Origin: Bacteroidales bacterium
GTDB taxonomy: Bacteria; Bacteroidota; Bacteroidia; Bacteroidales; UBA932
Length of the DNA: 64,000 nucleotides
NCBI GenBank assembly: GCA_017519865.1
Contig: JAFWRQ010000003.1
Coordinates: 62,001 to 126,000, forward strand
Reading direction: 5' to 3'
The translations under genes were made by a program, and so were the position numbers. Of this stretch, positions 1-64,000 are shown in pieces. The notes below the pieces were generated by a model. That model was not told where the DNA came from. It made no database searches and saw only the letters and a list, made by a program, of their open reading frames with translations. Position 1 is the first letter of the stretch. The number at the start of each line of letters is the position of its first letter.

Positions 1-525
1 GATGCCGATGACAGGATGTATGTCAACTATTATGGAGGTACTTTCGGGGATACGCGGACCGACCGCGACGGCAATCCCAGAAGGCACGACGGGCTGGATC
101 TCTATGCCGCGGTCGGGACCCCCGTATATGCAGTCTGCTCGGGGGTTGTCACCAAGGCGGTGAGCAGTTTCGGCGCCGCGCACGTAGACAATTCCTATGG
201 CAACGAACTGCGCGTCTCTGCCTCGGAGAAAGGTAAGGTCATCGTTTATCAATACGCTCATCTTCAGAGCTTTACTCCCATCGCTGTCAACCCGAGGACC
301 GGGCTTCCGTTCAAGGAGAAGGACAAGGTGTATCAGGGTGACCTGATAGGCTATGCCGGGCGGACGGGGAACGCCACCGACGTACCCAACCCCCATCTTC
401 ATTTCGGAGTGAACATAGGAGGGAAGTGGGTCGATCCTAAGCCGTACATCAACGGAACCTATCCCACCGGCCAGAAGTCCATAGACAAGGGAAAGGGGAA
501 GATAACGGGCATAAGATGCGACTGA
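1..525 (+). CDS. M23-family (LytM-type) metallopeptidase, 5' truncated
   Basis: The reading frame is open to the first base of the window, so this is the C-terminal part of a longer protein. It carries the zinc-site pattern of M23 endopeptidases: H-x3-D (bases 85-99, in RRHDGLD) and the HxH pair in NPHLHFGV (about bases 391-411), with another His in YAHLQ. M23 enzymes cut peptide bridges in peptidoglycan, in the periplasm or outside the cell. The ATG at base 16 is in frame but lies inside the domain, so it is probably not the start. Signal peptide and upstream domains cannot be seen. An inactive LytM scaffold protein is less likely because all visible ligands are present. Confidence 0.85.
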   Translation, partial: DADDRMYVNYYGGTFGDTRTDRDGNPRRHDGLDLYAAVGTPVYAVCSGVVTKAVSSFGAAHVDNSYGNELRVSASEKGKVIVYQYAHLQSFTPIAVNPRTGLPFKEKDKVYQGDLIGYAGRTGNATDVPNPHLHFGVNIGGKWVDPKPYINGTYPTGQKSIDKGKGKITGIRCD

Positions 526-584
526 GGAGTTGGTGTTTCGGATACAATTGTCTAATTTTATCCCGACCATTTCATTGACAGGAT

Positions 585-1805
585 ATGAACAGGACAGGGC
601 TTTATACGCTTACATCCGGGCTTCACGACGAAGTGATTCCCGACGCTTTGAATGAAGTATTTATCAAGGAAATCATCGCTGCAGGGGCTGGATTCGACTT
701 TTGTGGTGAGGATTTCTCGTCATATGGCAGTCACGACGCCGAACTGATCTATGTCCGTACCGGCGGCACTGAGAGCGCCTTCAAGGAGGTGTTCCCCCGG
801 TTGACGGGGCCTGTAAGACTGCTTACAAGCGGGGCGAGCAATTCTCTTGCCGCGTCGATGGAGATCCTCTCGTTCCTGCGGCAGCAGGGGAGGGAGGGCG
901 AGATCCTGCACGGGAGCGCCGCGTACATCGCAGGGCGGATAGCGGCGCTGTGCCGGGCGGCCCGGGCCCGCCGGCGCCTGCAAGGCAGCCGGGCCGGCGT
1001 CATAGGCCGCCCCTCCGACTGGCTCATCGCCTCCGACCCCGACCGCGCCGCGGTCCGCGAGCGGCTCGGCATCGAGCTGGTCGACATCCCTATGGAGGAG
1101 CTCGTTACGGAGATCCGAAAAGGATTGTGCGGAGCTCCGTCAGGCTTCCCGCTCAAGAGTGTCAAGCACTCCGTCAATCCTAAGGTGACCCAGAAGGTCA
1201 TGGACGGTGCGCTCGACATCTACGGCGCCCTGAAGCGCTTGATAGAGCGCTATGGTCTTTCCGCCGTAACCGTCCGTTGTTTCGACCTCCTCTCGTCCGT
1301 CGGCAATACCGGTTGCCTCGCTCTGGCCATGCTCAACTCCGAAGGCATACCCGCAGGCTGCGAGGGCGACATCCCGACCCTTCTTACGATGTGCGTGTCC
1401 AATGCCCTCTTCGACGTCCCCGGTTTCATGGCCAATCCCTCTCGGATGGACCCTTCCATCGGCGAGATGGTCTTCGCACACTGCACCGTCCCCTTCAATA
1501 TGCTCAAGGACTATTCCTACGACACACATTTCGAGTCCGGCATTGGCGTCGCTGTCAAGGGCGAACTTCCCGAAGGTTCGGTGACGCTCTTTAAAATGGC
1601 GCCCGGCCTCGACCGTGTCTTCACGGCGGAGGCCAGGCTCTTAAAGAATCTGTCGGAGAAGCGTCTCTGCCGCACCCAGGTGCTGCTCAGGCTCGACGAC
1701 GGTTCGCTCTGCAAGGACTATTTCCTGAAGGATCCTATCGGTAACCACCACGTCATCGTCCCCGGCCGCCACGCCAAAGAGATCAGAGACTTCCTGCAGG
1801 CTTAG
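585..1805 (+). CDS. L-fucose/L-arabinose isomerase-fold family protein
   Basis: The protein is 406 aa with no signal peptide, so it is cytoplasmic. Motifs recall the fucose/arabinose isomerase fold: GVIGRPSDWLIAS near the middle, RCFDLLSSVGNTGCLALAMLN, then the acidic CEGDIPTLLTM, where E and D would be metal ligands. It is shorter than classical FucI (about 590 aa) and resembles the compact isomerase-like proteins of Bacteroidetes, whose substrates are mostly unknown. It stands alone between an M23 gene and a convergent protease operon, and its end meets the end of the Tricorn-like gene with a 4-bp overlap (1802-1805). Bases 880-1080 are noticeably more GC-rich than the rest. The fold is fairly secure; sugar isomerase activity is an inference. 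Confidence 0.65.
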   Translation: MNRTGLYTLTSGLHDEVIPDALNEVFIKEIIAAGAGFDFCGEDFSSYGSHDAELIYVRTGGTESAFKEVFPRLTGPVRLLTSGASNSLAASMEILSFLRQQGREGEILHGSAAYIAGRIAALCRAARARRRLQGSRAGVIGRPSDWLIASDPDRAAVRERLGIELVDIPMEELVTEIRKGLCGAPSGFPLKSVKHSVNPKVTQKVMDGALDIYGALKRLIERYGLSAVTVRCFDLLSSVGNTGCLALAMLNSEGIPAGCEGDIPTLLTMCVSNALFDVPGFMANPSRMDPSIGEMVFAHCTVPFNMLKDYSYDTHFESGIGVAVKGELPEGSVTLFKMAPGLDRVFTAEARLLKNLSEKRLCRTQVLLRLDDGSLCKDYFLKDPIGNHHVIVPGRHAKEIRDFLQA

Positions 1806-4800
1806 TTTCCTTTGTAGGAGAAGTCGCGCGGAGCGGGGACCGGAGGCAGAGGCTTGCGGTCCTTGAGCTTGCCGAGGAGGACTTCGATGGCCTTGTCGAG
1901 CTGCTGGTCGATGCCGGCCTGTTCCTTGATCGGGTCGTTCTCAACATAGATGTCGGGATCGACACCGTGGTTCTCGATGATCCACTCGCCGGTCTTGACG
2001 TCATAGTTGGTGAAGAAAGGTACACGGATGTCGGTGCCGTCCATGTAAGGCAGCGAACCGCTGATACCGACGATGCCGCCCCAGGTCCTCGTACCGATCA
2101 GCTCGCCGAGGCCGGTGGCCTTGAAACTCCACGGGAACAGGTCGCCGTCCGAAGCCGAGAACTGGTTGATGAGGCAGACCTTCGGGCCGACGAACGTGCC
2201 TTCAGGCACGGTGTTGGTGCGCGAAGAGGACCTTGACATCGTCATACGGTAAGGCTCGCGGAGCAGGCGCTCGATGATCATCGGGGATACATTGCCGCCG
2301 CCGTTGGCGCGGTCGTCGATGATGAGGGCCTCCTTGTCGAGCTGCGGGTAGTAGTACCTGACGAACTCGTTGAGGCCTTCGGCGCTCATGTCAGGGATGT
2401 AGATGTATCCTATACGGCCGTTGGAGGCCTTCTCCACGTACTCGATGTTCTTTATCACCCACTCGTAGTGGACGAGAGGATACTCGTCGGCAATAGGCTT
2501 GATAACGATCTTGTGGGCGTCGGATCCGTTGGCCTTGGAGGCGATGGTGAGCTCCGTGAGCACTCCTGCCTTGCCGACCAGCTTGGAATAGATGTTGGCG
2601 ACATCCTTGAGGTCCTGGCCGTCGATGGCGAGGATGTAGTCACCCTCGCTCACGCCCAGGCCGGGCTCGGTGAGCGGTGAGCGCAGGGACTCGCTGTACG
2701 GGGCTCCCTTGTAGATGTGGCTGATCCTGTAGCCGTTCCTGTCCTTCTCGACAGTGGCTCCCAGGAGACCCATCTGGATACGTTCGGGCTTGGGATAGTT
2801 GCCGGGGGTGATGTAGGAGTGACCGACGGTGAGCTCGCTGATCATCTCGCCGATGATATAGTTGAGGTCGAGCCTGGTCTTGGCATAAGGCACCAGAACG
2901 GCATATTTCTCCTTCATGGCCTTCCAGTCTATGCCGTGCATGTTCTCGAGATAGAAGCCGTCGCGGAAAGCGCGCCATGCTTCATCGAAGATCTGCGCCC
3001 ACTCCTGCTCGTAGTCGATGTCGGCCACCATGTCGGAAAGGTTGACTCCGTCGCCTTCGAGGTTGACCCTGCCGCGAGGGATGTCGATCACATAGTATTT
3101 GCCGCGGTTGGAAGCGAGGGCTTTCTTGCCGTAGATGGAGATATTGCCGTCGGCAATCTGCCTGGACTCTCCGGTGGCGAGGTCGAGCGACTGGGTGCCG
3201 CCGCGGCCTCCGTAAAGGAGGGTCTTGCCGTCGGAATAGATAGGGCGAGAGCCTCCGGCAACGCCCGGCACGCGCAGGATGCGCTCATAAATGCCGTCTG
3301 CATCCACCTTGAGGGCGGGAGTTTCGGCCTTGTCGTCCTTCTTCTGGGTCTGGTCGCCTCCGCGCGGCTCGGCCGCAGGTTCGCCGTCCTTGGGGAGGAA
3401 CGGTGAAGGGGTGTCCTTGGAGAGAACGGCGACATACATCGCGCTCATGTTGGAGTAAGCATAGTTCCATTCCACCGAACTGTAGGTCGGGGTGAGGTCG
3501 CGGGCCGAGGTGAAGAAGAGGTACTTGCCGTCCTGGCTGAAGACGGGGGAGCCGGAGTCATACCATTTCTCGGTGATGGGGATTTCCTTGCCGCTGGCGA
3601 GGTTGTAGACGTATACTACACCCATCTCGTTGGCAGCGGGCTTGGTGTAGGCTATCCACTGGCCGTCGGCGGAGAAGTCTCCTATGCGTACCGCCGCCTC
3701 GGGATTGGTCATTATGACTTTCTTGGCGCCGTCAGGGACGCTGACCTGGACGAGACGGTTCTTGCGGTCGGTATAGAAGAGCGACTTGCTGTCCGGTGCC
3801 CATACGATATTGCTGATATAGGTGTCCGCGCCCTTGGTGAGTTGGGTGGTCGCATCTTTCTCTACATCAAGGAGATAGACTTCGGTCTCGCCGGTGCGGT
3901 CGGAGATGTAGGCGATATATTTCCCGTCGTGGGAGAACTGCGCTCCGCGCTCGTTCGCTCCCGGCGTGCGGGTGATGTTGCGGGTGACGCCTGCCTTGAC
4001 CGGCACGTTGAAGACTTCGCCGCGTGCCGTGACGGCAAGGCGGTCTCCCTTGTCGGAGACGCTGACTGCCGACAGGTTGCGGTCGACGTGCATTTTCTCG
4101 GGACGGGCGTAGATGCCTTCGGCGTCAAGGTCGATGTTGATTTTCTTGACGGACCGGTCGGCGGGGTTGAGGGAGTAGAGGTAGCCGCCGTTCTCGAAAA
4201 CGATCCATTTGCCGTTGGTGCTCGGGAACTTGACGTCATACTCCTTGAAATCGGTGACCTTGGAGGTCTGTCCGGTCTTGGTGTTGTAGACGAAGATGTT
4301 CATCCAGTGGTCGCGGTCCGAGATGAAGAAGATCTCGTCGCCAATCCACATGGGCATGATGTCCTGTGCGTCGTTGTCGGTGATCGCCTTGACGGACTTG
4401 CCGTCGTAGAGCCAGATCTCGTCGGCCTGACCTCCACGGTAATACTTCCAGGTACGGAACTCGCGGAAGACGCGGTTGTAGGCAAGGGTCTTGCCGTCCG
4501 GGGAGTAGCTGCAGAAGCCGCCTTCAGGCAGCGGCAGGGCTTCGCTCATGCCGCCTGCCGCCGGGATGCTCCAGAGCTTGCCCTCGAAACCGTCGCCGAT
4601 GCGGTTGCGGTATACGATATTCTTTCCGTCAGGAGTCCAGCACATAACGATGTTGTTGGGGCCCATACGGTCGCCCAGGTCGTCGCGGCTGTTGGTGCTG
4701 GTATAGGTGAGCCGGACCGGTTCGCCGCCGGTCACGGGCATCGAGTAAACTTCGGTATTGCCGTCATACTGTCCCGTGAAGGCGATGGTCCTGCCGTCGG

Positions 4801-5014
4801 GAGAGAATCGGGCGAACATTTCGTATCCTATGTGCGAGGTGAGCCGTTCGGCATGTCCGCCGCCCAGCGGAGCCTTGTAAAGGTCTCCTGCATAGGAGAA
4901 TACGACGTCGGTGCCATTTGTGGTGGGGAAACGGAGGAGCCTTCCTTCGTCAGCGCGGGCTGAGACCGCAAACCCTGTCGCGATGAGCAGGGTGCAGAGG
5001 ATTTTTCTATTCAT
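1802..5014 (-). CDS. Tricorn-type S41 serine protease, secreted
   Basis: The protein is 1070 aa and starts with a type I signal peptide (about residues 1-21). Residues of about 25-590 form TolB/WD-like beta-propeller repeats with recurring SPDGK and SPDG motifs. A helical core domain with GHSY (His at about 732) follows, then a PDZ-like segment (about 745-840). The S41 catalytic domain contains DDRANGGGN and QFSASDGD, with the probable nucleophile Ser at about 955. The order matches Tricorn, which degrades oligopeptides, but the signal peptide puts this copy in the periplasm or at the surface. The start codon lies 17 bp after the M48 stop, so the two are probably cotranscribed. The family call is firm; the natural substrate is unknown. 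Confidence 0.9.
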   Translation of the reverse strand: MNRKILCTLLIATGFAVSARADEGRLLRFPTTNGTDVVFSYAGDLYKAPLGGGHAERLTSHIGYEMFARFSPDGRTIAFTGQYDGNTEVYSMPVTGGEPVRLTYTSTNSRDDLGDRMGPNNIVMCWTPDGKNIVYRNRIGDGFEGKLWSIPAAGGMSEALPLPEGGFCSYSPDGKTLAYNRVFREFRTWKYYRGGQADEIWLYDGKSVKAITDNDAQDIMPMWIGDEIFFISDRDHWMNIFVYNTKTGQTSKVTDFKEYDVKFPSTNGKWIVFENGGYLYSLNPADRSVKKINIDLDAEGIYARPEKMHVDRNLSAVSVSDKGDRLAVTARGEVFNVPVKAGVTRNITRTPGANERGAQFSHDGKYIAYISDRTGETEVYLLDVEKDATTQLTKGADTYISNIVWAPDSKSLFYTDRKNRLVQVSVPDGAKKVIMTNPEAAVRIGDFSADGQWIAYTKPAANEMGVVYVYNLASGKEIPITEKWYDSGSPVFSQDGKYLFFTSARDLTPTYSSVEWNYAYSNMSAMYVAVLSKDTPSPFLPKDGEPAAEPRGGDQTQKKDDKAETPALKVDADGIYERILRVPGVAGGSRPIYSDGKTLLYGGRGGTQSLDLATGESRQIADGNISIYGKKALASNRGKYYVIDIPRGRVNLEGDGVNLSDMVADIDYEQEWAQIFDEAWRAFRDGFYLENMHGIDWKAMKEKYAVLVPYAKTRLDLNYIIGEMISELTVGHSYITPGNYPKPERIQMGLLGATVEKDRNGYRISHIYKGAPYSESLRSPLTEPGLGVSEGDYILAIDGQDLKDVANIYSKLVGKAGVLTELTIASKANGSDAHKIVIKPIADEYPLVHYEWVIKNIEYVEKASNGRIGYIYIPDMSAEGLNEFVRYYYPQLDKEALIIDDRANGGGNVSPMIIERLLREPYRMTMSRSSSRTNTVPEGTFVGPKVCLINQFSASDGDLFPWSFKATGLGELIGTRTWGGIVGISGSLPYMDGTDIRVPFFTNYDVKTGEWIIENHGVDPDIYVENDPIKEQAGIDQQLDKAIEVLLGKLKDRKPLPPVPAPRDFSYKGN

Positions 5015-5030
5015 GGAGTTCGATGTTTGG

Positions 5031-5801
5031 TCACTTTTTCTTGGAGTAGTTGTCCGCCTTCGTCCTCATTTTTTCTGCGCGTTTGGCATTGTCGGGGTGC
5101 GAGGAGAACATCTGCGCCACTTTCGAGGCCTGTGCGCCCTCGGAGAGGTTTTTCAGTTTTTCCAGCGATTTGGCCATGCTGTAAGGGGAGTATCCGAGCG
5201 ATATGGCGAACTCAAACCCGTACTCATCGGCCTTGAGTTCCTGCTTCTGGGAGAACTGGGCGTTTACCAGGGCTTCTCCGATGCTGCCGGCAAGACCCTG
5301 GGTCACGGCTCCAACGGTGCCGGCCGCTCCGACTAGGTCGCTGGCGGCCGAGGCCATGTAGGCCTTCTTCAGGGCATTCTTGGTGTCCTGGTGCACGACG
5401 TGGCCGATCTCGTGACCGATGACGGCGACGAGTTCGTCGTCTGCCATCAGGTCCATCAAGCCGGAAAAGACGCGCACCGAGCCGTCTCCGCTTGCGAAGG
5501 CGTTGACATCATCGGTCCTGTAGACCTTGAAGTTGAGCGGCAGGTTTCCGATGTTGTTCACCTTGGACATGAGCCTGCGCAGGCGGGCGATGTATGCGCC
5601 GTTGTCGATGGTGTTCTGCTGGTCGAGTTGTGCCACGGACTGACGGCACAGCTCGACGATCTGCTCGTCGGAGATGGCCATGGCCGTCACGGCCTTGCCC
5701 GTGGCCGAAGCAATGCGCTCGCCGTCCCAGTTTATACTCGTCAAAAGGCCGCAGCCGGCGAAAAGCCAGGCTGCAGCCAGAAGGATGAATATCCGTTTCA
5801 T
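5031..5801 (-). CDS. M48-family zinc metalloprotease lipoprotein
   Basis: The protein is 256 aa from the ATG at 5801. The frame stays open upstream into the preceding gene, but MKRIFILLAAAWLFAGC is a clear lipoprotein signal with the lipid-bearing Cys at 17, so I take this start. The HExxH zinc motif is HEIGH (His130-Glu131-His134), with a probable third ligand in QELKADEYG. The family includes BepA/LoiP-like periplasmic proteases that clear misfolded outer-membrane proteins. The start lies 4 bp after the stop of the EF-hand gene and the stop 17 bp before the Tricorn-like gene, so the three form a likely operon for envelope proteolysis. Confidence 0.88.
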   Translation of the reverse strand: MKRIFILLAAAWLFAGCGLLTSINWDGERIASATGKAVTAMAISDEQIVELCRQSVAQLDQQNTIDNGAYIARLRRLMSKVNNIGNLPLNFKVYRTDDVNAFASGDGSVRVFSGLMDLMADDELVAVIGHEIGHVVHQDTKNALKKAYMASAASDLVGAAGTVGAVTQGLAGSIGEALVNAQFSQKQELKADEYGFEFAISLGYSPYSMAKSLEKLKNLSEGAQASKVAQMFSSHPDNAKRAEKMRTKADNYSKKK

Positions 5802-5805
5802 TATA

Positions 5806-6285
5806 CTATTTTCCCTTAAGGATGCCGCCGAGGATGCTGCCTGCAACGCTTCCGAGGAGGCCTCCTGACTTCTTCTGCTGCTGCTTGGGCTGGGCTCCGG
5901 AGAGGGACAGGATGATGTCGTTGAGGTCGACGTCACCGTCGCCGTCCATGTCCTTGATGAGGCCGGAGAGTTTGCCGATGATGGTCGGGATGAGGCCAGT
6001 GAGTGTGGAGTTGGTCTTGTTGCCGAGTCCGAGCTTACCCAGAACGTTGTTGGCGAAGATCTTGGTAGCGAGGGCGGTAACAGGGCTGCTCGCCGCGGAT
6101 GTCTTGCCTCCGAAGAGGTTCTTGAGGACTTCCACGCCGCCGGGGGCGGTGGCCGTCTGTGTGAGGCTCTTGAGGACAGAGTCGGAGAGGCCGTTAAGAA
6201 CGGTTCCCTGTACGTTGGAGGGGATTTCGACGCCCTGGGTGGCGGATGCCACGATCTTGGCGAGAAGGTCTGTTAAGGATGCCAT
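5806..6285 (-). CDS. EF-hand/dockerin-type calcium-loop protein of unknown function
   Basis: The protein is 159 aa with no signal peptide. Most of it is Ala/Leu/Gly-rich helix. Near the C terminus one calcium loop is clear: DMDGDGDVDLND (Asp112, 114, 116, 120 and 123, in EF-hand/dockerin spacing). A run of glutamine and lysine follows, then a Gly-rich hydrophobic tail. It is the first gene of a likely operon with an M48 protease and a Tricorn-type protease. I do not recognise a specific function; a calcium-responsive partner of the proteases is possible. No clear promoter is seen upstream on the minus strand. Confidence 0.7.
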   Translation of the reverse strand: MASLTDLLAKIVASATQGVEIPSNVQGTVLNGLSDSVLKSLTQTATAPGGVEVLKNLFGGKTSAASSPVTALATKIFANNVLGKLGLGNKTNSTLTGLIPTIIGKLSGLIKDMDGDGDVDLNDIILSLSGAQPKQQQKKSGGLLGSVAGSILGGILKGK

Positions 6286-6423
6286 AATCTGTTGATTTTA
6301 AAGTTCCAGTGTTTTCAGTTGTAGTATGTTGCCCGAAACGGTCTTTTCGGGTACGTAAAAATAGTAATTATTCCGGAATAATATTCCCTCAATGTGAAAG
6401 TTCTCGTTTTTTTTTACCATTTT
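6286..6423. other. Intergenic spacer between the EF-hand gene and the tRNA promoter
   Basis: This AT-rich region separates the minus-strand protease operon from the plus-strand tRNA pair. A 62-codon open frame on the minus strand covers it, but it overlaps the tRNA promoter and has no recognisable domain, so I treat it as non-coding. The promoter of the minus operon should be here, but I could not pick a convincing box. Confidence 0.5.
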
Positions 6424-6454
6424 TTTGCAATTTACTAAAACTGTTGTAAATTTG
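6424..6454 (+). promoter_or_regulatory. Promoter of the tRNA-Gln/tRNA-Met unit
   Basis: TTTG at 6424-6427, a 19-nt spacer, and TAAATTTG at 6447-6454. This matches the Bacteroidetes housekeeping sigma consensus (TTTG, 19-21 nt, TAnnTTTG) exactly. The first tRNA begins 34 nt later. Confidence 0.8.
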
Positions 6455-6488
6455 CACTCCCGTTTCGGCGGGCTTGAAATAAACACAT

Positions 6489-6559
6489 TGAGATATGGTG
6501 TAATGGTAGCACTACAGATTCTGGCTCTGTCAGTGAGGGTTCGAGTCCTTCTATCTCAA
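6489..6559 (+). tRNA. tRNA-Gln (anticodon CTG)
   Basis: The acceptor stem TGAGATA (6489-6495) pairs with TATCTCA (6552-6558), and the discriminator is A6559. The U1-A72 first pair is typical of tRNA-Gln. The anticodon stem ACAGA/TCTGT encloses TTCTGGC, giving anticodon CTG. The T arm GAGGG/CCTTC has the normal TTCGAGT loop. CCA is not encoded. A small palindrome (6561-6574) lies between this gene and the next tRNA and may mark a processing site. Confidence 0.93.
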
Positions 6560-6579
6560 CAACCCCTCGGGGTTATGAT

Positions 6580-6656
6580 GGCGGGGTAGCTCAGCTGGTT
6601 AGAGCGTCGGATTCATAATCCGGAGGTCGTGGGATCATGCCCCACTCCCGCTACCA
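6580..6656 (+). tRNA. tRNA-Met (anticodon CAT), CCA encoded
   Basis: The acceptor GGCGGGG (6580-6586) pairs with TCCCGCT (6646-6652) with G-U pairs at both ends, followed by A73 and an encoded CCA (6654-6656). The D loop has the usual GG pair. The anticodon stem TCGGA/TCCGG encloses TTCATAA, giving CAT. The T stem GTGGG/CCCAC is perfect, but the loop reads ATCATGC instead of TTCRANN: T54 and A58 are swapped to A54 and T58. The elongator type is most likely; a lysidine-modified tRNA-Ile with CAT cannot be excluded. Confidence 0.88.
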
Positions 6657-6719
6657 CACCGACACAACATATGTCTTGATTGACTACGATCAATCTCACA
6701 GGCAAAACTCTCTATATAC

Positions 6720-6753
6720 CCGTCACAAGTCCTTGTGATGGCTTTTTTGTTTT
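6720..6753 (+). terminator. Rho-independent terminator of the tRNA unit
   Basis: A 10-bp stem CCGTCACAAG (6720-6729) / CTTGTGATGG (6732-6741) with one G-T pair and a 2-nt loop (effectively 4 nt if the top pair opens) is followed by CTTTTTTGTTTT. Confidence 0.85.
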
Positions 6754-6931
6754 ATAGGGGTAGCGGGAATCCATTCACCAGACGGCGATAATCGTCTGCC
6801 GCACTTTCGGCGTTCTGCACCGTTTTTTGCTCTTAAGGCGTGATTGTGATTCCGGGTAAAGCGCATTTTCTCCTCTCAGAGGCCGGTTTTGCTCCTGCCG
6901 GTCATTGAGAAACTGTCACGTATGTTGGGCC
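6754..6931. other. Intergenic region without an evident gene
   Basis: This stretch lies between the tRNA terminator and the stop of the minus-strand esterase. It contains short imperfect inverted repeats and a CGTTTTTTGC run, but no convincing gene or clear terminator for the esterase. Confidence 0.4.
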
Positions 6932-7765
6932 CTATTTGAAGGACTCTCCGACCTTCTTCAGGGCCTTGGGGAGGCATTCCTGCCAGAAGGTCCAGGTGTG
7001 GCCGCCGGAGCGGGTGATGTACTCGTGCTTTATATTGTTCGCCTCCAGGAGTTTGTGGAACTGCTCCACGCCATCGGGACTCACGGTCGCGTCTTCCGTC
7101 CCCATCTCGATGGTGATTCCGGGGAGTTTGGACGGATCGCTATGCTTCACCATGTCATCCATCCACCAGGTGGCTGGGGACATCGCATAGGCATAAGTCC
7201 ACTTCTCCGGATGGAGCAGGCAGTGATACAGGGTCCCGAAACCGCCCATCGACAGGCCGGCGATGGCGCGCTTGCCATTGCCATGGTACTTGCTTTCGAC
7301 ATGCGGGATGAATTCCTCCAGGAAGAAAGTTGCGTATTTGTACTGGTCCCCGTCCACGTAGAAGACATTCTGCCCGTCCGGGCAGCCGTTCGGCGAGACG
7401 ATGATGAACAACTCGCCTCCGTCGCGGGCATATCGCGTGGCGATTGAGGACAGGTTGCCTTTCTCAAGCCATGCCGTGTGGGCGTTGGTCGCGTCGTACA
7501 TGTTCCATTGGGGATTGTCGTTTTCCGCCCCGTGCAGAAGGAAAAGGACCGGATACGTCCTGGTCTCGTCATAGGTCGGAGGGAGCCACACGCTGTATCG
7601 GACCGTCCTGTTCATGGCGGCGCTGGTAACAGTCAGGTCCTTATAGACCGTAGGACGGGCGGTCATGATTTCCGGAACCTGTTCCGGCTCCTGCTGCGGA
7701 GCCTTGTCGCATCCGAAGCCCAGAACGAGCACGGACATCAATGGGATGAGGATTCTTATATTCAT
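6932..7765 (-). CDS. Esterase, PF00756 (esterase D/feruloyl esterase-like), lipoprotein
   Basis: The protein is 277 aa. It begins with a lipoprotein signal (VLVLGFGC, Cys19), so it should sit in the outer membrane or face the surface. The alpha/beta hydrolase core has the nucleophile elbow GLSMGG (Ser172), an oxyanion strand LFLLHGAEND, and a C-terminal catalytic His in SGGHTW. This family includes feruloyl and acetylxylan esterases. It is transcribed divergently from a DUF3089 hydrolase lipoprotein, and both have their own promoter box. Substrate unknown; ester cleavage on plant glycans is a reasonable inference. Confidence 0.85.
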   Translation of the reverse strand: MNIRILIPLMSVLVLGFGCDKAPQQEPEQVPEIMTARPTVYKDLTVTSAAMNRTVRYSVWLPPTYDETRTYPVLFLLHGAENDNPQWNMYDATNAHTAWLEKGNLSSIATRYARDGGELFIIVSPNGCPDGQNVFYVDGDQYKYATFFLEEFIPHVESKYHGNGKRAIAGLSMGGFGTLYHCLLHPEKWTYAYAMSPATWWMDDMVKHSDPSKLPGITIEMGTEDATVSPDGVEQFHKLLEANNIKHEYITRSGGHTWTFWQECLPKALKKVGESFK

Positions 7766-7803
7766 TTTTTTGTAGGAATATGGAAAAACGCTGATTCAAG
7801 AAT

Positions 7804-7811
7804 CAAAAATA
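7804..7811 (-). promoter_or_regulatory. -7 box of the minus-strand esterase
   Basis: The plus strand reads CAAAAATA, which is TATTTTTG on the minus strand (TAnnTTTG). The ATG at 7765 lies about 38 nt downstream. No matching -33 box is evident. Confidence 0.55.
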
Positions 7812-7842
7812 CAAAAATCCGGATAAATACTTCCCATTTGAT

Positions 7843-7850
7843 TATATTTG
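7843..7850 (+). promoter_or_regulatory. -7 box of the DUF3089 gene, very close to its ATG
   Basis: TATATTTG at 7843-7850 matches TAnnTTTG and ends 7 nt before the ATG at 7858, so the transcript would have almost no leader. Confidence 0.6.
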
Positions 7851-7857
7851 TAGGGAT

Positions 7858-8805
7858 ATGAAGCATTTTCTACTGGCAGCCGCCGTCCTTCTGACAGCCT
7901 GCAGCGGGCGCGTGACCGTGCCGGCTGCGCCTGACTATGACAGCCCCGCCTCCTGGTACACCTCGCTCCGCGGCGGCGAGGCCGACATTTTCTATATCAG
8001 TTCCACTGAGACCCTTGACCATCCCGGTCCTGACGGCCGTGTCCTCCACTTCGCTGAAGCGGCAGACTCCGCGGCCTGCCCGGGCATACGCATGGAGATG
8101 GAAGGCGTCGACATGCGTTTAGGCGATCATTTCGATTTCTACTCGCCTTTCTATCGCCAGATAACCATGGAGACGTATGGGAGCAACGAATTGATAGCAA
8201 AGCGTTTCCCTGTGGCGATGGACGATGCCCGAAGGGCCTTCGACCACTATTTGAAGCACTTCAACCGAGGCCGTCCCTTCGTCCTGGCAGGTTTCAGCCA
8301 GGGCGGGCAGATAGTCGTGGAACTGCTCAAGGAAATGCCTGACAGCATAGCGCAGCGCATGGTGGCGGCTTATGTATTGGGATGGAAGATCACGCGTGAA
8401 GAACTCGTCGGACATCCGGTCATACGCCCGGCACAACGCTCGGACGACATCGGCGTTACTGTCTGCTACAACTCCGTGCGCCGTCCGGAAGACGCTTCGG
8501 TACTTGTCAGCGGGGGCAACGCAGTGGCCATCAATCCCGTCAACTGGCGAACCGATGCCACTCCGGCAGTGATGCACGATACGCTAACCGTCACGCTCGA
8601 CCCTGTTACGAAACTGCTCATAGTCGACGGCTACGACCGCGTCGACTATGACACTTCCTTTTTCAACGAGGGTTGTTACCATACTTTCGAGATCCGCTGG
8701 TACAGCGACATGCTGCGCGAGAACATGGAGGAGCGTACCCGCGCGTGGCTGGAACAGAATTCCGAAGAAGGATCAGGGGACGGGGTCATACCCGCTGCCG
8801 CCTAG
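7858..8805 (+). CDS. DUF3089-family alpha/beta hydrolase lipoprotein
   Basis: The protein is 315 aa with a lipoprotein signal ending in LLTAC (Cys15). The core shows the DUF3089 pattern: an N-terminal ADIFYISST segment, [11 protein letters not shown], and the nucleophile elbow AGFSQGG (Ser147). A late conserved-looking [22 protein letters not shown] segment probably carries the last triad residues. DUF3089 proteins are lipase-like hydrolases with few characterised members. The 3' end overlaps the convergent yidD gene by 33 bp, which is unusual but both frames are well supported. Confidence 0.82.
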
Positions 8806-9027
8806 AGGATGGCAGCGCAGTATGCGCTTCAGCGACAGCCAGAATCCTTTGAGCGGCCCGTATTTGCGGAACGCTTCCAGGGCGTACTGCGAGCAGGTGG
8901 GCGTGAAGCGGCAGGTCGGCGGTTTCAGCGGCGAAATGCATTTCCTGTAGAACAGGATCAAAGCGATGAAAGGAGCGTTCAGGACCTTGCGGCAGATGCT
9001 CCTGAAGTCTTTCCTGTCACTGCTCAT
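8773..9027 (-). CDS. yidD: Membrane protein insertion efficiency factor YidD
   Basis: The protein is 84 aa. The conserved block [27 protein letters not shown] with its three cysteines, followed by [14 protein letters not shown], is diagnostic of YidD, a small amphipathic inner-membrane protein linked to YidC-dependent insertion. The start overlaps the 3' end of rnpA by 11 bp, the usual rnpA-yidD arrangement. Its 3' end runs 33 bp into the convergent DUF3089 gene. Confidence 0.95.
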
Positions 9028-9394
9028 GGTTCAAATCCGTTTTTGTGTCCGCCAGCGTGCGGAGCACCGTCGCGACGTCTTCGCGGATGACGGCGAAGTC
9101 GAGGATCTCCTTGGAATTGTATACAAACATGAGGTCGAACGGACCTGCGTCCCTTAGCAGGTCCTTCTGGGTGCGGTAGCTCTCGCGGAGCCTGCGCTTC
9201 AGCAGGTTACGCTTGACAGCGCGCTTGAAGGAGCGCTTGGACACCGACACCATCATTCGGGTGACATCGTCGCTGCCGGGAGACAGGACGCAGTACTTCA
9301 GGCAGCCGGCAGTGCCCCAGCGCCCTTTTTTCATAAGGGTGCCGATGGCTGTCTTGCCGGACAGCCTTTCACGCTTGGGAAGTGACTGTGTCAT
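9017..9394 (-). CDS. rnpA: Ribonuclease P protein component
   Basis: The protein is 125 aa. It opens with [20 protein letters not shown] and carries the RNase P signature in [18 protein letters not shown], the arginine-rich RNR helix that contacts RNase P RNA and the pre-tRNA leader. It helps mature the 5' ends of tRNAs. It sits 16 bp after hemD and overlaps yidD. The rpmH and dnaA genes that neighbour rnpA in many bacteria are absent here, as is common in Bacteroidetes. Confidence 0.96.
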
Positions 9395-9410
9395 GCCTGA
9401 ATGGCGGAAC

Positions 9411-10154
9411 TTATTGATTGTCTTTCAAGTAACTTTCAATGGCGCCGGCCACGGAGCGATGCTCCGCCGAAGGGGCCTTGACGGCGATCTTGAGCCCCGC
9501 TTCCTCCATCGCGCCCACGATGGAGTGGCCGTAAGAGATGAAGCGGATGTCGCCCTGCTCGAACTGCGGGAAGTTCTCGTACAGGGACTTGACGTCCGAG
9601 GGATTGTAGAACACGACCATGTCGTACGATGCGAGGTCCAGGTCCTTGAGGTCGTTGGACACCGGCTTGACGAGTACGACGGTGGTGTAGTCGAAGCCTT
9701 TCTCCTCGAAGAGCCTGGTGATGGCCTCGGGCTTGGAGGTGTCGGAGGTCGTTATGAGGAACTTCTCGTCCTTGTGCTTTGTCCCGATGAGGTCGATGAC
9801 CGACTGCGGGGTACCGTTGCCGTAAAAGATTTTGCGCTTGCGGAACACGATGTGCTTCTGGAGATACATGGCCACCGCCTCGGTGGTGCAGAAGTACTTC
9901 ATCGTCTCGGGAATCTTGATCCTGAGGTCGTCCGCCATAAGGAAATAGGCGTCGATGGCGTGTCTGGAGGAGAATACGACGGCGGTATAGTCCAGGAAAT
10001 TGATGCGTTGCGCCCTGAACTCCCGGGAGGAGAGAGGCTCGATCGTAAAGAAGGGTTTGAAGTCTATCCCTACACCGTACTTTTCGGTCAGCGCCACATA
10101 GGGGGAAGTGTTCAGCGGCTCTTTCTGTGAAATAAGTATCTTGTTGACAGTCAT
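9411..10154 (-). CDS. hemD: Uroporphyrinogen-III synthase
   Basis: The protein is 247 aa and cytoplasmic. It has the two-lobed HemD pattern: an N-terminal KILISQKEP and a middle VVFSSRHAIDAYF, with the second lobe starting at FLITTSDTSK and ending with VVFYNPSDVKSLYENFPQ and SYGHSIVGAMEEAG. HemD closes and inverts ring D of hydroxymethylbilane in tetrapyrrole synthesis. It lies 34 bp downstream of the DUF4271 gene and 16 bp upstream of rnpA. HemD sequences diverge widely, so the call rests on motif pattern and the conserved neighbourhood. Confidence 0.88.
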   Translation of the reverse strand: MTVNKILISQKEPLNTSPYVALTEKYGVGIDFKPFFTIEPLSSREFRAQRINFLDYTAVVFSSRHAIDAYFLMADDLRIKIPETMKYFCTTEAVAMYLQKHIVFRKRKIFYGNGTPQSVIDLIGTKHKDEKFLITTSDTSKPEAITRLFEEKGFDYTTVVLVKPVSNDLKDLDLASYDMVVFYNPSDVKSLYENFPQFEQGDIRFISYGHSIVGAMEEAGLKIAVKAPSAEHRSVAGAIESYLKDNQ

Positions 10155-10188
10155 CTGTTTATGCTCCTTTTCCCACCCTCCAAATCCT

Positions 10189-10929
10189 CTAGAGCAGGAT
10201 ACATCCGGCTATCAAGGCACCTGTGGGGATGAATTCGAGGGCGCAAAGATACAAAAAAGTCGTTAAAGGTCCGCAATATGAAAGTAAAATTTGACTTTTC
10301 CTCAGAATGGCAATCAAGTACATGACAGCGAGTTCGTACAGGAGTATGGTTCTTCCGGCCTCGTCGGGAATGTTCGAGAAACCGATGATGCCTGCGGTAA
10401 GCGTCAGCAGCAGGGTCGCGATTATCCAGTAGTTGAAAAAAGACTTGTGGGCAGTACGGAAGGTTTCCGGCCGCGGCGCCCTCAGCGAACAGAAATAAAA
10501 GCAAAGATGCCGGATGAGCAGCCACACCACTATGATGCCCAGGGTAACAGGGCTGCTCCACTCCTCGGGGATCCTGTCCAGGATGCCGGCGCTGAAGAAA
10601 TGATACCTGTCCGCGACGAGGGCCATCGGCAACGTGGCGATGACGGCCAGGGTATTGCGGTCGTTCTTGAGTTGGACGCTGGCGTCAATGTTGACGCAGG
10701 CCTTCCACCGGGTCAGGCTGTCGAACAACCTGGGTGCGATGCCTATGAAGATCCTGAGAGAAATGAGCAGCAGGAGGGTGGCGAGTACCAGCAGGGCGGT
10801 ATTGACGGGATAGTCTGCCCATGCCAGCGGCTGTTCCATATAGCCTTCGGCAAACCTCTCCGACATTTCAAGGGTGCCGGAGGAGAAAGCCTGCGCCGCA
10901 GGCCGTATGACATTCGTCGAATCTACCAT
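10189..10929 (-). CDS. DUF4271 membrane protein
   Basis: The protein is 246 aa from the ATG at 10929, which shares one base with the stop of the upstream SUI1 gene (TGATG). The frame is open further upstream, but that part lies inside SUI1 and has no membrane-protein character. Several hydrophobic segments are visible: about residues 42-60, 108-125, 133-160, 185-205 and 220-246. DUF4271 proteins are Bacteroidetes-specific and regularly sit beside hemD. Function unknown. The tight coupling to SUI1 and hemD suggests one housekeeping transcript. Confidence 0.82.
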   Translation of the reverse strand: MVDSTNVIRPAAQAFSSGTLEMSERFAEGYMEQPLAWADYPVNTALLVLATLLLLISLRIFIGIAPRLFDSLTRWKACVNIDASVQLKNDRNTLAVIATLPMALVADRYHFFSAGILDRIPEEWSSPVTLGIIVVWLLIRHLCFYFCSLRAPRPETFRTAHKSFFNYWIIATLLLTLTAGIIGFSNIPDEAGRTILLYELAVMYLIAILRKSQILLSYCGPLTTFLYLCALEFIPTGALIAGCILL

Positions 10930-11273
10930 CAGTTTCCTCTCTTGGCCTTGTATCCCATTCCGACCAGCAATGCCGTAACCTTGTCGCGCAGGTCGCCCTG
11001 GACGGTGATCTCGCCATCCTTGGCGGTACCACCGACTCCGCACTTGACCTTGAGGGTCTTGCCGAGTGCGGCGAGGTCCTCCTGGGTGCCTACGAAGCCC
11101 TTGACAAGCGTCACCTGCTTGCCGGCGCGGCCGCTGCGGTCAATGGTGACCACGAGCCTCTGCTTCGCAGGCTCGAGGGTCACGGCCTCTTCGGCCTCGC
11201 CCTCATCGTACGCGAAATCGGGATTGGTGGAGTACACCACCCCCAGCCTTTTCTTCCAGTCGTTGTCTGACAT
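10929..11273 (-). CDS. SUI1/eIF1-like translation factor (YciH family)
   Basis: The protein is 114 aa starting MSDNDWKKRLGVVYSTNP. A slightly earlier ATG (11303) is in frame, but it lies inside the promoter box, so I use 11273. The SUI1 domain is clear: RLVVTIDRSGRAGKQVTLVKGF, then LGKTLKVKCGVGGTAKDGEITVQGD and a C-terminal GYKAKRGN. Bacterial SUI1 proteins resemble eIF1 and are thought to influence start-codon fidelity. It overlaps the DUF4271 gene by one base, so translation is probably coupled. Confidence 0.92.
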   Translation of the reverse strand: MSDNDWKKRLGVVYSTNPDFAYDEGEAEEAVTLEPAKQRLVVTIDRSGRAGKQVTLVKGFVGTQEDLAALGKTLKVKCGVGGTAKDGEITVQGDLRDKVTALLVGMGYKAKRGN

Positions 11274-11300
11274 TTGGACCTGATTATTGTTTGTTAGGAA

Positions 11301-11308
11301 CAAAAGTA
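11301..11308 (-). promoter_or_regulatory. -7 box of the SUI1-DUF4271-hemD-rnpA-yidD unit
   Basis: The plus strand reads CAAAAGTA, which is TACTTTTG on the minus strand (TAnnTTTG). It lies 28 nt from the SUI1 start at 11273 and supports that start over the earlier ATG. Confidence 0.6.
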
Positions 11309-11403
11309 ATAATTTTATCTCGTAATAACCGAACGTCCGCCTATATATTGTTTTTTGAAAAGTTAATGAAAGAATCGTGCATTTTTGTGTCGCATAACTT
11401 GGC

Positions 11404-11411
11404 TATTTTTG
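11404..11411 (+). promoter_or_regulatory. -7 box of the SGNH-regulator-GH32 unit
   Basis: TATTTTTG at 11404-11411 matches TAnnTTTG, with a TTTG at 11384-11387 upstream (16-nt spacer, shorter than the ideal 19). The first ATG is at 11451. Confidence 0.6.
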
Positions 11412-11450
11412 TTTTGAAATAGGTTCGGATTGTATAAATTGATTGCAGAT

Positions 11451-12986
11451 ATGAAAAGAATCGTACTTTTTCTGACATTGTCCTTTGTGTTTTCGTATGC
11501 TTTCGCGCAGGCTCCGCAGCGCGGAGGGGAACAGGATTTCCAGCAGATGCGCCGCATGATGGACTGGGCGGGCTTCGACCGCTATGCCGAAGCCAACAAG
11601 GAAGTGAAGGAGAGTCCGCTGGTGGTTTTCATGGGCGACTCCATCACTGATTTCTGGGGACAGTACAGGCCGGGTTTCTTCACTGACCACAACTATCTCT
11701 GCCGTGGTATCGGTGCCCAGACCGTCGAGCATATGCTCTCGCGTTTCCACGCCGACGTCGTGGACCTGCATCCCCGTGCCGTAGCCATCCTGGCGGGCAT
11801 CAACAATATAGCAGGAAACAACGGAAAGATTACCTTCGAGAATATCGTGGGGTGCATCGCTTCCATGTGCGAGACGGCGAAGGCTAACGGAATCGTCCCT
11901 ATCATCTGTTCATTGCTCCCTTGTGACCGTTTCTTCTGGAATACCGAGGCAAAACCCGCGCAGGATGTGATACGTCTCAACGGTATGCTCAAAGCATACG
12001 CTGACAAGGCGGGCGTGGCATATGTCGACTATCATTCGCAGATGGGACTTCCGGACGGTTCCCTTCCGAAGGAGTATTCCGAGGACGGATGCCATCCTAC
12101 GGTTGCAGGATACGAGAAAATGGAAGCCATTATCGTTCCGGAGATTGACCGCATACTTGCGGCGGCCGGCCCGGCGAGGCCTGCGGGTCCTGCGCCTCAG
12201 GCTGGTCCCGCACGCCCGGCCGGCCCGTCCGACTGGGGCAATTTCAAACGTTACGAGGAGGCCAATGCCTCGGTCGCATCCGCTCCGCTTATGGTCCTGA
12301 TGGGCGATTCCATAACCGACTACTGGTATGACACCGACCCGGATTTCTTCACCCGCAACAATTTCGTCGGGCGCGGTATCGCGGGCCAGACCGCGAGCCA
12401 GATGCTCGTCCGCTTCAAGCAGGACGTAATTGCCCTGAAGCCGAAGGCCGTCGCCATCATGGCCGGCACGAATGATCTCTGCCAGAATATGATGGGACAG
12501 TCCTACTATCCCGACCAGACCATCATCGACAATACGGTGGCGATGTGCGAACTCGCCGAGGCCGCCGGCATCAAGGTCCTTCTCTGCTCCATCACTCCGG
12601 TCGCCCACTACATGCCCATTCCCGACATGGACGCCGGCACCAGGATCGTTGCACTCAACAAGCGTCTCAAGGCCTATGCCGACAGCCACAAGAACGTCAC
12701 GTATGTCGATTATCATACCCCTCTGGCCGATTCCGAGCTCGGCCTGGCCGATGACAGTTCCTACGACGGGGTCCATCCTGCCGTCAATATCTATGACGAC
12801 ATGGAGCGTATCCTTGTGGACAGCGTCCGCAAGGTCCTGAAACTCAAGAAACAGCAGTTCTATACCCTGCCTTCTGAAGAAGCCGACCGCCGCAAGGTCG
12901 AGTCCGACGCCGACAGGAAGGCGAAGAACATGCCGATGAACTTCAAGGGAATGGTAGAGATGATGAGCCGCATGCGTACCAGATGA
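11451..12986 (+). CDS. Secreted tandem SGNH/GDSL esterase
   Basis: The protein is 511 aa with a signal peptide (about residues 1-20). Two complete SGNH hydrolase domains are joined by a Pro/Ala/Gly linker (about 238-260). Domain 1: MGDSITD (Ser64), GINN (block III Asn) and DGCHP (Asp212, His215). Domain 2: MGDSITD (Ser287), GTND and DGVHP. In domain 1 the usual GTND reads GINN. These enzymes remove acetyl or other acyl groups from sugars. The stop overlaps the start of the hybrid regulator by 4 bp (ATGA), so enzyme and regulator are translationally coupled. The longer in-frame start at 11430 would put charged residues before the signal peptide. It is the first gene of the locus. Confidence 0.88.
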   Translation: MKRIVLFLTLSFVFSYAFAQAPQRGGEQDFQQMRRMMDWAGFDRYAEANKEVKESPLVVFMGDSITDFWGQYRPGFFTDHNYLCRGIGAQTVEHMLSRFHADVVDLHPRAVAILAGINNIAGNNGKITFENIVGCIASMCETAKANGIVPIICSLLPCDRFFWNTEAKPAQDVIRLNGMLKAYADKAGVAYVDYHSQMGLPDGSLPKEYSEDGCHPTVAGYEKMEAIIVPEIDRILAAAGPARPAGPAPQAGPARPAGPSDWGNFKRYEEANASVASAPLMVLMGDSITDYWYDTDPDFFTRNNFVGRGIAGQTASQMLVRFKQDVIALKPKAVAIMAGTNDLCQNMMGQSYYPDQTIIDNTVAMCELAEAAGIKVLLCSITPVAHYMPIPDMDAGTRIVALNKRLKAYADSHKNVTYVDYHTPLADSELGLADDSSYDGVHPAVNIYDDMERILVDSVRKVLKLKKQQFYTLPSEEADRRKVESDADRKAKNMPMNFKGMVEMMSRMRTR

Positions 12987-15751
12987 AATTCCGCTTGGCA
13001 TACCTGCTGTTGATACTCTCTCTCCTCGCTTCGTGTTCAAGGGAGAGTGACAGATTCGTGATAGGTGTCTCGCAGTGCAGCGTGGATGCCTGGCGCGAAG
13101 CCGCCAATAACGAGATCCAGCAGGAAGCGGCGTTCTACAACAATCTTGAAGTTCGTTTCCGTTCCGTCCATGACGATTCGCAGCAGCAGGAAAAGGACAT
13201 AGAGGAGTTCATGGACGAGAAGGTGGACCTGCTCGTGATTTCTCCCAACGAGTCGACTTACCTTACTCCCGTCATAGAGAAGGCCTATCTTTCAGGCATC
13301 CCAGTCATACTGTTCGACCGCAAGATCGACAGCGAGCTTTATACGGCTTTCATAGGCGGAGACAACCGCCAGATCGGCAATATGGCCGGTGCATACGCGA
13401 TGAACATCCTGATGAATACCGGCCGTATATGTCTGATCCGCGGAACCAAGGGCTCCACAGCCGACACTGAGCGATATGAGGGCTTCATGGAGTCCCTTCG
13501 GGAGAACAGCGCTTTTTCAGGGGAGGTAGTCTCGGAAACCTATGCCAATTTCAATCGCGTAAGGGCCTCAAGTGCGATGATGCGTATCCTTGAGGATGGC
13601 GGGGGACCTTTCGACCTTGTGTTCGCCTTCAACGACGAAATGGCAGCCGGGGTCTATGATGCTTATTTGTCGGCAGGTATCTCCGACAGACCGTACATAA
13701 TGGGCATCGATGCTCTCCTGTCACCTGACGGGAACGGGACCATACCGTACATTCTGAAAGGAATGATAGACGCTTCCTTGATCTACCCGACCGGAGGCAA
13801 GGATGTGGTCGATCTGGCCAGGAGAATACTGTTGGGAGAGGATTTCGAAAAGGAGAATGTCCTCAACACCGAGGTGGTGAACAGTTCGAACGTGAGGATC
13901 TACCAGATGCAGATGAGCCAGCTGCTGGACAGGCAACGCCGTGTGGAGGAACTCAACTCCAGGATCCGCACCAATTCCAGCAAGTACGAAAGGCAGCAGA
14001 TCCTGACCATCTTCTCTTTCTCACTCGTGGCCATCCTCGCTCTTCTTTCCATCGCTCTCGCTTACTCGTACCGTACCCGCAATAGGCTGGTACAGATGCT
14101 GAACGAGCAGAACACCCGGATCAAGAAGCAGATCGAGTCGCTCGAGGTCCAGAAGAAGCAGCTGCTGGACCTGTCGCAGCAGCTCGAAGAGACTACCCAG
14201 GCGAAACTCGTGTTCTTCACCAACATATCCCACGAGTTCAAGACGCCCCTGTCGCTGATCAGCGGTCCCATAGACGACCTGCTCGCCACCAAGGGCATGC
14301 CCCAGAGCGCCCAGGTCCCGCTGGACATACTCAAGCGTAACAGCAGTAAACTGGAGCGCCTTATCACCGAACTCCTCGATTTCAGGACATATGAGAATTC
14401 CAAGATGGTGGTGAACTACTCCATGGGTGACATGGACGGGTTCCTCAAGGAGATTCTCAAGATGTTCTCGGACGTTATACGCAGGCGAAACCTCCATTTT
14501 TCTTACGAGGCGGACGACGCCGGGTATGAGATCCCGTTCGACCCCATCAAGCTGGAGAAGGTTTTCACCAATCTCCTGTCCAATGCCTTCAACCACGTGG
14601 ACAGGGAGGGGACGATACGTATCCGCCTGTTCTCAACTTATTCCGGCGATGACCGTACCGTCAACCTTGCCGTATTCAACAGCGGTTCGTATATTCCTCC
14701 TGAGAATATGGAAAAGATATTCCAGCGCTTCTATACGCTGGATGCACAGCAGAAAGGGACCGGTATAGGACTCGCCCTTGTCACATCCATAGTCGATGCC
14801 TTGGGAGGCACTGTCAAGGTGGAAAGCAGCGAAGGCGTAGGCACGGCTTTCACCCTTCAGCTCCCTGTGAAGAAAGGGCTCCATACGGATGCCCGTGTCG
14901 ACAAGTCCTACGTCCCCGAGTTCGCCAAGCTCAAGCTTGCGACAATGGGTGAGGAAGATGTGGATGCCGGCATCATAGACGAGATGTCGGCGAGCGAAGA
15001 GAAGAAGCACGTCCTCGTGGTGGAGGACAACATGGATATGCGCTATTACATCCGGAACATCCTTTCTTCGGACTATCATGTAATTATGGCAAAGGACGGG
15101 GATGCCGGTCTGGCGAAGGCGCAGCGGTTCATCCCGGACATCATCCTGTGCGACATCATGATGCCGGGCAAGGACGGGTATGAGGTGGTATCCACCCTTC
15201 GCGCCAATCCCGCAACGAAGAACATCCCCATCATACTTCTGACCGCGTGCTCGCTGGACGAGCAGCGGGCACAGGGTTACGAATGCGGCGCGGATGCATT
15301 CATGCAGAAGCCTTTCAACGTCACTACCCTTAAGGTCCGAATGAAGAAACTCCTGGAGAAAAGCGCTTCCATCACTGCTGAGATCCAGGGAGACTGGCTT
15401 GTGGGGAAAGATGCCGGGACTCTCTCTCCGGCGTCGGTTACGATGCTCAACAAGTTCCGCGAATACGTTGAGTCCCATATACTTGACGATATCAGCCTGG
15501 ATGACCTGGCTGGTGCTCTCGGCTACTCCAAATCCAAACTGTACAGGGAGCTGAAGGAGGTCACCGAGTACACACCGATCGACCTCGTAAACCTCGTGCG
15601 CCTGCACAAGGCGGTGGACCTTATGACGGTCGAACACCAGAACATCACCGAGGCCGCCTTCAACAGCGGATTCTCGTCCCCGTCCTATTTCTCCCGCACG
15701 TTTCTGAAGTATTACCACATGCGGCCTAAGGACTACCTGAAGAGAAGTTGA
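12983..15751 (+). CDS. Hybrid two-component regulator with periplasmic sugar-binding domain
   Basis: The protein is 922 aa. In order: a signal with a lipobox-like LLASC (Cys18); a type I periplasmic-binding (LacI/ribose-binding-like) domain, about 25-305; a membrane helix, about 341-362; a coiled coil, about 365-405; HisKA with ISHEF (His417); HATPase with NLLSNAFNHV and GTGIGLALV; a receiver, about 676-795, with Asp724 and Lys776; and an AraC-type DNA-binding domain, about 824-921. The G1 box is degenerate (NSGSYIP). The design matches the fructose-sensing regulator of the Bacteroides thetaiotaomicron fructan locus (BT1754), with the sugar-binding domain in place of the more common propeller sensor. 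It probably senses fructose in the periplasm and activates this locus. GH32 follows after 25 bp. Confidence 0.92.
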   Translation: MKFRLAYLLLILSLLASCSRESDRFVIGVSQCSVDAWREAANNEIQQEAAFYNNLEVRFRSVHDDSQQQEKDIEEFMDEKVDLLVISPNESTYLTPVIEKAYLSGIPVILFDRKIDSELYTAFIGGDNRQIGNMAGAYAMNILMNTGRICLIRGTKGSTADTERYEGFMESLRENSAFSGEVVSETYANFNRVRASSAMMRILEDGGGPFDLVFAFNDEMAAGVYDAYLSAGISDRPYIMGIDALLSPDGNGTIPYILKGMIDASLIYPTGGKDVVDLARRILLGEDFEKENVLNTEVVNSSNVRIYQMQMSQLLDRQRRVEELNSRIRTNSSKYERQQILTIFSFSLVAILALLSIALAYSYRTRNRLVQMLNEQNTRIKKQIESLEVQKKQLLDLSQQLEETTQAKLVFFTNISHEFKTPLSLISGPIDDLLATKGMPQSAQVPLDILKRNSSKLERLITELLDFRTYENSKMVVNYSMGDMDGFLKEILKMFSDVIRRRNLHFSYEADDAGYEIPFDPIKLEKVFTNLLSNAFNHVDREGTIRIRLFSTYSGDDRTVNLAVFNSGSYIPPENMEKIFQRFYTLDAQQKGTGIGLALVTSIVDALGGTVKVESSEGVGTAFTLQLPVKKGLHTDARVDKSYVPEFAKLKLATMGEEDVDAGIIDEMSASEEKKHVLVVEDNMDMRYYIRNILSSDYHVIMAKDGDAGLAKAQRFIPDIILCDIMMPGKDGYEVVSTLRANPATKNIPIILLTACSLDEQRAQGYECGADAFMQKPFNVTTLKVRMKKLLEKSASITAEIQGDWLVGKDAGTLSPASVTMLNKFREYVESHILDDISLDDLAGALGYSKSKLYRELKEVTEYTPIDLVNLVRLHKAVDLMTVEHQNITEAAFNSGFSSPSYFSRTFLKYYHMRPKDYLKRS

Positions 15752-15775
15752 CCCTTTCATTAGAACTTAATAAAT

Positions 15776-18001
15776 ATGCGTAAAACCGTTACCCTTTTGG
15801 CGGGCTTCTGCCTGCTCCTGGCATCCTGCTCCGACCGGCAGGTCATTATCGACGATTTCGAATCGGGCAATCTGGACAAGTGGACGATTGAGGGAAATGC
15901 CTTTCCGATGACTCCCAAGAGTGTTTCGGACCACCCCGGAATCAGCGGCGTGGAAGGAGGCTTCTTCGCGGGAAGCGATTGCGAAGGTGAGAGCGTAATG
16001 TCCGGTTCCGGACAGATGACTTCCGTACCCTTCACCGTCAGCCGTGACTATGTGAACTTCCTGCTCGGAGGTACTTCCGACCGGTTCGGCAGCCGTTTCG
16101 TAACTGTCGAACTGCTTGTCGACGGCGAACCTGTCCTGGCCACACATCCGCGGTCTTCCAGTGAAGAGGTGCTGGAGTGGTGCTCCTGGGACGTACGTGA
16201 ATACAAGGGCCGCAGCGCCAGCGTACGGGTCAAGGTGGATCCCGTAACCATGCGTTATCCTCTCAGCTCGAAGTCCGTCATCATCGATCAGGTGATGCAG
16301 TCGAACCGGAAGATGGGTACATTCAATGATTTGCTTTCGATGCCTGTCAAGGTCACTGACGACTGGCTCCTCATCCCGTCGTCCAACTCCGGACGGGGTT
16401 CGTCACTGTCGATTCTTTGTGACGGGGAGAATATCCTGGGAGGGGCTCAGAACATCAACCTCGCAGAAGGGACGGCAGACTATAACATACCGGTGAACGT
16501 TTCAGCCTACAAGGGCAAGACTATCGAGCTGCGGCTCACTTCAGTGGACGACGGGGACCTTACGGTAACGGGGCTTACGCAGGGTTCCGATCGCGGCATC
16601 GACTATGATGAGCCTTACAGGCAGGTCTATCATTTCACACCTGACTTCGGCTGGACCAACGACCCGAACGGAATGGTCTATTACGATGGCGAGTATCACC
16701 TGGCCTATCAAGCCAATCCTTACGGCACCAAGCATTCCAACATGCACTGGGGCAATGCGGTATCGACCGACCTGGTCCACTGGCAGGATCTCCCGTTCAT
16801 AATCGCGCCTGACGGGCTTGGTTCCATATTCTCCGGCAGCGCGGTCGTTGACACGGACAACACCGCAGGCTTCGGCAAGAACGCCATCATCGGTATGTAC
16901 ACGTCAGCGAGCAGAACCCAGAAGCAGAGCATCGCATACAGTACCGACCGCGGCCGCACCTATACCAAGTATGAAGGCAATCCTGTCCTCTCCGACGATG
17001 AGAAGCAGCCCAACTTCCGCGATCCGAAGGTCATACGTTACGGAGACGGCTGGGTCGTGTGTGTGGCTGCCGGAGACGTGATCGCATTCTACGGTTCGGA
17101 CAATCTGAAGGATTGGACCAAACTCAGCGAGTTCGGCAAGGGGATAGGTTCCCACGCCGCCGTCTGGGAGTGTCCGGACCTCCTGAAATTCGACTATAAC
17201 GGCCGAGAGAAATGGGTCCTGATCGTAAACATCAACCCCGGCGGCCCCAACGGGGGCAGTGTCGCGCAATACTTCATCGGAAGTTTCGATGGCCGTACCT
17301 TCAAGGCGGACGACCTGCCCTATCCCCTGTGGATTGACGAGGGCACCGACAACTATGCCGGCGTTACCTTCAGCAATACCGGAGACCGTCATATCTTCCT
17401 CGGATGGATGAGCAACTGGCTCTACTCCAATATGGTCCCTACCATCAATTTCCGCAACAGCATGACCCTTGCCCGTGACCTCTCCCTGAAGGACAACGGA
17501 CGTCATCTGTTCCTCGCCAGCGTCCCTTCGCCCGAGATCTACGCCGCTCGCGGCGAGGCCCGTGAGGTGGAGGTCCCCCACCTGAACGGAGGTTTCAGCG
17601 TGGACAGCATACTTCCGGACAACAAGGGAGCCTACGAGATCGATTTCACCATAAAGCCGGGAAAGGACGACAGGCTGACCTTCAAACTGATGAACGGCAA
17701 GGGTGAAGAGATGGTCTATACTTTCGATTTCAAGGCCCTGACACTCAATCTCGACCGGTCCCGCAGCGGTATCGTGGATTTCTACAGGGGTTTCGCCAAG
17801 ACCGACATCCTGACACACCTCGTCAGACGGGACAGTTATCCCGTGCAGGTGTTCGTCGACCGCCAGTCCATCGAGGTTTTCGTGGGAGACGGCGACCTCA
17901 CCTTCACCAACTGCATGTTCCCTACGGAAGTCTACAACCGTCTGGAACTCTCTTCCGGCGACTGCAGCGTTTCGGATATGAAAATCTTTGAAATCAAATA
18001 G
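15776..18001 (+). CDS. GH32 fructosidase lipoprotein with N-terminal accessory domain
   Basis: The protein is 741 aa. The lipobox LLLASC (Cys18) suggests outer-membrane anchoring. Residues of about 20-275 form beta-rich accessory domain(s), as in some Bacteroides GH32 enzymes. The five-bladed catalytic domain has all three acids: WTNDPNG (nucleophile Asp296), FRDPKV (Asp416) and ECPD (acid/base Glu465). The C terminus is the usual GH32 beta sandwich with the SIEVFVGDGD strand. It should release fructose from sucrose, levan or inulin; exo or endo mode cannot be read from sequence. It lies 25 bp after the regulator and is followed by a terminator. Confidence 0.93.
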   Translation: MRKTVTLLAGFCLLLASCSDRQVIIDDFESGNLDKWTIEGNAFPMTPKSVSDHPGISGVEGGFFAGSDCEGESVMSGSGQMTSVPFTVSRDYVNFLLGGTSDRFGSRFVTVELLVDGEPVLATHPRSSSEEVLEWCSWDVREYKGRSASVRVKVDPVTMRYPLSSKSVIIDQVMQSNRKMGTFNDLLSMPVKVTDDWLLIPSSNSGRGSSLSILCDGENILGGAQNINLAEGTADYNIPVNVSAYKGKTIELRLTSVDDGDLTVTGLTQGSDRGIDYDEPYRQVYHFTPDFGWTNDPNGMVYYDGEYHLAYQANPYGTKHSNMHWGNAVSTDLVHWQDLPFIIAPDGLGSIFSGSAVVDTDNTAGFGKNAIIGMYTSASRTQKQSIAYSTDRGRTYTKYEGNPVLSDDEKQPNFRDPKVIRYGDGWVVCVAAGDVIAFYGSDNLKDWTKLSEFGKGIGSHAAVWECPDLLKFDYNGREKWVLIVNINPGGPNGGSVAQYFIGSFDGRTFKADDLPYPLWIDEGTDNYAGVTFSNTGDRHIFLGWMSNWLYSNMVPTINFRNSMTLARDLSLKDNGRHLFLASVPSPEIYAARGEAREVEVPHLNGGFSVDSILPDNKGAYEIDFTIKPGKDDRLTFKLMNGKGEEMVYTFDFKALTLNLDRSRSGIVDFYRGFAKTDILTHLVRRDSYPVQVFVDRQSIEVFVGDGDLTFTNCMFPTEVYNRLELSSGDCSVSDMKIFEIK

Positions 18002-18036
18002 ATACCTCCTTTCCTGAAATACTGCCGCCTGTGCCT

Positions 18037-18070
18037 ATGGACTGTCTTGAGGAAAGATAGTCCATTTTTT
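18037..18070 (+). terminator. Terminator after the first GH32 gene
   Basis: A 12-bp stem has ATGGACT (18037-18043) pairing with AGTCCAT (18059-18065), and inner GTCTT pairing with AAGAT including one G-T. The loop has 5 nt and a T run (18065-18070) follows. It closes the SGNH-regulator-GH32 unit. Confidence 0.82.
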
Positions 18071-18141
18071 AAGAACGATAGTGAAAGCCTTATTTCTTGT
18101 TGTTGGCTTTATTTGCGTAAGTAAAGATAAAATCACACAGT

Positions 18142-19869
18142 ATGAAAAGGTTTTTTCTAGTCTCCATCCTTGCATTGATTTCCTTCTCCGGAATCAATGC
18201 TCAGATAGTTAAATCCAAAGTGATTGACGGAGGCGGCTCCGGACCTTTCAAGGCCCTCGTCGTCAGTGAACAGACCCTTCCCGAATTCACTGTATACCGT
18301 CCGGAGAGGTTGCTTGAAGCTGCCGGAGCGGACGGGATCCTCCCCGTCATCATTTTCGGCAATGGCGGCTGCGTCAACACTTCCGTAGGCCACGAGCGTT
18401 TCCTCAATGACCTGGCCTCCTACGGCTATGTCATAGTGGCCATCGGCCCTTTCCAGGCCGGCAGCGACTCGCGTACCATACCGGAGTCGAGGGTTTCAAC
18501 CGAGTCTTATCTCATGCACAAGGGCTTAGACTGGATCTGCAACCAGGCCCGCGATGAGAAGAGCGAGTATTTCGGGAGCGTCAACGTAAATCAGGTGGCC
18601 TCGATGGGTATGTCCTGCGGCGGTGCCCAGGCTATGTACCTGTCCTCCGATCCCAGGGTCAAGACCCTCGTAATGCTCAATTCCGGAATGGGTACCGTTA
18701 CTATGGCGAATGCCAGCAGAGTCAATGTACTGGCCGTCCACAGCCCAACCGTCTATATAACTGGTGGAGAGGAGGATATCGCTTACAAGAATGCGGAGGC
18801 CGACTATGAGCTCATCGATGATGTTCCCGTTGCCTGGGTTAATCTCCCGGTCGGGCACGGAGGCACTTACGCCGATGAGTTCGGCGGCGAGTTCTCCCGA
18901 ATGACCCGCACCTGGCTCGACTATGTGTTCAAGGGACACAACGAGGGAGAGCGTGTTTTCAAGGACCTTGACCTGACGGGATTTGATGGCTGGACGGCCC
19001 AGTCCAAGAACTTCGAAGGCCGCCTTGTCCCCCGTGCCAATCGGGATGCTACGATGGAGGCATACCGCGCGCTGCGTCCGACTCCGGACAAGTGGGCGAA
19101 ACCTACGGGCCCCTACAAGGTGGTGATGGAAGTTGACGAGACCTGTCCCGACCATACTATCTACCGTCCTGAGGACCTGAGCAAGTTCTCCGCCAAGAAT
19201 CCTCTTCCGATCATCGTAATGTCCGGTCCCGGATGCGACTATGACGGAGATTCCTACCGCCCGTTCTGGACCGAGGTTGCTTCTTACGGCTATGTGATCG
19301 TCGCTTCAGGACTTCCGGTCAAGGAAGGTTTACGCGCTGCAATGGGTTTCAACAAGGTTTCCAGTTACGAGGCCGCCCTCGATTGGGCCGCGAAGGAGAA
19401 CGCCCGCAAGGACAGTAAGTATTATGGTAAGCTTGCCCCGGACAACTGTGCCGCGATGGGACAGTCCTGTGGAGGTTTCCTGACCGCTTCCTATATGAGC
19501 GATCCCAGGATGAAGTGCCTGATGTTCTGGAATGCCGGTGGCACCCCGACAGGTGAGGATGCGGCGCAGCCTTCCATGCCGGTGGCCTTCTTCTCCGCCG
19601 ACAACGACATGGCCCTGGCCGGGGCGACCGCTTCCTACAATGCGGTCACCGCAGTGCCCGCTTTCTTCGGCAGGTGCGATATTCCCGGTGACGCTCATGG
19701 CGGCACCTTCCGCGAGGTCAACGGAGGCCCTTACGGCAAAGCCGCGGTGGCATGGCTCAACTGGCATCTGAAGGGCCAGACCAAGTATGCCAAGAATTTC
19801 AGGCCCGGCAAGGCCGGCCTCTTCAAGGACGCCCGTTGGCTCGAGACCCAATCCAAGAATATCAAGTAA
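18142..19869 (+). CDS. Secreted tandem alpha/beta hydrolase with GxSCGG elbows
   Basis: The protein is 575 aa with a signal peptide (about 1-20). It is built from two homologous alpha/beta hydrolase domains, about 25-275 and 318-550. Each has a chlorophyllase/dienelactone-hydrolase-like layout: PVIIFGNGGC and PIIVMSGPGC strands, SYGYVIVA in both, then nucleophile elbows GMSCGG (Ser158) and GQSCGG (Ser442), and C-terminal GHGGTY (His239) and AHGGTF. Both domains keep their Ser and His, so both may be active. The Cys after Ser is unusual. Substrate unknown; an acyl ester of the sugar targeted by this locus is the best guess. It lies alone between a terminator and the next promoter. Confidence 0.82.
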   Translation: MKRFFLVSILALISFSGINAQIVKSKVIDGGGSGPFKALVVSEQTLPEFTVYRPERLLEAAGADGILPVIIFGNGGCVNTSVGHERFLNDLASYGYVIVAIGPFQAGSDSRTIPESRVSTESYLMHKGLDWICNQARDEKSEYFGSVNVNQVASMGMSCGGAQAMYLSSDPRVKTLVMLNSGMGTVTMANASRVNVLAVHSPTVYITGGEEDIAYKNAEADYELIDDVPVAWVNLPVGHGGTYADEFGGEFSRMTRTWLDYVFKGHNEGERVFKDLDLTGFDGWTAQSKNFEGRLVPRANRDATMEAYRALRPTPDKWAKPTGPYKVVMEVDETCPDHTIYRPEDLSKFSAKNPLPIIVMSGPGCDYDGDSYRPFWTEVASYGYVIVASGLPVKEGLRAAMGFNKVSSYEAALDWAAKENARKDSKYYGKLAPDNCAAMGQSCGGFLTASYMSDPRMKCLMFWNAGGTPTGEDAAQPSMPVAFFSADNDMALAGATASYNAVTAVPAFFGRCDIPGDAHGGTFREVNGGPYGKAAVAWLNWHLKGQTKYAKNFRPGKAGLFKDARWLETQSKNIK

Positions 19870-19953
19870 CACCGTTTGTGAATAAAACGGCGCTGCTTGT
19901 CCTGTATCAGCATAAGATTTCTAAACCACACGTTAACGTATGTGGGAAAATTG

Positions 19954-19961
19954 TAAATTTG
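19954..19961 (+). promoter_or_regulatory. -7 box of the GH13-esterase-GH32 unit
   Basis: TAAATTTG at 19954-19961 matches TAnnTTTG, 20 nt before the GH13 ATG at 19981. No good -33 TTTG is seen, which would suit an activator-dependent promoter. Confidence 0.55.
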
Positions 19962-19980
19962 TATGTAAAAACATCTGACT

Positions 19981-21726
19981 ATGAATAAATACAGGACTTT
20001 CCTTTCTCTGACGCTCTTCCTTCTGCTTGTGACCTCTGGCGCATATGCCCAGAAGCCGTCGCAGCCCTCGTGGCTCAGCGACGCCGTGTTTTACCAGATT
20101 TATCCCTCGTCCTTCCAGGACAGCAACGGGGACGGCTATGGTGACCTTCAGGGCATCATTTCCCGTCTGGACTACATCAAGTCCATCGGCGTTACGGCCA
20201 TCTGGCTGAACCCGGTTTATGTGTCCGGCTGGACAGACGGTGGATATGATATCATAGACTACTACCGCGTTGACAAACGCTTCGGAGACAACGATGACCT
20301 GATCGAACTGATCCGGGAAGCCCATTCCCGGGGGATCAAGGTCGTCATGGACTTGGTGGCCGGCCACTCATCCGACCAGTGCGAGTGGTTCCTTCAGTCG
20401 AAGGAAGGCTCCAATCTCCGTTACTCCGACTACTACATCTGGCCTTCGTTCAAGCCTGAGGAGAGCGCCCCCGCACAGGGCGGCCAGGCGGACTATGCCG
20501 CCCTGATGAACTCCAACAACTCCCTGATCCGCAAGTTCGTCGCCACCGACGCCCCCCGCGGACCGTATTATGTCAAGAACTTCTTCGACACCCAGCCTGC
20601 CCTTAACTTCGGCTTCGCCAATCCCGATCCCGAGCATCCCTGGGAGCAGGCCGTGGATGCCCCCGGCCCCATGGCAATGCGCCGGGAGATCAAGAACATC
20701 ATGTCCTTCTGGATGGACAAGGGCGTGGACGGTTTCCGTGTGGACATGGCGGCCAGCCTCGTGAAGAACGACTTCGACAAAGCTGCAACCATCAAGTTGT
20801 GGAAGGAGGATTTCACTAAGTGGTTTGACGAAGAATACCCCGAAGGTATCCTGATCGCCGAGTGGTTCAATCCCGCTCAGTCCGTCGCCGCAGCCAACTT
20901 CGACCTCGACTTCTTCTGCCACGACGGACAGTACAACTATTCCACGCTGTTCTTCTACGGCAGGAGGGGTTTCGGGCCCAATGCTGCTCCGTCCGTGCCT
21001 TATTTCGACAAGGCCGGCGCCGGAGAGCTCAAGACCTGGTATGACCTCTATACCTATCAGTACGATGCTGTGAAAGGCAACGGTTATGTATGTATGCCTT
21101 CCGGCAACCACGACTTCAACCGTGTCTGTACCGAAGGACGTACTGATCCCGAGGAATTAAAGGTCGCGATGACATTCTTCCTTACAATGCCTGGCGTTCC
21201 GTTCATCTTCTACGGTGACGAGATCGGTCTCAAGCAGAATCCCCAAGCTCCTTCAACTGATGGGTCCGGCGGCCGTGCCGGCTGCCGCATCCCCATGCTC
21301 TGGGACGGTACCGCCAACGGCGGCTTCTCCACGGCACCCATCGACAAGATCTACATCCCTCAGGATCCCGATCCGAACCGCATGACCGTGGAGAAGGAAG
21401 AGAACGACCCTGCATCCCTGCTGAACTATGTGCGGACCATGCTCAGGCTCCGCAAGGACGTCAAGGCACTTGGCGCAGATGCATCCTGGCGCCTTGTCAG
21501 CAGCCTGGACCAGCCGTATCCGATGGTCTATGAGCGTTCCCGGCAGGGCGAGCGTTGCTGGGTCGTGCTCAACCCTTCCGGCAAGCAGGTGGAGGTGACG
21601 CTCCCGAAGGAGGACGCCAAGCCGGAAATTATCGGCGGCAACTACAGTAAATGTACGTATAAACAGACCAAGAAGGGCGACACTATCCAGTTATCTGCTG
21701 TCTCTGCCGCCATCTTCAAATTCTAA
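19981..21726 (+). CDS. Secreted GH13-family alpha-glycosidase
   Basis: The protein is 581 aa with a signal peptide (about 1-23). The GH13 barrel is complete: DSNGDGYGDL calcium loop (about 47-56), GFRVDMAA (nucleophile Asp255), LIAEWF (acid/base Glu294) and SGNHDFN (Asp378). Region I reads DLVAGHS, with Gly where most GH13 enzymes have Asn. A small beta domain C ends the protein. The calcium loop is typical of the oligo-1,6-glucosidase/trehalose synthase/sucrose-active side of GH13 rather than classical amylases. In a GH32 locus it may attack the glucosyl side of sucrose or a glucosylated fructan end, but specificity is inferred. The next gene starts 20 bp later, so it probably heads an operon. 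Confidence 0.9.
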   Translation: MNKYRTFLSLTLFLLLVTSGAYAQKPSQPSWLSDAVFYQIYPSSFQDSNGDGYGDLQGIISRLDYIKSIGVTAIWLNPVYVSGWTDGGYDIIDYYRVDKRFGDNDDLIELIREAHSRGIKVVMDLVAGHSSDQCEWFLQSKEGSNLRYSDYYIWPSFKPEESAPAQGGQADYAALMNSNNSLIRKFVATDAPRGPYYVKNFFDTQPALNFGFANPDPEHPWEQAVDAPGPMAMRREIKNIMSFWMDKGVDGFRVDMAASLVKNDFDKAATIKLWKEDFTKWFDEEYPEGILIAEWFNPAQSVAAANFDLDFFCHDGQYNYSTLFFYGRRGFGPNAAPSVPYFDKAGAGELKTWYDLYTYQYDAVKGNGYVCMPSGNHDFNRVCTEGRTDPEELKVAMTFFLTMPGVPFIFYGDEIGLKQNPQAPSTDGSGGRAGCRIPMLWDGTANGGFSTAPIDKIYIPQDPDPNRMTVEKEENDPASLLNYVRTMLRLRKDVKALGADASWRLVSSLDQPYPMVYERSRQGERCWVVLNPSGKQVEVTLPKEDAKPEIIGGNYSKCTYKQTKKGDTIQLSAVSAAIFKF

Positions 21727-21745
21727 ATCAGCAATTATTCAGACA

Positions 21746-22714
21746 ATGAGATTTCCCTATTTCCTTTCATTAGTCGCTGCAGCGTTCTTTATGTCGACCT
21801 CCTGTGGCATTGACAAAACTGCCGGTACCGTGGGCGACGGCAATCCTGAAAAGCCCAATGTTTCCGTTGGCAAACTCGATTTCTATCCGAACTTCGAATC
21901 CAAGTCTGGGCTGGTAACACCGAGAAACGTGTATGTCTGGCTTCCGGAGAACTATTCGAAAAGCAAGAAATACGCTGTTATATATATGAGTGACGGTCAG
22001 AATCTTTTCGATCCCGAGAAAATGTTCAACCATCAGGAATGGCGTGTCGACGAAGTCGTGGGCGGTCTTCTTGAAGAAGGGAAGATCCAGAATTGCATCG
22101 TCGTAGGCGTGGCCAACTCCTTCCGTACGAGGAGCCAGGAGTATTTCCCGCAGGATGTGTTCAATCTATATTCACCTGAACTGAAGGAGTATTCTGCGAG
22201 CAAGAGACTGGGCGAAGACGACCTCCTTGGCAACAACTACTTGAAGTTCCTCGTCGAAGAGCTTAAACCTTTCATAGATGAAACTTATTCAACACGCAGG
22301 GACCGGAACCATACATTCCATATGGGGTCCAGCATGGGAGGGCTGATATCCTCCTATGCCGTGGCCAAGTATCCTGACGTGTTCGGCGGAGCAGGCTGCC
22401 TTTCTACCCACTCCGTTCTCTATATCACCAACTACGATGCCGAGCAGGAGTTCATCGACCCCGCAAACCAGTGCTATGTGGACTACCTGAGGGCAAACCT
22501 CAAGCCCAACAGTTGCAAGATTTATATGGACCGCGGAGACCAGACACTCGACGCGCAGTATCCCAAGTATCAGGACCGCCTGGACAGGATGTTCAAGGAT
22601 GCCGGCTGGGACGATGCCCATTATGTCAGTAAGGTTTACCCTGGCCTGGCCCATGTCGAGGATTCCTGGGCATCGCGTCTGGATGTCCCCGTTCTCTATC
22701 TTCTCGGAAAATAG
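21746..22714 (+). CDS. Esterase, PF00756 family, lipoprotein
   Basis: The protein is 322 aa. The signal ends in FMSTSC (Cys20), predicting a lipoprotein. The core has the family pattern: NVYVWLPENY, YMSDGQNLFD, GVANSFRTRSQEY, then the nucleophile elbow GSSMGG (Ser196) and a late His in LAHVEDSW. It is related to enterochelin and feruloyl esterases. It is downstream of GH13 by 20 bp and 11 bp upstream of another hydrolase, in an uninterrupted run of five esterases. It probably deacylates a sugar ester at the surface or in the periplasm. Confidence 0.85.
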   Translation: MRFPYFLSLVAAAFFMSTSCGIDKTAGTVGDGNPEKPNVSVGKLDFYPNFESKSGLVTPRNVYVWLPENYSKSKKYAVIYMSDGQNLFDPEKMFNHQEWRVDEVVGGLLEEGKIQNCIVVGVANSFRTRSQEYFPQDVFNLYSPELKEYSASKRLGEDDLLGNNYLKFLVEELKPFIDETYSTRRDRNHTFHMGSSMGGLISSYAVAKYPDVFGGAGCLSTHSVLYITNYDAEQEFIDPANQCYVDYLRANLKPNSCKIYMDRGDQTLDAQYPKYQDRLDRMFKDAGWDDAHYVSKVYPGLAHVEDSWASRLDVPVLYLLGK

Positions 22715-22724
22715 TATCTGAAAG

Positions 22725-23852
22725 ATGAAAACTCAAAGATCCTTGATGGTCATCGCCGCCTTTGCGGCAATGTCATCCACCCTCCTCGCACAGCCCAACA
22801 TCGACCTGCGTCCCGACAGGACGGTCTTCTTCTATGCCAAGGACGCCAAGGTCGCCGCCGCTGCTGTCAAGGATGATCCCGTGATAGCGAAAAAGGTCGA
22901 AACCCTGGCGATTCCCATCCAGAACCCCACCGATGCGCCCGGTCCGGAGACCATCGACAAGGCCGGCTCCATTTCAAATGTGTCGGAATATGCAAGGATG
23001 GATATCTATCAGCCGGAGAACCCCAACGGCCAGATGGTCATCGTCTGCCCCGGCGGTGCATACGCCCTGATTGCAACCTACAACGAGGGAATTTACCCCG
23101 CGGACTGGCTGGTGAAGCAAGGCGTGACCGTAGGCGTCCTGAAATACCGTATGCCTAACGGCACCTGGGGCGCTCCCCTTGAGGATGTGCACAATGCTTT
23201 CAGGTATGCGCGCAGCCACGCAGAAGAACTCGGAGTAAAGAAGGTCGGCATTATGGGATTCTCCGCAGGCGGCCATCTGGCGGCCAGCGGCGTAGTCCTT
23301 TACGACGATCCCGTCACGCGCCCTGATTTCGGCATCCTTATCTATCCGGTAATCTCGTTGGACGCCTCCATTACCCACGCAGGCTCGCGTTACGCCCTCA
23401 TCGGAAACGACACTGTATGGAATGATCGTGCGGGCTATACCATGGACGAGTTCCTTGCCAGGCAGGCCCAGCGCGACGCCCTCGTCGAGAAGTTCTCCTG
23501 CGAGAAGCAGGTCACTCCCGATACTCCTCCAGTATTCCTTGCCCTCTGCTTCGATGATATGATCGTGCCTCCCCAGAACAGCCTGCGTTTCTACGAGGCT
23601 TGCCTCAAGAACAGGGTTACGGCCGAAATGCACATTTTCCCTAAAGGCGTCCACGGCTGGGGCTTCACCCTCAAGGAGTATGGTATGAACGACAATATGG
23701 AGTATTGCCGTTCGGAGCTCCTCAATTCGCTCTCGCGCTGGCTCGGCGGCCTCGAAGAGATGGAGGCTGCCAGGAAGGCTGCGGCACAGAGAGGTGGAAT
23801 GGGGGGCTTCGGCGGCGGGATGCCCGGAGTCCAGCGTCCCCAGGGATTCTGA
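22725..23852 (+). CDS. Secreted alpha/beta hydrolase, sugar acyl-esterase type
   Basis: The protein is 375 aa with a type I signal peptide (about 1-22). The esterase/lipase core has MVIVCPGGAY (oxyanion), GIMGFSAGGHLAAS (nucleophile Ser180), a catalytic Asp region in PPVFLALCFDDMIV and His in KGVHGWG. This pattern is close to the BD-FAE-like acyl-esterases found in Bacteroidetes glycan loci. The C-terminal tail is Gly/Met-rich (RGGMGGFGGGMPG) and probably disordered. The next gene starts 36 bp later. Confidence 0.84.
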   Translation: MKTQRSLMVIAAFAAMSSTLLAQPNIDLRPDRTVFFYAKDAKVAAAAVKDDPVIAKKVETLAIPIQNPTDAPGPETIDKAGSISNVSEYARMDIYQPENPNGQMVIVCPGGAYALIATYNEGIYPADWLVKQGVTVGVLKYRMPNGTWGAPLEDVHNAFRYARSHAEELGVKKVGIMGFSAGGHLAASGVVLYDDPVTRPDFGILIYPVISLDASITHAGSRYALIGNDTVWNDRAGYTMDEFLARQAQRDALVEKFSCEKQVTPDTPPVFLALCFDDMIVPPQNSLRFYEACLKNRVTAEMHIFPKGVHGWGFTLKEYGMNDNMEYCRSELLNSLSRWLGGLEEMEAARKAAAQRGGMGGFGGGMPGVQRPQGF

Positions 23853-23888
23853 CAACCAGCGTCATTTAATGATAAAACATATCAGACC

Positions 23889-24923
23889 ATGAAGAGATTA
23901 CTGATTATCGGGACTGTCCTCCTGATGGCGTTTTTAGCCCAGGCCAATGCCCAGCCCCAAATACAGCAGCAGGCAATCGTTTCCAAGGCCGACGTGACTA
24001 CTGTCGAGTTCGTAGTCCGCGACTCAAAGCCCATCCTTATGGACATCTACCAGTTCAAGGACCAAAAAACCGAAGGCGGACGTCCGGTGTTCATCTATTC
24101 GTTCGGCGGTGCCTGGGCGGTGGGGTCCAGGGTGGACGCCCTCTGCAACCCGCTGTATGACCATCTTTGCGAAAAAGGCTGGGTGTGCGTCGCCATCGAC
24201 TACCGTCTCGGCTCCGCCCGCGGAAGGGATGGAAAGCCGCTCATCACACCTCCGGAAGGATACAATCCTTTCCAATATTCGATAGACATCGGCGTCGAAG
24301 ATCTCTATGCCGCCACGACCTGGCTCATCAAGCACGCCGACGAATATAACATCGATCCGGAAAAGATCGTCATCAGCGGCAGCAGCGCCGGTGCCATAAA
24401 CAGCATGAACGCCGAGTATTATATCTGCTCGGGCCATAAGATCGCGAAGGAGAACCTTCCCGAAGGCTTCAACTATGCCGGAGTGGTCCCTATGGCCGGC
24501 GCGGTCTATCTGACCGGAGAGAACGAGACGGAGTTGAAATGGGGCAAGAAACCCTGCCCGATGTGTTTCTTCCACGGTTCTGCAGACCCGACCGTGACCT
24601 TCGATATGGAGCGCGGCCCCAGCCGCCACGGTTTCGGTCCCTATTATGTCAGTCAGCAGCTCTATGCGATGGATGTCCCGTATATGCTCAACGAGTACTT
24701 CGGCGGCGACCACTGTATGGCGCTCCTGCCCCTGAAATGGTTCTGGAACGAGATTGACTCGTTCCTCGACAGGATCGTCCTCGGCGGCCAGAACATCAAG
24801 GTCCACTCTGTCGAGAGGTCGGACAAGCCCCGTACTGACGCCAACTGGCTCGACACTGTACGCCCCGGCCAATATCAGGCAGTGAACCGTATGCGCGGCC
24901 AGGGCGACGTCCCTCAACGGTAA
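23889..24923 (+). CDS. Secreted alpha/beta hydrolase, carboxylesterase-like
   Basis: The protein is 344 aa with a signal peptide (about 1-21). It has an oxyanion strand PVFIYSFGGAW, AIDYRLGSARG and the nucleophile elbow ISGSSAGA (Ser166), then a possible acid in FHGSADPTVTFD and His in GGDHCMALL. The layout is that of hormone-sensitive-lipase/BD-FAE-like esterases, but with FGG in place of HGGG. It lies within the operon-like esterase run with a 33-bp gap to the next gene. Substrate unknown. Confidence 0.82.
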   Translation: MKRLLIIGTVLLMAFLAQANAQPQIQQQAIVSKADVTTVEFVVRDSKPILMDIYQFKDQKTEGGRPVFIYSFGGAWAVGSRVDALCNPLYDHLCEKGWVCVAIDYRLGSARGRDGKPLITPPEGYNPFQYSIDIGVEDLYAATTWLIKHADEYNIDPEKIVISGSSAGAINSMNAEYYICSGHKIAKENLPEGFNYAGVVPMAGAVYLTGENETELKWGKKPCPMCFFHGSADPTVTFDMERGPSRHGFGPYYVSQQLYAMDVPYMLNEYFGGDHCMALLPLKWFWNEIDSFLDRIVLGGQNIKVHSVERSDKPRTDANWLDTVRPGQYQAVNRMRGQGDVPQR

Positions 24924-24956
24924 TGACTTGAAAAAACTGTAATTTGAATAACTATC

Positions 24957-26453
24957 ATGCAGATGAATAGAATACTCTTAGGTGTTTGCTTATTGGCAGC
25001 TCTGTGCTCTTGCAACAGCGACCCTATGGTGGTCAGGACGACTACCGGCAAGGTACAGGGTGTAGTAGAAGAAGGCACGATTGCATTCAAGGGTATCCCT
25101 TATGCAAAGATTGAACGTTTCATGCCTCCGCAGAAAGCGGATCCCTGGGACACCGTGATGGTGTGCGACAAATATGGGCCGTATGCCATGCAGACGGGCG
25201 CATTCCCCGGTGTAAGTATGTCTGAAGAGAACACTTGTACGCTGAATGTCTGGACTAAGGATACGGACGCCAAGATGCCTGTCATGCTCTGGATCCACGG
25301 CGGTGGATATGCCACAGGCCATTCTTCCTGGAACCCTGGTTATGGTTTGGCGCAGAAGGATGTGGTTTTCGTCAGCATCAACCATCGTCTGAATATACTC
25401 GGTTATCTGGACCTTTCCTCCTTTGGAGAGAAATACAAATACTCCGGAAACGTCGGAGAGCTTGATATCGTCGCGGCGTTGGAATGGATCAGGGACAATA
25501 TCAAACGCTTCGGAGGGGACCCTGACAATGTGACCGTCATGGGTCACTCAGGTGGTGGCGGCAAGGTCGGCTCAATCATGTGCATGCCTTCGGCCAAGGG
25601 CCTTTTCCACAAAGCCATTATCTATAGCGGAGTCATCGTAGGCTCCAATACCACTGCCACTTCAAGCAAGCTTGGCGAAGCTGTGGTAAAGGAGCTGGGC
25701 ATCGCTCCCGAGGAAATCGACAGGATCCAGACCGTTCCTTATGACGAACTGAATGCGGCAGGACAACGTGCCACGGCAGGTCTCAGGGGCATTTCCGGTG
25801 GCTTTGCTCCCACAATGGACGGAGATGTCATTGTCTCGCAACCATTTTCTCCTGCTTTCGCAGATTTCTCCAAGGATATCCCTGTCATCATTGGAACTAC
25901 GCTGAACGAGTTTGGCACCAACTATTATGGGAAGGATATGACGCTCGACGAGGCTAAGGAAATCCTCGCTCCCACCTTTGGCGAAGACGCAGATGAATTC
26001 ATCCGGGCCTATTATGAGGCCTATCCGGATGGCTCGCTTCAGGATATGCTCTCGCTCGACCGTATTTTCCGCTACAACAGCGTCATTTCCTGCCGTGGCA
26101 TCAATGCACAAGGGGCGGCTCCGGTCTGGAACTATCTGTTCGCGTGGCAGAAACCTACCGACCATTATTCCGCACACGGCGACGAGCTTCCGTTCTTCTT
26201 CAATACGATCGAAGCCGAGAAGCGCAAGGTTCCGGAGGTCACCCCGGAACTGGAGAAACTGCAGGATATAATGAGCGACTACTGGGTATCCTTCGCCTAC
26301 ACGGGCAATCCCAACGCCGAAGGGCTTCCGATATGGCACTCCTTCTCCGAGGCGAACGAGCCCTGCATGGTTTTCAATACGCCAGAGGTCGTGGAGCGCG
26401 AAGCTTTTGACTCGCATATGCAGGACCTTATCTACAAACACCAAAGAAGATAA
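24957..26453 (+). CDS. Type B carboxylesterase (PF00135), lipoprotein
   Basis: The protein is 498 aa from the first ATG; an in-frame ATG 6 bp later is an equally good start. The signal carries a lipobox (ALCSC, Cys19). Family motifs: GKVQGVVEEGTIAFKGIPYA, ENTCTLNVWT, MLWIHGGGYATG (oxyanion), nucleophile elbow GHSGGG (Ser198; canonical GESAGG), acid Glu in TLNEFGTN and His in SAHGDELPFFF. This fold hydrolyses a wide range of carboxylic esters, including aromatic acyl groups. It differs in family from its esterase neighbours, so the locus brings together at least four esterase folds or subfamilies. The next gene starts 9 bp later. Confidence 0.9.
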   Translation: MQMNRILLGVCLLAALCSCNSDPMVVRTTTGKVQGVVEEGTIAFKGIPYAKIERFMPPQKADPWDTVMVCDKYGPYAMQTGAFPGVSMSEENTCTLNVWTKDTDAKMPVMLWIHGGGYATGHSSWNPGYGLAQKDVVFVSINHRLNILGYLDLSSFGEKYKYSGNVGELDIVAALEWIRDNIKRFGGDPDNVTVMGHSGGGGKVGSIMCMPSAKGLFHKAIIYSGVIVGSNTTATSSKLGEAVVKELGIAPEEIDRIQTVPYDELNAAGQRATAGLRGISGGFAPTMDGDVIVSQPFSPAFADFSKDIPVIIGTTLNEFGTNYYGKDMTLDEAKEILAPTFGEDADEFIRAYYEAYPDGSLQDMLSLDRIFRYNSVISCRGINAQGAAPVWNYLFAWQKPTDHYSAHGDELPFFFNTIEAEKRKVPEVTPELEKLQDIMSDYWVSFAYTGNPNAEGLPIWHSFSEANEPCMVFNTPEVVEREAFDSHMQDLIYKHQRR

Positions 26454-26462
26454 TCAATCATA

Positions 26463-27410
26463 ATGGATATGAAGAAGTTAACCGTCATTTTGTTCGCTCT
26501 CGGCCTGTGCACCAGCGCTTTTGCACAGGCGGAGAAGATCCGCCTTTACGAAGGCAAGGCTCCGGGCAGTGAGAATTGGACACAACAGGAGTTCCTATTC
26601 GAGTATACTACGGCCATGAATCCCGGCGAGGTCGGCGAATGCATACTGAACGTAGTGGATCCCGAACTTTGGGCCTATCTCCCGGCGAAAGGTACTGAAA
26701 CTGGTGCTGCCGTCGTCGTATGCCCCGGCGGCGGTTTTACCGCGCTGTCCTGGCATCAGGAAGGCCCCAACGTGGCCAAGTGGCTTGCTGCGCACGGCAT
26801 AGCCGCTTTCGTCCTGAAATACCGGATTGCGTATTCCGGTGCCGACTATGAAGAGGCCAAATACGTGGCGGACCATTCCTACGGCAACCAGGGACGCGAC
26901 GCGCGTATGAGGGAACTCACCGAGAAGCACGCGAAGATCGCGGAAGAACAGGGTTACGACCGCAAGATGGCCTGGGACGACGCCCGCGTCGCCATCACGT
27001 ACATCCGCAAGAATGCGGAGAAATACAGCGTCAATCCCAAGGCGATCGGCATCATAGGCTTCTCCGCCGGAGGGAATATCGTATACAATGTTGCCCTGGA
27101 CCACGATGAGATGAGCCGTCCGGACTTCCTCGGAATGATATATCCGGCCTGGTTCGAGGACAAGGTGCCCGAGGATCCAATGCCGCTGTTCATCGCCGCG
27201 AGCACGGGCGAGGCCGCCTCGACGAACGGTTTCGGCGACACGCCCGCCCTCTACAACGCATGGAACAAGACCCGTCAGCCCCTGGAAGTCCATTCCTTCA
27301 CGAGGGCCTTCCACGGTTTCGGATACCGTGAAAACGGTCAGTCGGTAAACATCTGGACGACCCTGTTCTACAATTTCCTCGAAAACAGCGGGATGCTGAA
27401 CAAGAAATAG
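26463..27410 (+). CDS. Secreted alpha/beta hydrolase, BD-FAE-like acyl-esterase
   Basis: The protein is 315 aa; ATGs at 26463 and 26469 are both possible. The signal peptide ends near residue 22 (CTSAFAQ). The core shows VVVCPGGGFTALSWHQEG, VLKYRIAYSGADY, nucleophile elbow IGFSAGGN (Ser201) and His in RAFHGFGY. It is a paralog-like relative of the hydrolase at 22725. A helical insertion (about 125-165) precedes the elbow. It lies 6 bp upstream of the second GH32 gene, so deacylation and fructosyl cleavage are probably encoded on one message. Confidence 0.84.
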   Translation: MDMKKLTVILFALGLCTSAFAQAEKIRLYEGKAPGSENWTQQEFLFEYTTAMNPGEVGECILNVVDPELWAYLPAKGTETGAAVVVCPGGGFTALSWHQEGPNVAKWLAAHGIAAFVLKYRIAYSGADYEEAKYVADHSYGNQGRDARMRELTEKHAKIAEEQGYDRKMAWDDARVAITYIRKNAEKYSVNPKAIGIIGFSAGGNIVYNVALDHDEMSRPDFLGMIYPAWFEDKVPEDPMPLFIAASTGEAASTNGFGDTPALYNAWNKTRQPLEVHSFTRAFHGFGYRENGQSVNIWTTLFYNFLENSGMLNKK

Positions 27411-27416
27411 AGTACT

Positions 27417-29207
27417 ATGAAAAGGCTCTTGCTTTTCCTTACCCTGTCCTTCCTTCTCTCTTGCCAGAAGGAAGGCAGCATAATGATCATTCCAGTCAAG
27501 GAGTCCAACCCCGAGATCACCCTCACCATCGAGAGGGGAGGGGAGACCCTGTATGTGGCTGATATCCGCCTCGCCACGGACGGAGACGGGGAGTATTGCG
27601 TCCCTCTCGACCTTGCCCATTTCGGAGCGGTTAAGAAAGACGTGCATTTCTCCGGGATCGACGCCGCCGAAGCCTGGAAGGTGATCTCCCTCTCAGATAC
27701 TGCTCCGGAGGTCCCGGAGGATAAATACCGGCCGGTCTATCATCACACGCCGCCCTACGGCTGGATGAACGACGCCAACGGCCTTTTTTATAAGGATGGC
27801 GTGTATCATCTTTATTATCAGTACAATCCTTACGCCTGTGTCTGGGGCAACATGCACTGGGGGCATTCGGTCAGCAAGGACCTGGTGCACTGGGAGCATC
27901 AGCCGGTGGCCATTTACCGCGACGGGTACGGCCACATTTTCTCCGGCAGTTCCGTCGTGGATTTCGACAACACGGCAGGCTTCGGAGAGGGTGCCGTAGT
28001 ATCCTTCTACACCTCCTACAATACCCAGAGGGAGTATATCCAGACACAATGTCTGGCGTATAGCCTCGATGACGGCCTGACCTTCACCAAGTACGGGGGC
28101 AATCCCGTACTGGTCCCATTCGACGGCATCAAGGATTTCCGTGATCCGAAGGTCTTTTGGTACGAGCCGGAGCGGAAATGGATAATGATCGTTTCCGCCG
28201 ACAAGGAGATGCGTTTCTACACTTCCGGGAATCTCAAGGAATGGGAATATATGAGCGCCTGGGGCGAAGGTTATGGCGTACAGCCCCGCCAGTTCGAATG
28301 CCCGGATTTCTTCCCTCTGACGACGGCAGAGGGCGAGACCAAGTGGGTGATGATAGTCAACGTCAATCCGGGATGCTACTTCGGCGGAAGCGCCACTCAG
28401 TATTTCGTGGGCGAGTTCGACGGGAAGACTTTCACCTGCGACTCGCCGAAGGAGATGGTCAAGTGGCTGGACTGGGGCAAGGACCACTATGCCACGGTCT
28501 GCTTCTCGAATACAGGAGACCGTGTGATTGCCGTGCCGTGGATGAGCAACTGGCAGTACGGAGCCATCGTGCCCACCAAGTATTACAGAAGCGCTAATGC
28601 CATTCCCAGACAGCTCGGACTGTACAGGGAAGGCGGTGAGTTTTACGTCAGTGCCTATCCGGTGGAGGAGATTTCCGCCCTGGAAGGGGAGCCGAAGACT
28701 GTCGGTCCGGTCGTCGCGTCCGGCGATACCAGGACCGTAAGCCTCTTTGACTCGACTGACGGAGCGTATGAGTTGGACCTGAGTATCGCGAATCTTCCGT
28801 CCGGCATTTCCGGACTGCGTCTCGTAAACGGTGCCGGCGACAAGGTTGACATGTATTTCGACTCCAGCGCCGGGCGGTTCGTAATGGACCGGACGGAAAG
28901 CGGCATAGTCGATTTCGGCGAAAGGGGGACCGTCCACGAAATAGAAAACCACGACAAAAGGAAAACCCTCTCGATCAATTACAAGAACGATTTCGCCCTC
29001 GCTACCTGGGCCCCGTTCAGCGTGAAGGGGAGCCATACCATGAAGATCCTGTATGACGTGAGTTCAATCGAAGTCTTCATTGACGGAGGCAGGGTAGCAA
29101 TGACCAATTTGGTCTTTCCGAATCTGCCGTATGATTCTCTGGAACTGTACAGTGACGGCGGACGGCTGGAAATTACCAGTATCAAGGTTACGCCCATGAA
29201 ACCATAA
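27417..29207 (+). CDS. GH32 fructosidase lipoprotein (compact form)
   Basis: The protein is 596 aa. The signal ends in FLLSC (Cys16), so it is a lipoprotein. It lacks the long N-terminal accessory domain of the other GH32 here; only about 80 residues precede the propeller. Catalytic residues: WMNDANG (Asp119; Pro of the usual WMNDPNG is Ala), FRDPKV (Asp243) and ECPD (Glu294). The C-terminal beta sandwich includes SSIEVFIDGGR. It is the last gene of the GH13-esterase unit. The two GH32 enzymes probably differ in substrate length or linkage. Confidence 0.93.
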   Translation: MKRLLLFLTLSFLLSCQKEGSIMIIPVKESNPEITLTIERGGETLYVADIRLATDGDGEYCVPLDLAHFGAVKKDVHFSGIDAAEAWKVISLSDTAPEVPEDKYRPVYHHTPPYGWMNDANGLFYKDGVYHLYYQYNPYACVWGNMHWGHSVSKDLVHWEHQPVAIYRDGYGHIFSGSSVVDFDNTAGFGEGAVVSFYTSYNTQREYIQTQCLAYSLDDGLTFTKYGGNPVLVPFDGIKDFRDPKVFWYEPERKWIMIVSADKEMRFYTSGNLKEWEYMSAWGEGYGVQPRQFECPDFFPLTTAEGETKWVMIVNVNPGCYFGGSATQYFVGEFDGKTFTCDSPKEMVKWLDWGKDHYATVCFSNTGDRVIAVPWMSNWQYGAIVPTKYYRSANAIPRQLGLYREGGEFYVSAYPVEEISALEGEPKTVGPVVASGDTRTVSLFDSTDGAYELDLSIANLPSGISGLRLVNGAGDKVDMYFDSSAGRFVMDRTESGIVDFGERGTVHEIENHDKRKTLSINYKNDFALATWAPFSVKGSHTMKILYDVSSIEVFIDGGRVAMTNLVFPNLPYDSLELYSDGGRLEITSIKVTPMKP

Positions 29208-29437
29208 ATAGTACATTCTCCTCTTTTTTTGCAGAATATTTCCTGGTTTATTCCCATGTAATGATTCTGCCTGTAATTGGCAGGATAATGCATTTTTGCA
29301 CTTGTATTAAAAGATATCTTTGTATAAGGATAATTGGTTTTGGTATAATGAAAAGGTTGGTGTGAAGTCCGGTGCGCCGGAGAAACCGGTGCACCCTGCT
29401 TCATATCATAAATGACAATTTGATTATCACAACTTAT
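29208..29437 (+). promoter_or_regulatory. Leader region of the MFS-fructokinase-SusCD unit
   Basis: It contains a weak terminator-like hairpin for GH32 (ATTCTGCC at 29264-29271 / GGCAGGAT at 29279-29286), a -7 box TATCTTTG at 29315-29322 with TTTG at 29295-29298, and a leader of about 110 nt. The leader holds a strong hairpin, GGTGCGCCGG (29371-29380) / CCGGTGCACC (29386-29395) with an AGAAA loop. The hairpin ends 42 nt before the ATG at 29438. A long leader with a stable hairpin is a candidate regulatory element. Confidence 0.55.
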
Positions 29438-30601
29438 ATGGAACGAAACAAATCTAACCTTACCCGGCTGCTGCCGATCATGTTCGCCTTCTTCGCCATG
29501 GGTTTCGTGGACATGGTGGGCACTGCGACCAATTATGTCAAGGCGGATTTTGCCCTGTCCGACACTATGGCCAACTTCCTTCCGTCTATGGTATTCCTCT
29601 GGTTCTTCTTCCTGTCCGTACCTACAGGACTGATGATGAACAAGATAGGAAAACGCAAAACGGTTCTGCTCAGCCTTGTGGTGACTGCACTGGCGCTTAT
29701 CCTGCCCCTCTGCGCCTACAATTACCCCATGCTGCTCGTGTCCTTCTGCCTGCTCGGCATCGGGAACACGCTTATGCAGGTGTCCCTCAATCCGCTCATC
29801 ACCTGCGTAGTGAGCGGCGAGAGACTGGCCAGCACCCTGACTTTCGGGCAGTTCATCAAGGCCATCGCATCCTTCATCGCTCCCATTATCGCCAGCTGGG
29901 CCTCAGTCAAATTCGGCAACTGGCTGCTGCTTTATCCCATCTTCCTCGTGTTCGCCATCATTGCCGCGGTGTACCTCGGCATGACCAAGATAGAGGAGGA
30001 GATTCCGAAGGACAAGTCCTCCAACTTCATCGACTGCCTCAAGCTCCTGGGCGATGCATCGGTTCTCTTGTTCTTCCTCGGCATCGTCGCTCACGTCGGC
30101 ATCGACGTCGGCGTGAACACCTGCGCTCCCAAGATTATTATGGAGCGCCTTGGGCTGCCGCTTGAAAAGGCCGGCATCGCCACCAGCATCTACTTCCTGT
30201 TCAGGACATTGGGCTGCTTCTCCGGCTCTTTCATCCTGGCGAAATTCCCCCTCAAGAAGTTCTTCGCCATCAGCGTCGCCTGCATGGTGCTGTCGATGAT
30301 AGGCCTGTTCTTCGCCCACAGCCTTGCGGGTCTTTACATCGCCATCGCCCTGGTGGGCTTCGGCAACTCCAACATCTTCTCGATGGTCTTCTCCCGCGCG
30401 CTTCTCTACCTTCCCGAGAAGAACAACGAGATGTCCGGCCTGATGATAATGGGCCTAATCGGCGGAACCATCTTCCCTCTGTTGATGGGCGTCCTTTCAG
30501 ATGCCATGGGTACCCAGATCGGTTCGGTCATCGTCATCAGTATCGGCGTAGCGTATCTCGTTTACCTTGCAACGGTGTTCTTTAAAAAGGCTGAAGCATG
30601 A
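29438..30601 (+). CDS. MFS sugar permease (FucP/glucose-galactose porter-like)
   Basis: The protein is 387 aa from the ATG at 29438; an open extension upstream covers the leader hairpin and is not membrane-like. About 12 hydrophobic segments are visible. Features include MGFVDMVGTATNYVKADFALS in helix 1, MNKIGKRKT in the loop between helices 2 and 3, and GNTLMQVSLNPLITCVVSGE. It should import a hexose across the inner membrane with protons; with GH32 and fructokinase next door, fructose is the likely cargo, as for BT1758 of B. thetaiotaomicron. The stop overlaps the kinase start by 4 bp (ATGA). Confidence 0.9.
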   Translation: MERNKSNLTRLLPIMFAFFAMGFVDMVGTATNYVKADFALSDTMANFLPSMVFLWFFFLSVPTGLMMNKIGKRKTVLLSLVVTALALILPLCAYNYPMLLVSFCLLGIGNTLMQVSLNPLITCVVSGERLASTLTFGQFIKAIASFIAPIIASWASVKFGNWLLLYPIFLVFAIIAAVYLGMTKIEEEIPKDKSSNFIDCLKLLGDASVLLFFLGIVAHVGIDVGVNTCAPKIIMERLGLPLEKAGIATSIYFLFRTLGCFSGSFILAKFPLKKFFAISVACMVLSMIGLFFAHSLAGLYIAIALVGFGNSNIFSMVFSRALLYLPEKNNEMSGLMIMGLIGGTIFPLLMGVLSDAMGTQIGSVIVISIGVAYLVYLATVFFKKAEA

Positions 30602-31443
30602 AGAAGGTGATAGTAGGGATCGGAGAGATCCTTTGGGACATGCTCCCTTCAGGAAAGGCCCTTGGCGGAGCTCCCGCCAACTTTGCATACCACGCGATGC
30701 GTCTCGGCGAGGAGGGCTGGGCCGTCAGCGCCGTCGGCGACGACGCGCTCGGGCGTGAAATCCTCGACATAGTAGCATCGAAGAAACTCAAGAACTTGAT
30801 AGCCATATCCGACAAGCCTACGGGCACGGTCGAGGTGGAACTGGACTCCAGGGGAGTCCCTTCATACAACATAATGGAGGACGTCGCCTGGGACAACATT
30901 CCGTTCACTCCTGAGATGGAGGGACTCGCCAAGAGGGCCGATGCGGTCTGTTACGGATCGCTTGTCCAGAGGATGAAATCCCGTGAGTCCGTCCTCAGGT
31001 TCGTGCGTGCAATGAGGCCGGAAGCGCTGAAAGTGTTCGACATCAATCTCCGCCAGCATTACTACGACAGGGAAATCCTTGAGGAGTCCCTGAAACTGGC
31101 TGATATCCTGAAAATCAATGACGAGGAGATCCGTATCGTCGCCGGCATGTTCGGCCTTGGTGACGACGATGCGGCCGCCTGCCGTTCGCTTATCGCAGAC
31201 TACGGTCTCAAGCTGGTCATACTGACCAGGGGAGCCGAAGGCAGCGAAGTCGTTACGGCTGATGAAGTCATCCCGCAGGCCGTCGGACATGTCGACGTTG
31301 TCGACACCGTCGGCGCAGGTGATGCCTTCACCGCCGCTTTCGTCGTGGCATACCTGCGGGGCGATCCCCTGGCGGACGCCCAAAGACTGGCCACAGAAAC
31401 TGCGTCCTATGTCTGCTCCCGCAAGGGAGCGATGCCAATCTGA
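30598..31443 (+). CDS. PfkB-family fructokinase
   Basis: The protein is 281 aa and cytoplasmic. It has the N-terminal GIGEILWDMLPSGKALGGAPANFAYH, where GGAPAN is the sugar-binding signature, and the C-terminal DTVGAGDAF with catalytic Asp242. MLPSGKALGGAPAN strongly resembles fructokinases rather than ribokinases. It phosphorylates imported fructose with ATP. Translation is coupled to the permease (ATGA overlap), and SusC starts 34 bp later. Confidence 0.92.
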   Translation: MKKVIVGIGEILWDMLPSGKALGGAPANFAYHAMRLGEEGWAVSAVGDDALGREILDIVASKKLKNLIAISDKPTGTVEVELDSRGVPSYNIMEDVAWDNIPFTPEMEGLAKRADAVCYGSLVQRMKSRESVLRFVRAMRPEALKVFDINLRQHYYDREILEESLKLADILKINDEEIRIVAGMFGLGDDDAAACRSLIADYGLKLVILTRGAEGSEVVTADEVIPQAVGHVDVVDTVGAGDAFTAAFVVAYLRGDPLADAQRLATETASYVCSRKGAMPI

Positions 31444-31477
31444 TAATTAACAACCAACTCTTTTAATCGACCTTCAA

Positions 31478-34400
31478 ATGAATAAATCTTTATTACTTGT
31501 CCTTGCGACGGCGTTCATGCTGGCTTTCCCTGCTTGGCTGAGCGCTCAGACCAAGTCGGTAAAAGTGAACGTAGTGGATTCCTACGGTCCTGTGGCCGGA
31601 GCGGCCATCCAGGTTAAGGGAACCACTAATGGAGAAGTGACCGACTTGGATGGAAATGCGACGATCTCCAATGTGGACGAATCGTCCGTTCTGGTGGTAT
31701 CCTTCATTGGATATACTACTCAGGAAATCACTGTCGGGAACCGTTCTGCCTTGAGCGTTACGCTCAAGGAGGACACCGAACAGCTTGATGAAACCGTTGT
31801 TGTAGGTTACGGTACCCAGCGAAAGGAGTCCCTGACCAGTGCCATTACATCCGTCCGTTCGGAGGATGTGACCAAGACGAAGCAGAACGATGTCATCACC
31901 GCCCTCCAGGGAAAGGTCCCCGGACTCCTCATCCGTCAGTCCGGTGGTACCCCTGGTGCTTTCGGAGCCGACTTGAGCCTCCGCGGCTACGGTGCCCCTA
32001 TGATCGTCATCGACGGTGTCGTCCGTTCCAATTCCTACAGGAACAACAACAAAGGTATCAACACCGACCTCGAGTTCTCGCAGCTGAACCCTGAGGACAT
32101 CGAGAGCATCTCCGTCCTGAAGGATGCCTCCGCATCCATTTACGGTCTCGGTGCGGGCAATGGCGTCATCATGATCACCACCAAGAAAGGCTCCGCAATG
32201 AAGAAGCCTTCTGTGACCTATTCCAACGTGTTCTCCTTCGGACGGCCGAAGATGCCTCAGGAAGTGAGCATCGCCGACTACGTCAAACTCTCCAACGAAA
32301 TGGCCGATGTGGCTAAGTTCCCCCGTCCGTTCTCCGACGAGGACATCAAGGCGGCCGAGAACGGTACCTTGACCAACTTCAGTTGGTGGGATGCCGCAAT
32401 GAAGCACCATTCCACCACCCAGACCCACAACCTCTCCGTCCGCGGCGGTAGCGATGCGATGACCTACTTCATTTCCGGCAGTTTCAACGACGACCAGAGT
32501 ATCTACAAGTCGCCCAACAACTACAAGTACCGGCGTTACACCCTGCGCGGCAACTTCACATTCAAACTGACCGACGACCTGTCGATGGATTATCAGACTT
32601 CCTTCCGCGCCACATCTTCTGCCGACCCGGCCAATGATGACGTGTACAACGAGAAGTCCAATATGATCTTCAACTACATCGCTTTCTCGGACCGTACCGT
32701 TCCGGCCACTATTCCGGAGAACCCGAACCACTATACTTATCAGGGACAGTCTCCGACCGAGAACCCTATCGCGATGATGGACCATAACCTGAATTACACC
32801 GATAAGCGCGGCCGCGCTTTCACTAATACGGTGAATTTCAACTACAATCCTCACTTTGTGAAGGATCTCAAGCTCCTCCTCCAGGGCGCATACGACTTCA
32901 ACTATGACGGAGCCTACACCAAGAAGACCGTCTATCCTCTCTACTCGTTCGATGCCGAGCATTATAACGAGCAGGTAGGTGAAGGAGGTGACGAGAACTC
33001 CTACCGTGAGAGCGTCAATGAGCGTGAACGTATGTACGTCCGCTTCCAGGCCAACTACAACAAGGTGTTCGGTAAGCACAGCATCTCTGCGATGGCTGCA
33101 GCCGAGGCTACCAAGATGAATACCCGCAACATGACCGGCAAGCGTCTGTTCGGCGATTTCTTCACCCATCCTACGATCAACAGCGGCCTGGCCGGCACCG
33201 ATTCCGCGACAGGTACGCGTACTTCCTCTGCGACTGCAGGATATCTCGGCCGTATCAACTACGAGTATGCCAGCAAGTATCTGGTCGAGCTCATGGGCCG
33301 TTATGACGGCACCTATATCTATCAGCACGGACACCGCTGGGGTTTCTTCCCTTCATATTCCCTCGGCTGGAGAATCTCGGAGGAGCCGTTCATCAAGAAC
33401 AACTTCCCCTGGATCAGCAACCTCAAGCTCCGCTGGTCGGACGGCAAGACCGGTATGACCCAGGGCAGTGCATACGCCTATCAGATGGGCTATGTCCCGG
33501 GCAGCACATACGTCTTTACCCCCGGAAGCCAGGTCCAGGGATACGTGAACAACGAGGTCGCCAATACCATCCTCACCTGGTCGGACATCCGGATGATGGA
33601 CGCCGGTATCGACTGGAATCTCTGGAGTGACAAGTTCAGCGGTACCTTCGATATCTTCCAGCGCATGCAGACCGGTATCGCAGGACGCAGTTCCGGCTCC
33701 ACCCCGACCATCCTCGGCGTCTCCGAGCCCCAGATCAACATCGACTCGCGCGTTACCGCCGGTATGGAACTCACTCTCTCGCATCGCAACCGCATCGGTG
33801 ACTTCAACTACTATGCAACCGCGACGGGTACGATATCCCGTACGATGAACCTCCATATCGAGAGCCAGGCTACGTCGCAGTACTATGCCTCCATGAACTA
33901 TTACGGCGCAGGCTTCATCATGAACGGATCAGCCAGCACGCAGAACCGTTGGACCGACTATCATGGCCTGTGGAAGTACGGCCTCGAGGGAGGACGCTTC
34001 ACCTCGTGGGAGGATATATACAACTCCCCGGTCAAGTACGACGCCAACACAGGTATGCAGACCACCGTACTCGGACAGTACAAGCTCCTCGACTGGAACG
34101 GTGACGGCTACATCACCGCCCACGACGTCCAGTATGCATGGCCTGAGGCCAACCCTTCATTCCAGTTTGGCCTCAACATGGGTTTCAACTGGAAGAACCT
34201 CGATTTCAACATGGTATGGCAGGGTGCCACGATGACTTCGAAGATCATCTGGCTGCTCCACACCTTCGGATACGGCGGTTACAACAACATCTACACGATG
34301 TACCTCGACCGTTACCATGTGGCCAACCAGGGTGACGACCCGTACGATCCCACCACCCAGTGGGTCGAGGGTTATTGGCCCGCCTTGATGGACTCCTCCG

Positions 34401-34687
34401 ATGCCAACAACTGGCGTCCCGGTATGTACGATGCCCCGTCCGACTTTACCCAGCTGGACGCCACGTACTTCCGCCTGAAGAGTTTCGAACTGGGCTACAC
34501 CCTTCCCAGGAACCTGCTTTCCAAGGTCGGCATGCGTTCCCTCCGCGTTTATGTCGGCGGTACCAACTGGCTGACCTTCACCAACAAGAAGATCGCAGCC
34601 TACGATCCCGAGTCTGCGGCCGCCATGCAGTCCAACACCATGCCCGTCATGCGTACAGTCACGATGGGTGTCAACGTCAACTTTTAA
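31478..34687 (+). CDS. SusC-like TonB-dependent outer-membrane transporter
   Basis: The protein is 1069 aa: signal peptide (about 1-24), a carboxypeptidase-D-like regulatory domain (about 27-105), the DETVVVGYGTQ linker, a plug (about 115-235, with the LKDASASIYGLGAGNGVIMITTKKG block) and a large barrel ending in NVNF with a C-terminal Phe. It imports glycans that are handed over by SusD. With GH32 enzymes in the locus, fructo-oligosaccharides or a related fructose-containing sugar are the probable cargo. It lies 12 bp upstream of susD-like and 34 bp downstream of fructokinase. Confidence 0.96.
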   Translation: MNKSLLLVLATAFMLAFPAWLSAQTKSVKVNVVDSYGPVAGAAIQVKGTTNGEVTDLDGNATISNVDESSVLVVSFIGYTTQEITVGNRSALSVTLKEDTEQLDETVVVGYGTQRKESLTSAITSVRSEDVTKTKQNDVITALQGKVPGLLIRQSGGTPGAFGADLSLRGYGAPMIVIDGVVRSNSYRNNNKGINTDLEFSQLNPEDIESISVLKDASASIYGLGAGNGVIMITTKKGSAMKKPSVTYSNVFSFGRPKMPQEVSIADYVKLSNEMADVAKFPRPFSDEDIKAAENGTLTNFSWWDAAMKHHSTTQTHNLSVRGGSDAMTYFISGSFNDDQSIYKSPNNYKYRRYTLRGNFTFKLTDDLSMDYQTSFRATSSADPANDDVYNEKSNMIFNYIAFSDRTVPATIPENPNHYTYQGQSPTENPIAMMDHNLNYTDKRGRAFTNTVNFNYNPHFVKDLKLLLQGAYDFNYDGAYTKKTVYPLYSFDAEHYNEQVGEGGDENSYRESVNERERMYVRFQANYNKVFGKHSISAMAAAEATKMNTRNMTGKRLFGDFFTHPTINSGLAGTDSATGTRTSSATAGYLGRINYEYASKYLVELMGRYDGTYIYQHGHRWGFFPSYSLGWRISEEPFIKNNFPWISNLKLRWSDGKTGMTQGSAYAYQMGYVPGSTYVFTPGSQVQGYVNNEVANTILTWSDIRMMDAGIDWNLWSDKFSGTFDIFQRMQTGIAGRSSGSTPTILGVSEPQINIDSRVTAGMELTLSHRNRIGDFNYYATATGTISRTMNLHIESQATSQYYASMNYYGAGFIMNGSASTQNRWTDYHGLWKYGLEGGRFTSWEDIYNSPVKYDANTGMQTTVLGQYKLLDWNGDGYITAHDVQYAWPEANPSFQFGLNMGFNWKNLDFNMVWQGATMTSKIIWLLHTFGYGGYNNIYTMYLDRYHVANQGDDPYDPTTQWVEGYWPALMDSSDANNWRPGMYDAPSDFTQLDATYFRLKSFELGYTLPRNLLSKVGMRSLRVYVGGTNWLTFTNKKIAAYDPESAAAMQSNTMPVMRTVTMGVNVNF

Positions 34688-34699
34688 TCCGGCGATACC

Positions 34700-36661
34700 A
34701 TGAAAAAGTTATTATACATACTTTCCGCATTTGCAGCCCTCACCCTGACGTTGTCCTCCTGCGAGAAACTCTTTGACAGTCTCGAGGGTGACCTGACCAA
34801 GATGACCGGCGAGGACATGGCTTCCTCCGAAGCCGGCATCCAGATGCTCCTTGCGCAGGTGTACTCCTATATCCCCATGAACGCTTGCGGATATGAGGAC
34901 CAGTACACGCTGAATGCGGCCGACAGCCACGGTGGTGACTACGGCTTCAACTCTAACCCTTATTATGGAATGTACGGCATCCAGACCTTCTGGAACTGGG
35001 GTGCCATCCGTACCATCAACAACTTCATAGAAATCGCGGGCACTGCGGCAGAGAAGGGGACCATCACTGCCGAGGCGAAGAAGACCTATGTCGCCGAGGC
35101 CCGTTTCGTCCGTGCATACTGCTATTTCGTGATGGTCCGCAATCTCGGCGGCGTTCCCATCATCACTGAGCCCCTGGACAAGTACTATGACGGTGCCGGC
35201 AACGAGCAACTGTTCGCTTTCGCCCAGCGCGCTACCGAGAAGGAGACCTGGGATTTCGTTCTCAGTGAGTTCCAGGCTGCCGCCGACGACCTCGGTCCCG
35301 ACCCGGTCGCCCCTTATCGCGCCGACAAGTATGCCGCTCTCGGCATGAAGGCCCGCGCCGCTCTCTACGCTGCATCCGTCAGCAAGTACTGGAATGCTCA
35401 GGGCGGTATCGAGAGTTCGTATAAGGCAGTTGCCGCGAAGAAGACCTACATGGAGGCCAGTTATGCCAACGAATATTATAGCCAGTGCATCAAGGCCTGT
35501 GAGGATATCATCGGCAGCGGCAGGTTCAAACTCCACGGTGCCAATCCGTCGGGCGTCGACGAGGCTGTCAAGAACCTCGGTGAAATGTTCGTTACCGTCG
35601 CTCCTGAGGAGTTCATCTTCGGCAAGAGCCTTGACAACGGCGTCGCCTCTTCCGGAAGCGACTTCGACGTGTACAACAGCCCCGCCCAGACCGTGACCGG
35701 TAACTCCAGCTGTGGCAAGTACTCCGTCACCATCGACTTCGTGGACAAGTTCGACAACTACGATGATGCATTCGGAGCCGTTGACGGCACCGTCAAGACC
35801 CGTGCAGACGGAAAGGAAGGCGTTTTCTTCAATGCGGTCCTCTCCCGCTTCCCCAACGAGTACAAGGACATCCCTTACATCGAGTATGACAACATCAAAG
35901 ATCCGTTCCTCAAGAAGGACGCCCGCTTCCAGGCCTGGATCCTCTATCCCGACTCTCAGTTCCGCGGCCAGACCATCAAGATCCAGGGAGGCATGATCCA
36001 CCCGGACGGCAAGGCTACGCTCTGGGTTGAGGACAGCGAAACCATCGACGGCAAGAAGTACTATTCTTTCGGTGCTCCCACCGGCAACGTCTCAGGTTTC
36101 TTCAACTACGAGAACAAGATGGCGGGCAACACCGTCACCACGGGATTCAGCATACGCAAGTTCCTGGACCCTTCCTCCTTCCAGCTGTACCACAAGACCT
36201 TCTGGTATGACATACGCTACGCCGAGATCCTTCTCTCCTACGCCGAGGCTGTGGTGGAAAGCGGTCAGGGCGACAAGGCCAGGGCCAAGCAGTACCTCAA
36301 CGATATCCGTCACCGCGCCGCTTTCAAGGACGATGTGGAACTGACGCTCGAGAATGTCCTGCACCAGCGCGAACTCGAGTTCGCTTTCGAAGGCGACCAG
36401 CTCTACACCCTGCACCGTCGCCGCGCCTTCTACAACAAGCTCACCGATAACGATGTACAGGGCCAGAAGCATGCCCTCACTCCGGTCATCGACCTCCGCG
36501 GCGGTACTCCGAAGTACATCTTCGTACGTTCGATCCACTACGCAGAGGATCCCCTTACCGGTGGAAAGGCCTCGGACTACCACACCGCTCCGAAGAGTTA
36601 TTACGGGCGTATCAGCGACTTCGGTGTGAACAAGTATGAACCCAACCCTGCTGACGAATAA
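34700..36661 (+). CDS. SusD/RagB-like surface glycan-binding lipoprotein
   Basis: The protein is 653 aa, longer than many SusD proteins (about 500-600). The lipobox TLSSC places Cys at 21. The tetratricopeptide-like core is visible: TYVAEARFVRAYCYFVMVRNLGGVPI, ADKYAALGMKARAALYAASVS, and a C-terminal block DIRYAEILLSYAEAVVES, then RHRAAFK and LHQRELEFAFEGDQLYTLHRRR. It forms the lid of the SusC channel. An insertion-rich middle (about 240-440) may carry the ligand site. Confidence 0.95.
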   Translation: MKKLLYILSAFAALTLTLSSCEKLFDSLEGDLTKMTGEDMASSEAGIQMLLAQVYSYIPMNACGYEDQYTLNAADSHGGDYGFNSNPYYGMYGIQTFWNWGAIRTINNFIEIAGTAAEKGTITAEAKKTYVAEARFVRAYCYFVMVRNLGGVPIITEPLDKYYDGAGNEQLFAFAQRATEKETWDFVLSEFQAAADDLGPDPVAPYRADKYAALGMKARAALYAASVSKYWNAQGGIESSYKAVAAKKTYMEASYANEYYSQCIKACEDIIGSGRFKLHGANPSGVDEAVKNLGEMFVTVAPEEFIFGKSLDNGVASSGSDFDVYNSPAQTVTGNSSCGKYSVTIDFVDKFDNYDDAFGAVDGTVKTRADGKEGVFFNAVLSRFPNEYKDIPYIEYDNIKDPFLKKDARFQAWILYPDSQFRGQTIKIQGGMIHPDGKATLWVEDSETIDGKKYYSFGAPTGNVSGFFNYENKMAGNTVTTGFSIRKFLDPSSFQLYHKTFWYDIRYAEILLSYAEAVVESGQGDKARAKQYLNDIRHRAAFKDDVELTLENVLHQRELEFAFEGDQLYTLHRRRAFYNKLTDNDVQGQKHALTPVIDLRGGTPKYIFVRSIHYAEDPLTGGKASDYHTAPKSYYGRISDFGVNKYEPNPADE

Positions 36662-36674
36662 AAATCACACGATC

Positions 36675-37505
36675 ATGAAAAAGATATTCTTATTGCTCCC
36701 TCTTGCGTTGCTCGTCAATTCGTGCGTATTCTTCGAAATGGACAACTATGACGGACCGAATGCATCCATTTCGGGCAGGATCATAGACAGCAAGACCAAA
36801 GAGAACGTTCCGACCGAGTGCAAGTTCGGAAACTTCTTCGGCGGGGCCTATTTCGGATCTCCTACCACCGGTTATTTCTCCGTGTTCGAGAAAGGCCGTT
36901 CCGAGGTCTATGACATTCCCATCGACTACGAAAAAGCCCAGTACTGGCACATCAAATATGATGGAACTTATGTCAACACCAAGGTGTTCTCCGGTACATA
37001 CCGAATTGCCGCCACCGCAGACAACTTCTATCCTGTTACGAAGGATGACGTGAAGATCAATAAGGGCGAGAATACCCTCGACTGGGAGGTGGTCCCTTAT
37101 TGCCGTGTCGTAAACCCGAAGATAGAGCTGGTAGGTGACAAGTTCGTCGCCACCTTCGCCGTTGAGTTCGGCGACCCTACGAAGGCCAACACCGTCTATG
37201 ACGCCAAGTTGCTCTGTTATCCCGACGCTTTCGTAGGAATGTACTGCAACTACTGCAACATGGACCAGGGCGCTTCGTCGAGGAGCCTTGTCGACAATAA
37301 GGTTGTCGTGACCCCCATCGTAGCCGACGGCAAGACCCTCAATACACTGACCATAGATCCGAAGAATTCCCTCAACCAGGCCGAGTTCAAATATGCCGGC
37401 AAGGGCAAGGAGCACTTCTTCCGTATCGCGGTGTGTGCACAGGGCAACGGAGCCAATGCCAGCCGTTACTACAACTATAGTCCTACCGTGGTCATCAAAT
37501 ACTAA
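36675..37505 (+). CDS. DUF3823 surface lipoprotein (SusE-position)
   Basis: The protein is 276 aa starting MKKIFLLLPLALLVNSC (Cys17). After the signal comes the DUF3823 hallmark EMDNYDGPNASISGRIID, then two beta-sandwich-like halves. DUF3823 proteins commonly follow SusD and take the place of SusE as accessory surface glycan-binding proteins. A start at 36636 is possible but overlaps susD and would put charged residues before the signal. It ends the core SusCD block; a hairpin follows at 37531. Confidence 0.88.
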   Translation: MKKIFLLLPLALLVNSCVFFEMDNYDGPNASISGRIIDSKTKENVPTECKFGNFFGGAYFGSPTTGYFSVFEKGRSEVYDIPIDYEKAQYWHIKYDGTYVNTKVFSGTYRIAATADNFYPVTKDDVKINKGENTLDWEVVPYCRVVNPKIELVGDKFVATFAVEFGDPTKANTVYDAKLLCYPDAFVGMYCNYCNMDQGASSRSLVDNKVVVTPIVADGKTLNTLTIDPKNSLNQAEFKYAGKGKEHFFRIAVCAQGNGANASRYYNYSPTVVIKY

Positions 37506-37530
37506 TTTTTCGTATATTTAATGCGTGATT

Positions 37531-37554
37531 CCTACCCGACTCCGGTCGGGTAGG
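37531..37554 (+). terminator. Intercistronic hairpin after the SusCD block
   Basis: A perfect 10-bp stem CCTACCCGAC (37531-37540) / GTCGGGTAGG (37545-37554) with a TCCG loop. No T run follows, so it is more likely a transcript-processing or stabilising hairpin, or a partial terminator, than a full one. Confidence 0.55.
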
Positions 37555-37582
37555 ACTTAAAACAACAGTATTGATTAAAGAT

Positions 37583-38938
37583 ATGAAAGTCAAACATTTG
37601 ATTATTGCGTGCGCCGCGCTGGTCCTGTGTGGCCAGGCTTTTGCGGCGGACCATGCCCGCGGCCAGTTGAAAGTCGGTATCGCCAGGATCGACGTCACTC
37701 CCGCCGAGGACCAGTTGGGCAGGAATTCGTATGGCATCCTTGACCATACGCATTTCCGTGTGATCCTTTTTTCCAATGGCAAGACCATCGCCGGACTGGC
37801 CAATATCGACGGCAACCCCAACCAGCGTTGTGTCGATGCGGTCAACGAGCGCATCGAGAAGGAATTCGGCATCCCTCAGGGCAACATCATCTACAACGGC
37901 ACCCACTGCCACTCGACAGGAACCGTTCCGATGGACGAACTGACCGAGAGGATGTACCAGGGCATCAAGAAGGCCTATGAAAGCATGGTTCCGGCCAAGG
38001 TCGGTACCGGCAAGGGTGTCTGCTACCTCAATGTCAAGCGCGACCTCTTCGACCCGGAGCGCGGAACTTGGTGGGAGGGCCCCGATTATGACGGCAAGTC
38101 CGACAAGACCGTCGGTGTCATCTATTTCGAGAGCCTCGACGGCAAGCCCCTCGGCGTCTATTACAACTACGCCATGCACGCCGTCATCACCGGCCAGCTC
38201 GACATGATCACCGGTGACTTCCCCGGCAAGTCCGAGGAGTACATCGAGAGCCGTTACGGCGATGACTTCGTCGCCATCTTCTCATCCGGTGCCGCCGGCG
38301 ACCAGAACCCGCTCTACTTCCAGCAGACCTTCGACCTGCGCGACATCCGCATCGCGGATTACGCCAAGCGCGGTGAGGACATCTCCAACTCCATGCCTCC
38401 GGGAGGCACCGGACTGGACCGCAACGACCCTGAGACCCACCGTCTCATGGAGGAGCAGAAGCGGATGGCCGAGAGTTATGGTCAGATCCTGGGCGAGGAA
38501 GTGAAGTACGTCGTCATGATGATGCGCCGCTTCGAGACCGACGTGACCCTCGAGGCTGCACGTACGCACATAACCTGTGCGGCGCGCCGCCAGACCAATG
38601 GAGGCGGACGCGCCGGCTATGCCGGTACTTATGAGGATGCCCCCGACATCGTCCTCGAACTCGGACTGGTGATGCTTGACGACATCCCCGTCTGCGCGGT
38701 TTCCGGCGAGGTCTACAACCAGATCGCCGTCGACCTGAAGAACGCTTCACCTTACTCCTTCACCATCATGACCACCGTCACCGACGGCCATAACCAGGGC
38801 CGCGGCGGTTATATCCCCGATGACGAGGCGTATGGTGCAGAAGTGTTCGAGGTTCTCACTTCCGGTTACAAACAGGGAACGGCACATATGGGCATCGTAA
38901 ACGGCCTCCTGGACCTGATCCACGACGCCACCCACTGA
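37583..38938 (+). CDS. Neutral ceramidase-like (PF04734) secreted protein, copy 1
   Basis: The protein is 451 aa from the ATG at 37583, with a signal peptide (about 1-22). The ceramidase N-domain pattern is present: KVGIARIDVTPAED, GTHCHSTG, NYAMHAVITG (metal-binding His) and SSGAAGDQNPLY. In true neutral ceramidases the last motif is GDVSPN and its Ser is the nucleophile; here it reads GDQNP, so amide hydrolysis of ceramide is doubtful. At 451 aa it also lacks most of the C-terminal domain of full ceramidases (about 650 aa). It is paralogous to the next gene. Function unknown; a role in the glycan locus is inferred from position. Confidence 0.75.
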   Translation: MKVKHLIIACAALVLCGQAFAADHARGQLKVGIARIDVTPAEDQLGRNSYGILDHTHFRVILFSNGKTIAGLANIDGNPNQRCVDAVNERIEKEFGIPQGNIIYNGTHCHSTGTVPMDELTERMYQGIKKAYESMVPAKVGTGKGVCYLNVKRDLFDPERGTWWEGPDYDGKSDKTVGVIYFESLDGKPLGVYYNYAMHAVITGQLDMITGDFPGKSEEYIESRYGDDFVAIFSSGAAGDQNPLYFQQTFDLRDIRIADYAKRGEDISNSMPPGGTGLDRNDPETHRLMEEQKRMAESYGQILGEEVKYVVMMMRRFETDVTLEAARTHITCAARRQTNGGGRAGYAGTYEDAPDIVLELGLVMLDDIPVCAVSGEVYNQIAVDLKNASPYSFTIMTTVTDGHNQGRGGYIPDDEAYGAEVFEVLTSGYKQGTAHMGIVNGLLDLIHDATH

Positions 38939-38991
38939 TGCACGCAGCAGTCTTTGCATTGAGAATGAGGATACTGTATTAACGACTCAAA

Positions 38992-40335
38992 ATGATGAGA
39001 AAGATAATGTTGACCCTGCTCGGAGCGCTGGTGCTCGCGACGGGGATCTGCAATGCACAGCGCGGCCAGTTGTATGCAGGGGCGTCCAAGTCCGACATCA
39101 CTCCGGACGAGGCGTCGCTGCCCAAGACTTCGCAGGGTATACTCGACCACTGTTTTGCCCGTGCGATCGTATTTACGAACGGCATCACCAAGGCCGCATT
39201 CGTAACCATGGATGCTGCGATGAGCAATAATCGGATGGTCGCAGCCGTAAACGAGCGTGCAGCCAAGGAACTCGGTATTCCTGAAGGGAATATCCTGTAT
39301 AACTGGACTCACACCCACTCCGGTTCATCCGTTTTCGGCGACGAACTCAACGAACGTGTCTTCCAGGCGTTGAAGGAGGCCAACGGCCGCCTGGTGCCCG
39401 CCAAGGTGGGCTACGGCAACGGCGTCTGCTACCTCAATGTCAAGCGCGACCTCTTCGACCCCGAGCGCGGGACATGGTGGGAAGGCCCCGACTATGACGG
39501 CAAGTCCGACAAGACCGTGGCCGTCATCTATTTCGAAAGCCTTGAAGGCAAGCCCATAGCGACTTATTTCAACTATGCGATGCATGCCGTCATCACCGGC
39601 AATACAGACAAGGTGAGCGCCGACTTCCCGGGTGAGGCCGAGACCTATGTCGAGAGCCGTTACGGCGACGATTTCGTGGCTTGCTTCGCTTCCGGCGCCG
39701 CCGGCGACCAGAACCCGCTCTATTTCCAGCAGACCTTCGATCTTCGCGATATCCGTATCAAGGATTATGCGGAGCGCGGAGAGGACATCTCCAACGCGAT
39801 GCCTCCGGGGGGCCAGGGTCTGGACCGCACTAAGCCCGAGGTGCAGAGACTTCTCGGCGAACAGGAGCGTATGATCCGCAGTTACGGACAGATCCTCGGC
39901 GAGGAGGTGAAGTACGTCATCATGATGATGCGCCGCTTCGAGACGGACGTTACGCTGAAGTGCCTGCACAAGACAGTCACTTGCCCTGCCCGCCGTCAGC
40001 TCAACGGAGGCGGACGCGCCGGTTACGAAGGACAGTACGAGGATGCAGGCGAGGCCACGATAGACCTCCACCTTACCATGCTGGACGACATCCCGGTCGT
40101 GGGAACGAGCGGCGAACCGTACAATCCTATAGCGGTGGAACTGAAGCAAAAGTCCCCGTATGCCCGCACGATGTTGACAACGCTCTGCCAGGGTACCTTC
40201 ACGGGCTACATTCCCGACGATGAATCCTATGGAGCCCAGTCCTTCGAGGTGTTGGGATCCCGCTTCAAACAGGGATATGCGCAGAAGGCCATCGTGGACG
40301 GGGCGCTGGACCTGATCCACGAGGCGACTCACTGA
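38992..40335 (+). CDS. Neutral ceramidase-like (PF04734) secreted protein, copy 2
   Basis: The protein is 447 aa with a signal peptide (about 1-20). It is a tandem paralog of the gene at 37583. Motifs: GASKSDITPDEA, WTHTHSGSS, NYAMHAVITG and ASGAAGDQNPLY. The nucleophilic Ser of ceramidases is again replaced (GDQNP). The block around CYLNVKRDLFDPERGTWWEG is almost identical in both copies at the DNA level (about 38029-38110 and 39424-39510), while the N-termini differ, which points to duplication with local gene conversion. A strong terminator follows. Confidence 0.75.
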   Translation: MMRKIMLTLLGALVLATGICNAQRGQLYAGASKSDITPDEASLPKTSQGILDHCFARAIVFTNGITKAAFVTMDAAMSNNRMVAAVNERAAKELGIPEGNILYNWTHTHSGSSVFGDELNERVFQALKEANGRLVPAKVGYGNGVCYLNVKRDLFDPERGTWWEGPDYDGKSDKTVAVIYFESLEGKPIATYFNYAMHAVITGNTDKVSADFPGEAETYVESRYGDDFVACFASGAAGDQNPLYFQQTFDLRDIRIKDYAERGEDISNAMPPGGQGLDRTKPEVQRLLGEQERMIRSYGQILGEEVKYVIMMMRRFETDVTLKCLHKTVTCPARRQLNGGGRAGYEGQYEDAGEATIDLHLTMLDDIPVVGTSGEPYNPIAVELKQKSPYARTMLTTLCQGTFTGYIPDDESYGAQSFEVLGSRFKQGYAQKAIVDGALDLIHEATH

Positions 40336-40342
40336 TAAGGTG

Positions 40343-40384
40343 GCACCCCGCGGGCATTTACCCGCGGGGTGCTGCTTTTTTTTT
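40343..40384 (+). terminator. Strong terminator closing the fructose locus
   Basis: A perfect 12-bp GC-rich stem GCACCCCGCGGG (40343-40354) / CCCGCGGGGTGC (40361-40372) with a 6-nt loop, followed by a run of nine T (40376-40384). Confidence 0.93.
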
Positions 40385-40406
40385 CGGAGAAACCGGAAAA
40401 CGTTCG

Positions 40407-40414
40407 TATCTTTG
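40407..40414 (+). promoter_or_regulatory. -7 box of the DUF2723 gene
   Basis: TATCTTTG at 40407-40414 matches TAnnTTTG. The ATG at 40441 lies 27 nt downstream, which favours that start over the in-frame ATG at 40429. Confidence 0.6.
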
Positions 40415-40440
40415 TCATTTGTCGGATAATGACAGAGATT

Positions 40441-43400
40441 ATGGACAACAAGAAATTCAAACTGTGGAACAGGATCGGCGCGGCCGCCGTTTTCGTGGTC
40501 TCGCTGGTCACTTACCTGTCCACCATAGAGCCCACCGCTTCCTTTTGGGACTGCGGTGAATTCGTCGCATCGTCATACAAACTCGAGGTCGGCCACCCTC
40601 CGGGGAACCCCGTATTCCAGCTTATAGCCCGCGTCTTCACGATGTTCGGGGACAATATGCATGCAGCGGTGCTCGTCAATGCCATGAGCGGCCTGTGCTC
40701 GGCCCTGACCATCTTCTTCCTGTACCTGACCATCGTCTTCTTCGCCAAGAGGATCATCCGTCCCGGTGAGGATGGCCGCTACACGACGGGCGGCGCGCTG
40801 GCCGTGATCGGCAGCGCCGCCGTCGGCGCCCTGGTCTACTGCTTCTCCGACACATTCTGGTTTTCTGCGGTCGAGGGCGAAGTATATGCGATGTCGTCGC
40901 TTTTCACTGCCCTGGTCTTCTGGTCAATGACAAAGTGGTACGAGCAGGCCGACAGGCCCCATGCCAACCGTTGGATAGTACTGATCTCCTTCCTGATGGG
41001 CCTGTCCATCGGCATCCACCTGCTGAACCTCCTGGCCATCCCTGCCCTGGTCTTCATGTTCTATTACAAGAGACGCGAAGACAAGCCCTATACGTTCTGG
41101 GAGTTGGTGAAGGTCTTTGCGGTTTCCGTCGTGATCCTCGCTTTCATCCTCTTCCTGATCATTCCCTGGCTGCCCAAGGCTGCGGCCTATATGGACCTGC
41201 TGTTCGTGAACGTCTTCGGCCTGCCGTACAACACCGGCGCCGCGTTCTTCATGGTGGCGCTCCTCGCCCTTTGCTTTTGGGGCCTCTTCCGCACCCTCAA
41301 GACCAAAAAGGTCTTCTGGAACACCGCCCTGCTGTGCTGCACGACCATCATCATTGGATTCTCGATCTTCAGCATCGACATCATACGCTCCAGCGCAAAG
41401 ACCCCGACCAACGAGTATCAGCCCGACAATGCATTCACGCTCGTCCGCTATCTTTCGCGCGAGCAGTACGGCTCCACGCCCATCGTCTACGGCCAGTACT
41501 TCGATGCTCCGTACGAACTGTACACGACCAAGTACTGGGCTCCCCTGAACGGTAAATACATCCACGCCGAAGGCCCTGTCGACGCCAAATACGATTCCTC
41601 CGGCAAGATGCTGTTCCCCCGCATGTGGAGCGGCCTGGACCAGCGCAGCATCGATTTCTACGAGACCTACATGAACGGCAAGGGCAAGCGCATCGCCGGT
41701 CGCGATCACAGGAAGCCCACCATGGGCGCCAACCTTGCGTTCTTCTTCGACTACCAGTTGAACTGGATGTACTGGCGCTACTTCATGTGGAACTTCGTAG
41801 GCCGACAGAACGAGATCCACGGGCAGGTCCCGGGCGACATCTTCTACGGCAACTGGGAGAGCGGCATAGGCTTCATCGACAGGGCGAGGCTCGGTGACCA
41901 GTCCGACGCCCCCGCCATACTTCTGGACAACAAGGGCAAGAACCACTATTATTTCCTGCCCCTGCTGCTCGGTCTCCTTGGCTTGTTCTTCCAGTTCGAG
42001 CGCGACAGGCGCGGCAACTGGCTGGTCTTCCTGATGTTCTTCATGACCGGTATCGCCGTTGTTGTATACCTCAACCAGCCTCCGTTCCAGGTCCGCGAGC
42101 GCGATTACGCCTACGCCGGTTCGTTCTATTCGTTCTCCATCTGGGTCGGCCTGGGAATGGCCGCGGTCTGGTCGTGGCTGAACGATGCGCTGAAGGGCAA
42201 GCATTCCACCGCGGTGGCGGCCGTCGTGGCCGTAGCCTGCCTGTGCGTTCCGGCCCTTATGGCCGCCGAGAACTGGGATGACCACGACCGTTCCAACCGC
42301 CGTACCTCGACCGAGATGGCCTCCAACTATCTCAACTCGGTGGGCAAGGACGGCATAATCATCACGCACGGCGACAACGATACTTTCCCTCTGTGGTATG
42401 CCCAGGAGGTCGAAGGTGTCCGGACCGACGTGCGCGTGGTGAACACCTCGCTGCTGGGTACCGACTGGCACATCGACCAGATGAAATATGCCGTCAACGA
42501 GTCCGCCCCGCTGCCGCTCACCGTCGGCCCTGAGCAGTATCTGTACGGCACCAACGAGTATATCTTCATATACGACACGCGCGAGCAGCCTATGCTCCTT
42601 TCCGATGTCATGACCGTATTCAAGCACCCCGACGTCAAGGTGCAGGTGAGCAGCGGAAAGAAGGTCGACTACATCATCTCCCGCAAGCTCATCGTACCGG
42701 TCAACAAGGAGAACGCCCTCAGGAGCGGCATTGTGAGCCCGAAGTTCGCGGATGCGGTCCCGGACAGCATCGTGCTGGAGATTCCCAAGGACAAGGATTA
42801 CCTGACCAAACCCGAACTGTTCATGCTTGACCTGCTCTCCAACTATCAGTGGGACAGGCCCCTGCACATGCTCAACCAGGGTGGTGACCTGAACATCGGC
42901 ATCAAGGATTACCTTATGTTCGAGGGCTATTCCTCCAAGTTCGTTCCCTTCAAGAACAAGATCACCACGACGGATCCCGGCATTGTCGACACGGACCATC
43001 TCTATGACCTGATGACCAATGTCTTCAAGTGGGATGCCGTCTCGCGTGACGACTATTTCGTGGATTACCAGAACCTCTATACCCACCTTGGCGTCATGTC
43101 CCTGCGCGGACTCTTCGTCAACGCCGCCGAGGCTTTCCTCAAGGCGGGCGAGAAGAGCCGGGCCATCGAGATGCTCGACAAATGCCAGAGCGTGCTGGAC
43201 CAGAAGTCCTATCCCCTTGAGACGATTCCTATCGGATTCTCGGGCAACGACTATATGGTCTGCGAGATGATCAACCAGTATTATCGTTTAGGCGAGTTGG
43301 ACAAGGCCCGCTCGCTTGCCGTCGACCTGTTCAACGAGCTTCTTGTCTCTGCAAGGTTCTATATGGAATACTACGATTACGCCCAGTCCGAGTTCGAACT

Positions 43401-43563
43401 GTGCGGACAGTATGTGTATTTCCTGCAGGATATCCTTGAGACCGCCGGCGACAAGGAACTCGCCAAGCGTATCGGAGATAATTTCGAGTCGTTGATGAAC
43501 TACATCACCGGTGATTCCGGCGAGGTTCCTGAGAATGGCGCGCCAGCCGTATCGGGTGATTAG
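40441..43563 (+). CDS. DUF2723 polytopic membrane protein (GT117-like)
   Basis: The protein is 1040 aa. The N-terminal half has about 10-12 membrane helices. The DUF2723 signature is at the start: YLSTIEPTASFWDCGEFVASSYKLEVGHPPGNP. The FWDCGEF Asp and Glu resemble the catalytic acids of GT-C glycosyltransferases. The C-terminal half is soluble, with THGDNDTFPLWYAQEVEGVRTDVRVVN and helical repeats near residues 880-1010 that look like TPRs. Members are conserved in Bacteroidetes and related to TMEM260 O-mannosyltransferases, so protein O-glycosylation is a plausible role. It overlaps the convergent methyltransferase by 4 bp. Confidence 0.88.
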   Translation: MDNKKFKLWNRIGAAAVFVVSLVTYLSTIEPTASFWDCGEFVASSYKLEVGHPPGNPVFQLIARVFTMFGDNMHAAVLVNAMSGLCSALTIFFLYLTIVFFAKRIIRPGEDGRYTTGGALAVIGSAAVGALVYCFSDTFWFSAVEGEVYAMSSLFTALVFWSMTKWYEQADRPHANRWIVLISFLMGLSIGIHLLNLLAIPALVFMFYYKRREDKPYTFWELVKVFAVSVVILAFILFLIIPWLPKAAAYMDLLFVNVFGLPYNTGAAFFMVALLALCFWGLFRTLKTKKVFWNTALLCCTTIIIGFSIFSIDIIRSSAKTPTNEYQPDNAFTLVRYLSREQYGSTPIVYGQYFDAPYELYTTKYWAPLNGKYIHAEGPVDAKYDSSGKMLFPRMWSGLDQRSIDFYETYMNGKGKRIAGRDHRKPTMGANLAFFFDYQLNWMYWRYFMWNFVGRQNEIHGQVPGDIFYGNWESGIGFIDRARLGDQSDAPAILLDNKGKNHYYFLPLLLGLLGLFFQFERDRRGNWLVFLMFFMTGIAVVVYLNQPPFQVRERDYAYAGSFYSFSIWVGLGMAAVWSWLNDALKGKHSTAVAAVVAVACLCVPALMAAENWDDHDRSNRRTSTEMASNYLNSVGKDGIIITHGDNDTFPLWYAQEVEGVRTDVRVVNTSLLGTDWHIDQMKYAVNESAPLPLTVGPEQYLYGTNEYIFIYDTREQPMLLSDVMTVFKHPDVKVQVSSGKKVDYIISRKLIVPVNKENALRSGIVSPKFADAVPDSIVLEIPKDKDYLTKPELFMLDLLSNYQWDRPLHMLNQGGDLNIGIKDYLMFEGYSSKFVPFKNKITTTDPGIVDTDHLYDLMTNVFKWDAVSRDDYFVDYQNLYTHLGVMSLRGLFVNAAEAFLKAGEKSRAIEMLDKCQSVLDQKSYPLETIPIGFSGNDYMVCEMINQYYRLGELDKARSLAVDLFNELLVSARFYMEYYDYAQSEFELCGQYVYFLQDILETAGDKELAKRIGDNFESLMNYITGDSGEVPENGAPAVSGD

Positions 43564-44495
43564 CGCCTGAGGCGCACGAAGATTGAAAGCGGGAGGGCTT
43601 TGCCGAAGCTGTCAAGCAGGGCGAGCTCTCCGCTTTCCATTTCATACCCTTCCTTGCCGTCAAGGCGGAACGCCTCCTTCACCACTGTCTCTCCCAGAAG
43701 GGCGGAATATCCGTTGGAGTAGAGGTTGAGGACCATGAAGGAGTCTTTCGGCGCGAGGATCCCGGCGACGGTCTTCAGCATGTCGAAGAGGCATTCGTCG
43801 AGTTTCCAGCGCTCGCCGTCAGGGCCATGCCCGTAGGCGGGCGGGTCGAGGATGATGCCCTGGTAGGAATTGCCCCTGCGGGCCTCCCTGCGGGCGAATT
43901 TCATTGCATCTTCAACAACCCATCTGATGCCGTCCAGTCCGCTGGCCTCCATGTTTTCCTTGGCCCATGTGACGACCTGACGGACGGAGTCCAGGTGCGT
44001 GACGTCGGCGCCGGCGGCCTTGGCCGCGAGCGACGCGGCACCCGTGTAGGCGAAGAGGTTCAGCACTTTCGGCCTCGGTTTCCCTTCCGCCTCCGCGTTC
44101 TGCACTAGCCGGAGAGTATTGGCATAGATGTACTCCCAGTTCGGAGCCTGCTCCGGGAATACGCCGACATGCTTGAAGGAAGTGAGGCCAAGGCGCAGGC
44201 GCAGGCTGAGGCCAGGCTGCAGCCCTCTGTATCCGATGTACCACTGGTCGTCCATCTTCTTCTGACGCTCCCAGGTGCCGCTGTCTTCCTTGCCGGCCTT
44301 GCCGAATCCGGCGCCGGGAGCGAAGCGCGTGTGCATGAGGCGCGCCCACTCCGCCTCGTCCAGGGACTTGTCCCACAGGGCCTTGGGCTCCGGGCGCGCC
44401 ATCACGTAGCGGCCGTAGCGCTCGAGTTTCTCGCCCCTGCCGGAGTCGATGATTTCATAGTCCTTCCAGGACGGTGCCGGATATTCGATTTTCAT
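43560..44495 (-). CDS. SAM-dependent methyltransferase (RlmI/RlmK-like)
   Basis: The protein is 311 aa and cytoplasmic. The Rossmann methyltransferase core contains motif I KVLNLFAYTGAASLAAKAAGA, an acidic strand THLDSV, and the catalytic-type motif IILDPPAYG, as in RlmI/RlmK-like rRNA methyltransferases. No PUA domain is visible at the N terminus. Target unknown; rRNA modification is the likeliest role. It is divergent from pgk and convergent with the DUF2723 gene, overlapping it by 4 bp. Confidence 0.85.
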   Translation of the reverse strand: MKIEYPAPSWKDYEIIDSGRGEKLERYGRYVMARPEPKALWDKSLDEAEWARLMHTRFAPGAGFGKAGKEDSGTWERQKKMDDQWYIGYRGLQPGLSLRLRLGLTSFKHVGVFPEQAPNWEYIYANTLRLVQNAEAEGKPRPKVLNLFAYTGAASLAAKAAGADVTHLDSVRQVVTWAKENMEASGLDGIRWVVEDAMKFARREARRGNSYQGIILDPPAYGHGPDGERWKLDECLFDMLKTVAGILAPKDSFMVLNLYSNGYSALLGETVVKEAFRLDGKEGYEMESGELALLDSFGKALPLSIFVRLRR

Positions 44496-44545
44496 GGTGT
44501 TTCCGATTATTGATACAAAGATAGTGGTTATTCACTTAAAATTGT

Positions 44546-44553
44546 TATTTTTG
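44546..44553 (+). promoter_or_regulatory. -7 box of pgk
   Basis: TATTTTTG at 44546-44553 matches TAnnTTTG, 38 nt before the pgk ATG at 44592. Confidence 0.6.
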
Positions 44554-44591
44554 TAGTTACCATCCTTTGAAATAACTTTAATTCCATACTT

Positions 44592-45845
44592 ATGCAACAG
44601 CACATTGACTCTTACGATTTTACCGGCAAGAAAGCCATCGTCCGCGTAGATTTCAACGTCCCCCTCAACGAGAACTTCGAGATCACCGACGATACCCGCA
44701 TCCGCGCTTCCATCCCCACTCTCAAGAAAGTCCTAGAGAAGGGCGGCTCGCTCATCATCATGTCGCACCTCGGACGTCCCAAGAAGGTGGATCCCAAGTT
44801 CTCCCTCAAGCATATCGTTGCCCGCGTGTCCGAGCGTCTCGGCGCTCCGGTGCAGTTCGCCGACGATTGCATGAAGGCCGACGCGCAGGCTGCCGCGCTC
44901 AAGCCGGGCGAAGTCCTGCTGCTCGAGAATCTCCGTTACTATGCTGAGGAGGAAGGCAAGCCCCGCGGACTCGCCGAGGATGCAACCGACGAGGAAAAGG
45001 CTGCCGCCAAGGCCGCAGTCAAGGCCAGCCAGAAGGAGTTCGTCAAGAAACTCGCTTCCTACGCTGACTGCTACATCAACGACGCTTTCGGTACCGCCCA
45101 CAGGGCCCACGCCTCCACCGCCCTCATCGCCAAGTACTTCCCGAACGACAAGATGTTCGGCTACCTCATGGAGGGTGAGATCAAGGCCATCGACCACGTC
45201 CTGCACGAGGCCGAGCGTCCGTTGACCGCCATCGTAGGCGGCTCCAAGGTTTCCTCCAAGCTCGCTGTCCTTAAGAACCTCGTGGGCAAGGTCGACAACC
45301 TCATCATCGGAGGCGGCATGGGCTATACCTTCATCAAGGCCCAGGGTGGCCGTATCGGCAATTCCCTGCACGAGGACGACCTCATGCCTGATGCACTCGC
45401 CATCCTCGAGGAGGCCAAGGCCAAGGGCGTGAAGGTTTATCTCTCCACCGAGGCCGTCGGCACCCAGGAGTTCTCCAACGAGGCCGAGACCCAGATCTTC
45501 TCCTCCTGCGACATTCCTGATGGATGGGAAGGCGTCGATGCCGGTCCTCATACGCTCGCTGCCTGGAAGAAGGTCATCGATAACTCCAGGACGGTCCTTT
45601 GGAACGGTCCTGTCGGTGTCTTCGAGATCCCTCTGTTCGCCAAGGGGACCCTGCGCATCGCCGAGGACCTCGCCGAGGTCACTGCAAAGGGTGCGTTCAC
45701 GCTTGTCGGCGGCGGCGACTCCGTAGCGGCCGTCACCCAGATGGGCTTCGCCGACAAGGTCAGCTACGTCTCCACCGGCGGCGGCGCCATGCTCGAAGCC
45801 ATCGAGGGCAAGGAACTCCCCGGCATCGCAGCCATCAGGGAGTAG
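44592..45845 (+). CDS. pgk: Phosphoglycerate kinase
   Basis: The protein is 417 aa, the normal size. The family signature [14 protein letters not shown] is at the N terminus, followed by [42 protein letters not shown] and the C-terminal GGGDSVAAV and [13 protein letters not shown] loops that bind nucleotide. It makes ATP and 3-phosphoglycerate from 1,3-bisphosphoglycerate in glycolysis. It appears monocistronic, with its own promoter box and a hairpin element 40 nt after the stop. Confidence 0.99.
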
Positions 45846-45884
45846 CCTCCGGAATCAGTGCGGGCGCACTGTTGACATTTCTCT

Positions 45885-45934
45885 CCAGAGGTCACATCGG
45901 AATGTGGCCTCTGGATTGTTTATGGCCAGTGGCA
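45885..45934 (+). repeat. Conserved hairpin element, copy A
   Basis: A 13-bp stem CCAGAGGTCACAT (45885-45897) / ATGTGGCCTCTGG (45902-45914) with a 4-nt loop, then 5 nt, then TTATGGCC (45920-45927). A second copy with the same geometry and tail is at 51344. Weak outer arms (CACTG at 45867-45871 / CAGTG at 45927-45931) also exist. It lies between pgk and the ECF sigma gene and may act as a pgk terminator, but the shared tail suggests more than that. Confidence 0.65.
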
Positions 45935-45970
45935 TAGGATTTGCCCGAATTGTCCAAAACGGACTTGACG

Positions 45971-46465
45971 ATGACTTCCTCCGAAATTGAAAGCCTTTAT
46001 AAGCAGTATTTCAGGCAACTCTGCCTGTATGCGCTGCATTATCTGGAGGATTTAGACGAGTCCAAGGATATCGTTCAGGAGTGTTTCTCAGCCCTGATCA
46101 AGGGTAATCCTGAAATTTCAAATCCAAAGGCATATCTCTACAATTCTGTCAGGAACCGTTGCATCGATCTGTTGAGGTCCAAGAAGAAGGAACGGATGGC
46201 CCCGATGGATGACTTGTCGTATATCAGCGATGAAGAGGCGCAGTTGCGTTCCGAGATGGAAGTCCAGCTCTGGGAGGCGGTGGACTCCCTTCCGCCCAAG
46301 CGTCGTGAACTGTTGCTTCTCAACAAAAGGGATGGATTGAAATACAGTGAGATAGCCCAACTGAAGGGACTTTCTGAAAATACCGTCCGCAACCAGATCT
46401 TCAGGGCGGTTGAATCCCTTCGCAAGAATGCGAAAAAGCTTTTCAGCTTCTTGTTCTGCCTGTAA
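45971..46465 (+). CDS. ECF RNA polymerase sigma factor
   Basis: The protein is 164 aa from the ATG at 45971 (a TTG 30 bp upstream is in frame but less likely). Region 2 is visible as YKQYFRQLCLYALHYLEDLDESKDIVQECFSALI, followed by YLYNSVRNRCIDLLR. Region 4 is LPPKRRELLLLNKRDGLKYSEIAQLKGLSENTVRNQIFRAVESLRK. It belongs to the Bacteroidetes ECF group that works with FecR-like anti-sigma factors and TonB transducers. The anti-sigma gene follows 64 bp later. Confidence 0.95.
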   Translation: MTSSEIESLYKQYFRQLCLYALHYLEDLDESKDIVQECFSALIKGNPEISNPKAYLYNSVRNRCIDLLRSKKKERMAPMDDLSYISDEEAQLRSEMEVQLWEAVDSLPPKRRELLLLNKRDGLKYSEIAQLKGLSENTVRNQIFRAVESLRKNAKKLFSFLFCL

Positions 46466-46529
46466 TCACTTTTTTTCGTAGGTGAGTGGTATATTCTGCC
46501 GCTTTTTCCGTCTTGTGAGAAAAAAGATT

Positions 46530-47309
46530 ATGCAGGAGAATATGGATCGTATGCTGGGCTTCGTGCTCAAGCACTACCGTCAAGGAGCCTTCGACGATGT
46601 GAAAAAGACGGAATCTAAGAATGTCCGTCGTTTCCCTGTATGGAAATATGCCGCCGCTGTTACTGCCGCCGCAGCTGCAGTGATTCTTTTCGTGTTTCTT
46701 CTCCGTCCGGGCCCGTCCGTGTCGGAGTATCTGGCGGCCAATTCGCCCATACAGGTCGAGCTTCCTGACGGCAGCTCCGTAACCCTTAGCCCGGGTGCCA
46801 GGATCAGTTACTCTGATTCGAAGGCAGGGAGAGACGTCGAAATGGAAGGAACGGCTTTGTTCAAGGTGGCCAGGGACGAGAGCCGTCCGTTCAGGGTTGA
46901 TGCCGGCGAATCAGCGGTCGAGGTTCTTGGAACCGTCTTTCAGGTAAAGCAGTCTGACGGGGACGTTTTTGTGGATGTCCTTGAAGGCAAGGTCCTTTTT
47001 TCCGGCAGCGAAGATGGTGTTGTGCTTACTCCGGGCATGGAATCAGTCCTTCAGAAAGGAGCTGCTTCCCCAGAAATCATAGATAATCCTTTCCCCAACC
47101 CAATAGCATGGGTGACAGGGGTTTTCAAGTATGAATCTACCCCGTTGAAAACCGTGCTTGGTGAACTTTCGGATTATTTCGGAAAGGAGTTCACGGCATC
47201 TTCAGATGCAGGTGGAAGGTCCTTGACAGGATCTTTCTCCACGGAAGATCCGGAAAGCATTGCCGAGGCCATCTCGGCTGCCCTTGAGATCAGAGTAACG
47301 GTAAAATAG
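46530..47309 (+). CDS. FecR-family anti-sigma factor
   Basis: The protein is 259 aa from the ATG at 46530; a GTG at 46482 is in frame but would add a basic stretch with no family match. A short cytoplasmic N-terminus is followed by one membrane helix (about 35-60), then the periplasmic FecR domain (IQVELPDGSSVTLSPGARISY, EGTALFKVARDESRPFRVDAGES, VLGTVFQV) and a C-terminal STN-like domain (VFKYESTPLKTVLGELSDYFG). It holds the sigma factor until the TonB receptor signals through its STN domain. Confidence 0.93.
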   Translation: MQENMDRMLGFVLKHYRQGAFDDVKKTESKNVRRFPVWKYAAAVTAAAAAVILFVFLLRPGPSVSEYLAANSPIQVELPDGSSVTLSPGARISYSDSKAGRDVEMEGTALFKVARDESRPFRVDAGESAVEVLGTVFQVKQSDGDVFVDVLEGKVLFSGSEDGVVLTPGMESVLQKGAASPEIIDNPFPNPIAWVTGVFKYESTPLKTVLGELSDYFGKEFTASSDAGGRSLTGSFSTEDPESIAEAISAALEIRVTVK

Positions 47310-47325
47310 CTTGAACGTTCATCTT

Positions 47326-49851
47326 ATGAAGAAGTTGTTGAAACTGCTTGTTCCGGTACTTTTGATAACTGTTCTTACCGGAGGGGAGGCTTTCGCCCAG
47401 GAAGCCTCCCGGACAAGCCTGAAGGAACGAATGGCCTGGATCGAAGAGGCATACGGAGTGAGTTTCATCTATGACTCCAACATCAATCTGAATGTCCCGT
47501 ATAACGGGTCAGGCAGCAAGGATGCATCAGTCAAGCTGAAGGATGCGCTGCGGGACCTGTTCAAGGGGACCGGAATGGAGTGGGATGTAAAGCGTAAATA
47601 CATCGCCGTACGTGCGTACAAGCCTTCCATAGAAAACATCCACTCTGTCATAGATCCCGAGTCCTTGCTGGATACCCTGACTGCCTCAAGGATCACGTCA
47701 TATATCGACCGGGATCTCAATACCACCCAGACGGGCCTCACGAAAATAGACGGCAAAGCCTTCAACAGGGGTTTCGCCGTGCTGAGCTCCCCGGATGTCA
47801 TCAAGACCCTGCAGATCCTTCCGGGAGTAGCATCAGGCACTGAACTTTTGTCGAGCCTGTATGTACACGGCGGGGACGGCAGTGACAACCTTTTCCTCCT
47901 TGACGGCGTTCCGGTATATCAGGTCAGTCACCTTGCCGGCATTTACTCGGCATTCAACACCGATGCCGTCGAGAGCCTTGATTTCTTCAAGAGCGGCTTC
48001 CCTGCAAGATTCGGCGGACGGACATCTTCCGTCGTGGATATGGCCACGAAACAAGGCAGCTTCGATACATATTCGGGTACGTTCTCTATAGGGCTGATAA
48101 ATGCCCAGATGCAGTATGGCGGTCCGATCCTCAAAGGGAAGACTTCGTTCAGCGTAGCTCTAAGACGTAGCTGGTTGGATACGTTCAGCTGGCCGATATT
48201 CAAGTTCATCGTATCCACGGACAATGATAAATACTCCGGCAACTACCAGCTTTATGACGTTAACCTCAATCTTACGCACAAGTTCAGCGAAAAGAGTATT
48301 CTTTCCCTGAATTTTTACGATGGCAAGGACATCCTGAATTATGGGAATCACTCCTGGGGAAGCGAGACAAATGACTACGGCTCATTTGAGCTGTTGCGGG
48401 ACGAGGATGAGAAGATGGATGTCCGTCTCAAGTGGGGAAATATGACAGGCAGCATAGTATGGAAAGTGGATTTATCCCCCAAACTCGCAATGAGACTGAT
48501 GGCATATCATACCGGTACGATGGGGCTCGTCCACTATGGTGAAGAGTATTACGGCAAGCAGATATCTACTTATCGTGAAGGAAGCGGGAGGGACAATACG
48601 ATGGAAAATGAGAACACTTACAGTACGTCCAATTATTCCAGGATAAGGGATTATGCCGTCAAGGCAGATTTCGACATCGTTCCTTCAATGGTGCACCACA
48701 TAAGGGCTGGAACGGGTTACCAGCTGCACCGTTTCCATCCTGAAAGGATTTCGGACAGTTATTTCAAAGACGTGTTCTATCAGGTGGACACCTCTTATAC
48801 TGATGGTTACCAGTACGAATACATCGCCCACGAGGCGTCCCTCTATGCTGAGGATGAAATGACCCTGTCGAGAAGGCTCAAGGTCAATGCCGGCCTTCGT
48901 TATACTCTTTATGCCATTGGCGGGAAGGCTTCGAACCACATCGAACCAAGGCTTGCGCTGAAATACCTGTTTTCCGATTTCGGGTCGCTCAAACTGTCCT
49001 ATACGCAGATGAACCAGTTCGTCCATCAGGTTACCACATTCTATGTGGAGTCGCCTACGTCGCTTTGGATGCCTTCCACGCGCAAAGTGGCCCCGATGCA
49101 TTCCTCGCAAATAGCCGGCGGCATATATACCGATCTCCCGGGAGGGTTCCACGTCGATCTGGAGGGATGGTACAAGACTATGTCACATCTCTTGGAATAC
49201 TCTGGAAAAATTTCCCTGTTTCCTCCGGTTGACAGCTGGGAAAAGTCCTTTTGCGAAGGTATCGGGAAGTCTTATGGAATAGAGGCGACAGTGTCTTATA
49301 CGAAAGGGAAGATGGAGACGACTGCCGGATACTCCCTTTCCTGGAATAGAAGGAAGTTCGATGATATAGCGATAGACTGGTTTGCCGACAGGAATGACAA
49401 TCGACACAAGCTGAACCTGACTCTGACGTACCGGCCTTCCAGGAAGGTAGATCTATATGCGGGGTGGCTGTTTCATTCTGGAAACAGGATTACGATTGCT
49501 ACCCACAGGGTTGAAAGACAATTCTACCGCGAGGATATTCCGGAAGGAGAGTGGCGTCCAGAAAGGACCTTCTATTCTGATGAGTTTGTCGGCCCTTATA
49601 ATATGAGGATGGTCCCATACCACAGGCTTGACCTGGGTGCAAACTTCCGGCACGTGACAAGGAGAGGTAATGAGGGGATATGGAACATCAGCATCTACAA
49701 TGCCTACTGCAGGATGAATCCCATCACGGCAGCCGTATATGACAGGGTTGAGATAACATTCCCCAAGGAAGTTACCTATTTCGGAGAATCATTTGAAGGT
49801 ATATCCGTCATACCGATTATTCCTACGATCAGTTACACCGTCAAGTTCTAG
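47326..49851 (+). CDS. TonB-dependent receptor with STN signalling domain
   Basis: The protein is 841 aa from the ATG at 47326. A signal peptide (about 1-24) is followed by an STN domain (about 28-100: SLKERMAWIEEAYGVSFIYD, then LKDALRDLFKGTGMEWDV), a plug (about 140-245, with LSSLYVHGGDGSDNLFLLDGVPV) and a barrel ending in SYTVKF. The STN domain makes it a FecA-type transducer that signals to the FecR protein encoded just upstream. It is shorter than the SusC protein and its partner is DUF4249 rather than SusD, so the ligand is probably a peptide, metal complex or small molecule. Confidence 0.92.
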   Translation: MKKLLKLLVPVLLITVLTGGEAFAQEASRTSLKERMAWIEEAYGVSFIYDSNINLNVPYNGSGSKDASVKLKDALRDLFKGTGMEWDVKRKYIAVRAYKPSIENIHSVIDPESLLDTLTASRITSYIDRDLNTTQTGLTKIDGKAFNRGFAVLSSPDVIKTLQILPGVASGTELLSSLYVHGGDGSDNLFLLDGVPVYQVSHLAGIYSAFNTDAVESLDFFKSGFPARFGGRTSSVVDMATKQGSFDTYSGTFSIGLINAQMQYGGPILKGKTSFSVALRRSWLDTFSWPIFKFIVSTDNDKYSGNYQLYDVNLNLTHKFSEKSILSLNFYDGKDILNYGNHSWGSETNDYGSFELLRDEDEKMDVRLKWGNMTGSIVWKVDLSPKLAMRLMAYHTGTMGLVHYGEEYYGKQISTYREGSGRDNTMENENTYSTSNYSRIRDYAVKADFDIVPSMVHHIRAGTGYQLHRFHPERISDSYFKDVFYQVDTSYTDGYQYEYIAHEASLYAEDEMTLSRRLKVNAGLRYTLYAIGGKASNHIEPRLALKYLFSDFGSLKLSYTQMNQFVHQVTTFYVESPTSLWMPSTRKVAPMHSSQIAGGIYTDLPGGFHVDLEGWYKTMSHLLEYSGKISLFPPVDSWEKSFCEGIGKSYGIEATVSYTKGKMETTAGYSLSWNRRKFDDIAIDWFADRNDNRHKLNLTLTYRPSRKVDLYAGWLFHSGNRITIATHRVERQFYREDIPEGEWRPERTFYSDEFVGPYNMRMVPYHRLDLGANFRHVTRRGNEGIWNISIYNAYCRMNPITAAVYDRVEITFPKEVTYFGESFEGISVIPIIPTISYTVKF

Positions 49852-49856
49852 CCAGG

Positions 49857-50846
49857 ATGAAGAGAATCAATCATATATTTCTAGGTATTACCGTCGCGAC
49901 GTTTATCCTTATTATCCTACCGTCCTGCGTGATGATAATGGAGAGCGGAGAAGACGGCAGGAGCATAATCTATTTGGAATGTCTGCAGGGGATGAGTGAC
50001 ACTACTGCGATATCCGTAATCGCGGCGTCGTCGAAGTTCGGATACGAAGACAGCAGGGTACTGTCCGACGTGAATGTAACCTTGAGGGCCGGGGGGCGGG
50101 ATATCCCTCTCAGCAATGCCGAAGTGGCGAAGGAAATGTTCCCGAAGGGAGCATACTATACCACAGAGAAAATCGAGGGAGGGCATACCCTGGAAATCAC
50201 CGTGTCGGGTGGTGGTTTCGATCCTGTCGTAGCTACTACCTACAAACCCAGGGACCTCAAGCCATTCGGCGTGAGAATGGAGAAGGCGGTCATCTACACG
50301 GATGATGCCGAGAAGAGGGTAATAAAAGTCGAAGTAACCCCGGACGACCCGGACATAGCGGACCATTATTATGCTTTGGTTTTCGACGGGAAGATGTATG
50401 ACTATACTAGGGGAGAGTATTTCTATTCCAATCTTACACCCATCTTACGGTCAGACGGTTTCATCTATTCATCCGATTTTGGAGACGACTTGGTCGCAAG
50501 GGTGGGTTGTTCCCCCTGGTCGCTATTCGATTTCAATCAAACTTTTTATTCAGTCAAGATCGTACCTGTCTATCTATGGAGGGGCGCGTCATTGATGAAG
50601 GATGGTACGATAACGGTTTATTTCGACGAGAGAATGACGTTCGACACTTGGATAAGGGTCCGCCTGATGGAAGTGTCCCCGGAGTTCTACCGGTACGCCA
50701 AGAACATCGAATACAGTGAAGACTTAACGGAGGCACTCATCCCCTTCGTGCCTTCTTCATATTCCTATTCCAACGTCAAGGGCGGCTGCGGCATCTTCGG
50801 TGCGGTGAGCGGCATTGATGGGGAATGGATGAAACTGCCTGAATGA
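49857..50846 (+). CDS. DUF4249 lipoprotein
   Basis: The protein is 329 aa with a lipoprotein signal (ILPSC, Cys24). The N-terminal Ig-like part (about 30-160) contains the family-typical segments VIAASSKFG and ADVNVTLR-like VLSDVNVTLRAGG, and the C-terminus ends with YSNVKGGCGIFGAVSG, the usual DUF4249 end block. DUF4249 proteins follow TonB receptors in Bacteroidetes and probably act as their surface partner. It starts 5 bp after the receptor stop. Codons are more AT-rich than in neighbouring housekeeping genes. Confidence 0.85.
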   Translation: MKRINHIFLGITVATFILIILPSCVMIMESGEDGRSIIYLECLQGMSDTTAISVIAASSKFGYEDSRVLSDVNVTLRAGGRDIPLSNAEVAKEMFPKGAYYTTEKIEGGHTLEITVSGGGFDPVVATTYKPRDLKPFGVRMEKAVIYTDDAEKRVIKVEVTPDDPDIADHYYALVFDGKMYDYTRGEYFYSNLTPILRSDGFIYSSDFGDDLVARVGCSPWSLFDFNQTFYSVKIVPVYLWRGASLMKDGTITVYFDERMTFDTWIRVRLMEVSPEFYRYAKNIEYSEDLTEALIPFVPSSYSYSNVKGGCGIFGAVSGIDGEWMKLPE

Positions 50847-50853
50847 CAAAGAT

Positions 50854-51306
50854 ATGGAAGCTAATATCAAACTTATCTTTCTGGTTCTGATGATCCTGCT
50901 TCTGCCTTCCTGCTCGAAAGAGAAGGCCGAGATAACAGTACACTATTATCTGACCAATGCATCGGACTACGACCTCAGGATACGTACCTCCAAATCATAT
51001 ACGCTAGACCTCCCCAGACAGGCCACGGACAGCTTGACAGATGTCTCCGAAGGTGTCGACTACCACGGCTCCTGCAGTTTCAGGTCGGTGTTCGAAGAAG
51101 GCAGCGTCCTCACCATATCATACAAAGACGAGGAGTATGATTACGATCTGTCTCGAAGCAGATTTTGGGGATTCAAGGATATACGTTCCTATGAAGTCCG
51201 TAAAATTGCTCCGAGGGAATTCACGGCAAAATACTCGATTGGCCGCAGAGAAGTCGTTGATTATCTGGTAGACCTGGGAGTCATCGGGAATTCAGGCGGA
51301 TATTAA
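50854..51306 (+). CDS. Small lipoprotein of unknown function
   Basis: The protein is 150 aa. The signal ends in LLLPSC (Cys20). The remainder is a small beta-rich domain (ITVHYYLTNASDYDLRIRTSKSYTLDLP, VLTISYKDEEYDYDLS) with no motif I recognise. It starts 7 bp after the DUF4249 gene and is the last gene of the sigma/anti-sigma/receptor unit, so it probably takes part in the same uptake system. Confidence 0.65.
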   Translation: MEANIKLIFLVLMILLLPSCSKEKAEITVHYYLTNASDYDLRIRTSKSYTLDLPRQATDSLTDVSEGVDYHGSCSFRSVFEEGSVLTISYKDEEYDYDLSRSRFWGFKDIRSYEVRKIAPREFTAKYSIGRREVVDYLVDLGVIGNSGGY

Positions 51307-51309
51307 GCG

Positions 51310-51407
51310 GGAACAAAAACGCCCTCTCAGATAGTTTTCTGCTCCTAAAGCCACATCACAATGTGGCTTTAGGAGCATTTATGGCCTTGAGAGGGCGTTT
51401 TTGTTCC
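51310..51407. repeat. 98-nt nested palindrome containing hairpin element copy B
   Basis: The outer arms are perfect over 20 nt (51310-51329 and 51388-51407). The inner arms are perfect over 17 nt (51340-51356 and 51361-51377) with the loop CACA. The two internal spacers are 10 nt each. The inner part matches element A at 45885 in stem length, loop length, 5-nt spacer and TTATGGCC tail (51379-51386). The outer arms provide A and T runs in both directions, so it could be a bidirectional terminator. Confidence 0.85.
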
Positions 51408-51417
51408 TGCCTTTTGC

Positions 51418-51425
51418 TAACTTTG
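51418..51425 (+). promoter_or_regulatory. -7 box of the GH95 gene
   Basis: TAACTTTG at 51418-51425 matches TAnnTTTG and lies 20 nt before the ATG at 51446. It starts 10 nt after the right arm of the palindrome, so the -33 region falls inside that arm. Confidence 0.6.
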
Positions 51426-51445
51426 CGAAAGTCGGAAGAATGTGA

Positions 51446-53920
51446 ATGATGAAGAGTCTGCTTTATAAAAGTATATTGTTGAATGTGCTTCTGTCGGTCG
51501 TGATGGCCATTACGCCGGAGATGTCATCGGCGCAAATCATGCGTTACGACCGGGAAGCGGCGAACTTCAACGAAGCGCTGCCGCTTGGCAACGGTCACAT
51601 CGGTGCGATGGTGTACGGCGGCGTGACCGATGACCTGATCAACCTCAACGAAGCCACCCTTTGGGGCGGCAGTCACGTCGACAACAATCCCCAGCCCGAC
51701 GGACCGGACCTGCTGCGTCAGGTCCGCGAGGCGCTGTTCGCCGAGGACTGGGAGGGCGCGCGCAAGCTGCTGGTGCCCCTCCAGGGCCCGAACGCATCGG
51801 CTTTCCTGCCGATGGGCAATCTCCATATACGCCAGACCTATCCTGCGCCGCGCGGGCCGGTTGATGACAGTGGAAACAGTTACCTCCGTACGCTGGATCT
51901 CGGGACGGCAGTGGCCATGACCGAGATCGTCCGTGACGGCGTCAAGTATACCCGTGAGTATTTCGTCTCCTATCCCGACCGCGTGATGGTCATACGCCTG
52001 ACGGCTTCGCGCCGCGGAGCGCTGAACTTCTCGCTCGACGGGGATTCTCCGTGGAGGGGAGTGAAGGTGGAGGGCGTGTCGGATAACGAATTCACGGTCA
52101 GCGGACAGTTGGGATACATAATGGGCACCGACGGGCAGTATCCGTATGTCTGGGAAGGCCCTTATGGCGAGAAGGGCATGCGCTACCAGTATCGCGTCAA
52201 GGCGGTTCAGTGCGACGGTGAAGTCTATACCGCTCCCGGACTGAGGGTGAGCCGTGCGACTTCCGCCACGATCCTGATCAGCGCGGCGACGAGTTTCGCG
52301 GGCTTCGACCGCGACCCGGACTTCCACGGCCTGGACGAGAAAGCCCTGGCGGCCGGTATGATGGAGGCTGCAGAGTCAATGGATGCAGAAGCGTTGCTCG
52401 AGGCACATATTGCTGATTATAAGTCAATTGCCGACAGACTGGAGCTGAAACTCGCAGGCGCTGACGACCCGGAACTCGCGGAGATGACCACCGACAGGCG
52501 GCTGGCCCGCTATGCCGAAGGTGCCGCGGACCCGGGCCTGGAGATGATGTATTTCCGTTTCGGGCGCTATCTGCTGATCAGCAGTTCGCGCGCCGACGGA
52601 GTGCCGGCGAACCTCCAGGGCATCTGGTGCGCCGACCGTTTCCCCGCCTGGGGATCGGATTACACCACCAACATCAACCTCCAGATGAACTACTGGCCGG
52701 CCGAGCCGCTCGCGATGAGCGACCTCACGGCCCCGCTCCTGCGCTTCATCAAGGATGCTTCCGTTAACGGTGCACAGATTGCCCGCAACCTCTATGGCAT
52801 GCGGGGATGGACCGTCCATCACAACTCCGACATCTGGGGTGCGGCCAATCCCGTAGGGGAGAAGGAGGGTGACCCGATGTGGGCCAACTGGTCGATGGGC
52901 GGAGCCTGGCTGAGTCAGCATCTGTTTGAGCATTACCGCTTTACGCTGGACGAGGACTATTTGAGGAATACTGCCTATCCCCTTATGAAGGGGGCTGCGG
53001 AGTTCCTGCTGGACTGGCTGATCGAGAAGGACGGCGAATTCATCACCGCTCCCTCCACTTCGCCCGAGAACGCTTTCATTGACGAGAACGGGCACAAGGG
53101 AGTCGTGACCATAGGCTCGGCCATGGACCTCGAAATAGCCTGGGACCTGCTCACCAATTGTATCGAGGCCAGTGAGATCCTGGGCGTGGACGAGCGCCAG
53201 CGCGGGATATGGAAGGATGTGCGGGCGAGGCTCCACCCTCTGCAGATAGGGGCCAAGGGCAATCTTGTGGAGTGGTACAAGGACTGGGAGGACGAGGATC
53301 CCCAGCACCGGCACGTCTCGCATCTCTTCGCCCTGTACCCTGGCCGGCAGATATCCCCGATGACCACTCCCGAACTGGCTGCCGCCGCGCGTAAGACCCT
53401 GGAAATCAGAGGAGACGGCGGCACAGGCTGGAGCAAGGCCTGGAAGGTCAATTTCTGGGCGCGTCTGCTGGACGGCGACCATTCCTACCTGATGTTCCGC
53501 GAGTTGCTGAGCAAGTCTACGCTGCCCAATCTGTTCGACAGCCATCCGCCTTTCCAGATCGACGGCAATTTCGGCGGTATCGCCGGTGTGGCCGAGATGC
53601 TGCTGCAGAGCCAGAACGGCGAACTGCATCTGCTGCCCGCCCTGCCCTCGGCCTGGGCCGAAGGCAGAGTCAGGGGAATGCAGGCCCGCGGCGCCTTCAC
53701 TGTGGACCTGTCCTGGAAGGACGGGCGACTTAAGAGCGCCACCGTGCTGTCGCGCAGCGGCGGCACCTGCCGGGTCCGCACCGCGGCCCCGGTCGTGGTG
53801 ACGCGCGCCGGCGGCGCCCGCGGACGCATGGTCTCCAGCCGGACTGAACGCGATGGCTCGTCTTTTGTTACTACGTTCAGGACTACTGCGGGCACGGAGT
53901 ATTCCCTGATCGCGAATTAA
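51446..53920 (+). CDS. GH95-family alpha-L-fucosidase/galactosidase
   Basis: The protein is 824 aa; the ATG at 51449 is an equal alternative. A signal peptide spans about residues 1-29. The GH95 order is clear: an N-terminal beta domain ([37 protein letters not shown]), the alpha/alpha barrel with [38 protein letters not shown] (the Asn-rich catalytic region) and [10 protein letters not shown], then [13 protein letters not shown] and [10 protein letters not shown] near the end. GH95 inverting enzymes remove alpha-1,2-L-fucose or alpha-L-galactose. It stands alone without a SusCD pair. Confidence 0.93.
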
Positions 53921-53924
53921 TACT

Positions 53925-53932
53925 TATCTTTG
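53925..53932 (+). promoter_or_regulatory. -7 box immediately before lgt
   Basis: TATCTTTG at 53925-53932 matches TAnnTTTG and ends only 4 nt before the lgt ATG (53937). If used, lgt mRNA is leaderless. Confidence 0.55.
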
Positions 53933-53936
53933 TGGT

Positions 53937-54824
53937 ATGTTAGATCTTTTGTTCGTCCACTGGAACGTGGACCCCGTCATATTCCACATCGGCAGACTCG
54001 GCATCAGGTGGTATTCCCTCCTGTTCATCTCGGGTTTCATTCTCGGGTGGTACATCTTCAAATGGTTCTTCAAGCGGGAAGGCGTCTCTGAAAAACTCCT
54101 TGACCCGCTTCTGTACACGCTGCTCATCGCAACGATCGTCGGAGCCCGCCTGGGCCATTGCCTTTTCTACCAGCCGGACTACTATCTCGGCAGCTGGAAG
54201 GGTTTCTGGGAGATTTTCCAGCCTTGGAAGGGCGGTCTCGCCAGCCATGGCGGCGCCATCGCCCTGCTTCTGGCCATGTGGTGGTTCGCCCGCCGTTACG
54301 GCCGCAAGGAGGGTTTCGACTACCTCTGGATCATGGACCATCTCTGCATCGCCGTGGCGTTCGCCGGATGTTTCATCAGGCTTGGAAACCTCTTCAATTC
54401 AGAGATATACGGCGACGTTACGTCCCTGCCTTGGGGTTTCATCTTCGAGCGCAACGGCGAGACCGACCCCAAGCATCCCACGCAGTTGTACGAAGCAGGC
54501 TCATATCTGGTCCTAGGCCTGTTCCTCATCGGAATGTACTGGAAGAAACTCGACCGCATTCCTCGCGGATTCTTTTTCGGGGCGTTCCTGGTCGGATGCT
54601 TCGGCATGCGTTTCCTCATCGAGTTCATCAAGGAGCCCCAGGTCGGTTTCGAAGAGGGCATGGCCCTCAACATGGGACAACTCCTCTCGATTCCGTTCGT
54701 AGTGGCCGGTATCCTGATCCTTATCTATGCCTATTCCAAGAGGACACCTGCCAGGGCGGTTCGTCCCGAACCTGCCAGGCCTGCCAAGAAGGAGCCCACG
54801 CATTACGCTAAACCGATTAAATAG
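53937..54824 (+). CDS. lgt: Prolipoprotein diacylglyceryl transferase
   Basis: The protein is 295 aa with about seven membrane helices. Family motifs are present: WNVDPVIFHIGRLGIRWYSLLF at the start, ARLGHCLFYQPDYY, SHGGAI (essential His) and the Lgt signature in IRLGNLFNSEIYG. It adds the diacylglyceryl group to the lipobox Cys of prolipoproteins, which fits the many lipoproteins here. A basic Pro/Ala-rich tail (about 270-295) extends beyond the core. It lies 16 bp after the GH95 stop but has its own promoter box. Confidence 0.97.
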   Translation: MLDLLFVHWNVDPVIFHIGRLGIRWYSLLFISGFILGWYIFKWFFKREGVSEKLLDPLLYTLLIATIVGARLGHCLFYQPDYYLGSWKGFWEIFQPWKGGLASHGGAIALLLAMWWFARRYGRKEGFDYLWIMDHLCIAVAFAGCFIRLGNLFNSEIYGDVTSLPWGFIFERNGETDPKHPTQLYEAGSYLVLGLFLIGMYWKKLDRIPRGFFFGAFLVGCFGMRFLIEFIKEPQVGFEEGMALNMGQLLSIPFVVAGILILIYAYSKRTPARAVRPEPARPAKKEPTHYAKPIK

Positions 54825-54857
54825 AAAGATTATTTAAAATTTTTAAAAATATCTTTT

Positions 54858-54904
54858 GAAAGTGCCGCGAATGGAATGATATTTGCGGCACTTTCGTATC
54901 TTTG
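54858..54904 (+). promoter_or_regulatory. Inverted repeat and -7 box of the RND efflux operon
   Basis: A perfect 11-bp inverted repeat GAAAGTGCCGC (54858-54868) / GCGGCACTTTC (54885-54895) with a 16-nt gap is followed 2 nt later by TATCTTTG (54897-54904). The repeat covers the expected -33 region, so it may be a repressor operator. It could instead be the lgt terminator, but no T run follows. Confidence 0.6.
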
Positions 54905-54931
54905 TATGTATTGACAATCAATCTACTGTAT

Positions 54932-56374
54932 ATGAAAAAACTCATAATCTCAGTGGTTCTGGCGGGGGTTCTCCCTCTGTCACGGATCTGTGCCCAGGAG
55001 CCCGATGCGTCTCCTACAGTCCTGACCCTTGACCAGGCCATCCAGATAGCTTTGAGCGAAAACATCGCCGTTCGCGTGGCGGACAAGGATATCGAGAGGG
55101 CAGAGTATGCCCGCAAGGGTACCTATGCCTCCCTTTTCCCCCAGATCGACGGTTCGGCTTCCTATTCGCGTACCATCAAGAAACAGGTTATGTACATGGA
55201 CTTCGACATGGGTTCCATAGGCGGGTTCGGCAGCCCCGAGACCGGCACGGATGAAACCCCGTCCGATGCAGAGACCAAAGCCGGAGGCAGTGGAGGCAGC
55301 GGAGGCGGCAGGACTGCCGGAGGCGGTATCGAAGTCGGCCGCTGGAATACCTATTCCGCCGGCATCCAGGCCTCGATGCCGCTGGTCAACGCCCAGTTGT
55401 GGAAGAGCCTGAAGATCTCTGGCCAGGACGTCGAACTCGCCGTTGAAAAGGCCCGTTCCTCGCGTCTCGAGACCGTAACCCAGGTCAAGCAGGCCTTCTA
55501 CGGCGTCCTGCTGGCCAAGGAGGCCTTCAACGTATACAAGGAAGTTTACGAAAACGCCCTGGAGAATTTCACCCAGACGGAACAGAGATACAATGTCGAC
55601 AAGGCATCCGAACTGGAGTATCAGCGGGCCAAATCTGCCGTTCAGAACGCTATCCCCAATGTCTACGATTCGGAGAATTCCGTGGTCCTCGGCCTCTGGC
55701 AGCTCAAGGCCGTGATGGGAATCGACCTAGATGAGGAGATAGACGTCGCCGGATCGCTGATGGATTTTTCCGAGACGATGTTCCGCGGGATAGTAGAGAA
55801 TGAAGGCGTTGGCCTGGAGCGCAACTCCACCCTCCGCCAGCTTGCCATCCAGGCCGAGGAACTCGCCAATACCGTCAAGATGCAGCAGTATGCATCCCTC
55901 CCTTCGCTGGCCCTCTCGTTCTCGTACAGTATCAATGCAATGACAAACGACTTCAAGTTCAGTACTTACAACTGGTCACCTTATTCGGCCGTGGGCCTGA
56001 GCCTCTCCATCCCGATCTTCGCGGGCGGCAGGCGCAGCAACGCCGTCAAGCAGACGCGCAACCAGCAGGAGCAGCTTCTCCTCCAGAAGGAGAATACCGA
56101 GCGCCAGCTCAAGGTTGCCATCCGCCAGTACCTGAACCAGATGGAGACCGCGATGAAGAATTTCAACGCCGCAGAGTCCGGCGTTGAAACCGCCCGCAAG
56201 GCCTATGACATCGCGACAAGGTCGTACAACCTCGGCCGCAGCACCATCACCGACCTCAACGACGCCCAGCTGGCCCTCACCCAGGCCCTTCTGGCCCAGT
56301 CACAGTCGGTCTACAACTACGTCATAGCCAAGGCCAACCTCGAGCAGACGCTCGGCAAGGATATCGAATCATAA
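54932..56374 (+). CDS. TolC-family outer-membrane efflux channel
   Basis: The protein is 480 aa from the ATG at 54932, with a signal peptide (about 1-22). Two OEP repeats are visible, each with long coiled helices and short beta strands (ALENFTQTEQRYNVDKASELEYQRAKSAV in the first, KAYDIATRSYNLGRSTITDLNDAQLAL in the second). A Gly/Ser-rich insertion lies at about 112-140. It forms the outer-membrane exit duct of the tripartite pump encoded by the next two genes. The next gene starts 22 bp later. Confidence 0.93.
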   Translation: MKKLIISVVLAGVLPLSRICAQEPDASPTVLTLDQAIQIALSENIAVRVADKDIERAEYARKGTYASLFPQIDGSASYSRTIKKQVMYMDFDMGSIGGFGSPETGTDETPSDAETKAGGSGGSGGGRTAGGGIEVGRWNTYSAGIQASMPLVNAQLWKSLKISGQDVELAVEKARSSRLETVTQVKQAFYGVLLAKEAFNVYKEVYENALENFTQTEQRYNVDKASELEYQRAKSAVQNAIPNVYDSENSVVLGLWQLKAVMGIDLDEEIDVAGSLMDFSETMFRGIVENEGVGLERNSTLRQLAIQAEELANTVKMQQYASLPSLALSFSYSINAMTNDFKFSTYNWSPYSAVGLSLSIPIFAGGRRSNAVKQTRNQQEQLLLQKENTERQLKVAIRQYLNQMETAMKNFNAAESGVETARKAYDIATRSYNLGRSTITDLNDAQLALTQALLAQSQSVYNYVIAKANLEQTLGKDIES

Positions 56375-56396
56375 CCCGGAAACAAGAATGATATAT

Positions 56397-57440
56397 ATGA
56401 AAGCTAATGTGAAATTCTTCCTCTGCGCCGCGACGGCGCTGCTGGCAGTCTCCTGCGGCAGCAGGAAAAGCGGTGCTTCCGCTCCTGCCGGCCCTATGAT
56501 GATGGCCGATCCCAACGCTCCCACCAATGTCGAGATTGCCGTCACGGAGTACAGGGACGTCCCGCAGGACGAGACTTATACCACTTCGGTCCAGGCTTAC
56601 GCGGTCAATAACGTCGTGCCCCAGACAGGTTCCAGGATCAAGAGGATCCTTGTCGAGGTCGGCGACTTCGTTGCCAAGGGCCAGGTCCTGGCCGAGATGG
56701 ACCAGACCAGTCTCGAGCAGACCAAGCTCAAGCTCGACAACGATGCGCTCGAACTCTCCAGGCTCAAGGAACTCTACGAAGCCGGCGCCCTTTCCAAGTC
56801 CGACTACGAAGCGATGCAGCTCTCTTACAACGTCAGCAACTCGCAGTACCAGAACCTGGTCGAGAACACCATCCTTCGTTCGCCCCTGACCGGCGTCGTG
56901 ACTGCCCGCAACTACGATGTGGGCGATATGTACGCGATGTCCTCGCCGATCTTCGTCGTCCAGCAGATATCTCCGGTCAAGCTCCTGGTCGGCATCTCCG
57001 AGACCGACTACACCAAGGTCAAGAAGGGTGACAGCGTGGACATCACTGCCGACGCCATCCCCGGCCGCACCTTCGTGGGCAAGGTCAACCGCATCTATCC
57101 CGTCATCGACCCGGCTTCGCATACTTTCACCGCTGAAGTGGTGGTCCCCAACAACGACAGGGTCCTCCGCCCGGGCATGTTCGCCCGTGCCAAGGTCACG
57201 TTTGCGATCAACCACAGCATCGTGGTCCCCGACATAGCCATAGTCAAGCAGCAGGGCTCCGGCCAGAAGTCCGTGTTCGTGCTCAACGCCGACAACACGG
57301 TATCCAGCCGCATCGTCACGCTCGGCCGCCATACCGGCTCCGACTATGAGATACTCGAAGGCCTCTCCGAGGGAGAGAAAGTCGTGACGAAGGGTCATAC
57401 GAACCTGCGCAACGGCGCCGAAGTCAACGTCATCAACTAG
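56397..57440 (+). CDS. RND efflux periplasmic adaptor (MFP) lipoprotein
   Basis: The protein is 347 aa from the ATG at 56397 (an in-frame ATG at 56388 is also possible). The lipobox is LLAVSC (Cys18). The HlyD-type layout is clear: a beta barrel/lipoyl half-motif (GSRIKRILVEVGDFVAKGQVLAEMDQT), a helical hairpin, the second lipoyl half (NTILRSPLTGVVTARNYDVGDM) and a C-terminal barrel with GDSVDITADAIPGRTFVGKV. It links the inner-membrane pump to the TolC-like channel. Confidence 0.94.
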   Translation: MKANVKFFLCAATALLAVSCGSRKSGASAPAGPMMMADPNAPTNVEIAVTEYRDVPQDETYTTSVQAYAVNNVVPQTGSRIKRILVEVGDFVAKGQVLAEMDQTSLEQTKLKLDNDALELSRLKELYEAGALSKSDYEAMQLSYNVSNSQYQNLVENTILRSPLTGVVTARNYDVGDMYAMSSPIFVVQQISPVKLLVGISETDYTKVKKGDSVDITADAIPGRTFVGKVNRIYPVIDPASHTFTAEVVVPNNDRVLRPGMFARAKVTFAINHSIVVPDIAIVKQQGSGQKSVFVLNADNTVSSRIVTLGRHTGSDYEILEGLSEGEKVVTKGHTNLRNGAEVNVIN

Positions 57441-57453
57441 GGAGGACGCGTAT

Positions 57454-60400
57454 ATGAGCATCTACAGGTCAGCGGTGAGTCATCCCGTTACGACGGCGCT
57501 GATATTCATCGCATTCATGATATTCGGCATCTTCTCGCTGGTGAAGACGTCGATTGCGCAACTCCCCGAGTTCGACGCCAACACCATCATGGTGATGTCC
57601 TCGTATCCGGGCGCCAGCGCGGCCGACATCGAGAACAACCTCACCAAGGTGCTGGAGAACTCCCTCAACGGTGTCAGCGACCTCAAGAGCCTGACATCGA
57701 CCTCCCGCGAGAACACCTCGCTCCTCCAGTTGGAGTTCCGCTACGGCATAGACATCGACGAGGCCACCAATGACGTCCGCGACAAGCTGGACATGGTGAA
57801 CTCTACACTTCCTGACGGCGCCACCGTCCCGGTGATCTTCAAGTTCAGCGCGGACGATATGCCCATCATGATCCTGTCCGCGACCGCGGACGAGAGCCTT
57901 CCCGGCCTGGACAAGATCCTCGACGACAGGCTCGCGACGCCGCTCGCGCGCGTCTCCGGCGTGGGTACCATCTCGGTGTCCGGCGCTCCTACCCGCGAGA
58001 TCCAGGTCTATTGCGATCCCCAGAAACTCCAGGCTTACGGCCTGAGCGTCAGCACCATATCGTCCATTATCGCAGCCGAGAACCGCAACCTCCCTTCGGG
58101 AAGCATCGATATAGGTTCCGACGTGTATTCGCTCCGCGTGCAGAAGGAGTTCACCAACCCGAACGAACTCCTGGACATCGTCCTCGGTTCGTCCAACGGC
58201 CGTGTGGTGTACCTGCGCGACGTCGCCACTATCCGTGACGGCAATCAGGAGAAGGAGATGGAGTCGTACACCAACGGCGTGCGTTCCGCACAGATCGTGA
58301 TCCAGAAGCAGTCGGGCGCCAATACCGTCAACGTCATCAAGAACATCAAGAAGCAGTTGGTCGAGATCAGCAAGGACCTTCCTTCTGACATCGAGATCAC
58401 CACTGTCGTCGACTCATCGGACAATATCATCAACACCATCAACACCTTGAAGGAGACCATCCTGATCACCTTCCTGGTGGTCATGCTGGTGGTGTTCCTG
58501 TTCCTCGGCCGCTGGAGGGCCACATTCATCATCGTGCTCTCCATCCCTATCGCCCTCCTGGCGTCGCTGGTGTACCTCTTCGCCACCGGCAATACCCTGA
58601 ACATCATCTCGATGTCCGCCTTGTCGATAGCGATAGGAATGGTCGTGGACGACGCCATCGTGGTCCTGGAGAACGTATCCACGCATCTGGAACGCGGTGC
58701 CAAGCCCAAGGAGGCGGCCGTCCACGCGACATCCGAGGTGGCCATCTCGGTCATCGCTTCGACCCTTACGATGCTCTGCGTGTTCCTCCCGCTCACGATG
58801 ATGACCGGAATGGCCGGCATCATGTTCAAGCAGCTCGGCTGGATCGTCAGCATCATCATGATCGTCTCGACGACCGCTGCCCTGACGCTCGTACCGATGA
58901 TGTGTTCGCGTATGCTCAAGGCCGGCCCCAAGACCGGCAAGCTTCACAACGCGATCTTCGGACCCGTCAACAAGGCCCTTGACGCCATTGCCCGCGGCTA
59001 CGCCAAACTGATCGGCTGGGCGACTTCGCACCGCAAGACCGTCATCTTCGGAGCGCTCGGCATCTTCGCCCTCGCTCTCGTCCTGTTCGTGCCCGGACTC
59101 GAGACCGAGTTCTTCCCGCAGTCCGACCAGGGACGTCTGACCGTCAATGTCGAACTCCCTGCCGGAACCTCGCAGGAGGTTACCGGCGAATTCGCCCGCA
59201 GGCTCTACAACCAGATAGTCGAGCAGGTTCCTGAGATCCAGCGCCTCAGCTACAACTACGGTCAGGCTGACGCCAGCAATACCTTTGCAAGCATGCGCTC
59301 CAACGGCGCCAACGTGATGTCGATGAACATCAACCTCGGCAGCATGGAGGACCGCGACCGCAGCACTTCGGAGATCGCCGACATCATCCGCGCCGACCTC
59401 GCCATGTATCCCGAAGTCAAGAAGGGAATGGTGAGCGAGGGAATGGGCGGAATGGGAGGCGCATCCATCATCGAGGTCGAGATCTACGGATTCGACTTCG
59501 ACGCCACCGACAAGGCCGCCCAGGCGGTCAAGGAGGGTATGCTCGCAGATCCCGCATTCTCGCAGGTGACTGTGAGCCGCGACGAGTATACGCCTGAGTA
59601 TCAGACGGATTTCGACAGGACGAAGCTTGCCCTCAACGGTTTGAATTCTACCACCGCCGGTTCCGCCTTCAGCGCCGCTATCAGCGGCTCGACGGGCTCC
59701 TACTACCGCGAGGATGGCGAGGAATACGGCATCCGCGTGAGGTACGCCCCTCAGTTCCGCACCAGCATCGAGGATTTGGAGAACATCGTGGTGTACAATG
59801 CCGCCGGCCGCCCCGTACGCATGAAGGACCTCGGCACCGTGGTCGAAGCTAAAGTGCCTCCGACCATCGAACGCAAGGACCGCGAGCGCGTGATCACCGT
59901 CAGGGGCATCGTCGCCCGCAAGACTCCTCTCAGCCGCGCCGTCGACGTCGCCCAGAGGGTCATCGACACTACGGATATACCCCCGGAACTTACTACCGTC
60001 ATCGCCGGAGACTATGAGGACCAGCAGGAGATGTTCGGGGACATGCTCCTCCTCATCGTCCTGATCATCATTCTCGTGTATATGGTGATGGCCTCGCAGT
60101 TCGAGTCGTTCATGAGCCCGTTCGTGATCATGTTCTCGGTGCCGTTCGCCTTCGTGGGCGTGCTGCTCGGACTCTGGGTCACTGGCCATGCACTCGGAGT
60201 GATGTCGATGATAGGCATCATAATCCTGCTCGGTATCGTGGTGAAGAACGGTATCGTGCTGATTGACTATACGATACTTTGCCGCGAGCGTGGAATGAGC
60301 GCCATCGAAGCGTCGGTAACCGCCGCCAGGAGCCGTCTGCGCCCGATCCTGATGACCACCCTCACCACCGTGCTCGGTATGCTCCCGATGGCCCTGGGCA

Positions 60401-60558
60401 GGGGAGAGGGCTCGGAGATGTGGAACTCTCTCGGCGTGACGGTCTGCTGGGGTCTGTCCATCTCGACCCTCGTGACACTCGTGCTCATCCCCACGGTCTA
60501 TTGCGTATTCGCCGTAAGGCAGGAGAACCGTAAGAGGAAGAAACTTGCAAAATCATGA
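57454..60558 (+). CDS. RND inner-membrane efflux pump (HAE1-type)
   Basis: The protein is 1034 aa, the normal RND size, with 12 membrane helices and two large periplasmic loops. It has VKTSIAQLPEFDANTIMVMSSYPGA after helix 1 and the proton-relay pair in helix 4 (GMVVDDAIVVLENV). The HAE1 type exports hydrophobic or amphiphilic compounds; the heavy-metal type would have different helix-4 residues. It starts 14 bp after the adaptor gene and overlaps the next gene by 4 bp (ATGA). Confidence 0.95.
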   Translation: MSIYRSAVSHPVTTALIFIAFMIFGIFSLVKTSIAQLPEFDANTIMVMSSYPGASAADIENNLTKVLENSLNGVSDLKSLTSTSRENTSLLQLEFRYGIDIDEATNDVRDKLDMVNSTLPDGATVPVIFKFSADDMPIMILSATADESLPGLDKILDDRLATPLARVSGVGTISVSGAPTREIQVYCDPQKLQAYGLSVSTISSIIAAENRNLPSGSIDIGSDVYSLRVQKEFTNPNELLDIVLGSSNGRVVYLRDVATIRDGNQEKEMESYTNGVRSAQIVIQKQSGANTVNVIKNIKKQLVEISKDLPSDIEITTVVDSSDNIINTINTLKETILITFLVVMLVVFLFLGRWRATFIIVLSIPIALLASLVYLFATGNTLNIISMSALSIAIGMVVDDAIVVLENVSTHLERGAKPKEAAVHATSEVAISVIASTLTMLCVFLPLTMMTGMAGIMFKQLGWIVSIIMIVSTTAALTLVPMMCSRMLKAGPKTGKLHNAIFGPVNKALDAIARGYAKLIGWATSHRKTVIFGALGIFALALVLFVPGLETEFFPQSDQGRLTVNVELPAGTSQEVTGEFARRLYNQIVEQVPEIQRLSYNYGQADASNTFASMRSNGANVMSMNINLGSMEDRDRSTSEIADIIRADLAMYPEVKKGMVSEGMGGMGGASIIEVEIYGFDFDATDKAAQAVKEGMLADPAFSQVTVSRDEYTPEYQTDFDRTKLALNGLNSTTAGSAFSAAISGSTGSYYREDGEEYGIRVRYAPQFRTSIEDLENIVVYNAAGRPVRMKDLGTVVEAKVPPTIERKDRERVITVRGIVARKTPLSRAVDVAQRVIDTTDIPPELTTVIAGDYEDQQEMFGDMLLLIVLIIILVYMVMASQFESFMSPFVIMFSVPFAFVGVLLGLWVTGHALGVMSMIGIIILLGIVVKNGIVLIDYTILCRERGMSAIEASVTAARSRLRPILMTTLTTVLGMLPMALGRGEGSEMWNSLGVTVCWGLSISTLVTLVLIPTVYCVFAVRQENRKRKKLAKS

Positions 60559-60848
60559 AAGCGATATTCATAGCATACAACCAGGCCTACAACGAGGAGA
60601 TCGTCGACCTCCTCGAGGCCAACGGCCAGCGGGGATTTACCGCTTGGCAGGACATTCAGGGCAGGGGCAGCGTCGACGGCATCCCTCATCTCGGCAACCA
60701 CGCGTGGCCGGAGATGAACTATGCCGTCCTCACGGTTGTCGACGATGACCTTGTCGACGGTATCCTCGAAGACCTCCGGGCCAAGGACTCCGTCTATCAC
60801 GACCTCGGTCTCAGGGCTTTCGTCTGGAACGTTGAGAAGGTACTCTGA
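60555..60848 (+). CDS. Small PII/DUF3240-like protein coupled to the RND pump
   Basis: The protein is 97 aa with no signal peptide. It has a ferredoxin-like beta-alpha-beta pattern (KAIFIAYNQAYNEEIVDLLEANGQRGFTAWQDIQGRGS, then MNYAVLTVVDDDLVDGILEDLRA). This layout recalls PII/CutA-like trimeric regulators, such as DUF3240 proteins found beside RND pumps. The start overlaps the pump stop (ATGA), so translation is coupled. A regulatory partner of the pump is inferred; no activity is known. Confidence 0.65.
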   Translation: MKAIFIAYNQAYNEEIVDLLEANGQRGFTAWQDIQGRGSVDGIPHLGNHAWPEMNYAVLTVVDDDLVDGILEDLRAKDSVYHDLGLRAFVWNVEKVL

Positions 60849-60867
60849 CCTTCGCAGGAAATATCTG

Positions 60868-60898
60868 TTTGGAATACAACCATAAATTGTTATATTTG
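60868..60898 (+). promoter_or_regulatory. Promoter of the thioredoxin gene
   Basis: TTTG (60868-60871), a 19-nt spacer, and TATATTTG (60891-60898) match the Bacteroidetes consensus exactly. The ATG follows at 60956, giving a leader of about 50 nt. Confidence 0.82.
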
Positions 60899-60955
60899 TG
60901 GTTGTATCTTTTTTATTGTATAATTCCGGGCCTTTGTCCGGTCAAAATTTGAGTT

Positions 60956-61270
60956 ATGGCAAAAGTAGTAACCAATACCAACATTTCCGAGATCCTGGCT
61001 TCCGAGCAGCCGGTGATGATCGATTTCTGGGCTTCGTGGTGCGGCCCCTGCCGCATGCTCGCCCCCACCGTCGAGGCCATCGCCGAGGAGTATGACGGCC
61101 GCGTCGTAGTCGCGAAGTGCGACGTCGACGACGCCGACGAGGTGGCAATGCAATTCCGCATCCGCAACATCCCCACCCTCCTGTTCTTCAAGGGCGGCGA
61201 GATGGTCAACCGCCTTGTGGGTGCCGTCCCCAAGCAGGAGATCACCGCAATCCTCGATTCCCTTATCTGA
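60956..61270 (+). CDS. trxA: Thioredoxin
   Basis: The protein is 104 aa, the standard size. The active site WCGPC (Cys29, Cys32) sits in MIDFWASWCGPCRMLAPTVE, followed by the usual KCDVDD strand and the cis-Pro in IRNIPTLLFFKGGE. No signal peptide, so it is cytoplasmic. It reduces protein disulfides with thioredoxin reductase. It has its own promoter; the outer-membrane barrel gene follows after 29 bp. Confidence 0.96.
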   Translation: MAKVVTNTNISEILASEQPVMIDFWASWCGPCRMLAPTVEAIAEEYDGRVVVAKCDVDDADEVAMQFRIRNIPTLLFFKGGEMVNRLVGAVPKQEITAILDSLI

Positions 61271-61299
61271 CAACTACATTATTATTAACTTGATAAATC

Positions 61300-61893
61300 A
61301 TGAAGAGATTATTCCTTGCATTCGTTGTCGCACTCTTTGCGTTCAGCGCTTCCGCACAGCAGATCGGTATCGTCGCCGGTATTACCGGCCCCAACAGCAC
61401 CCTTAAGGACAGCAAGATCGGTGCATTCGACCAGTATCACGCAGGTTTCGTGGCCAACTTCCCCGTGATGGAAGGCTTCCGCCTCCAGCCTGAGCTAATC
61501 TACAAGGTCAAGGGAACGTCCGTCAGCCAGATAGGTTCCGGCAATGACAAATACGACATGACCGTCGGTTTCATCGAGTTCGGTCTCGAGGGACAGATTG
61601 GCATCGGCCGCGAGTTCATGCGCATCTACGGCCTCGCAGAGCCCTTCATCGGATACAACCTCAAGGACCAGGGCTGGGACAAGGAGAAGGATCCCATCGA
61701 GAACCTCTCCTGGGACAAGACCGAGTACGGCCTCGCAATCGGTGGCGGCATCGAACTCTTCCAGCACCTTCAGGCTTCCGTGAAGTATTTCTGGAACATG
61801 GGCTCCGTCAAGGGCGACTTCAACAAGATCGTCGACGAAGACAAGGTCCGCAACTTCAACGGTATCACCCTTTCGCTGGCATTCCTCTTCTAA
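61300..61893 (+). CDS. Outer-membrane beta-barrel protein
   Basis: The protein is 197 aa with a signal peptide (about 1-19, ending SASAQ). It shows the alternating pattern of an eight-stranded barrel: QIGIVAGITGPN, GFRLQPELIYKVKG, MTVGFIEFGLEGQIGI, MRIYGLAEPFIGYN, GLAIGGGIELFQHLQASVKYFW, and a last strand ITLSLAFLF with a C-terminal Phe that is the usual BAM signal. Function unknown; such small barrels are often structural or adhesion-related. It is 6 bp upstream of the LOG-family gene. Confidence 0.85.
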   Translation: MKRLFLAFVVALFAFSASAQQIGIVAGITGPNSTLKDSKIGAFDQYHAGFVANFPVMEGFRLQPELIYKVKGTSVSQIGSGNDKYDMTVGFIEFGLEGQIGIGREFMRIYGLAEPFIGYNLKDQGWDKEKDPIENLSWDKTEYGLAIGGGIELFQHLQASVKYFWNMGSVKGDFNKIVDEDKVRNFNGITLSLAFLF

Positions 61894-61899
61894 GGAGCC

Positions 61900-62433
61900 A
61901 TGTCGGGCAGGAACGCGGTCGTTTTCTGTTCTGCGAGCTTCGACATTGACGAAAAGTACAACGACCTCGCCCGGGATGTCGTCCGCACCCTGCACGGGTG
62001 CGGCTACGGCATGGTGTCGGGCGGTACGGTCAAGGGTACCATGAAAGTCATAGCCGACGAGGCCCGCAGTCTGGGCATGGAGCACGTGGGCATCATCCCG
62101 GTGTTCATGAAGGGTATGGAGTACAGCGATGCTTCCAGACTTGTCTGGACGGATACCATGTCCGAGCGTAAGGAAGCCATGAGGGCCGGGACCTGCCTGG
62201 CCGTTGCGCTTCCCGGAGGCATCGGTACCTTGGACGAACTGATAGAGACCCTGACGCTGGCCAAGATCGGCCGGTATCCCGGCAAGATCGTCGCGTTCAA
62301 TCTCGACGGCTTCTACGATCCTCTCAAGGCCCTTCTGGACCATTATGTGGCCACCGGAATGCTCGACGCCCGTTCCAGGGGTCTGGTATCTTTCCCCACG
62401 ACGCTCGAAGAGTTCGCCGCCTGTATACAGTGA
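61900..62433 (+). CDS. LOG-family nucleoside monophosphate phosphoribohydrolase
   Basis: The protein is 177 aa and cytoplasmic. It carries the LOG motifs: FCSAS near the N terminus, SGGTVKGTMKVIADEA (about 40-55) and PGGIGTLDE (about 105-113), the PGGxGTxxE phosphoribohydrolase signature. Characterised members remove ribose 5-phosphate from AMP or cytokinin nucleotides. The prenyl synthase gene starts 1 bp after its stop, so they are on one message. Confidence 0.9.
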   Translation: MSGRNAVVFCSASFDIDEKYNDLARDVVRTLHGCGYGMVSGGTVKGTMKVIADEARSLGMEHVGIIPVFMKGMEYSDASRLVWTDTMSERKEAMRAGTCLAVALPGGIGTLDELIETLTLAKIGRYPGKIVAFNLDGFYDPLKALLDHYVATGMLDARSRGLVSFPTTLEEFAACIQ

Positions 62434-62434
62434 C

Positions 62435-63415
62435 ATGGAAAGGAAAACCATTCTTGAGTTTCTCGGAGACGACTGGATCCGGACGGGGGACCTCATACGC
62501 TCCTCGCTCGACAGCGATATCGAACTCCTTAACTGGACGAACGGTTACATCCTGGAGCATGCCGGCAAGCAGCTCCGGCCCATGCTCTCGCTGCTCATGG
62601 CGCGCGCCTGCGGGACCGGGACGCTGACCGGCGACACAGTCCGCTATGCTGCGGCGGTGGAGTTGCTCCACAATGCTACGCTCCTGCACGACGACGTCGC
62701 GGACGGGAGCAAGACGCGGCGCGGAGTACCTACTGTCGCATCCATCCTTGATCCGACACATTCGGTCCTGCTTGGCGACTACTGGCTGGTCAAGGCGGTG
62801 GGCCTCGTGCTGGATGCGGACGACAATGTCATGGAGGTCGTACGGCTTTTCGCCGATACCCTTACCCGCCTGGCCGAGGGGGAGATGTTCCAGTTGCAGA
62901 AAGCCTCGAGCGGTGACACTTCCGAGGAGGACTATCTCCGTATCATAGGGGATAAGACCGGCTCGCTCTTCGAGACAGCATGTCTTTCGGCTGCCATCTC
63001 CGTAGGGGCTTCCGCCGGGATCAGGCAGGTGGCCCGCGAGTATGCCAGGAATCTCGGCCTGGCTTTCCAGATCAAGGATGACATACTGGACTATGACGGA
63101 GGAGACATTGGGAAGCCCGCAGGAGTGGATGTACGCGAGCGCAAGATCACGCTGCCACTCCTGGGCGCGTTGAGGAGGGCCGACGACGCTTTGCAGGCGG
63201 AGATCCGCGAGAAGGTCCGGCAGGTAGGTGAGCATCCCGGGTTTGCGGAGGATGTCATCGAGTTCGTCAGGGATTACGGCGGGACCGCCTATGCGCAGGA
63301 GCGCCTCCTGGAGTTCTCGCAACATGCGAAGGATTCGCTTGCTCCGCTTCCGGACACTCCGGCAAAGGATTATCTGGTGGCGCTAGCCACTTTTACTGAA
63401 GAGAGAAAGAGATGA
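62435..63415 (+). CDS. Long-chain polyprenyl diphosphate synthase
   Basis: The protein is 326 aa from the ATG at 62435. The open frame continues upstream inside the LOG gene, but that part has no family similarity. Both Asp-rich motifs are present: LLHDDVADGSKTRRG (Asp86, 87, 90) and FQIKDDILDYDGG (Asp215, 216, 219), with GKQLRP for isopentenyl diphosphate binding. Small residues upstream of the first motif fit a long-chain product such as the menaquinone or undecaprenyl-type side chain; exact chain length cannot be read. It overlaps the next gene by 4 bp (ATGA). Confidence 0.92.
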   Translation: MERKTILEFLGDDWIRTGDLIRSSLDSDIELLNWTNGYILEHAGKQLRPMLSLLMARACGTGTLTGDTVRYAAAVELLHNATLLHDDVADGSKTRRGVPTVASILDPTHSVLLGDYWLVKAVGLVLDADDNVMEVVRLFADTLTRLAEGEMFQLQKASSGDTSEEDYLRIIGDKTGSLFETACLSAAISVGASAGIRQVAREYARNLGLAFQIKDDILDYDGGDIGKPAGVDVRERKITLPLLGALRRADDALQAEIREKVRQVGEHPGFAEDVIEFVRDYGGTAYAQERLLEFSQHAKDSLAPLPDTPAKDYLVALATFTEERKR

Positions 63416-64000
63416 TTTTCGACGGGACAGCAGGGAATGCAGACGTGAAAAGGGCACTTGCCGGCATGGCCGGCAGCGGCCGGGTCCCGCACGCCCTGAT
63501 GTTCTACGAGAACGACGGCTGTGGGGCGCTGCTCCTTGCGCTCGGATTCCTTGAGTGCCTTATCGGTTCGCAGAAGGTCCACAAGCTGATCCATCCCGAC
63601 GTACATTTCATCTTTCCCGTTACGAAGGGCTCGAAAGTCTCCTCCGATAAACCCACTTCCGAGTCCTACCTGAAGTATTGGCGGGAACTGGTGGAAAGTA
63701 ACCCTTATTTTCTTGAGAATGAACTGAATGAAGCTCTCGGTATCGAGGGCAAGTCCTCAGTGATAGCAATAAACGAGGCGAAGTTCATCATCGACAAGCT
63801 TTCGTTCCATTCCCTGGAGGGGGGCTGGCGGGCAATTGTCGTCTATCTGCCCGAAAAGATGAACAAGGATACTGCCAACCGCCTGCTGAAGAGCATAGAG
63901 GAACCTCCGGAGCAGTCGCTTTTCATCTTTGTGACCCATGCTCCTGAAAAGGTCCTGAGCACCATATCTTCCCGCTGCCAGGGCATCAGGGTACTGCCCC
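63412..64000 (+). CDS. holB: DNA polymerase III delta-prime subunit, 3' truncated
   Basis: The frame runs from the ATG at 63412 to the window edge (196 codons visible). It starts MIFDGTAGNADVKRALAG, then GRVPHALMFYEN. The end holds the clamp-loader pattern EKMNKDTANRLLKSIEEPPEQSLFIFVTHAPEKVLSTISSRCQ, containing the SRC motif of clamp-loader ATPases. The normal P-loop is replaced by ENDGCGALL, which is expected in delta-prime because it does not hydrolyse ATP. The subunit helps load the sliding clamp. It overlaps the prenyl synthase stop (ATGA). Confidence 0.88.
   Translation, partial: MIFDGTAGNADVKRALAGMAGSGRVPHALMFYENDGCGALLLALGFLECLIGSQKVHKLIHPDVHFIFPVTKGSKVSSDKPTSESYLKYWRELVESNPYFLENELNEALGIEGKSSVIAINEAKFIIDKLSFHSLEGGWRAIVVYLPEKMNKDTANRLLKSIEEPPEQSLFIFVTHAPEKVLSTISSRCQGIRVLP

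Follow-up and report, generated by a model that had tools for sequence, protein, structure and literature searches.

Esterase-rich loci of uncultured Bacteroidales as candidate systems for the utilization of acylated sucrose

The window (the whole stretch of 64,000 nucleotides that was analysed) contains a locus of 18 genes in which two GH32 enzymes, a GH13 enzyme and a SusC/SusD pair stand together with seven esterase genes. It is best explained as a sucrose-utilization cluster, carried by some uncultured Bacteroidales and filled with esterases that would open up acyl-blocked sucrose, for example plant sugar esters. To this reading, in which the substrate is acylated sucrose (small sugar esters) and not a fructan, we give a probability of about one half. 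Sugar esters occur among the defence and phenolic compounds of plants.

Gene families were called with Pfam, and SusC with TIGR04056 (NCBIfam). All 18 genes lie on the + strand, with gaps of at most 230 bases when the likely starts are used. The features are as follows.

11430 (TTG; more likely ATG 11451)..12986, +, double GDSL/SGNH esterase (PF13472, two stretches)
12983..15751, +, hybrid two-component sensor/regulator of BT1754 type (Peripla_BP_4, HisKA/HATPase, receiver and AraC domains)
15776..18001, +, GH32 (a), probable lipoprotein (PF00251, 286.9 bits; WTNDPNG, FRDP, WECP)
18037..18065, +, terminator-like hairpin after GH32a (12 pairs, T-rich tail; consensus scan, only suggestive)
18142..19869, +, double alpha/beta hydrolase of PETase/DLH/chlorophyllase type (PF12740, 37.5 bits; GMSCGG, GQSCGG)
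19981..21726, +, GH13, exported, proposed sucrose-cleaving alpha-glucosidase (PF00128, 274.2 bits)
21746..22714, +, PF00756 esterase (CE1/feruloyl-esterase-like), probable lipoprotein (Pfam)
22725..23852, +, BD-FAE type esterase 1 (PF20434, 67.0 bits; PDB 7dwc, E 3.5e-37)
23889..24923, +, BD-FAE type esterase 2 (PF20434, 64.5 bits)
24957..26453, +, type-B carboxylesterase, COesterase (PF00135, 294.5 bits)
26463..27410, +, BD-FAE type esterase 3 (PF20434, 45.1 bits)
27417..29207, +, GH32 (b) (PF00251, 299.4 bits; WMNDANG, FECP)
29372..30601 (likely start ATG 29438), +, MFS sugar permease (PF07690)
30598..31443, +, PfkB sugar kinase, fructokinase-like (PF00294)
31478..34687, +, SusC (TIGR04056, 750.2 bits)
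34700..36661, +, SusD (PF07980, 105.7 bits)
36636..37505 (likely start ATG 36675), +, DUF3823 probable lipoprotein (PF12866, 27.2 bits; cut-off 27)
37571..38938 (likely start ATG 37583), +, ceramidase-like protein a (PF04734, 36.0 bits)
38992..40335, +, ceramidase-like protein b (PF04734, 55.8 bits)

Pfam and TIGR04056 bore out the core set given in a preliminary description of this DNA (hybrid sensor with a sugar-binding domain, two GH32 enzymes, MFS permease, PfkB kinase, SusC/SusD and DUF3823 protein), as well as a GH13 gene between the two GH32 genes and two ceramidase-like genes after SusCD. Its count of seven esterase genes with nine hydrolase domains also stood, but its placement of all seven between the GH32 genes did not: six of them (seven domains) lie there with GH13, and the double GDSL gene is upstream of the sensor. 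With adjacent SusC and SusD, a regulator and carbohydrate-active enzymes, the locus is a SusCD polysaccharide utilization locus, and the gene set of a BT1754-type fructan locus (HTCS with BT1754-type sensor, GH32, MFS, kinase, SusCD) is present together. GH32 and GH13 were the only glycosidases found in it by Pfam. The hairpin is only suggestive because the consensus scan gave about as many terminator-like sites in the region as chance predicts (17 against 16.7). Sigma-70-like sites numbered 18 against 12.4 expected, and the Bacteroides-type promoter pattern matched twice in the window and not once inside the locus.

Inspection by eye showed nucleophile motifs (GDS or GxSxG) and signal-like N-termini in the esterases, and GDSIT and DxxH motifs occur in both domains of the double GDSL protein. 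The three BD-FAE type proteins all exceeded the PF20434 cut-off (26.8) and may have feruloyl/acetyl esterase activity; feruloyl esterases were the nearest PDB entries, weakly matched, of the PF00756 esterase.

The preliminary description had allowed for chance neighbours, with esterases absent next to GH32/SusCD in related genomes. They were looked for there and found, and we reject chance neighbourhood on the strength of this recurrent co-location. Five relatives were chosen by SusD similarity alone (63-84%) and form, with the window, six case genomes. Each of the six has a locus of this type that includes esterases and ceramidase-like genes; in G254 the locus is spread across several contigs. 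Esterases lay at most 12 kb from GH32 in 6/6 case genomes versus 1/14 other GH32 loci of the family (those fetched out of 33 strong non-case matches), which gives a Fisher p of 0.0002 with kinship ignored. Esterase matches per 10 kb came to 2.1 in same-type loci (n=5), 0.59 in sister-SusCD loci (n=26) and 0.02 in remoter loci (n=49), as counted by BLAST with the window esterases, the upstream gene at 6932-7765 and one SASA protein as queries, a choice that favours the cases. Esterases are common in this genus in general. Orthologs of the PF00756 esterase (at least 80%) were present in 9 of its 151 genomes, window included, and SusD (>1000 bits) in four, all of them among those nine, without correction for kinship.

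An indication of the sugar came from the eight esterase-bearing loci with a fructokinase-like gene. Four of these had both GH13 and GH32 (G000, G342, G096, G276), two GH32 only (G341, G199; GH13 scored at locus level), two GH13 only (G275, G301) and none neither. A PF00251 search found no GH32 in genomes G275 and G301, which are 78% and 81% complete. Since GH13 can take the place of GH32, and GH32 that of GH13, next to an unchanged kinase and transporter, the fructose-containing sugar of the preliminary description can be narrowed to most likely sucrose; acyl-fructan loses ground, and the acyl groups are putative. In four loci (G199, G276, G275, G301) esterases stood with MFS and kinase but no ortholog of the window's SusCD was present, although in G301 a remote SusC/SusD (27-29%) adjoins the kinase. 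A bare GH32-MFS-kinase operon occurred in three genomes of another genus. Both arrangements speak for a substrate of small size. Of the two acylated candidates, sucrose is favoured over fructan because no simpler sugar has a bond that GH13 and GH32 can both cut.

Several of the genes were also joined in single reading frames, all in draft assemblies: GDSL with alpha/beta hydrolase in G096 and G228, GDSL with GH13 in G275, and, at locus L273 of G301, GH13 with the PF00756 esterase and GDSL with a homologue of ceramidase-like protein b. A truncated BD-FAE2 frame adjoins one of the G301 fusions.

GH13 carries GFRVDMAAS, IAEWF and GNHD, which we take to be its catalytic Asp, Glu and Asp positions, and its nearest PDB entries were oligo-1,6-glucosidase, trehalose synthase and sucrose isomerase. 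Sucrose cleavage is predicted from the kinase-bearing loci without GH32; the enzyme could instead act on another alpha-glucoside. Neighbours of four remote homologues were mixed (GH65 in two loci, the acetyl xylan esterase AXE1 in one, GH5/GH9 in one) and indicated no clear subfamily. GH32a has an N-terminal extension of about 190 residues with no Pfam match. The sequences of the two GH32 enzymes show family and catalytic motifs only. The GH32b genes of four case loci clustered in a single clade with a long stem of 0.88 changes per column, and among 17 GH32 proteins compared WMNDANG and FECP, next to the catalytic acids, were confined to that clade.

The best PDB match of the sensor was 2x7x (E 1.3e-68). 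Aligned with BT1754, all six case sensors had A(F/L)ND in place of AHND and ANF in place of AAW; the sensor of a plain locus (G107) retained the H and W, and the case pattern was shared by the sensor of G066, whose GH32 locus lies on a contig of 5 kb where no esterase was seen. Free fructose is the ligand of BT1754, and the changed positions may line its pocket. The fructose-contact residues of BT1754 were not found in the portion of PMC3404733 available. For the permease the best NCBIfam model was gluP, under its cut-off, and for the kinase the fructokinase and IolC models scored equally at 96.9 bits, both under cut-off, so that fructose is not singled out. The DUF3823 lipoprotein, with a PF18003 match under cut-off, is a possible surface glycan-binding protein.

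Both ceramidase-like proteins exceeded the PF04734 cut-off (32.1) and kept the H, H, H and E positions, invariant in the aligned proteins, to which we ascribe a zinc role. They differ from neutral ceramidase in their length of about 450 residues and in GDQNP, invariant in 12/12 aligned proteins, where the human enzyme has GDVSPN; the GDxSPN motif presumably holds the catalytic serine. A lipid substrate was dropped as the main reading because this serine position is not kept. The PF04734 profile matched 17 genomes in a sample of 393 from the order, few of them from this genus; the strong matches were the window's own copies only (next best 128 bits), and ten weaker loci fetched from this sample had 23-27% identity. 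Further copies were found in G254:C62 and G096. A six-frame search of G228 gave no PF04734 match, and its copies were recognized through their resemblance to those of the window.

In the scheme that we propose, SusCD would carry the sugar ester across the outer membrane, and exported esterases of several families, perhaps with the ceramidase-like proteins, would strip acyl groups from different positions. GH13 (glucose side) and GH32 (fructose side) would then cut the freed sucrose bond; having one glycosidase for each end of this bond would be useful on a substrate in which either ring may be blocked. The MFS permease would take up the hexoses, the kinase would phosphorylate fructose, and the BT1754-type sensor would turn the genes on once released sugar appeared. 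Gene content and order, their conservation, the fused frames and the catalytic motifs are observed; we infer from them the substrate, cell location, every activity and the sensor ligand in this scheme. Against it stand esterase cassettes apart from GH32 in several relatives, some of them accompanied by a GH127-like gene, the general frequency of esterases in this genus, and further glycosidases beside related loci, namely GH3, GH43 and a 3-keto-disaccharide hydrolase that lies between GH32 genes in G254:C53. It is conceivable, though we lean against it, that the locus is a dedicated bacterial acyl-sucrose system, with fused GDSL, PF00756, GH13 and serine-less ceramidase-like proteins and a GH32 lineage altered at its active-site edge for direct use of esterified sucrose.

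Three known systems resemble the locus in part. The Bacteroides thetaiotaomicron levan/fructan locus BT1754-BT1765 shares the BT1754-type sensor, GH32, MFS, fructokinase and SusCD, as far as the available part of PMC7782687 describes it, whereas the window locus adds seven esterase genes, GH13 and the ceramidase-like pair, and its sensor differs at the positions given above. The word esterase is absent from the main text of that paper. Xylan loci, such as the source locus of BD-FAE (PMC8165983, in part), likewise combine several esterase families, including BD-FAE-type enzymes, in one SusCD locus; the window locus lacks xylanase, GH43 and GH51. In tomato, fructofuranosidase (ASFF1) and acylsugar acylhydrolases act on acylsucroses, according to the accessible part of PMC7599763. 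This is a functional parallel with no membership claimed; the plant enzymes serve the plant's own acylsugars and not a bacterial uptake locus. Within the open-licence literature, as far as its available text goes, we found no bacterial gene system for the uptake of acylated sucrose as food.

An ordinary sucrose or fructan locus might instead share position or regulation, but not substrate, with an acquired, independent esterase cassette for other plant esters (arabinoxylan or L-arabinofuranose-containing glycans). We consider this unlikely, although cassette genes (PF00756/BD-FAE/COesterase) stood on contigs without GH32 in G341:C29, G254:C2 and G096:C8, about 14 kb from GH32 in G228, and in G334, where no GH32 was found in the genome (the G254 and G334 cassette contigs are shorter than 10 kb). 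A GH127-like gene accompanied the cassette in G341, G096, G228 and G276, two GH43 genes lay beyond the ceramidase-like gene of G199, and xylan is the substrate of the characterized enzymes closest to the BD-FAE and PF00756 types (PDB matches; PMC8165983, available part). Against an independent cassette stand its genes within the MFS-kinase operon in six genomes (G000, G342, G199, G276, G275, G301), the GH13-esterase and GDSL-GH13 fused frames, and a window locus in which Pfam found no xylanase or other enzyme for a xylan backbone or for arabinose removal. Because some cassette genes are separated from GH32, in certain cases next to a GH127-like gene, not every esterase need share one substrate molecule.

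Equally, a deacylation unit of broad range that serves several small plant glycosides, sucrose esters being only one and the related SusCD clade serving acylated beta-glucosides, seems improbable. It would account for the 27 sister SusCD loci (SusD 44-51%; 26 plus L263 of the window's genome), where PF00756-type esterases occurred in 12 (the three of them scanned have a CBM48-like domain), COesterase in five and a family whose one scanned member was GH3 in four, with no GH32 match in the 26. GH3 also adjoins the double GDSL gene in G254:C62, and the range of reactions is broadened by ceramidase-like, SASA and GH127-like genes. The kinase, GH32 and BT1754-type sensor, however, indicate a fructoside as both inducer and nutrient.

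Least probable is an acylated fructan or fructo-oligosaccharide, in which esterases would clear substituents, GH32 exo-enzymes degrade the chain and GH13 remove the terminal glucose: the core gene set is that of the B. thetaiotaomicron levan locus, but in two of the esterase loci with a kinase GH13 is present while the search of their genomes found no GH32, four lack orthologous SusCD, and we know of no acylated plant fructan.

If the acylated-sucrose reading is true, these loci would show by what route some gut-type Bacteroidales deacylate and consume plant sugar esters. They would also be a source of fused esterase-glycosidase enzymes, and would give a testable role to a ceramidase-like protein family without the catalytic serine.

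Pfam and NCBIfam scans confirmed a locus at 11430-40335 of the window, comprising 18 genes on a single strand with intergenic gaps of at most 230 bases. Its two GH32 genes are called GH32a and GH32b, and the gene order is as follows.

5' part: double GDSL esterase, BT1754-type hybrid sensor, GH32a, double alpha/beta hydrolase, GH13
Middle: PF00756 esterase, two BD-FAE-type esterases, carboxylesterase, third BD-FAE-type esterase, GH32b
3' part: MFS permease, PfkB kinase, SusC, SusD, DUF3823, two PF04734 proteins

The core named in the preliminary description (hybrid sensor, two GH32, MFS, kinase, SusC/SusD, DUF3823) was present by these scans. Seven esterases had been placed between the GH32 genes; six lie there, and the seventh, the double GDSL, stands upstream of the sensor. 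Catalytic motifs appeared intact by eye. The genome is a 2.1 Mb draft, 75% complete. Upstream lie a PF00756 esterase (6932-7765), left out of the locus as defined, and a DUF3089 hydrolase (7858-8805); DUF3089 and HEM4/DUF4271 mark this chromosomal site, which is the same in G341 and G276. A GH95 family enzyme (51446-53920) lies downstream, outside the locus.

A SusD alignment supplied two peptide patterns, with which 84,980 species genomes were searched for relatives. Among the best 80 of the 129 relatives found, SusD identity was 63-84% in five and at most 51% in the others. These five same-type loci (L092, L093, L094, L095 and L125, in genomes G341, G254, G228, G342 and G096), selected on SusD independently of esterases, belong to uncultured Bacteroidales or Bacteroidia, with water-buffalo rumen named for one. 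All five carried ceramidase-like genes and esterases, and GH32 shared a contig with SusD in four, lying on a separate short contig in G254. Repertoires varied: SASA esterases occurred in four, GH13 was present in G342 and G096 as well as in the window, and the carboxylesterases of G096 and G228 showed 33-40% identity. On contig C9 of G342 (L190-L191), MFS and kinase occur in two copies, before SusCD and after the ceramidase-like/SASA genes; in G254, a 3-keto-disaccharide hydrolase (PF06439; L192:4234-5070) lies between two GH32 genes.

Control loci came from 33 strong GH32 matches (>190 bits) outside the case genomes (the window's and these five) in 199 family genomes; 14 were fetched, namely the four from the genus and ten others. 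No esterase match fell within 12 kb of GH32 in 13 of the 14, some stretches being short (5.3 and 9.5 kb); the exception, G161, had one carboxylesterase. Case genomes had two to eight in 6/6, the window's eight including 6932-7765 (Fisher p = 0.0002, ignoring kinship). Two controls of the same genus, G107 and G022, were plain HTCS-SusCD-GH32-MFS-kinase loci. Esterase matches per 10 kb numbered 2.1 in five case loci versus 0.59 in 26 sister SusCD loci and 0.02 in 49 remoter ones, a comparison that the query set biases toward case loci. Among the sister loci (L096-L121 and L263; SusD 44-51%), 12/27 carried PF00756-type esterases (CBM48-like domain in 3/3 scanned), 5/27 a COesterase, 9/27 an HTCS and 4/27 a family whose single scanned member is a GH3. 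GH32 was not matched in the 26 loci L096-L121, and the sister loci look like "esterase loci" with no evident backbone hydrolase.

The GH32b proteins of the window, G341, G342 and G254 formed one clade (100/100 support; stem 0.88 changes per column) and carried WMNDANG and FECP, found in 0/13 other GH32 compared. The window's GH32a grouped in a second clade with those of G254 and G096, and the G228 GH32 took a different position, at the end of a long branch. The sensor matched BT1754 strongly, yet differed at marked positions in 6/6 case loci; plain locus G107 retained the BT1754 residues. The sensor's ligand, to judge from these changes, need not be free fructose. G066, a non-case locus, has the same pattern, which is thus not confined to esterase loci. 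Ceramidase-like proteins kept the H, H, H, E positions, presumably zinc-binding, with GDQNP in place of human ceramidase GDVSPN, whose serine we take to be catalytic.

Some of the esterases may act on other plant esters, as the placement and neighbours of the cassette (its PF00756, BD-FAE and carboxylesterase genes) suggest. The cassette was on a different contig from GH32 in G341, G254 and G096, about 14 kb away in G228, and present in G334, where no GH32 was found in the genome; the contigs concerned include two shorter than 10 kb. In G341, G096, G228 and G276 the cassette was accompanied by a GH127-like gene. GH127-like proteins found with the cassette (L182:15242-17449, L187:11766-14105, L185:7717-10062, L271:11165-13468) had PF07944 in 3/3 scanned, and two of them showed HETC and ECC motifs. 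In one locus the GH127-like gene sits inside the GH32/GH13 operon. A GH3 (L260:10576-12534) adjoined the double GDSL in G254 (C62), and two GH43 genes (L280:1053-3638) lay beyond the ceramidase-like gene in G199. Remote GH13 homologues with QPALN (L238, L239, L244, L245), from other families of the order, neighboured GH65 (two), an AXE1 esterase (one) and GH5/GH9 (one).

The PF00756 esterase ortholog (at least 80%) occurred in 9/151 genus genomes, including 4/4 carrying the SusD. Further esterase loci were as follows.

G199: double GDSL, PF00756, BD-FAE1, carboxylesterase, BD-FAE3, GH32b, MFS, kinase, ceramidase-like a
G276: GH13 and GH32b, at the window's chromosomal site (HEM4/DUF4271 one side, TMEM260-like the other)
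G275: GDSL-GH13 fusion, no GH32
G301: GDSL-ceramidase-like and GH13-PF00756 fusions, no GH32

No SusCD orthologous to the window's was found in the stretches fetched from these four; a remote SusC/SusD adjoins the kinase in G301, and a remote SusC-like frame lies at greater distance in G275. A PF00251 search found no GH32 in genomes G275, G301 and G334, within the limits that draft assemblies set on such absences.

Eight esterase-bearing loci with a kinase carried GH13 and GH32 (4/8), GH32 only (2/8) or GH13 only (2/8), and none lacked both. Since either or both stand beside the kinase, sucrose would be the simplest common substrate, offering the simplest fructose-yielding bond cleavable by both alpha-glucosidase and beta-fructosidase; fructan use seems hardly possible for GH13-only loci. 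The bare GH32-MFS-kinase operon in all three of G134, G187 and G144, of another genus, is consistent with a small substrate. In targeted searches of open-licence literature, we found no description of a bacterial acyl-sucrose locus. Cleavage of acetyl and feruloyl esters is described for a BD-FAE relative (PMC8165983). With sucrose as substrate, the esterases of the locus imply acyl groups on it: they would strip these from sucrose, and GH13/GH32 would cleave its bond.
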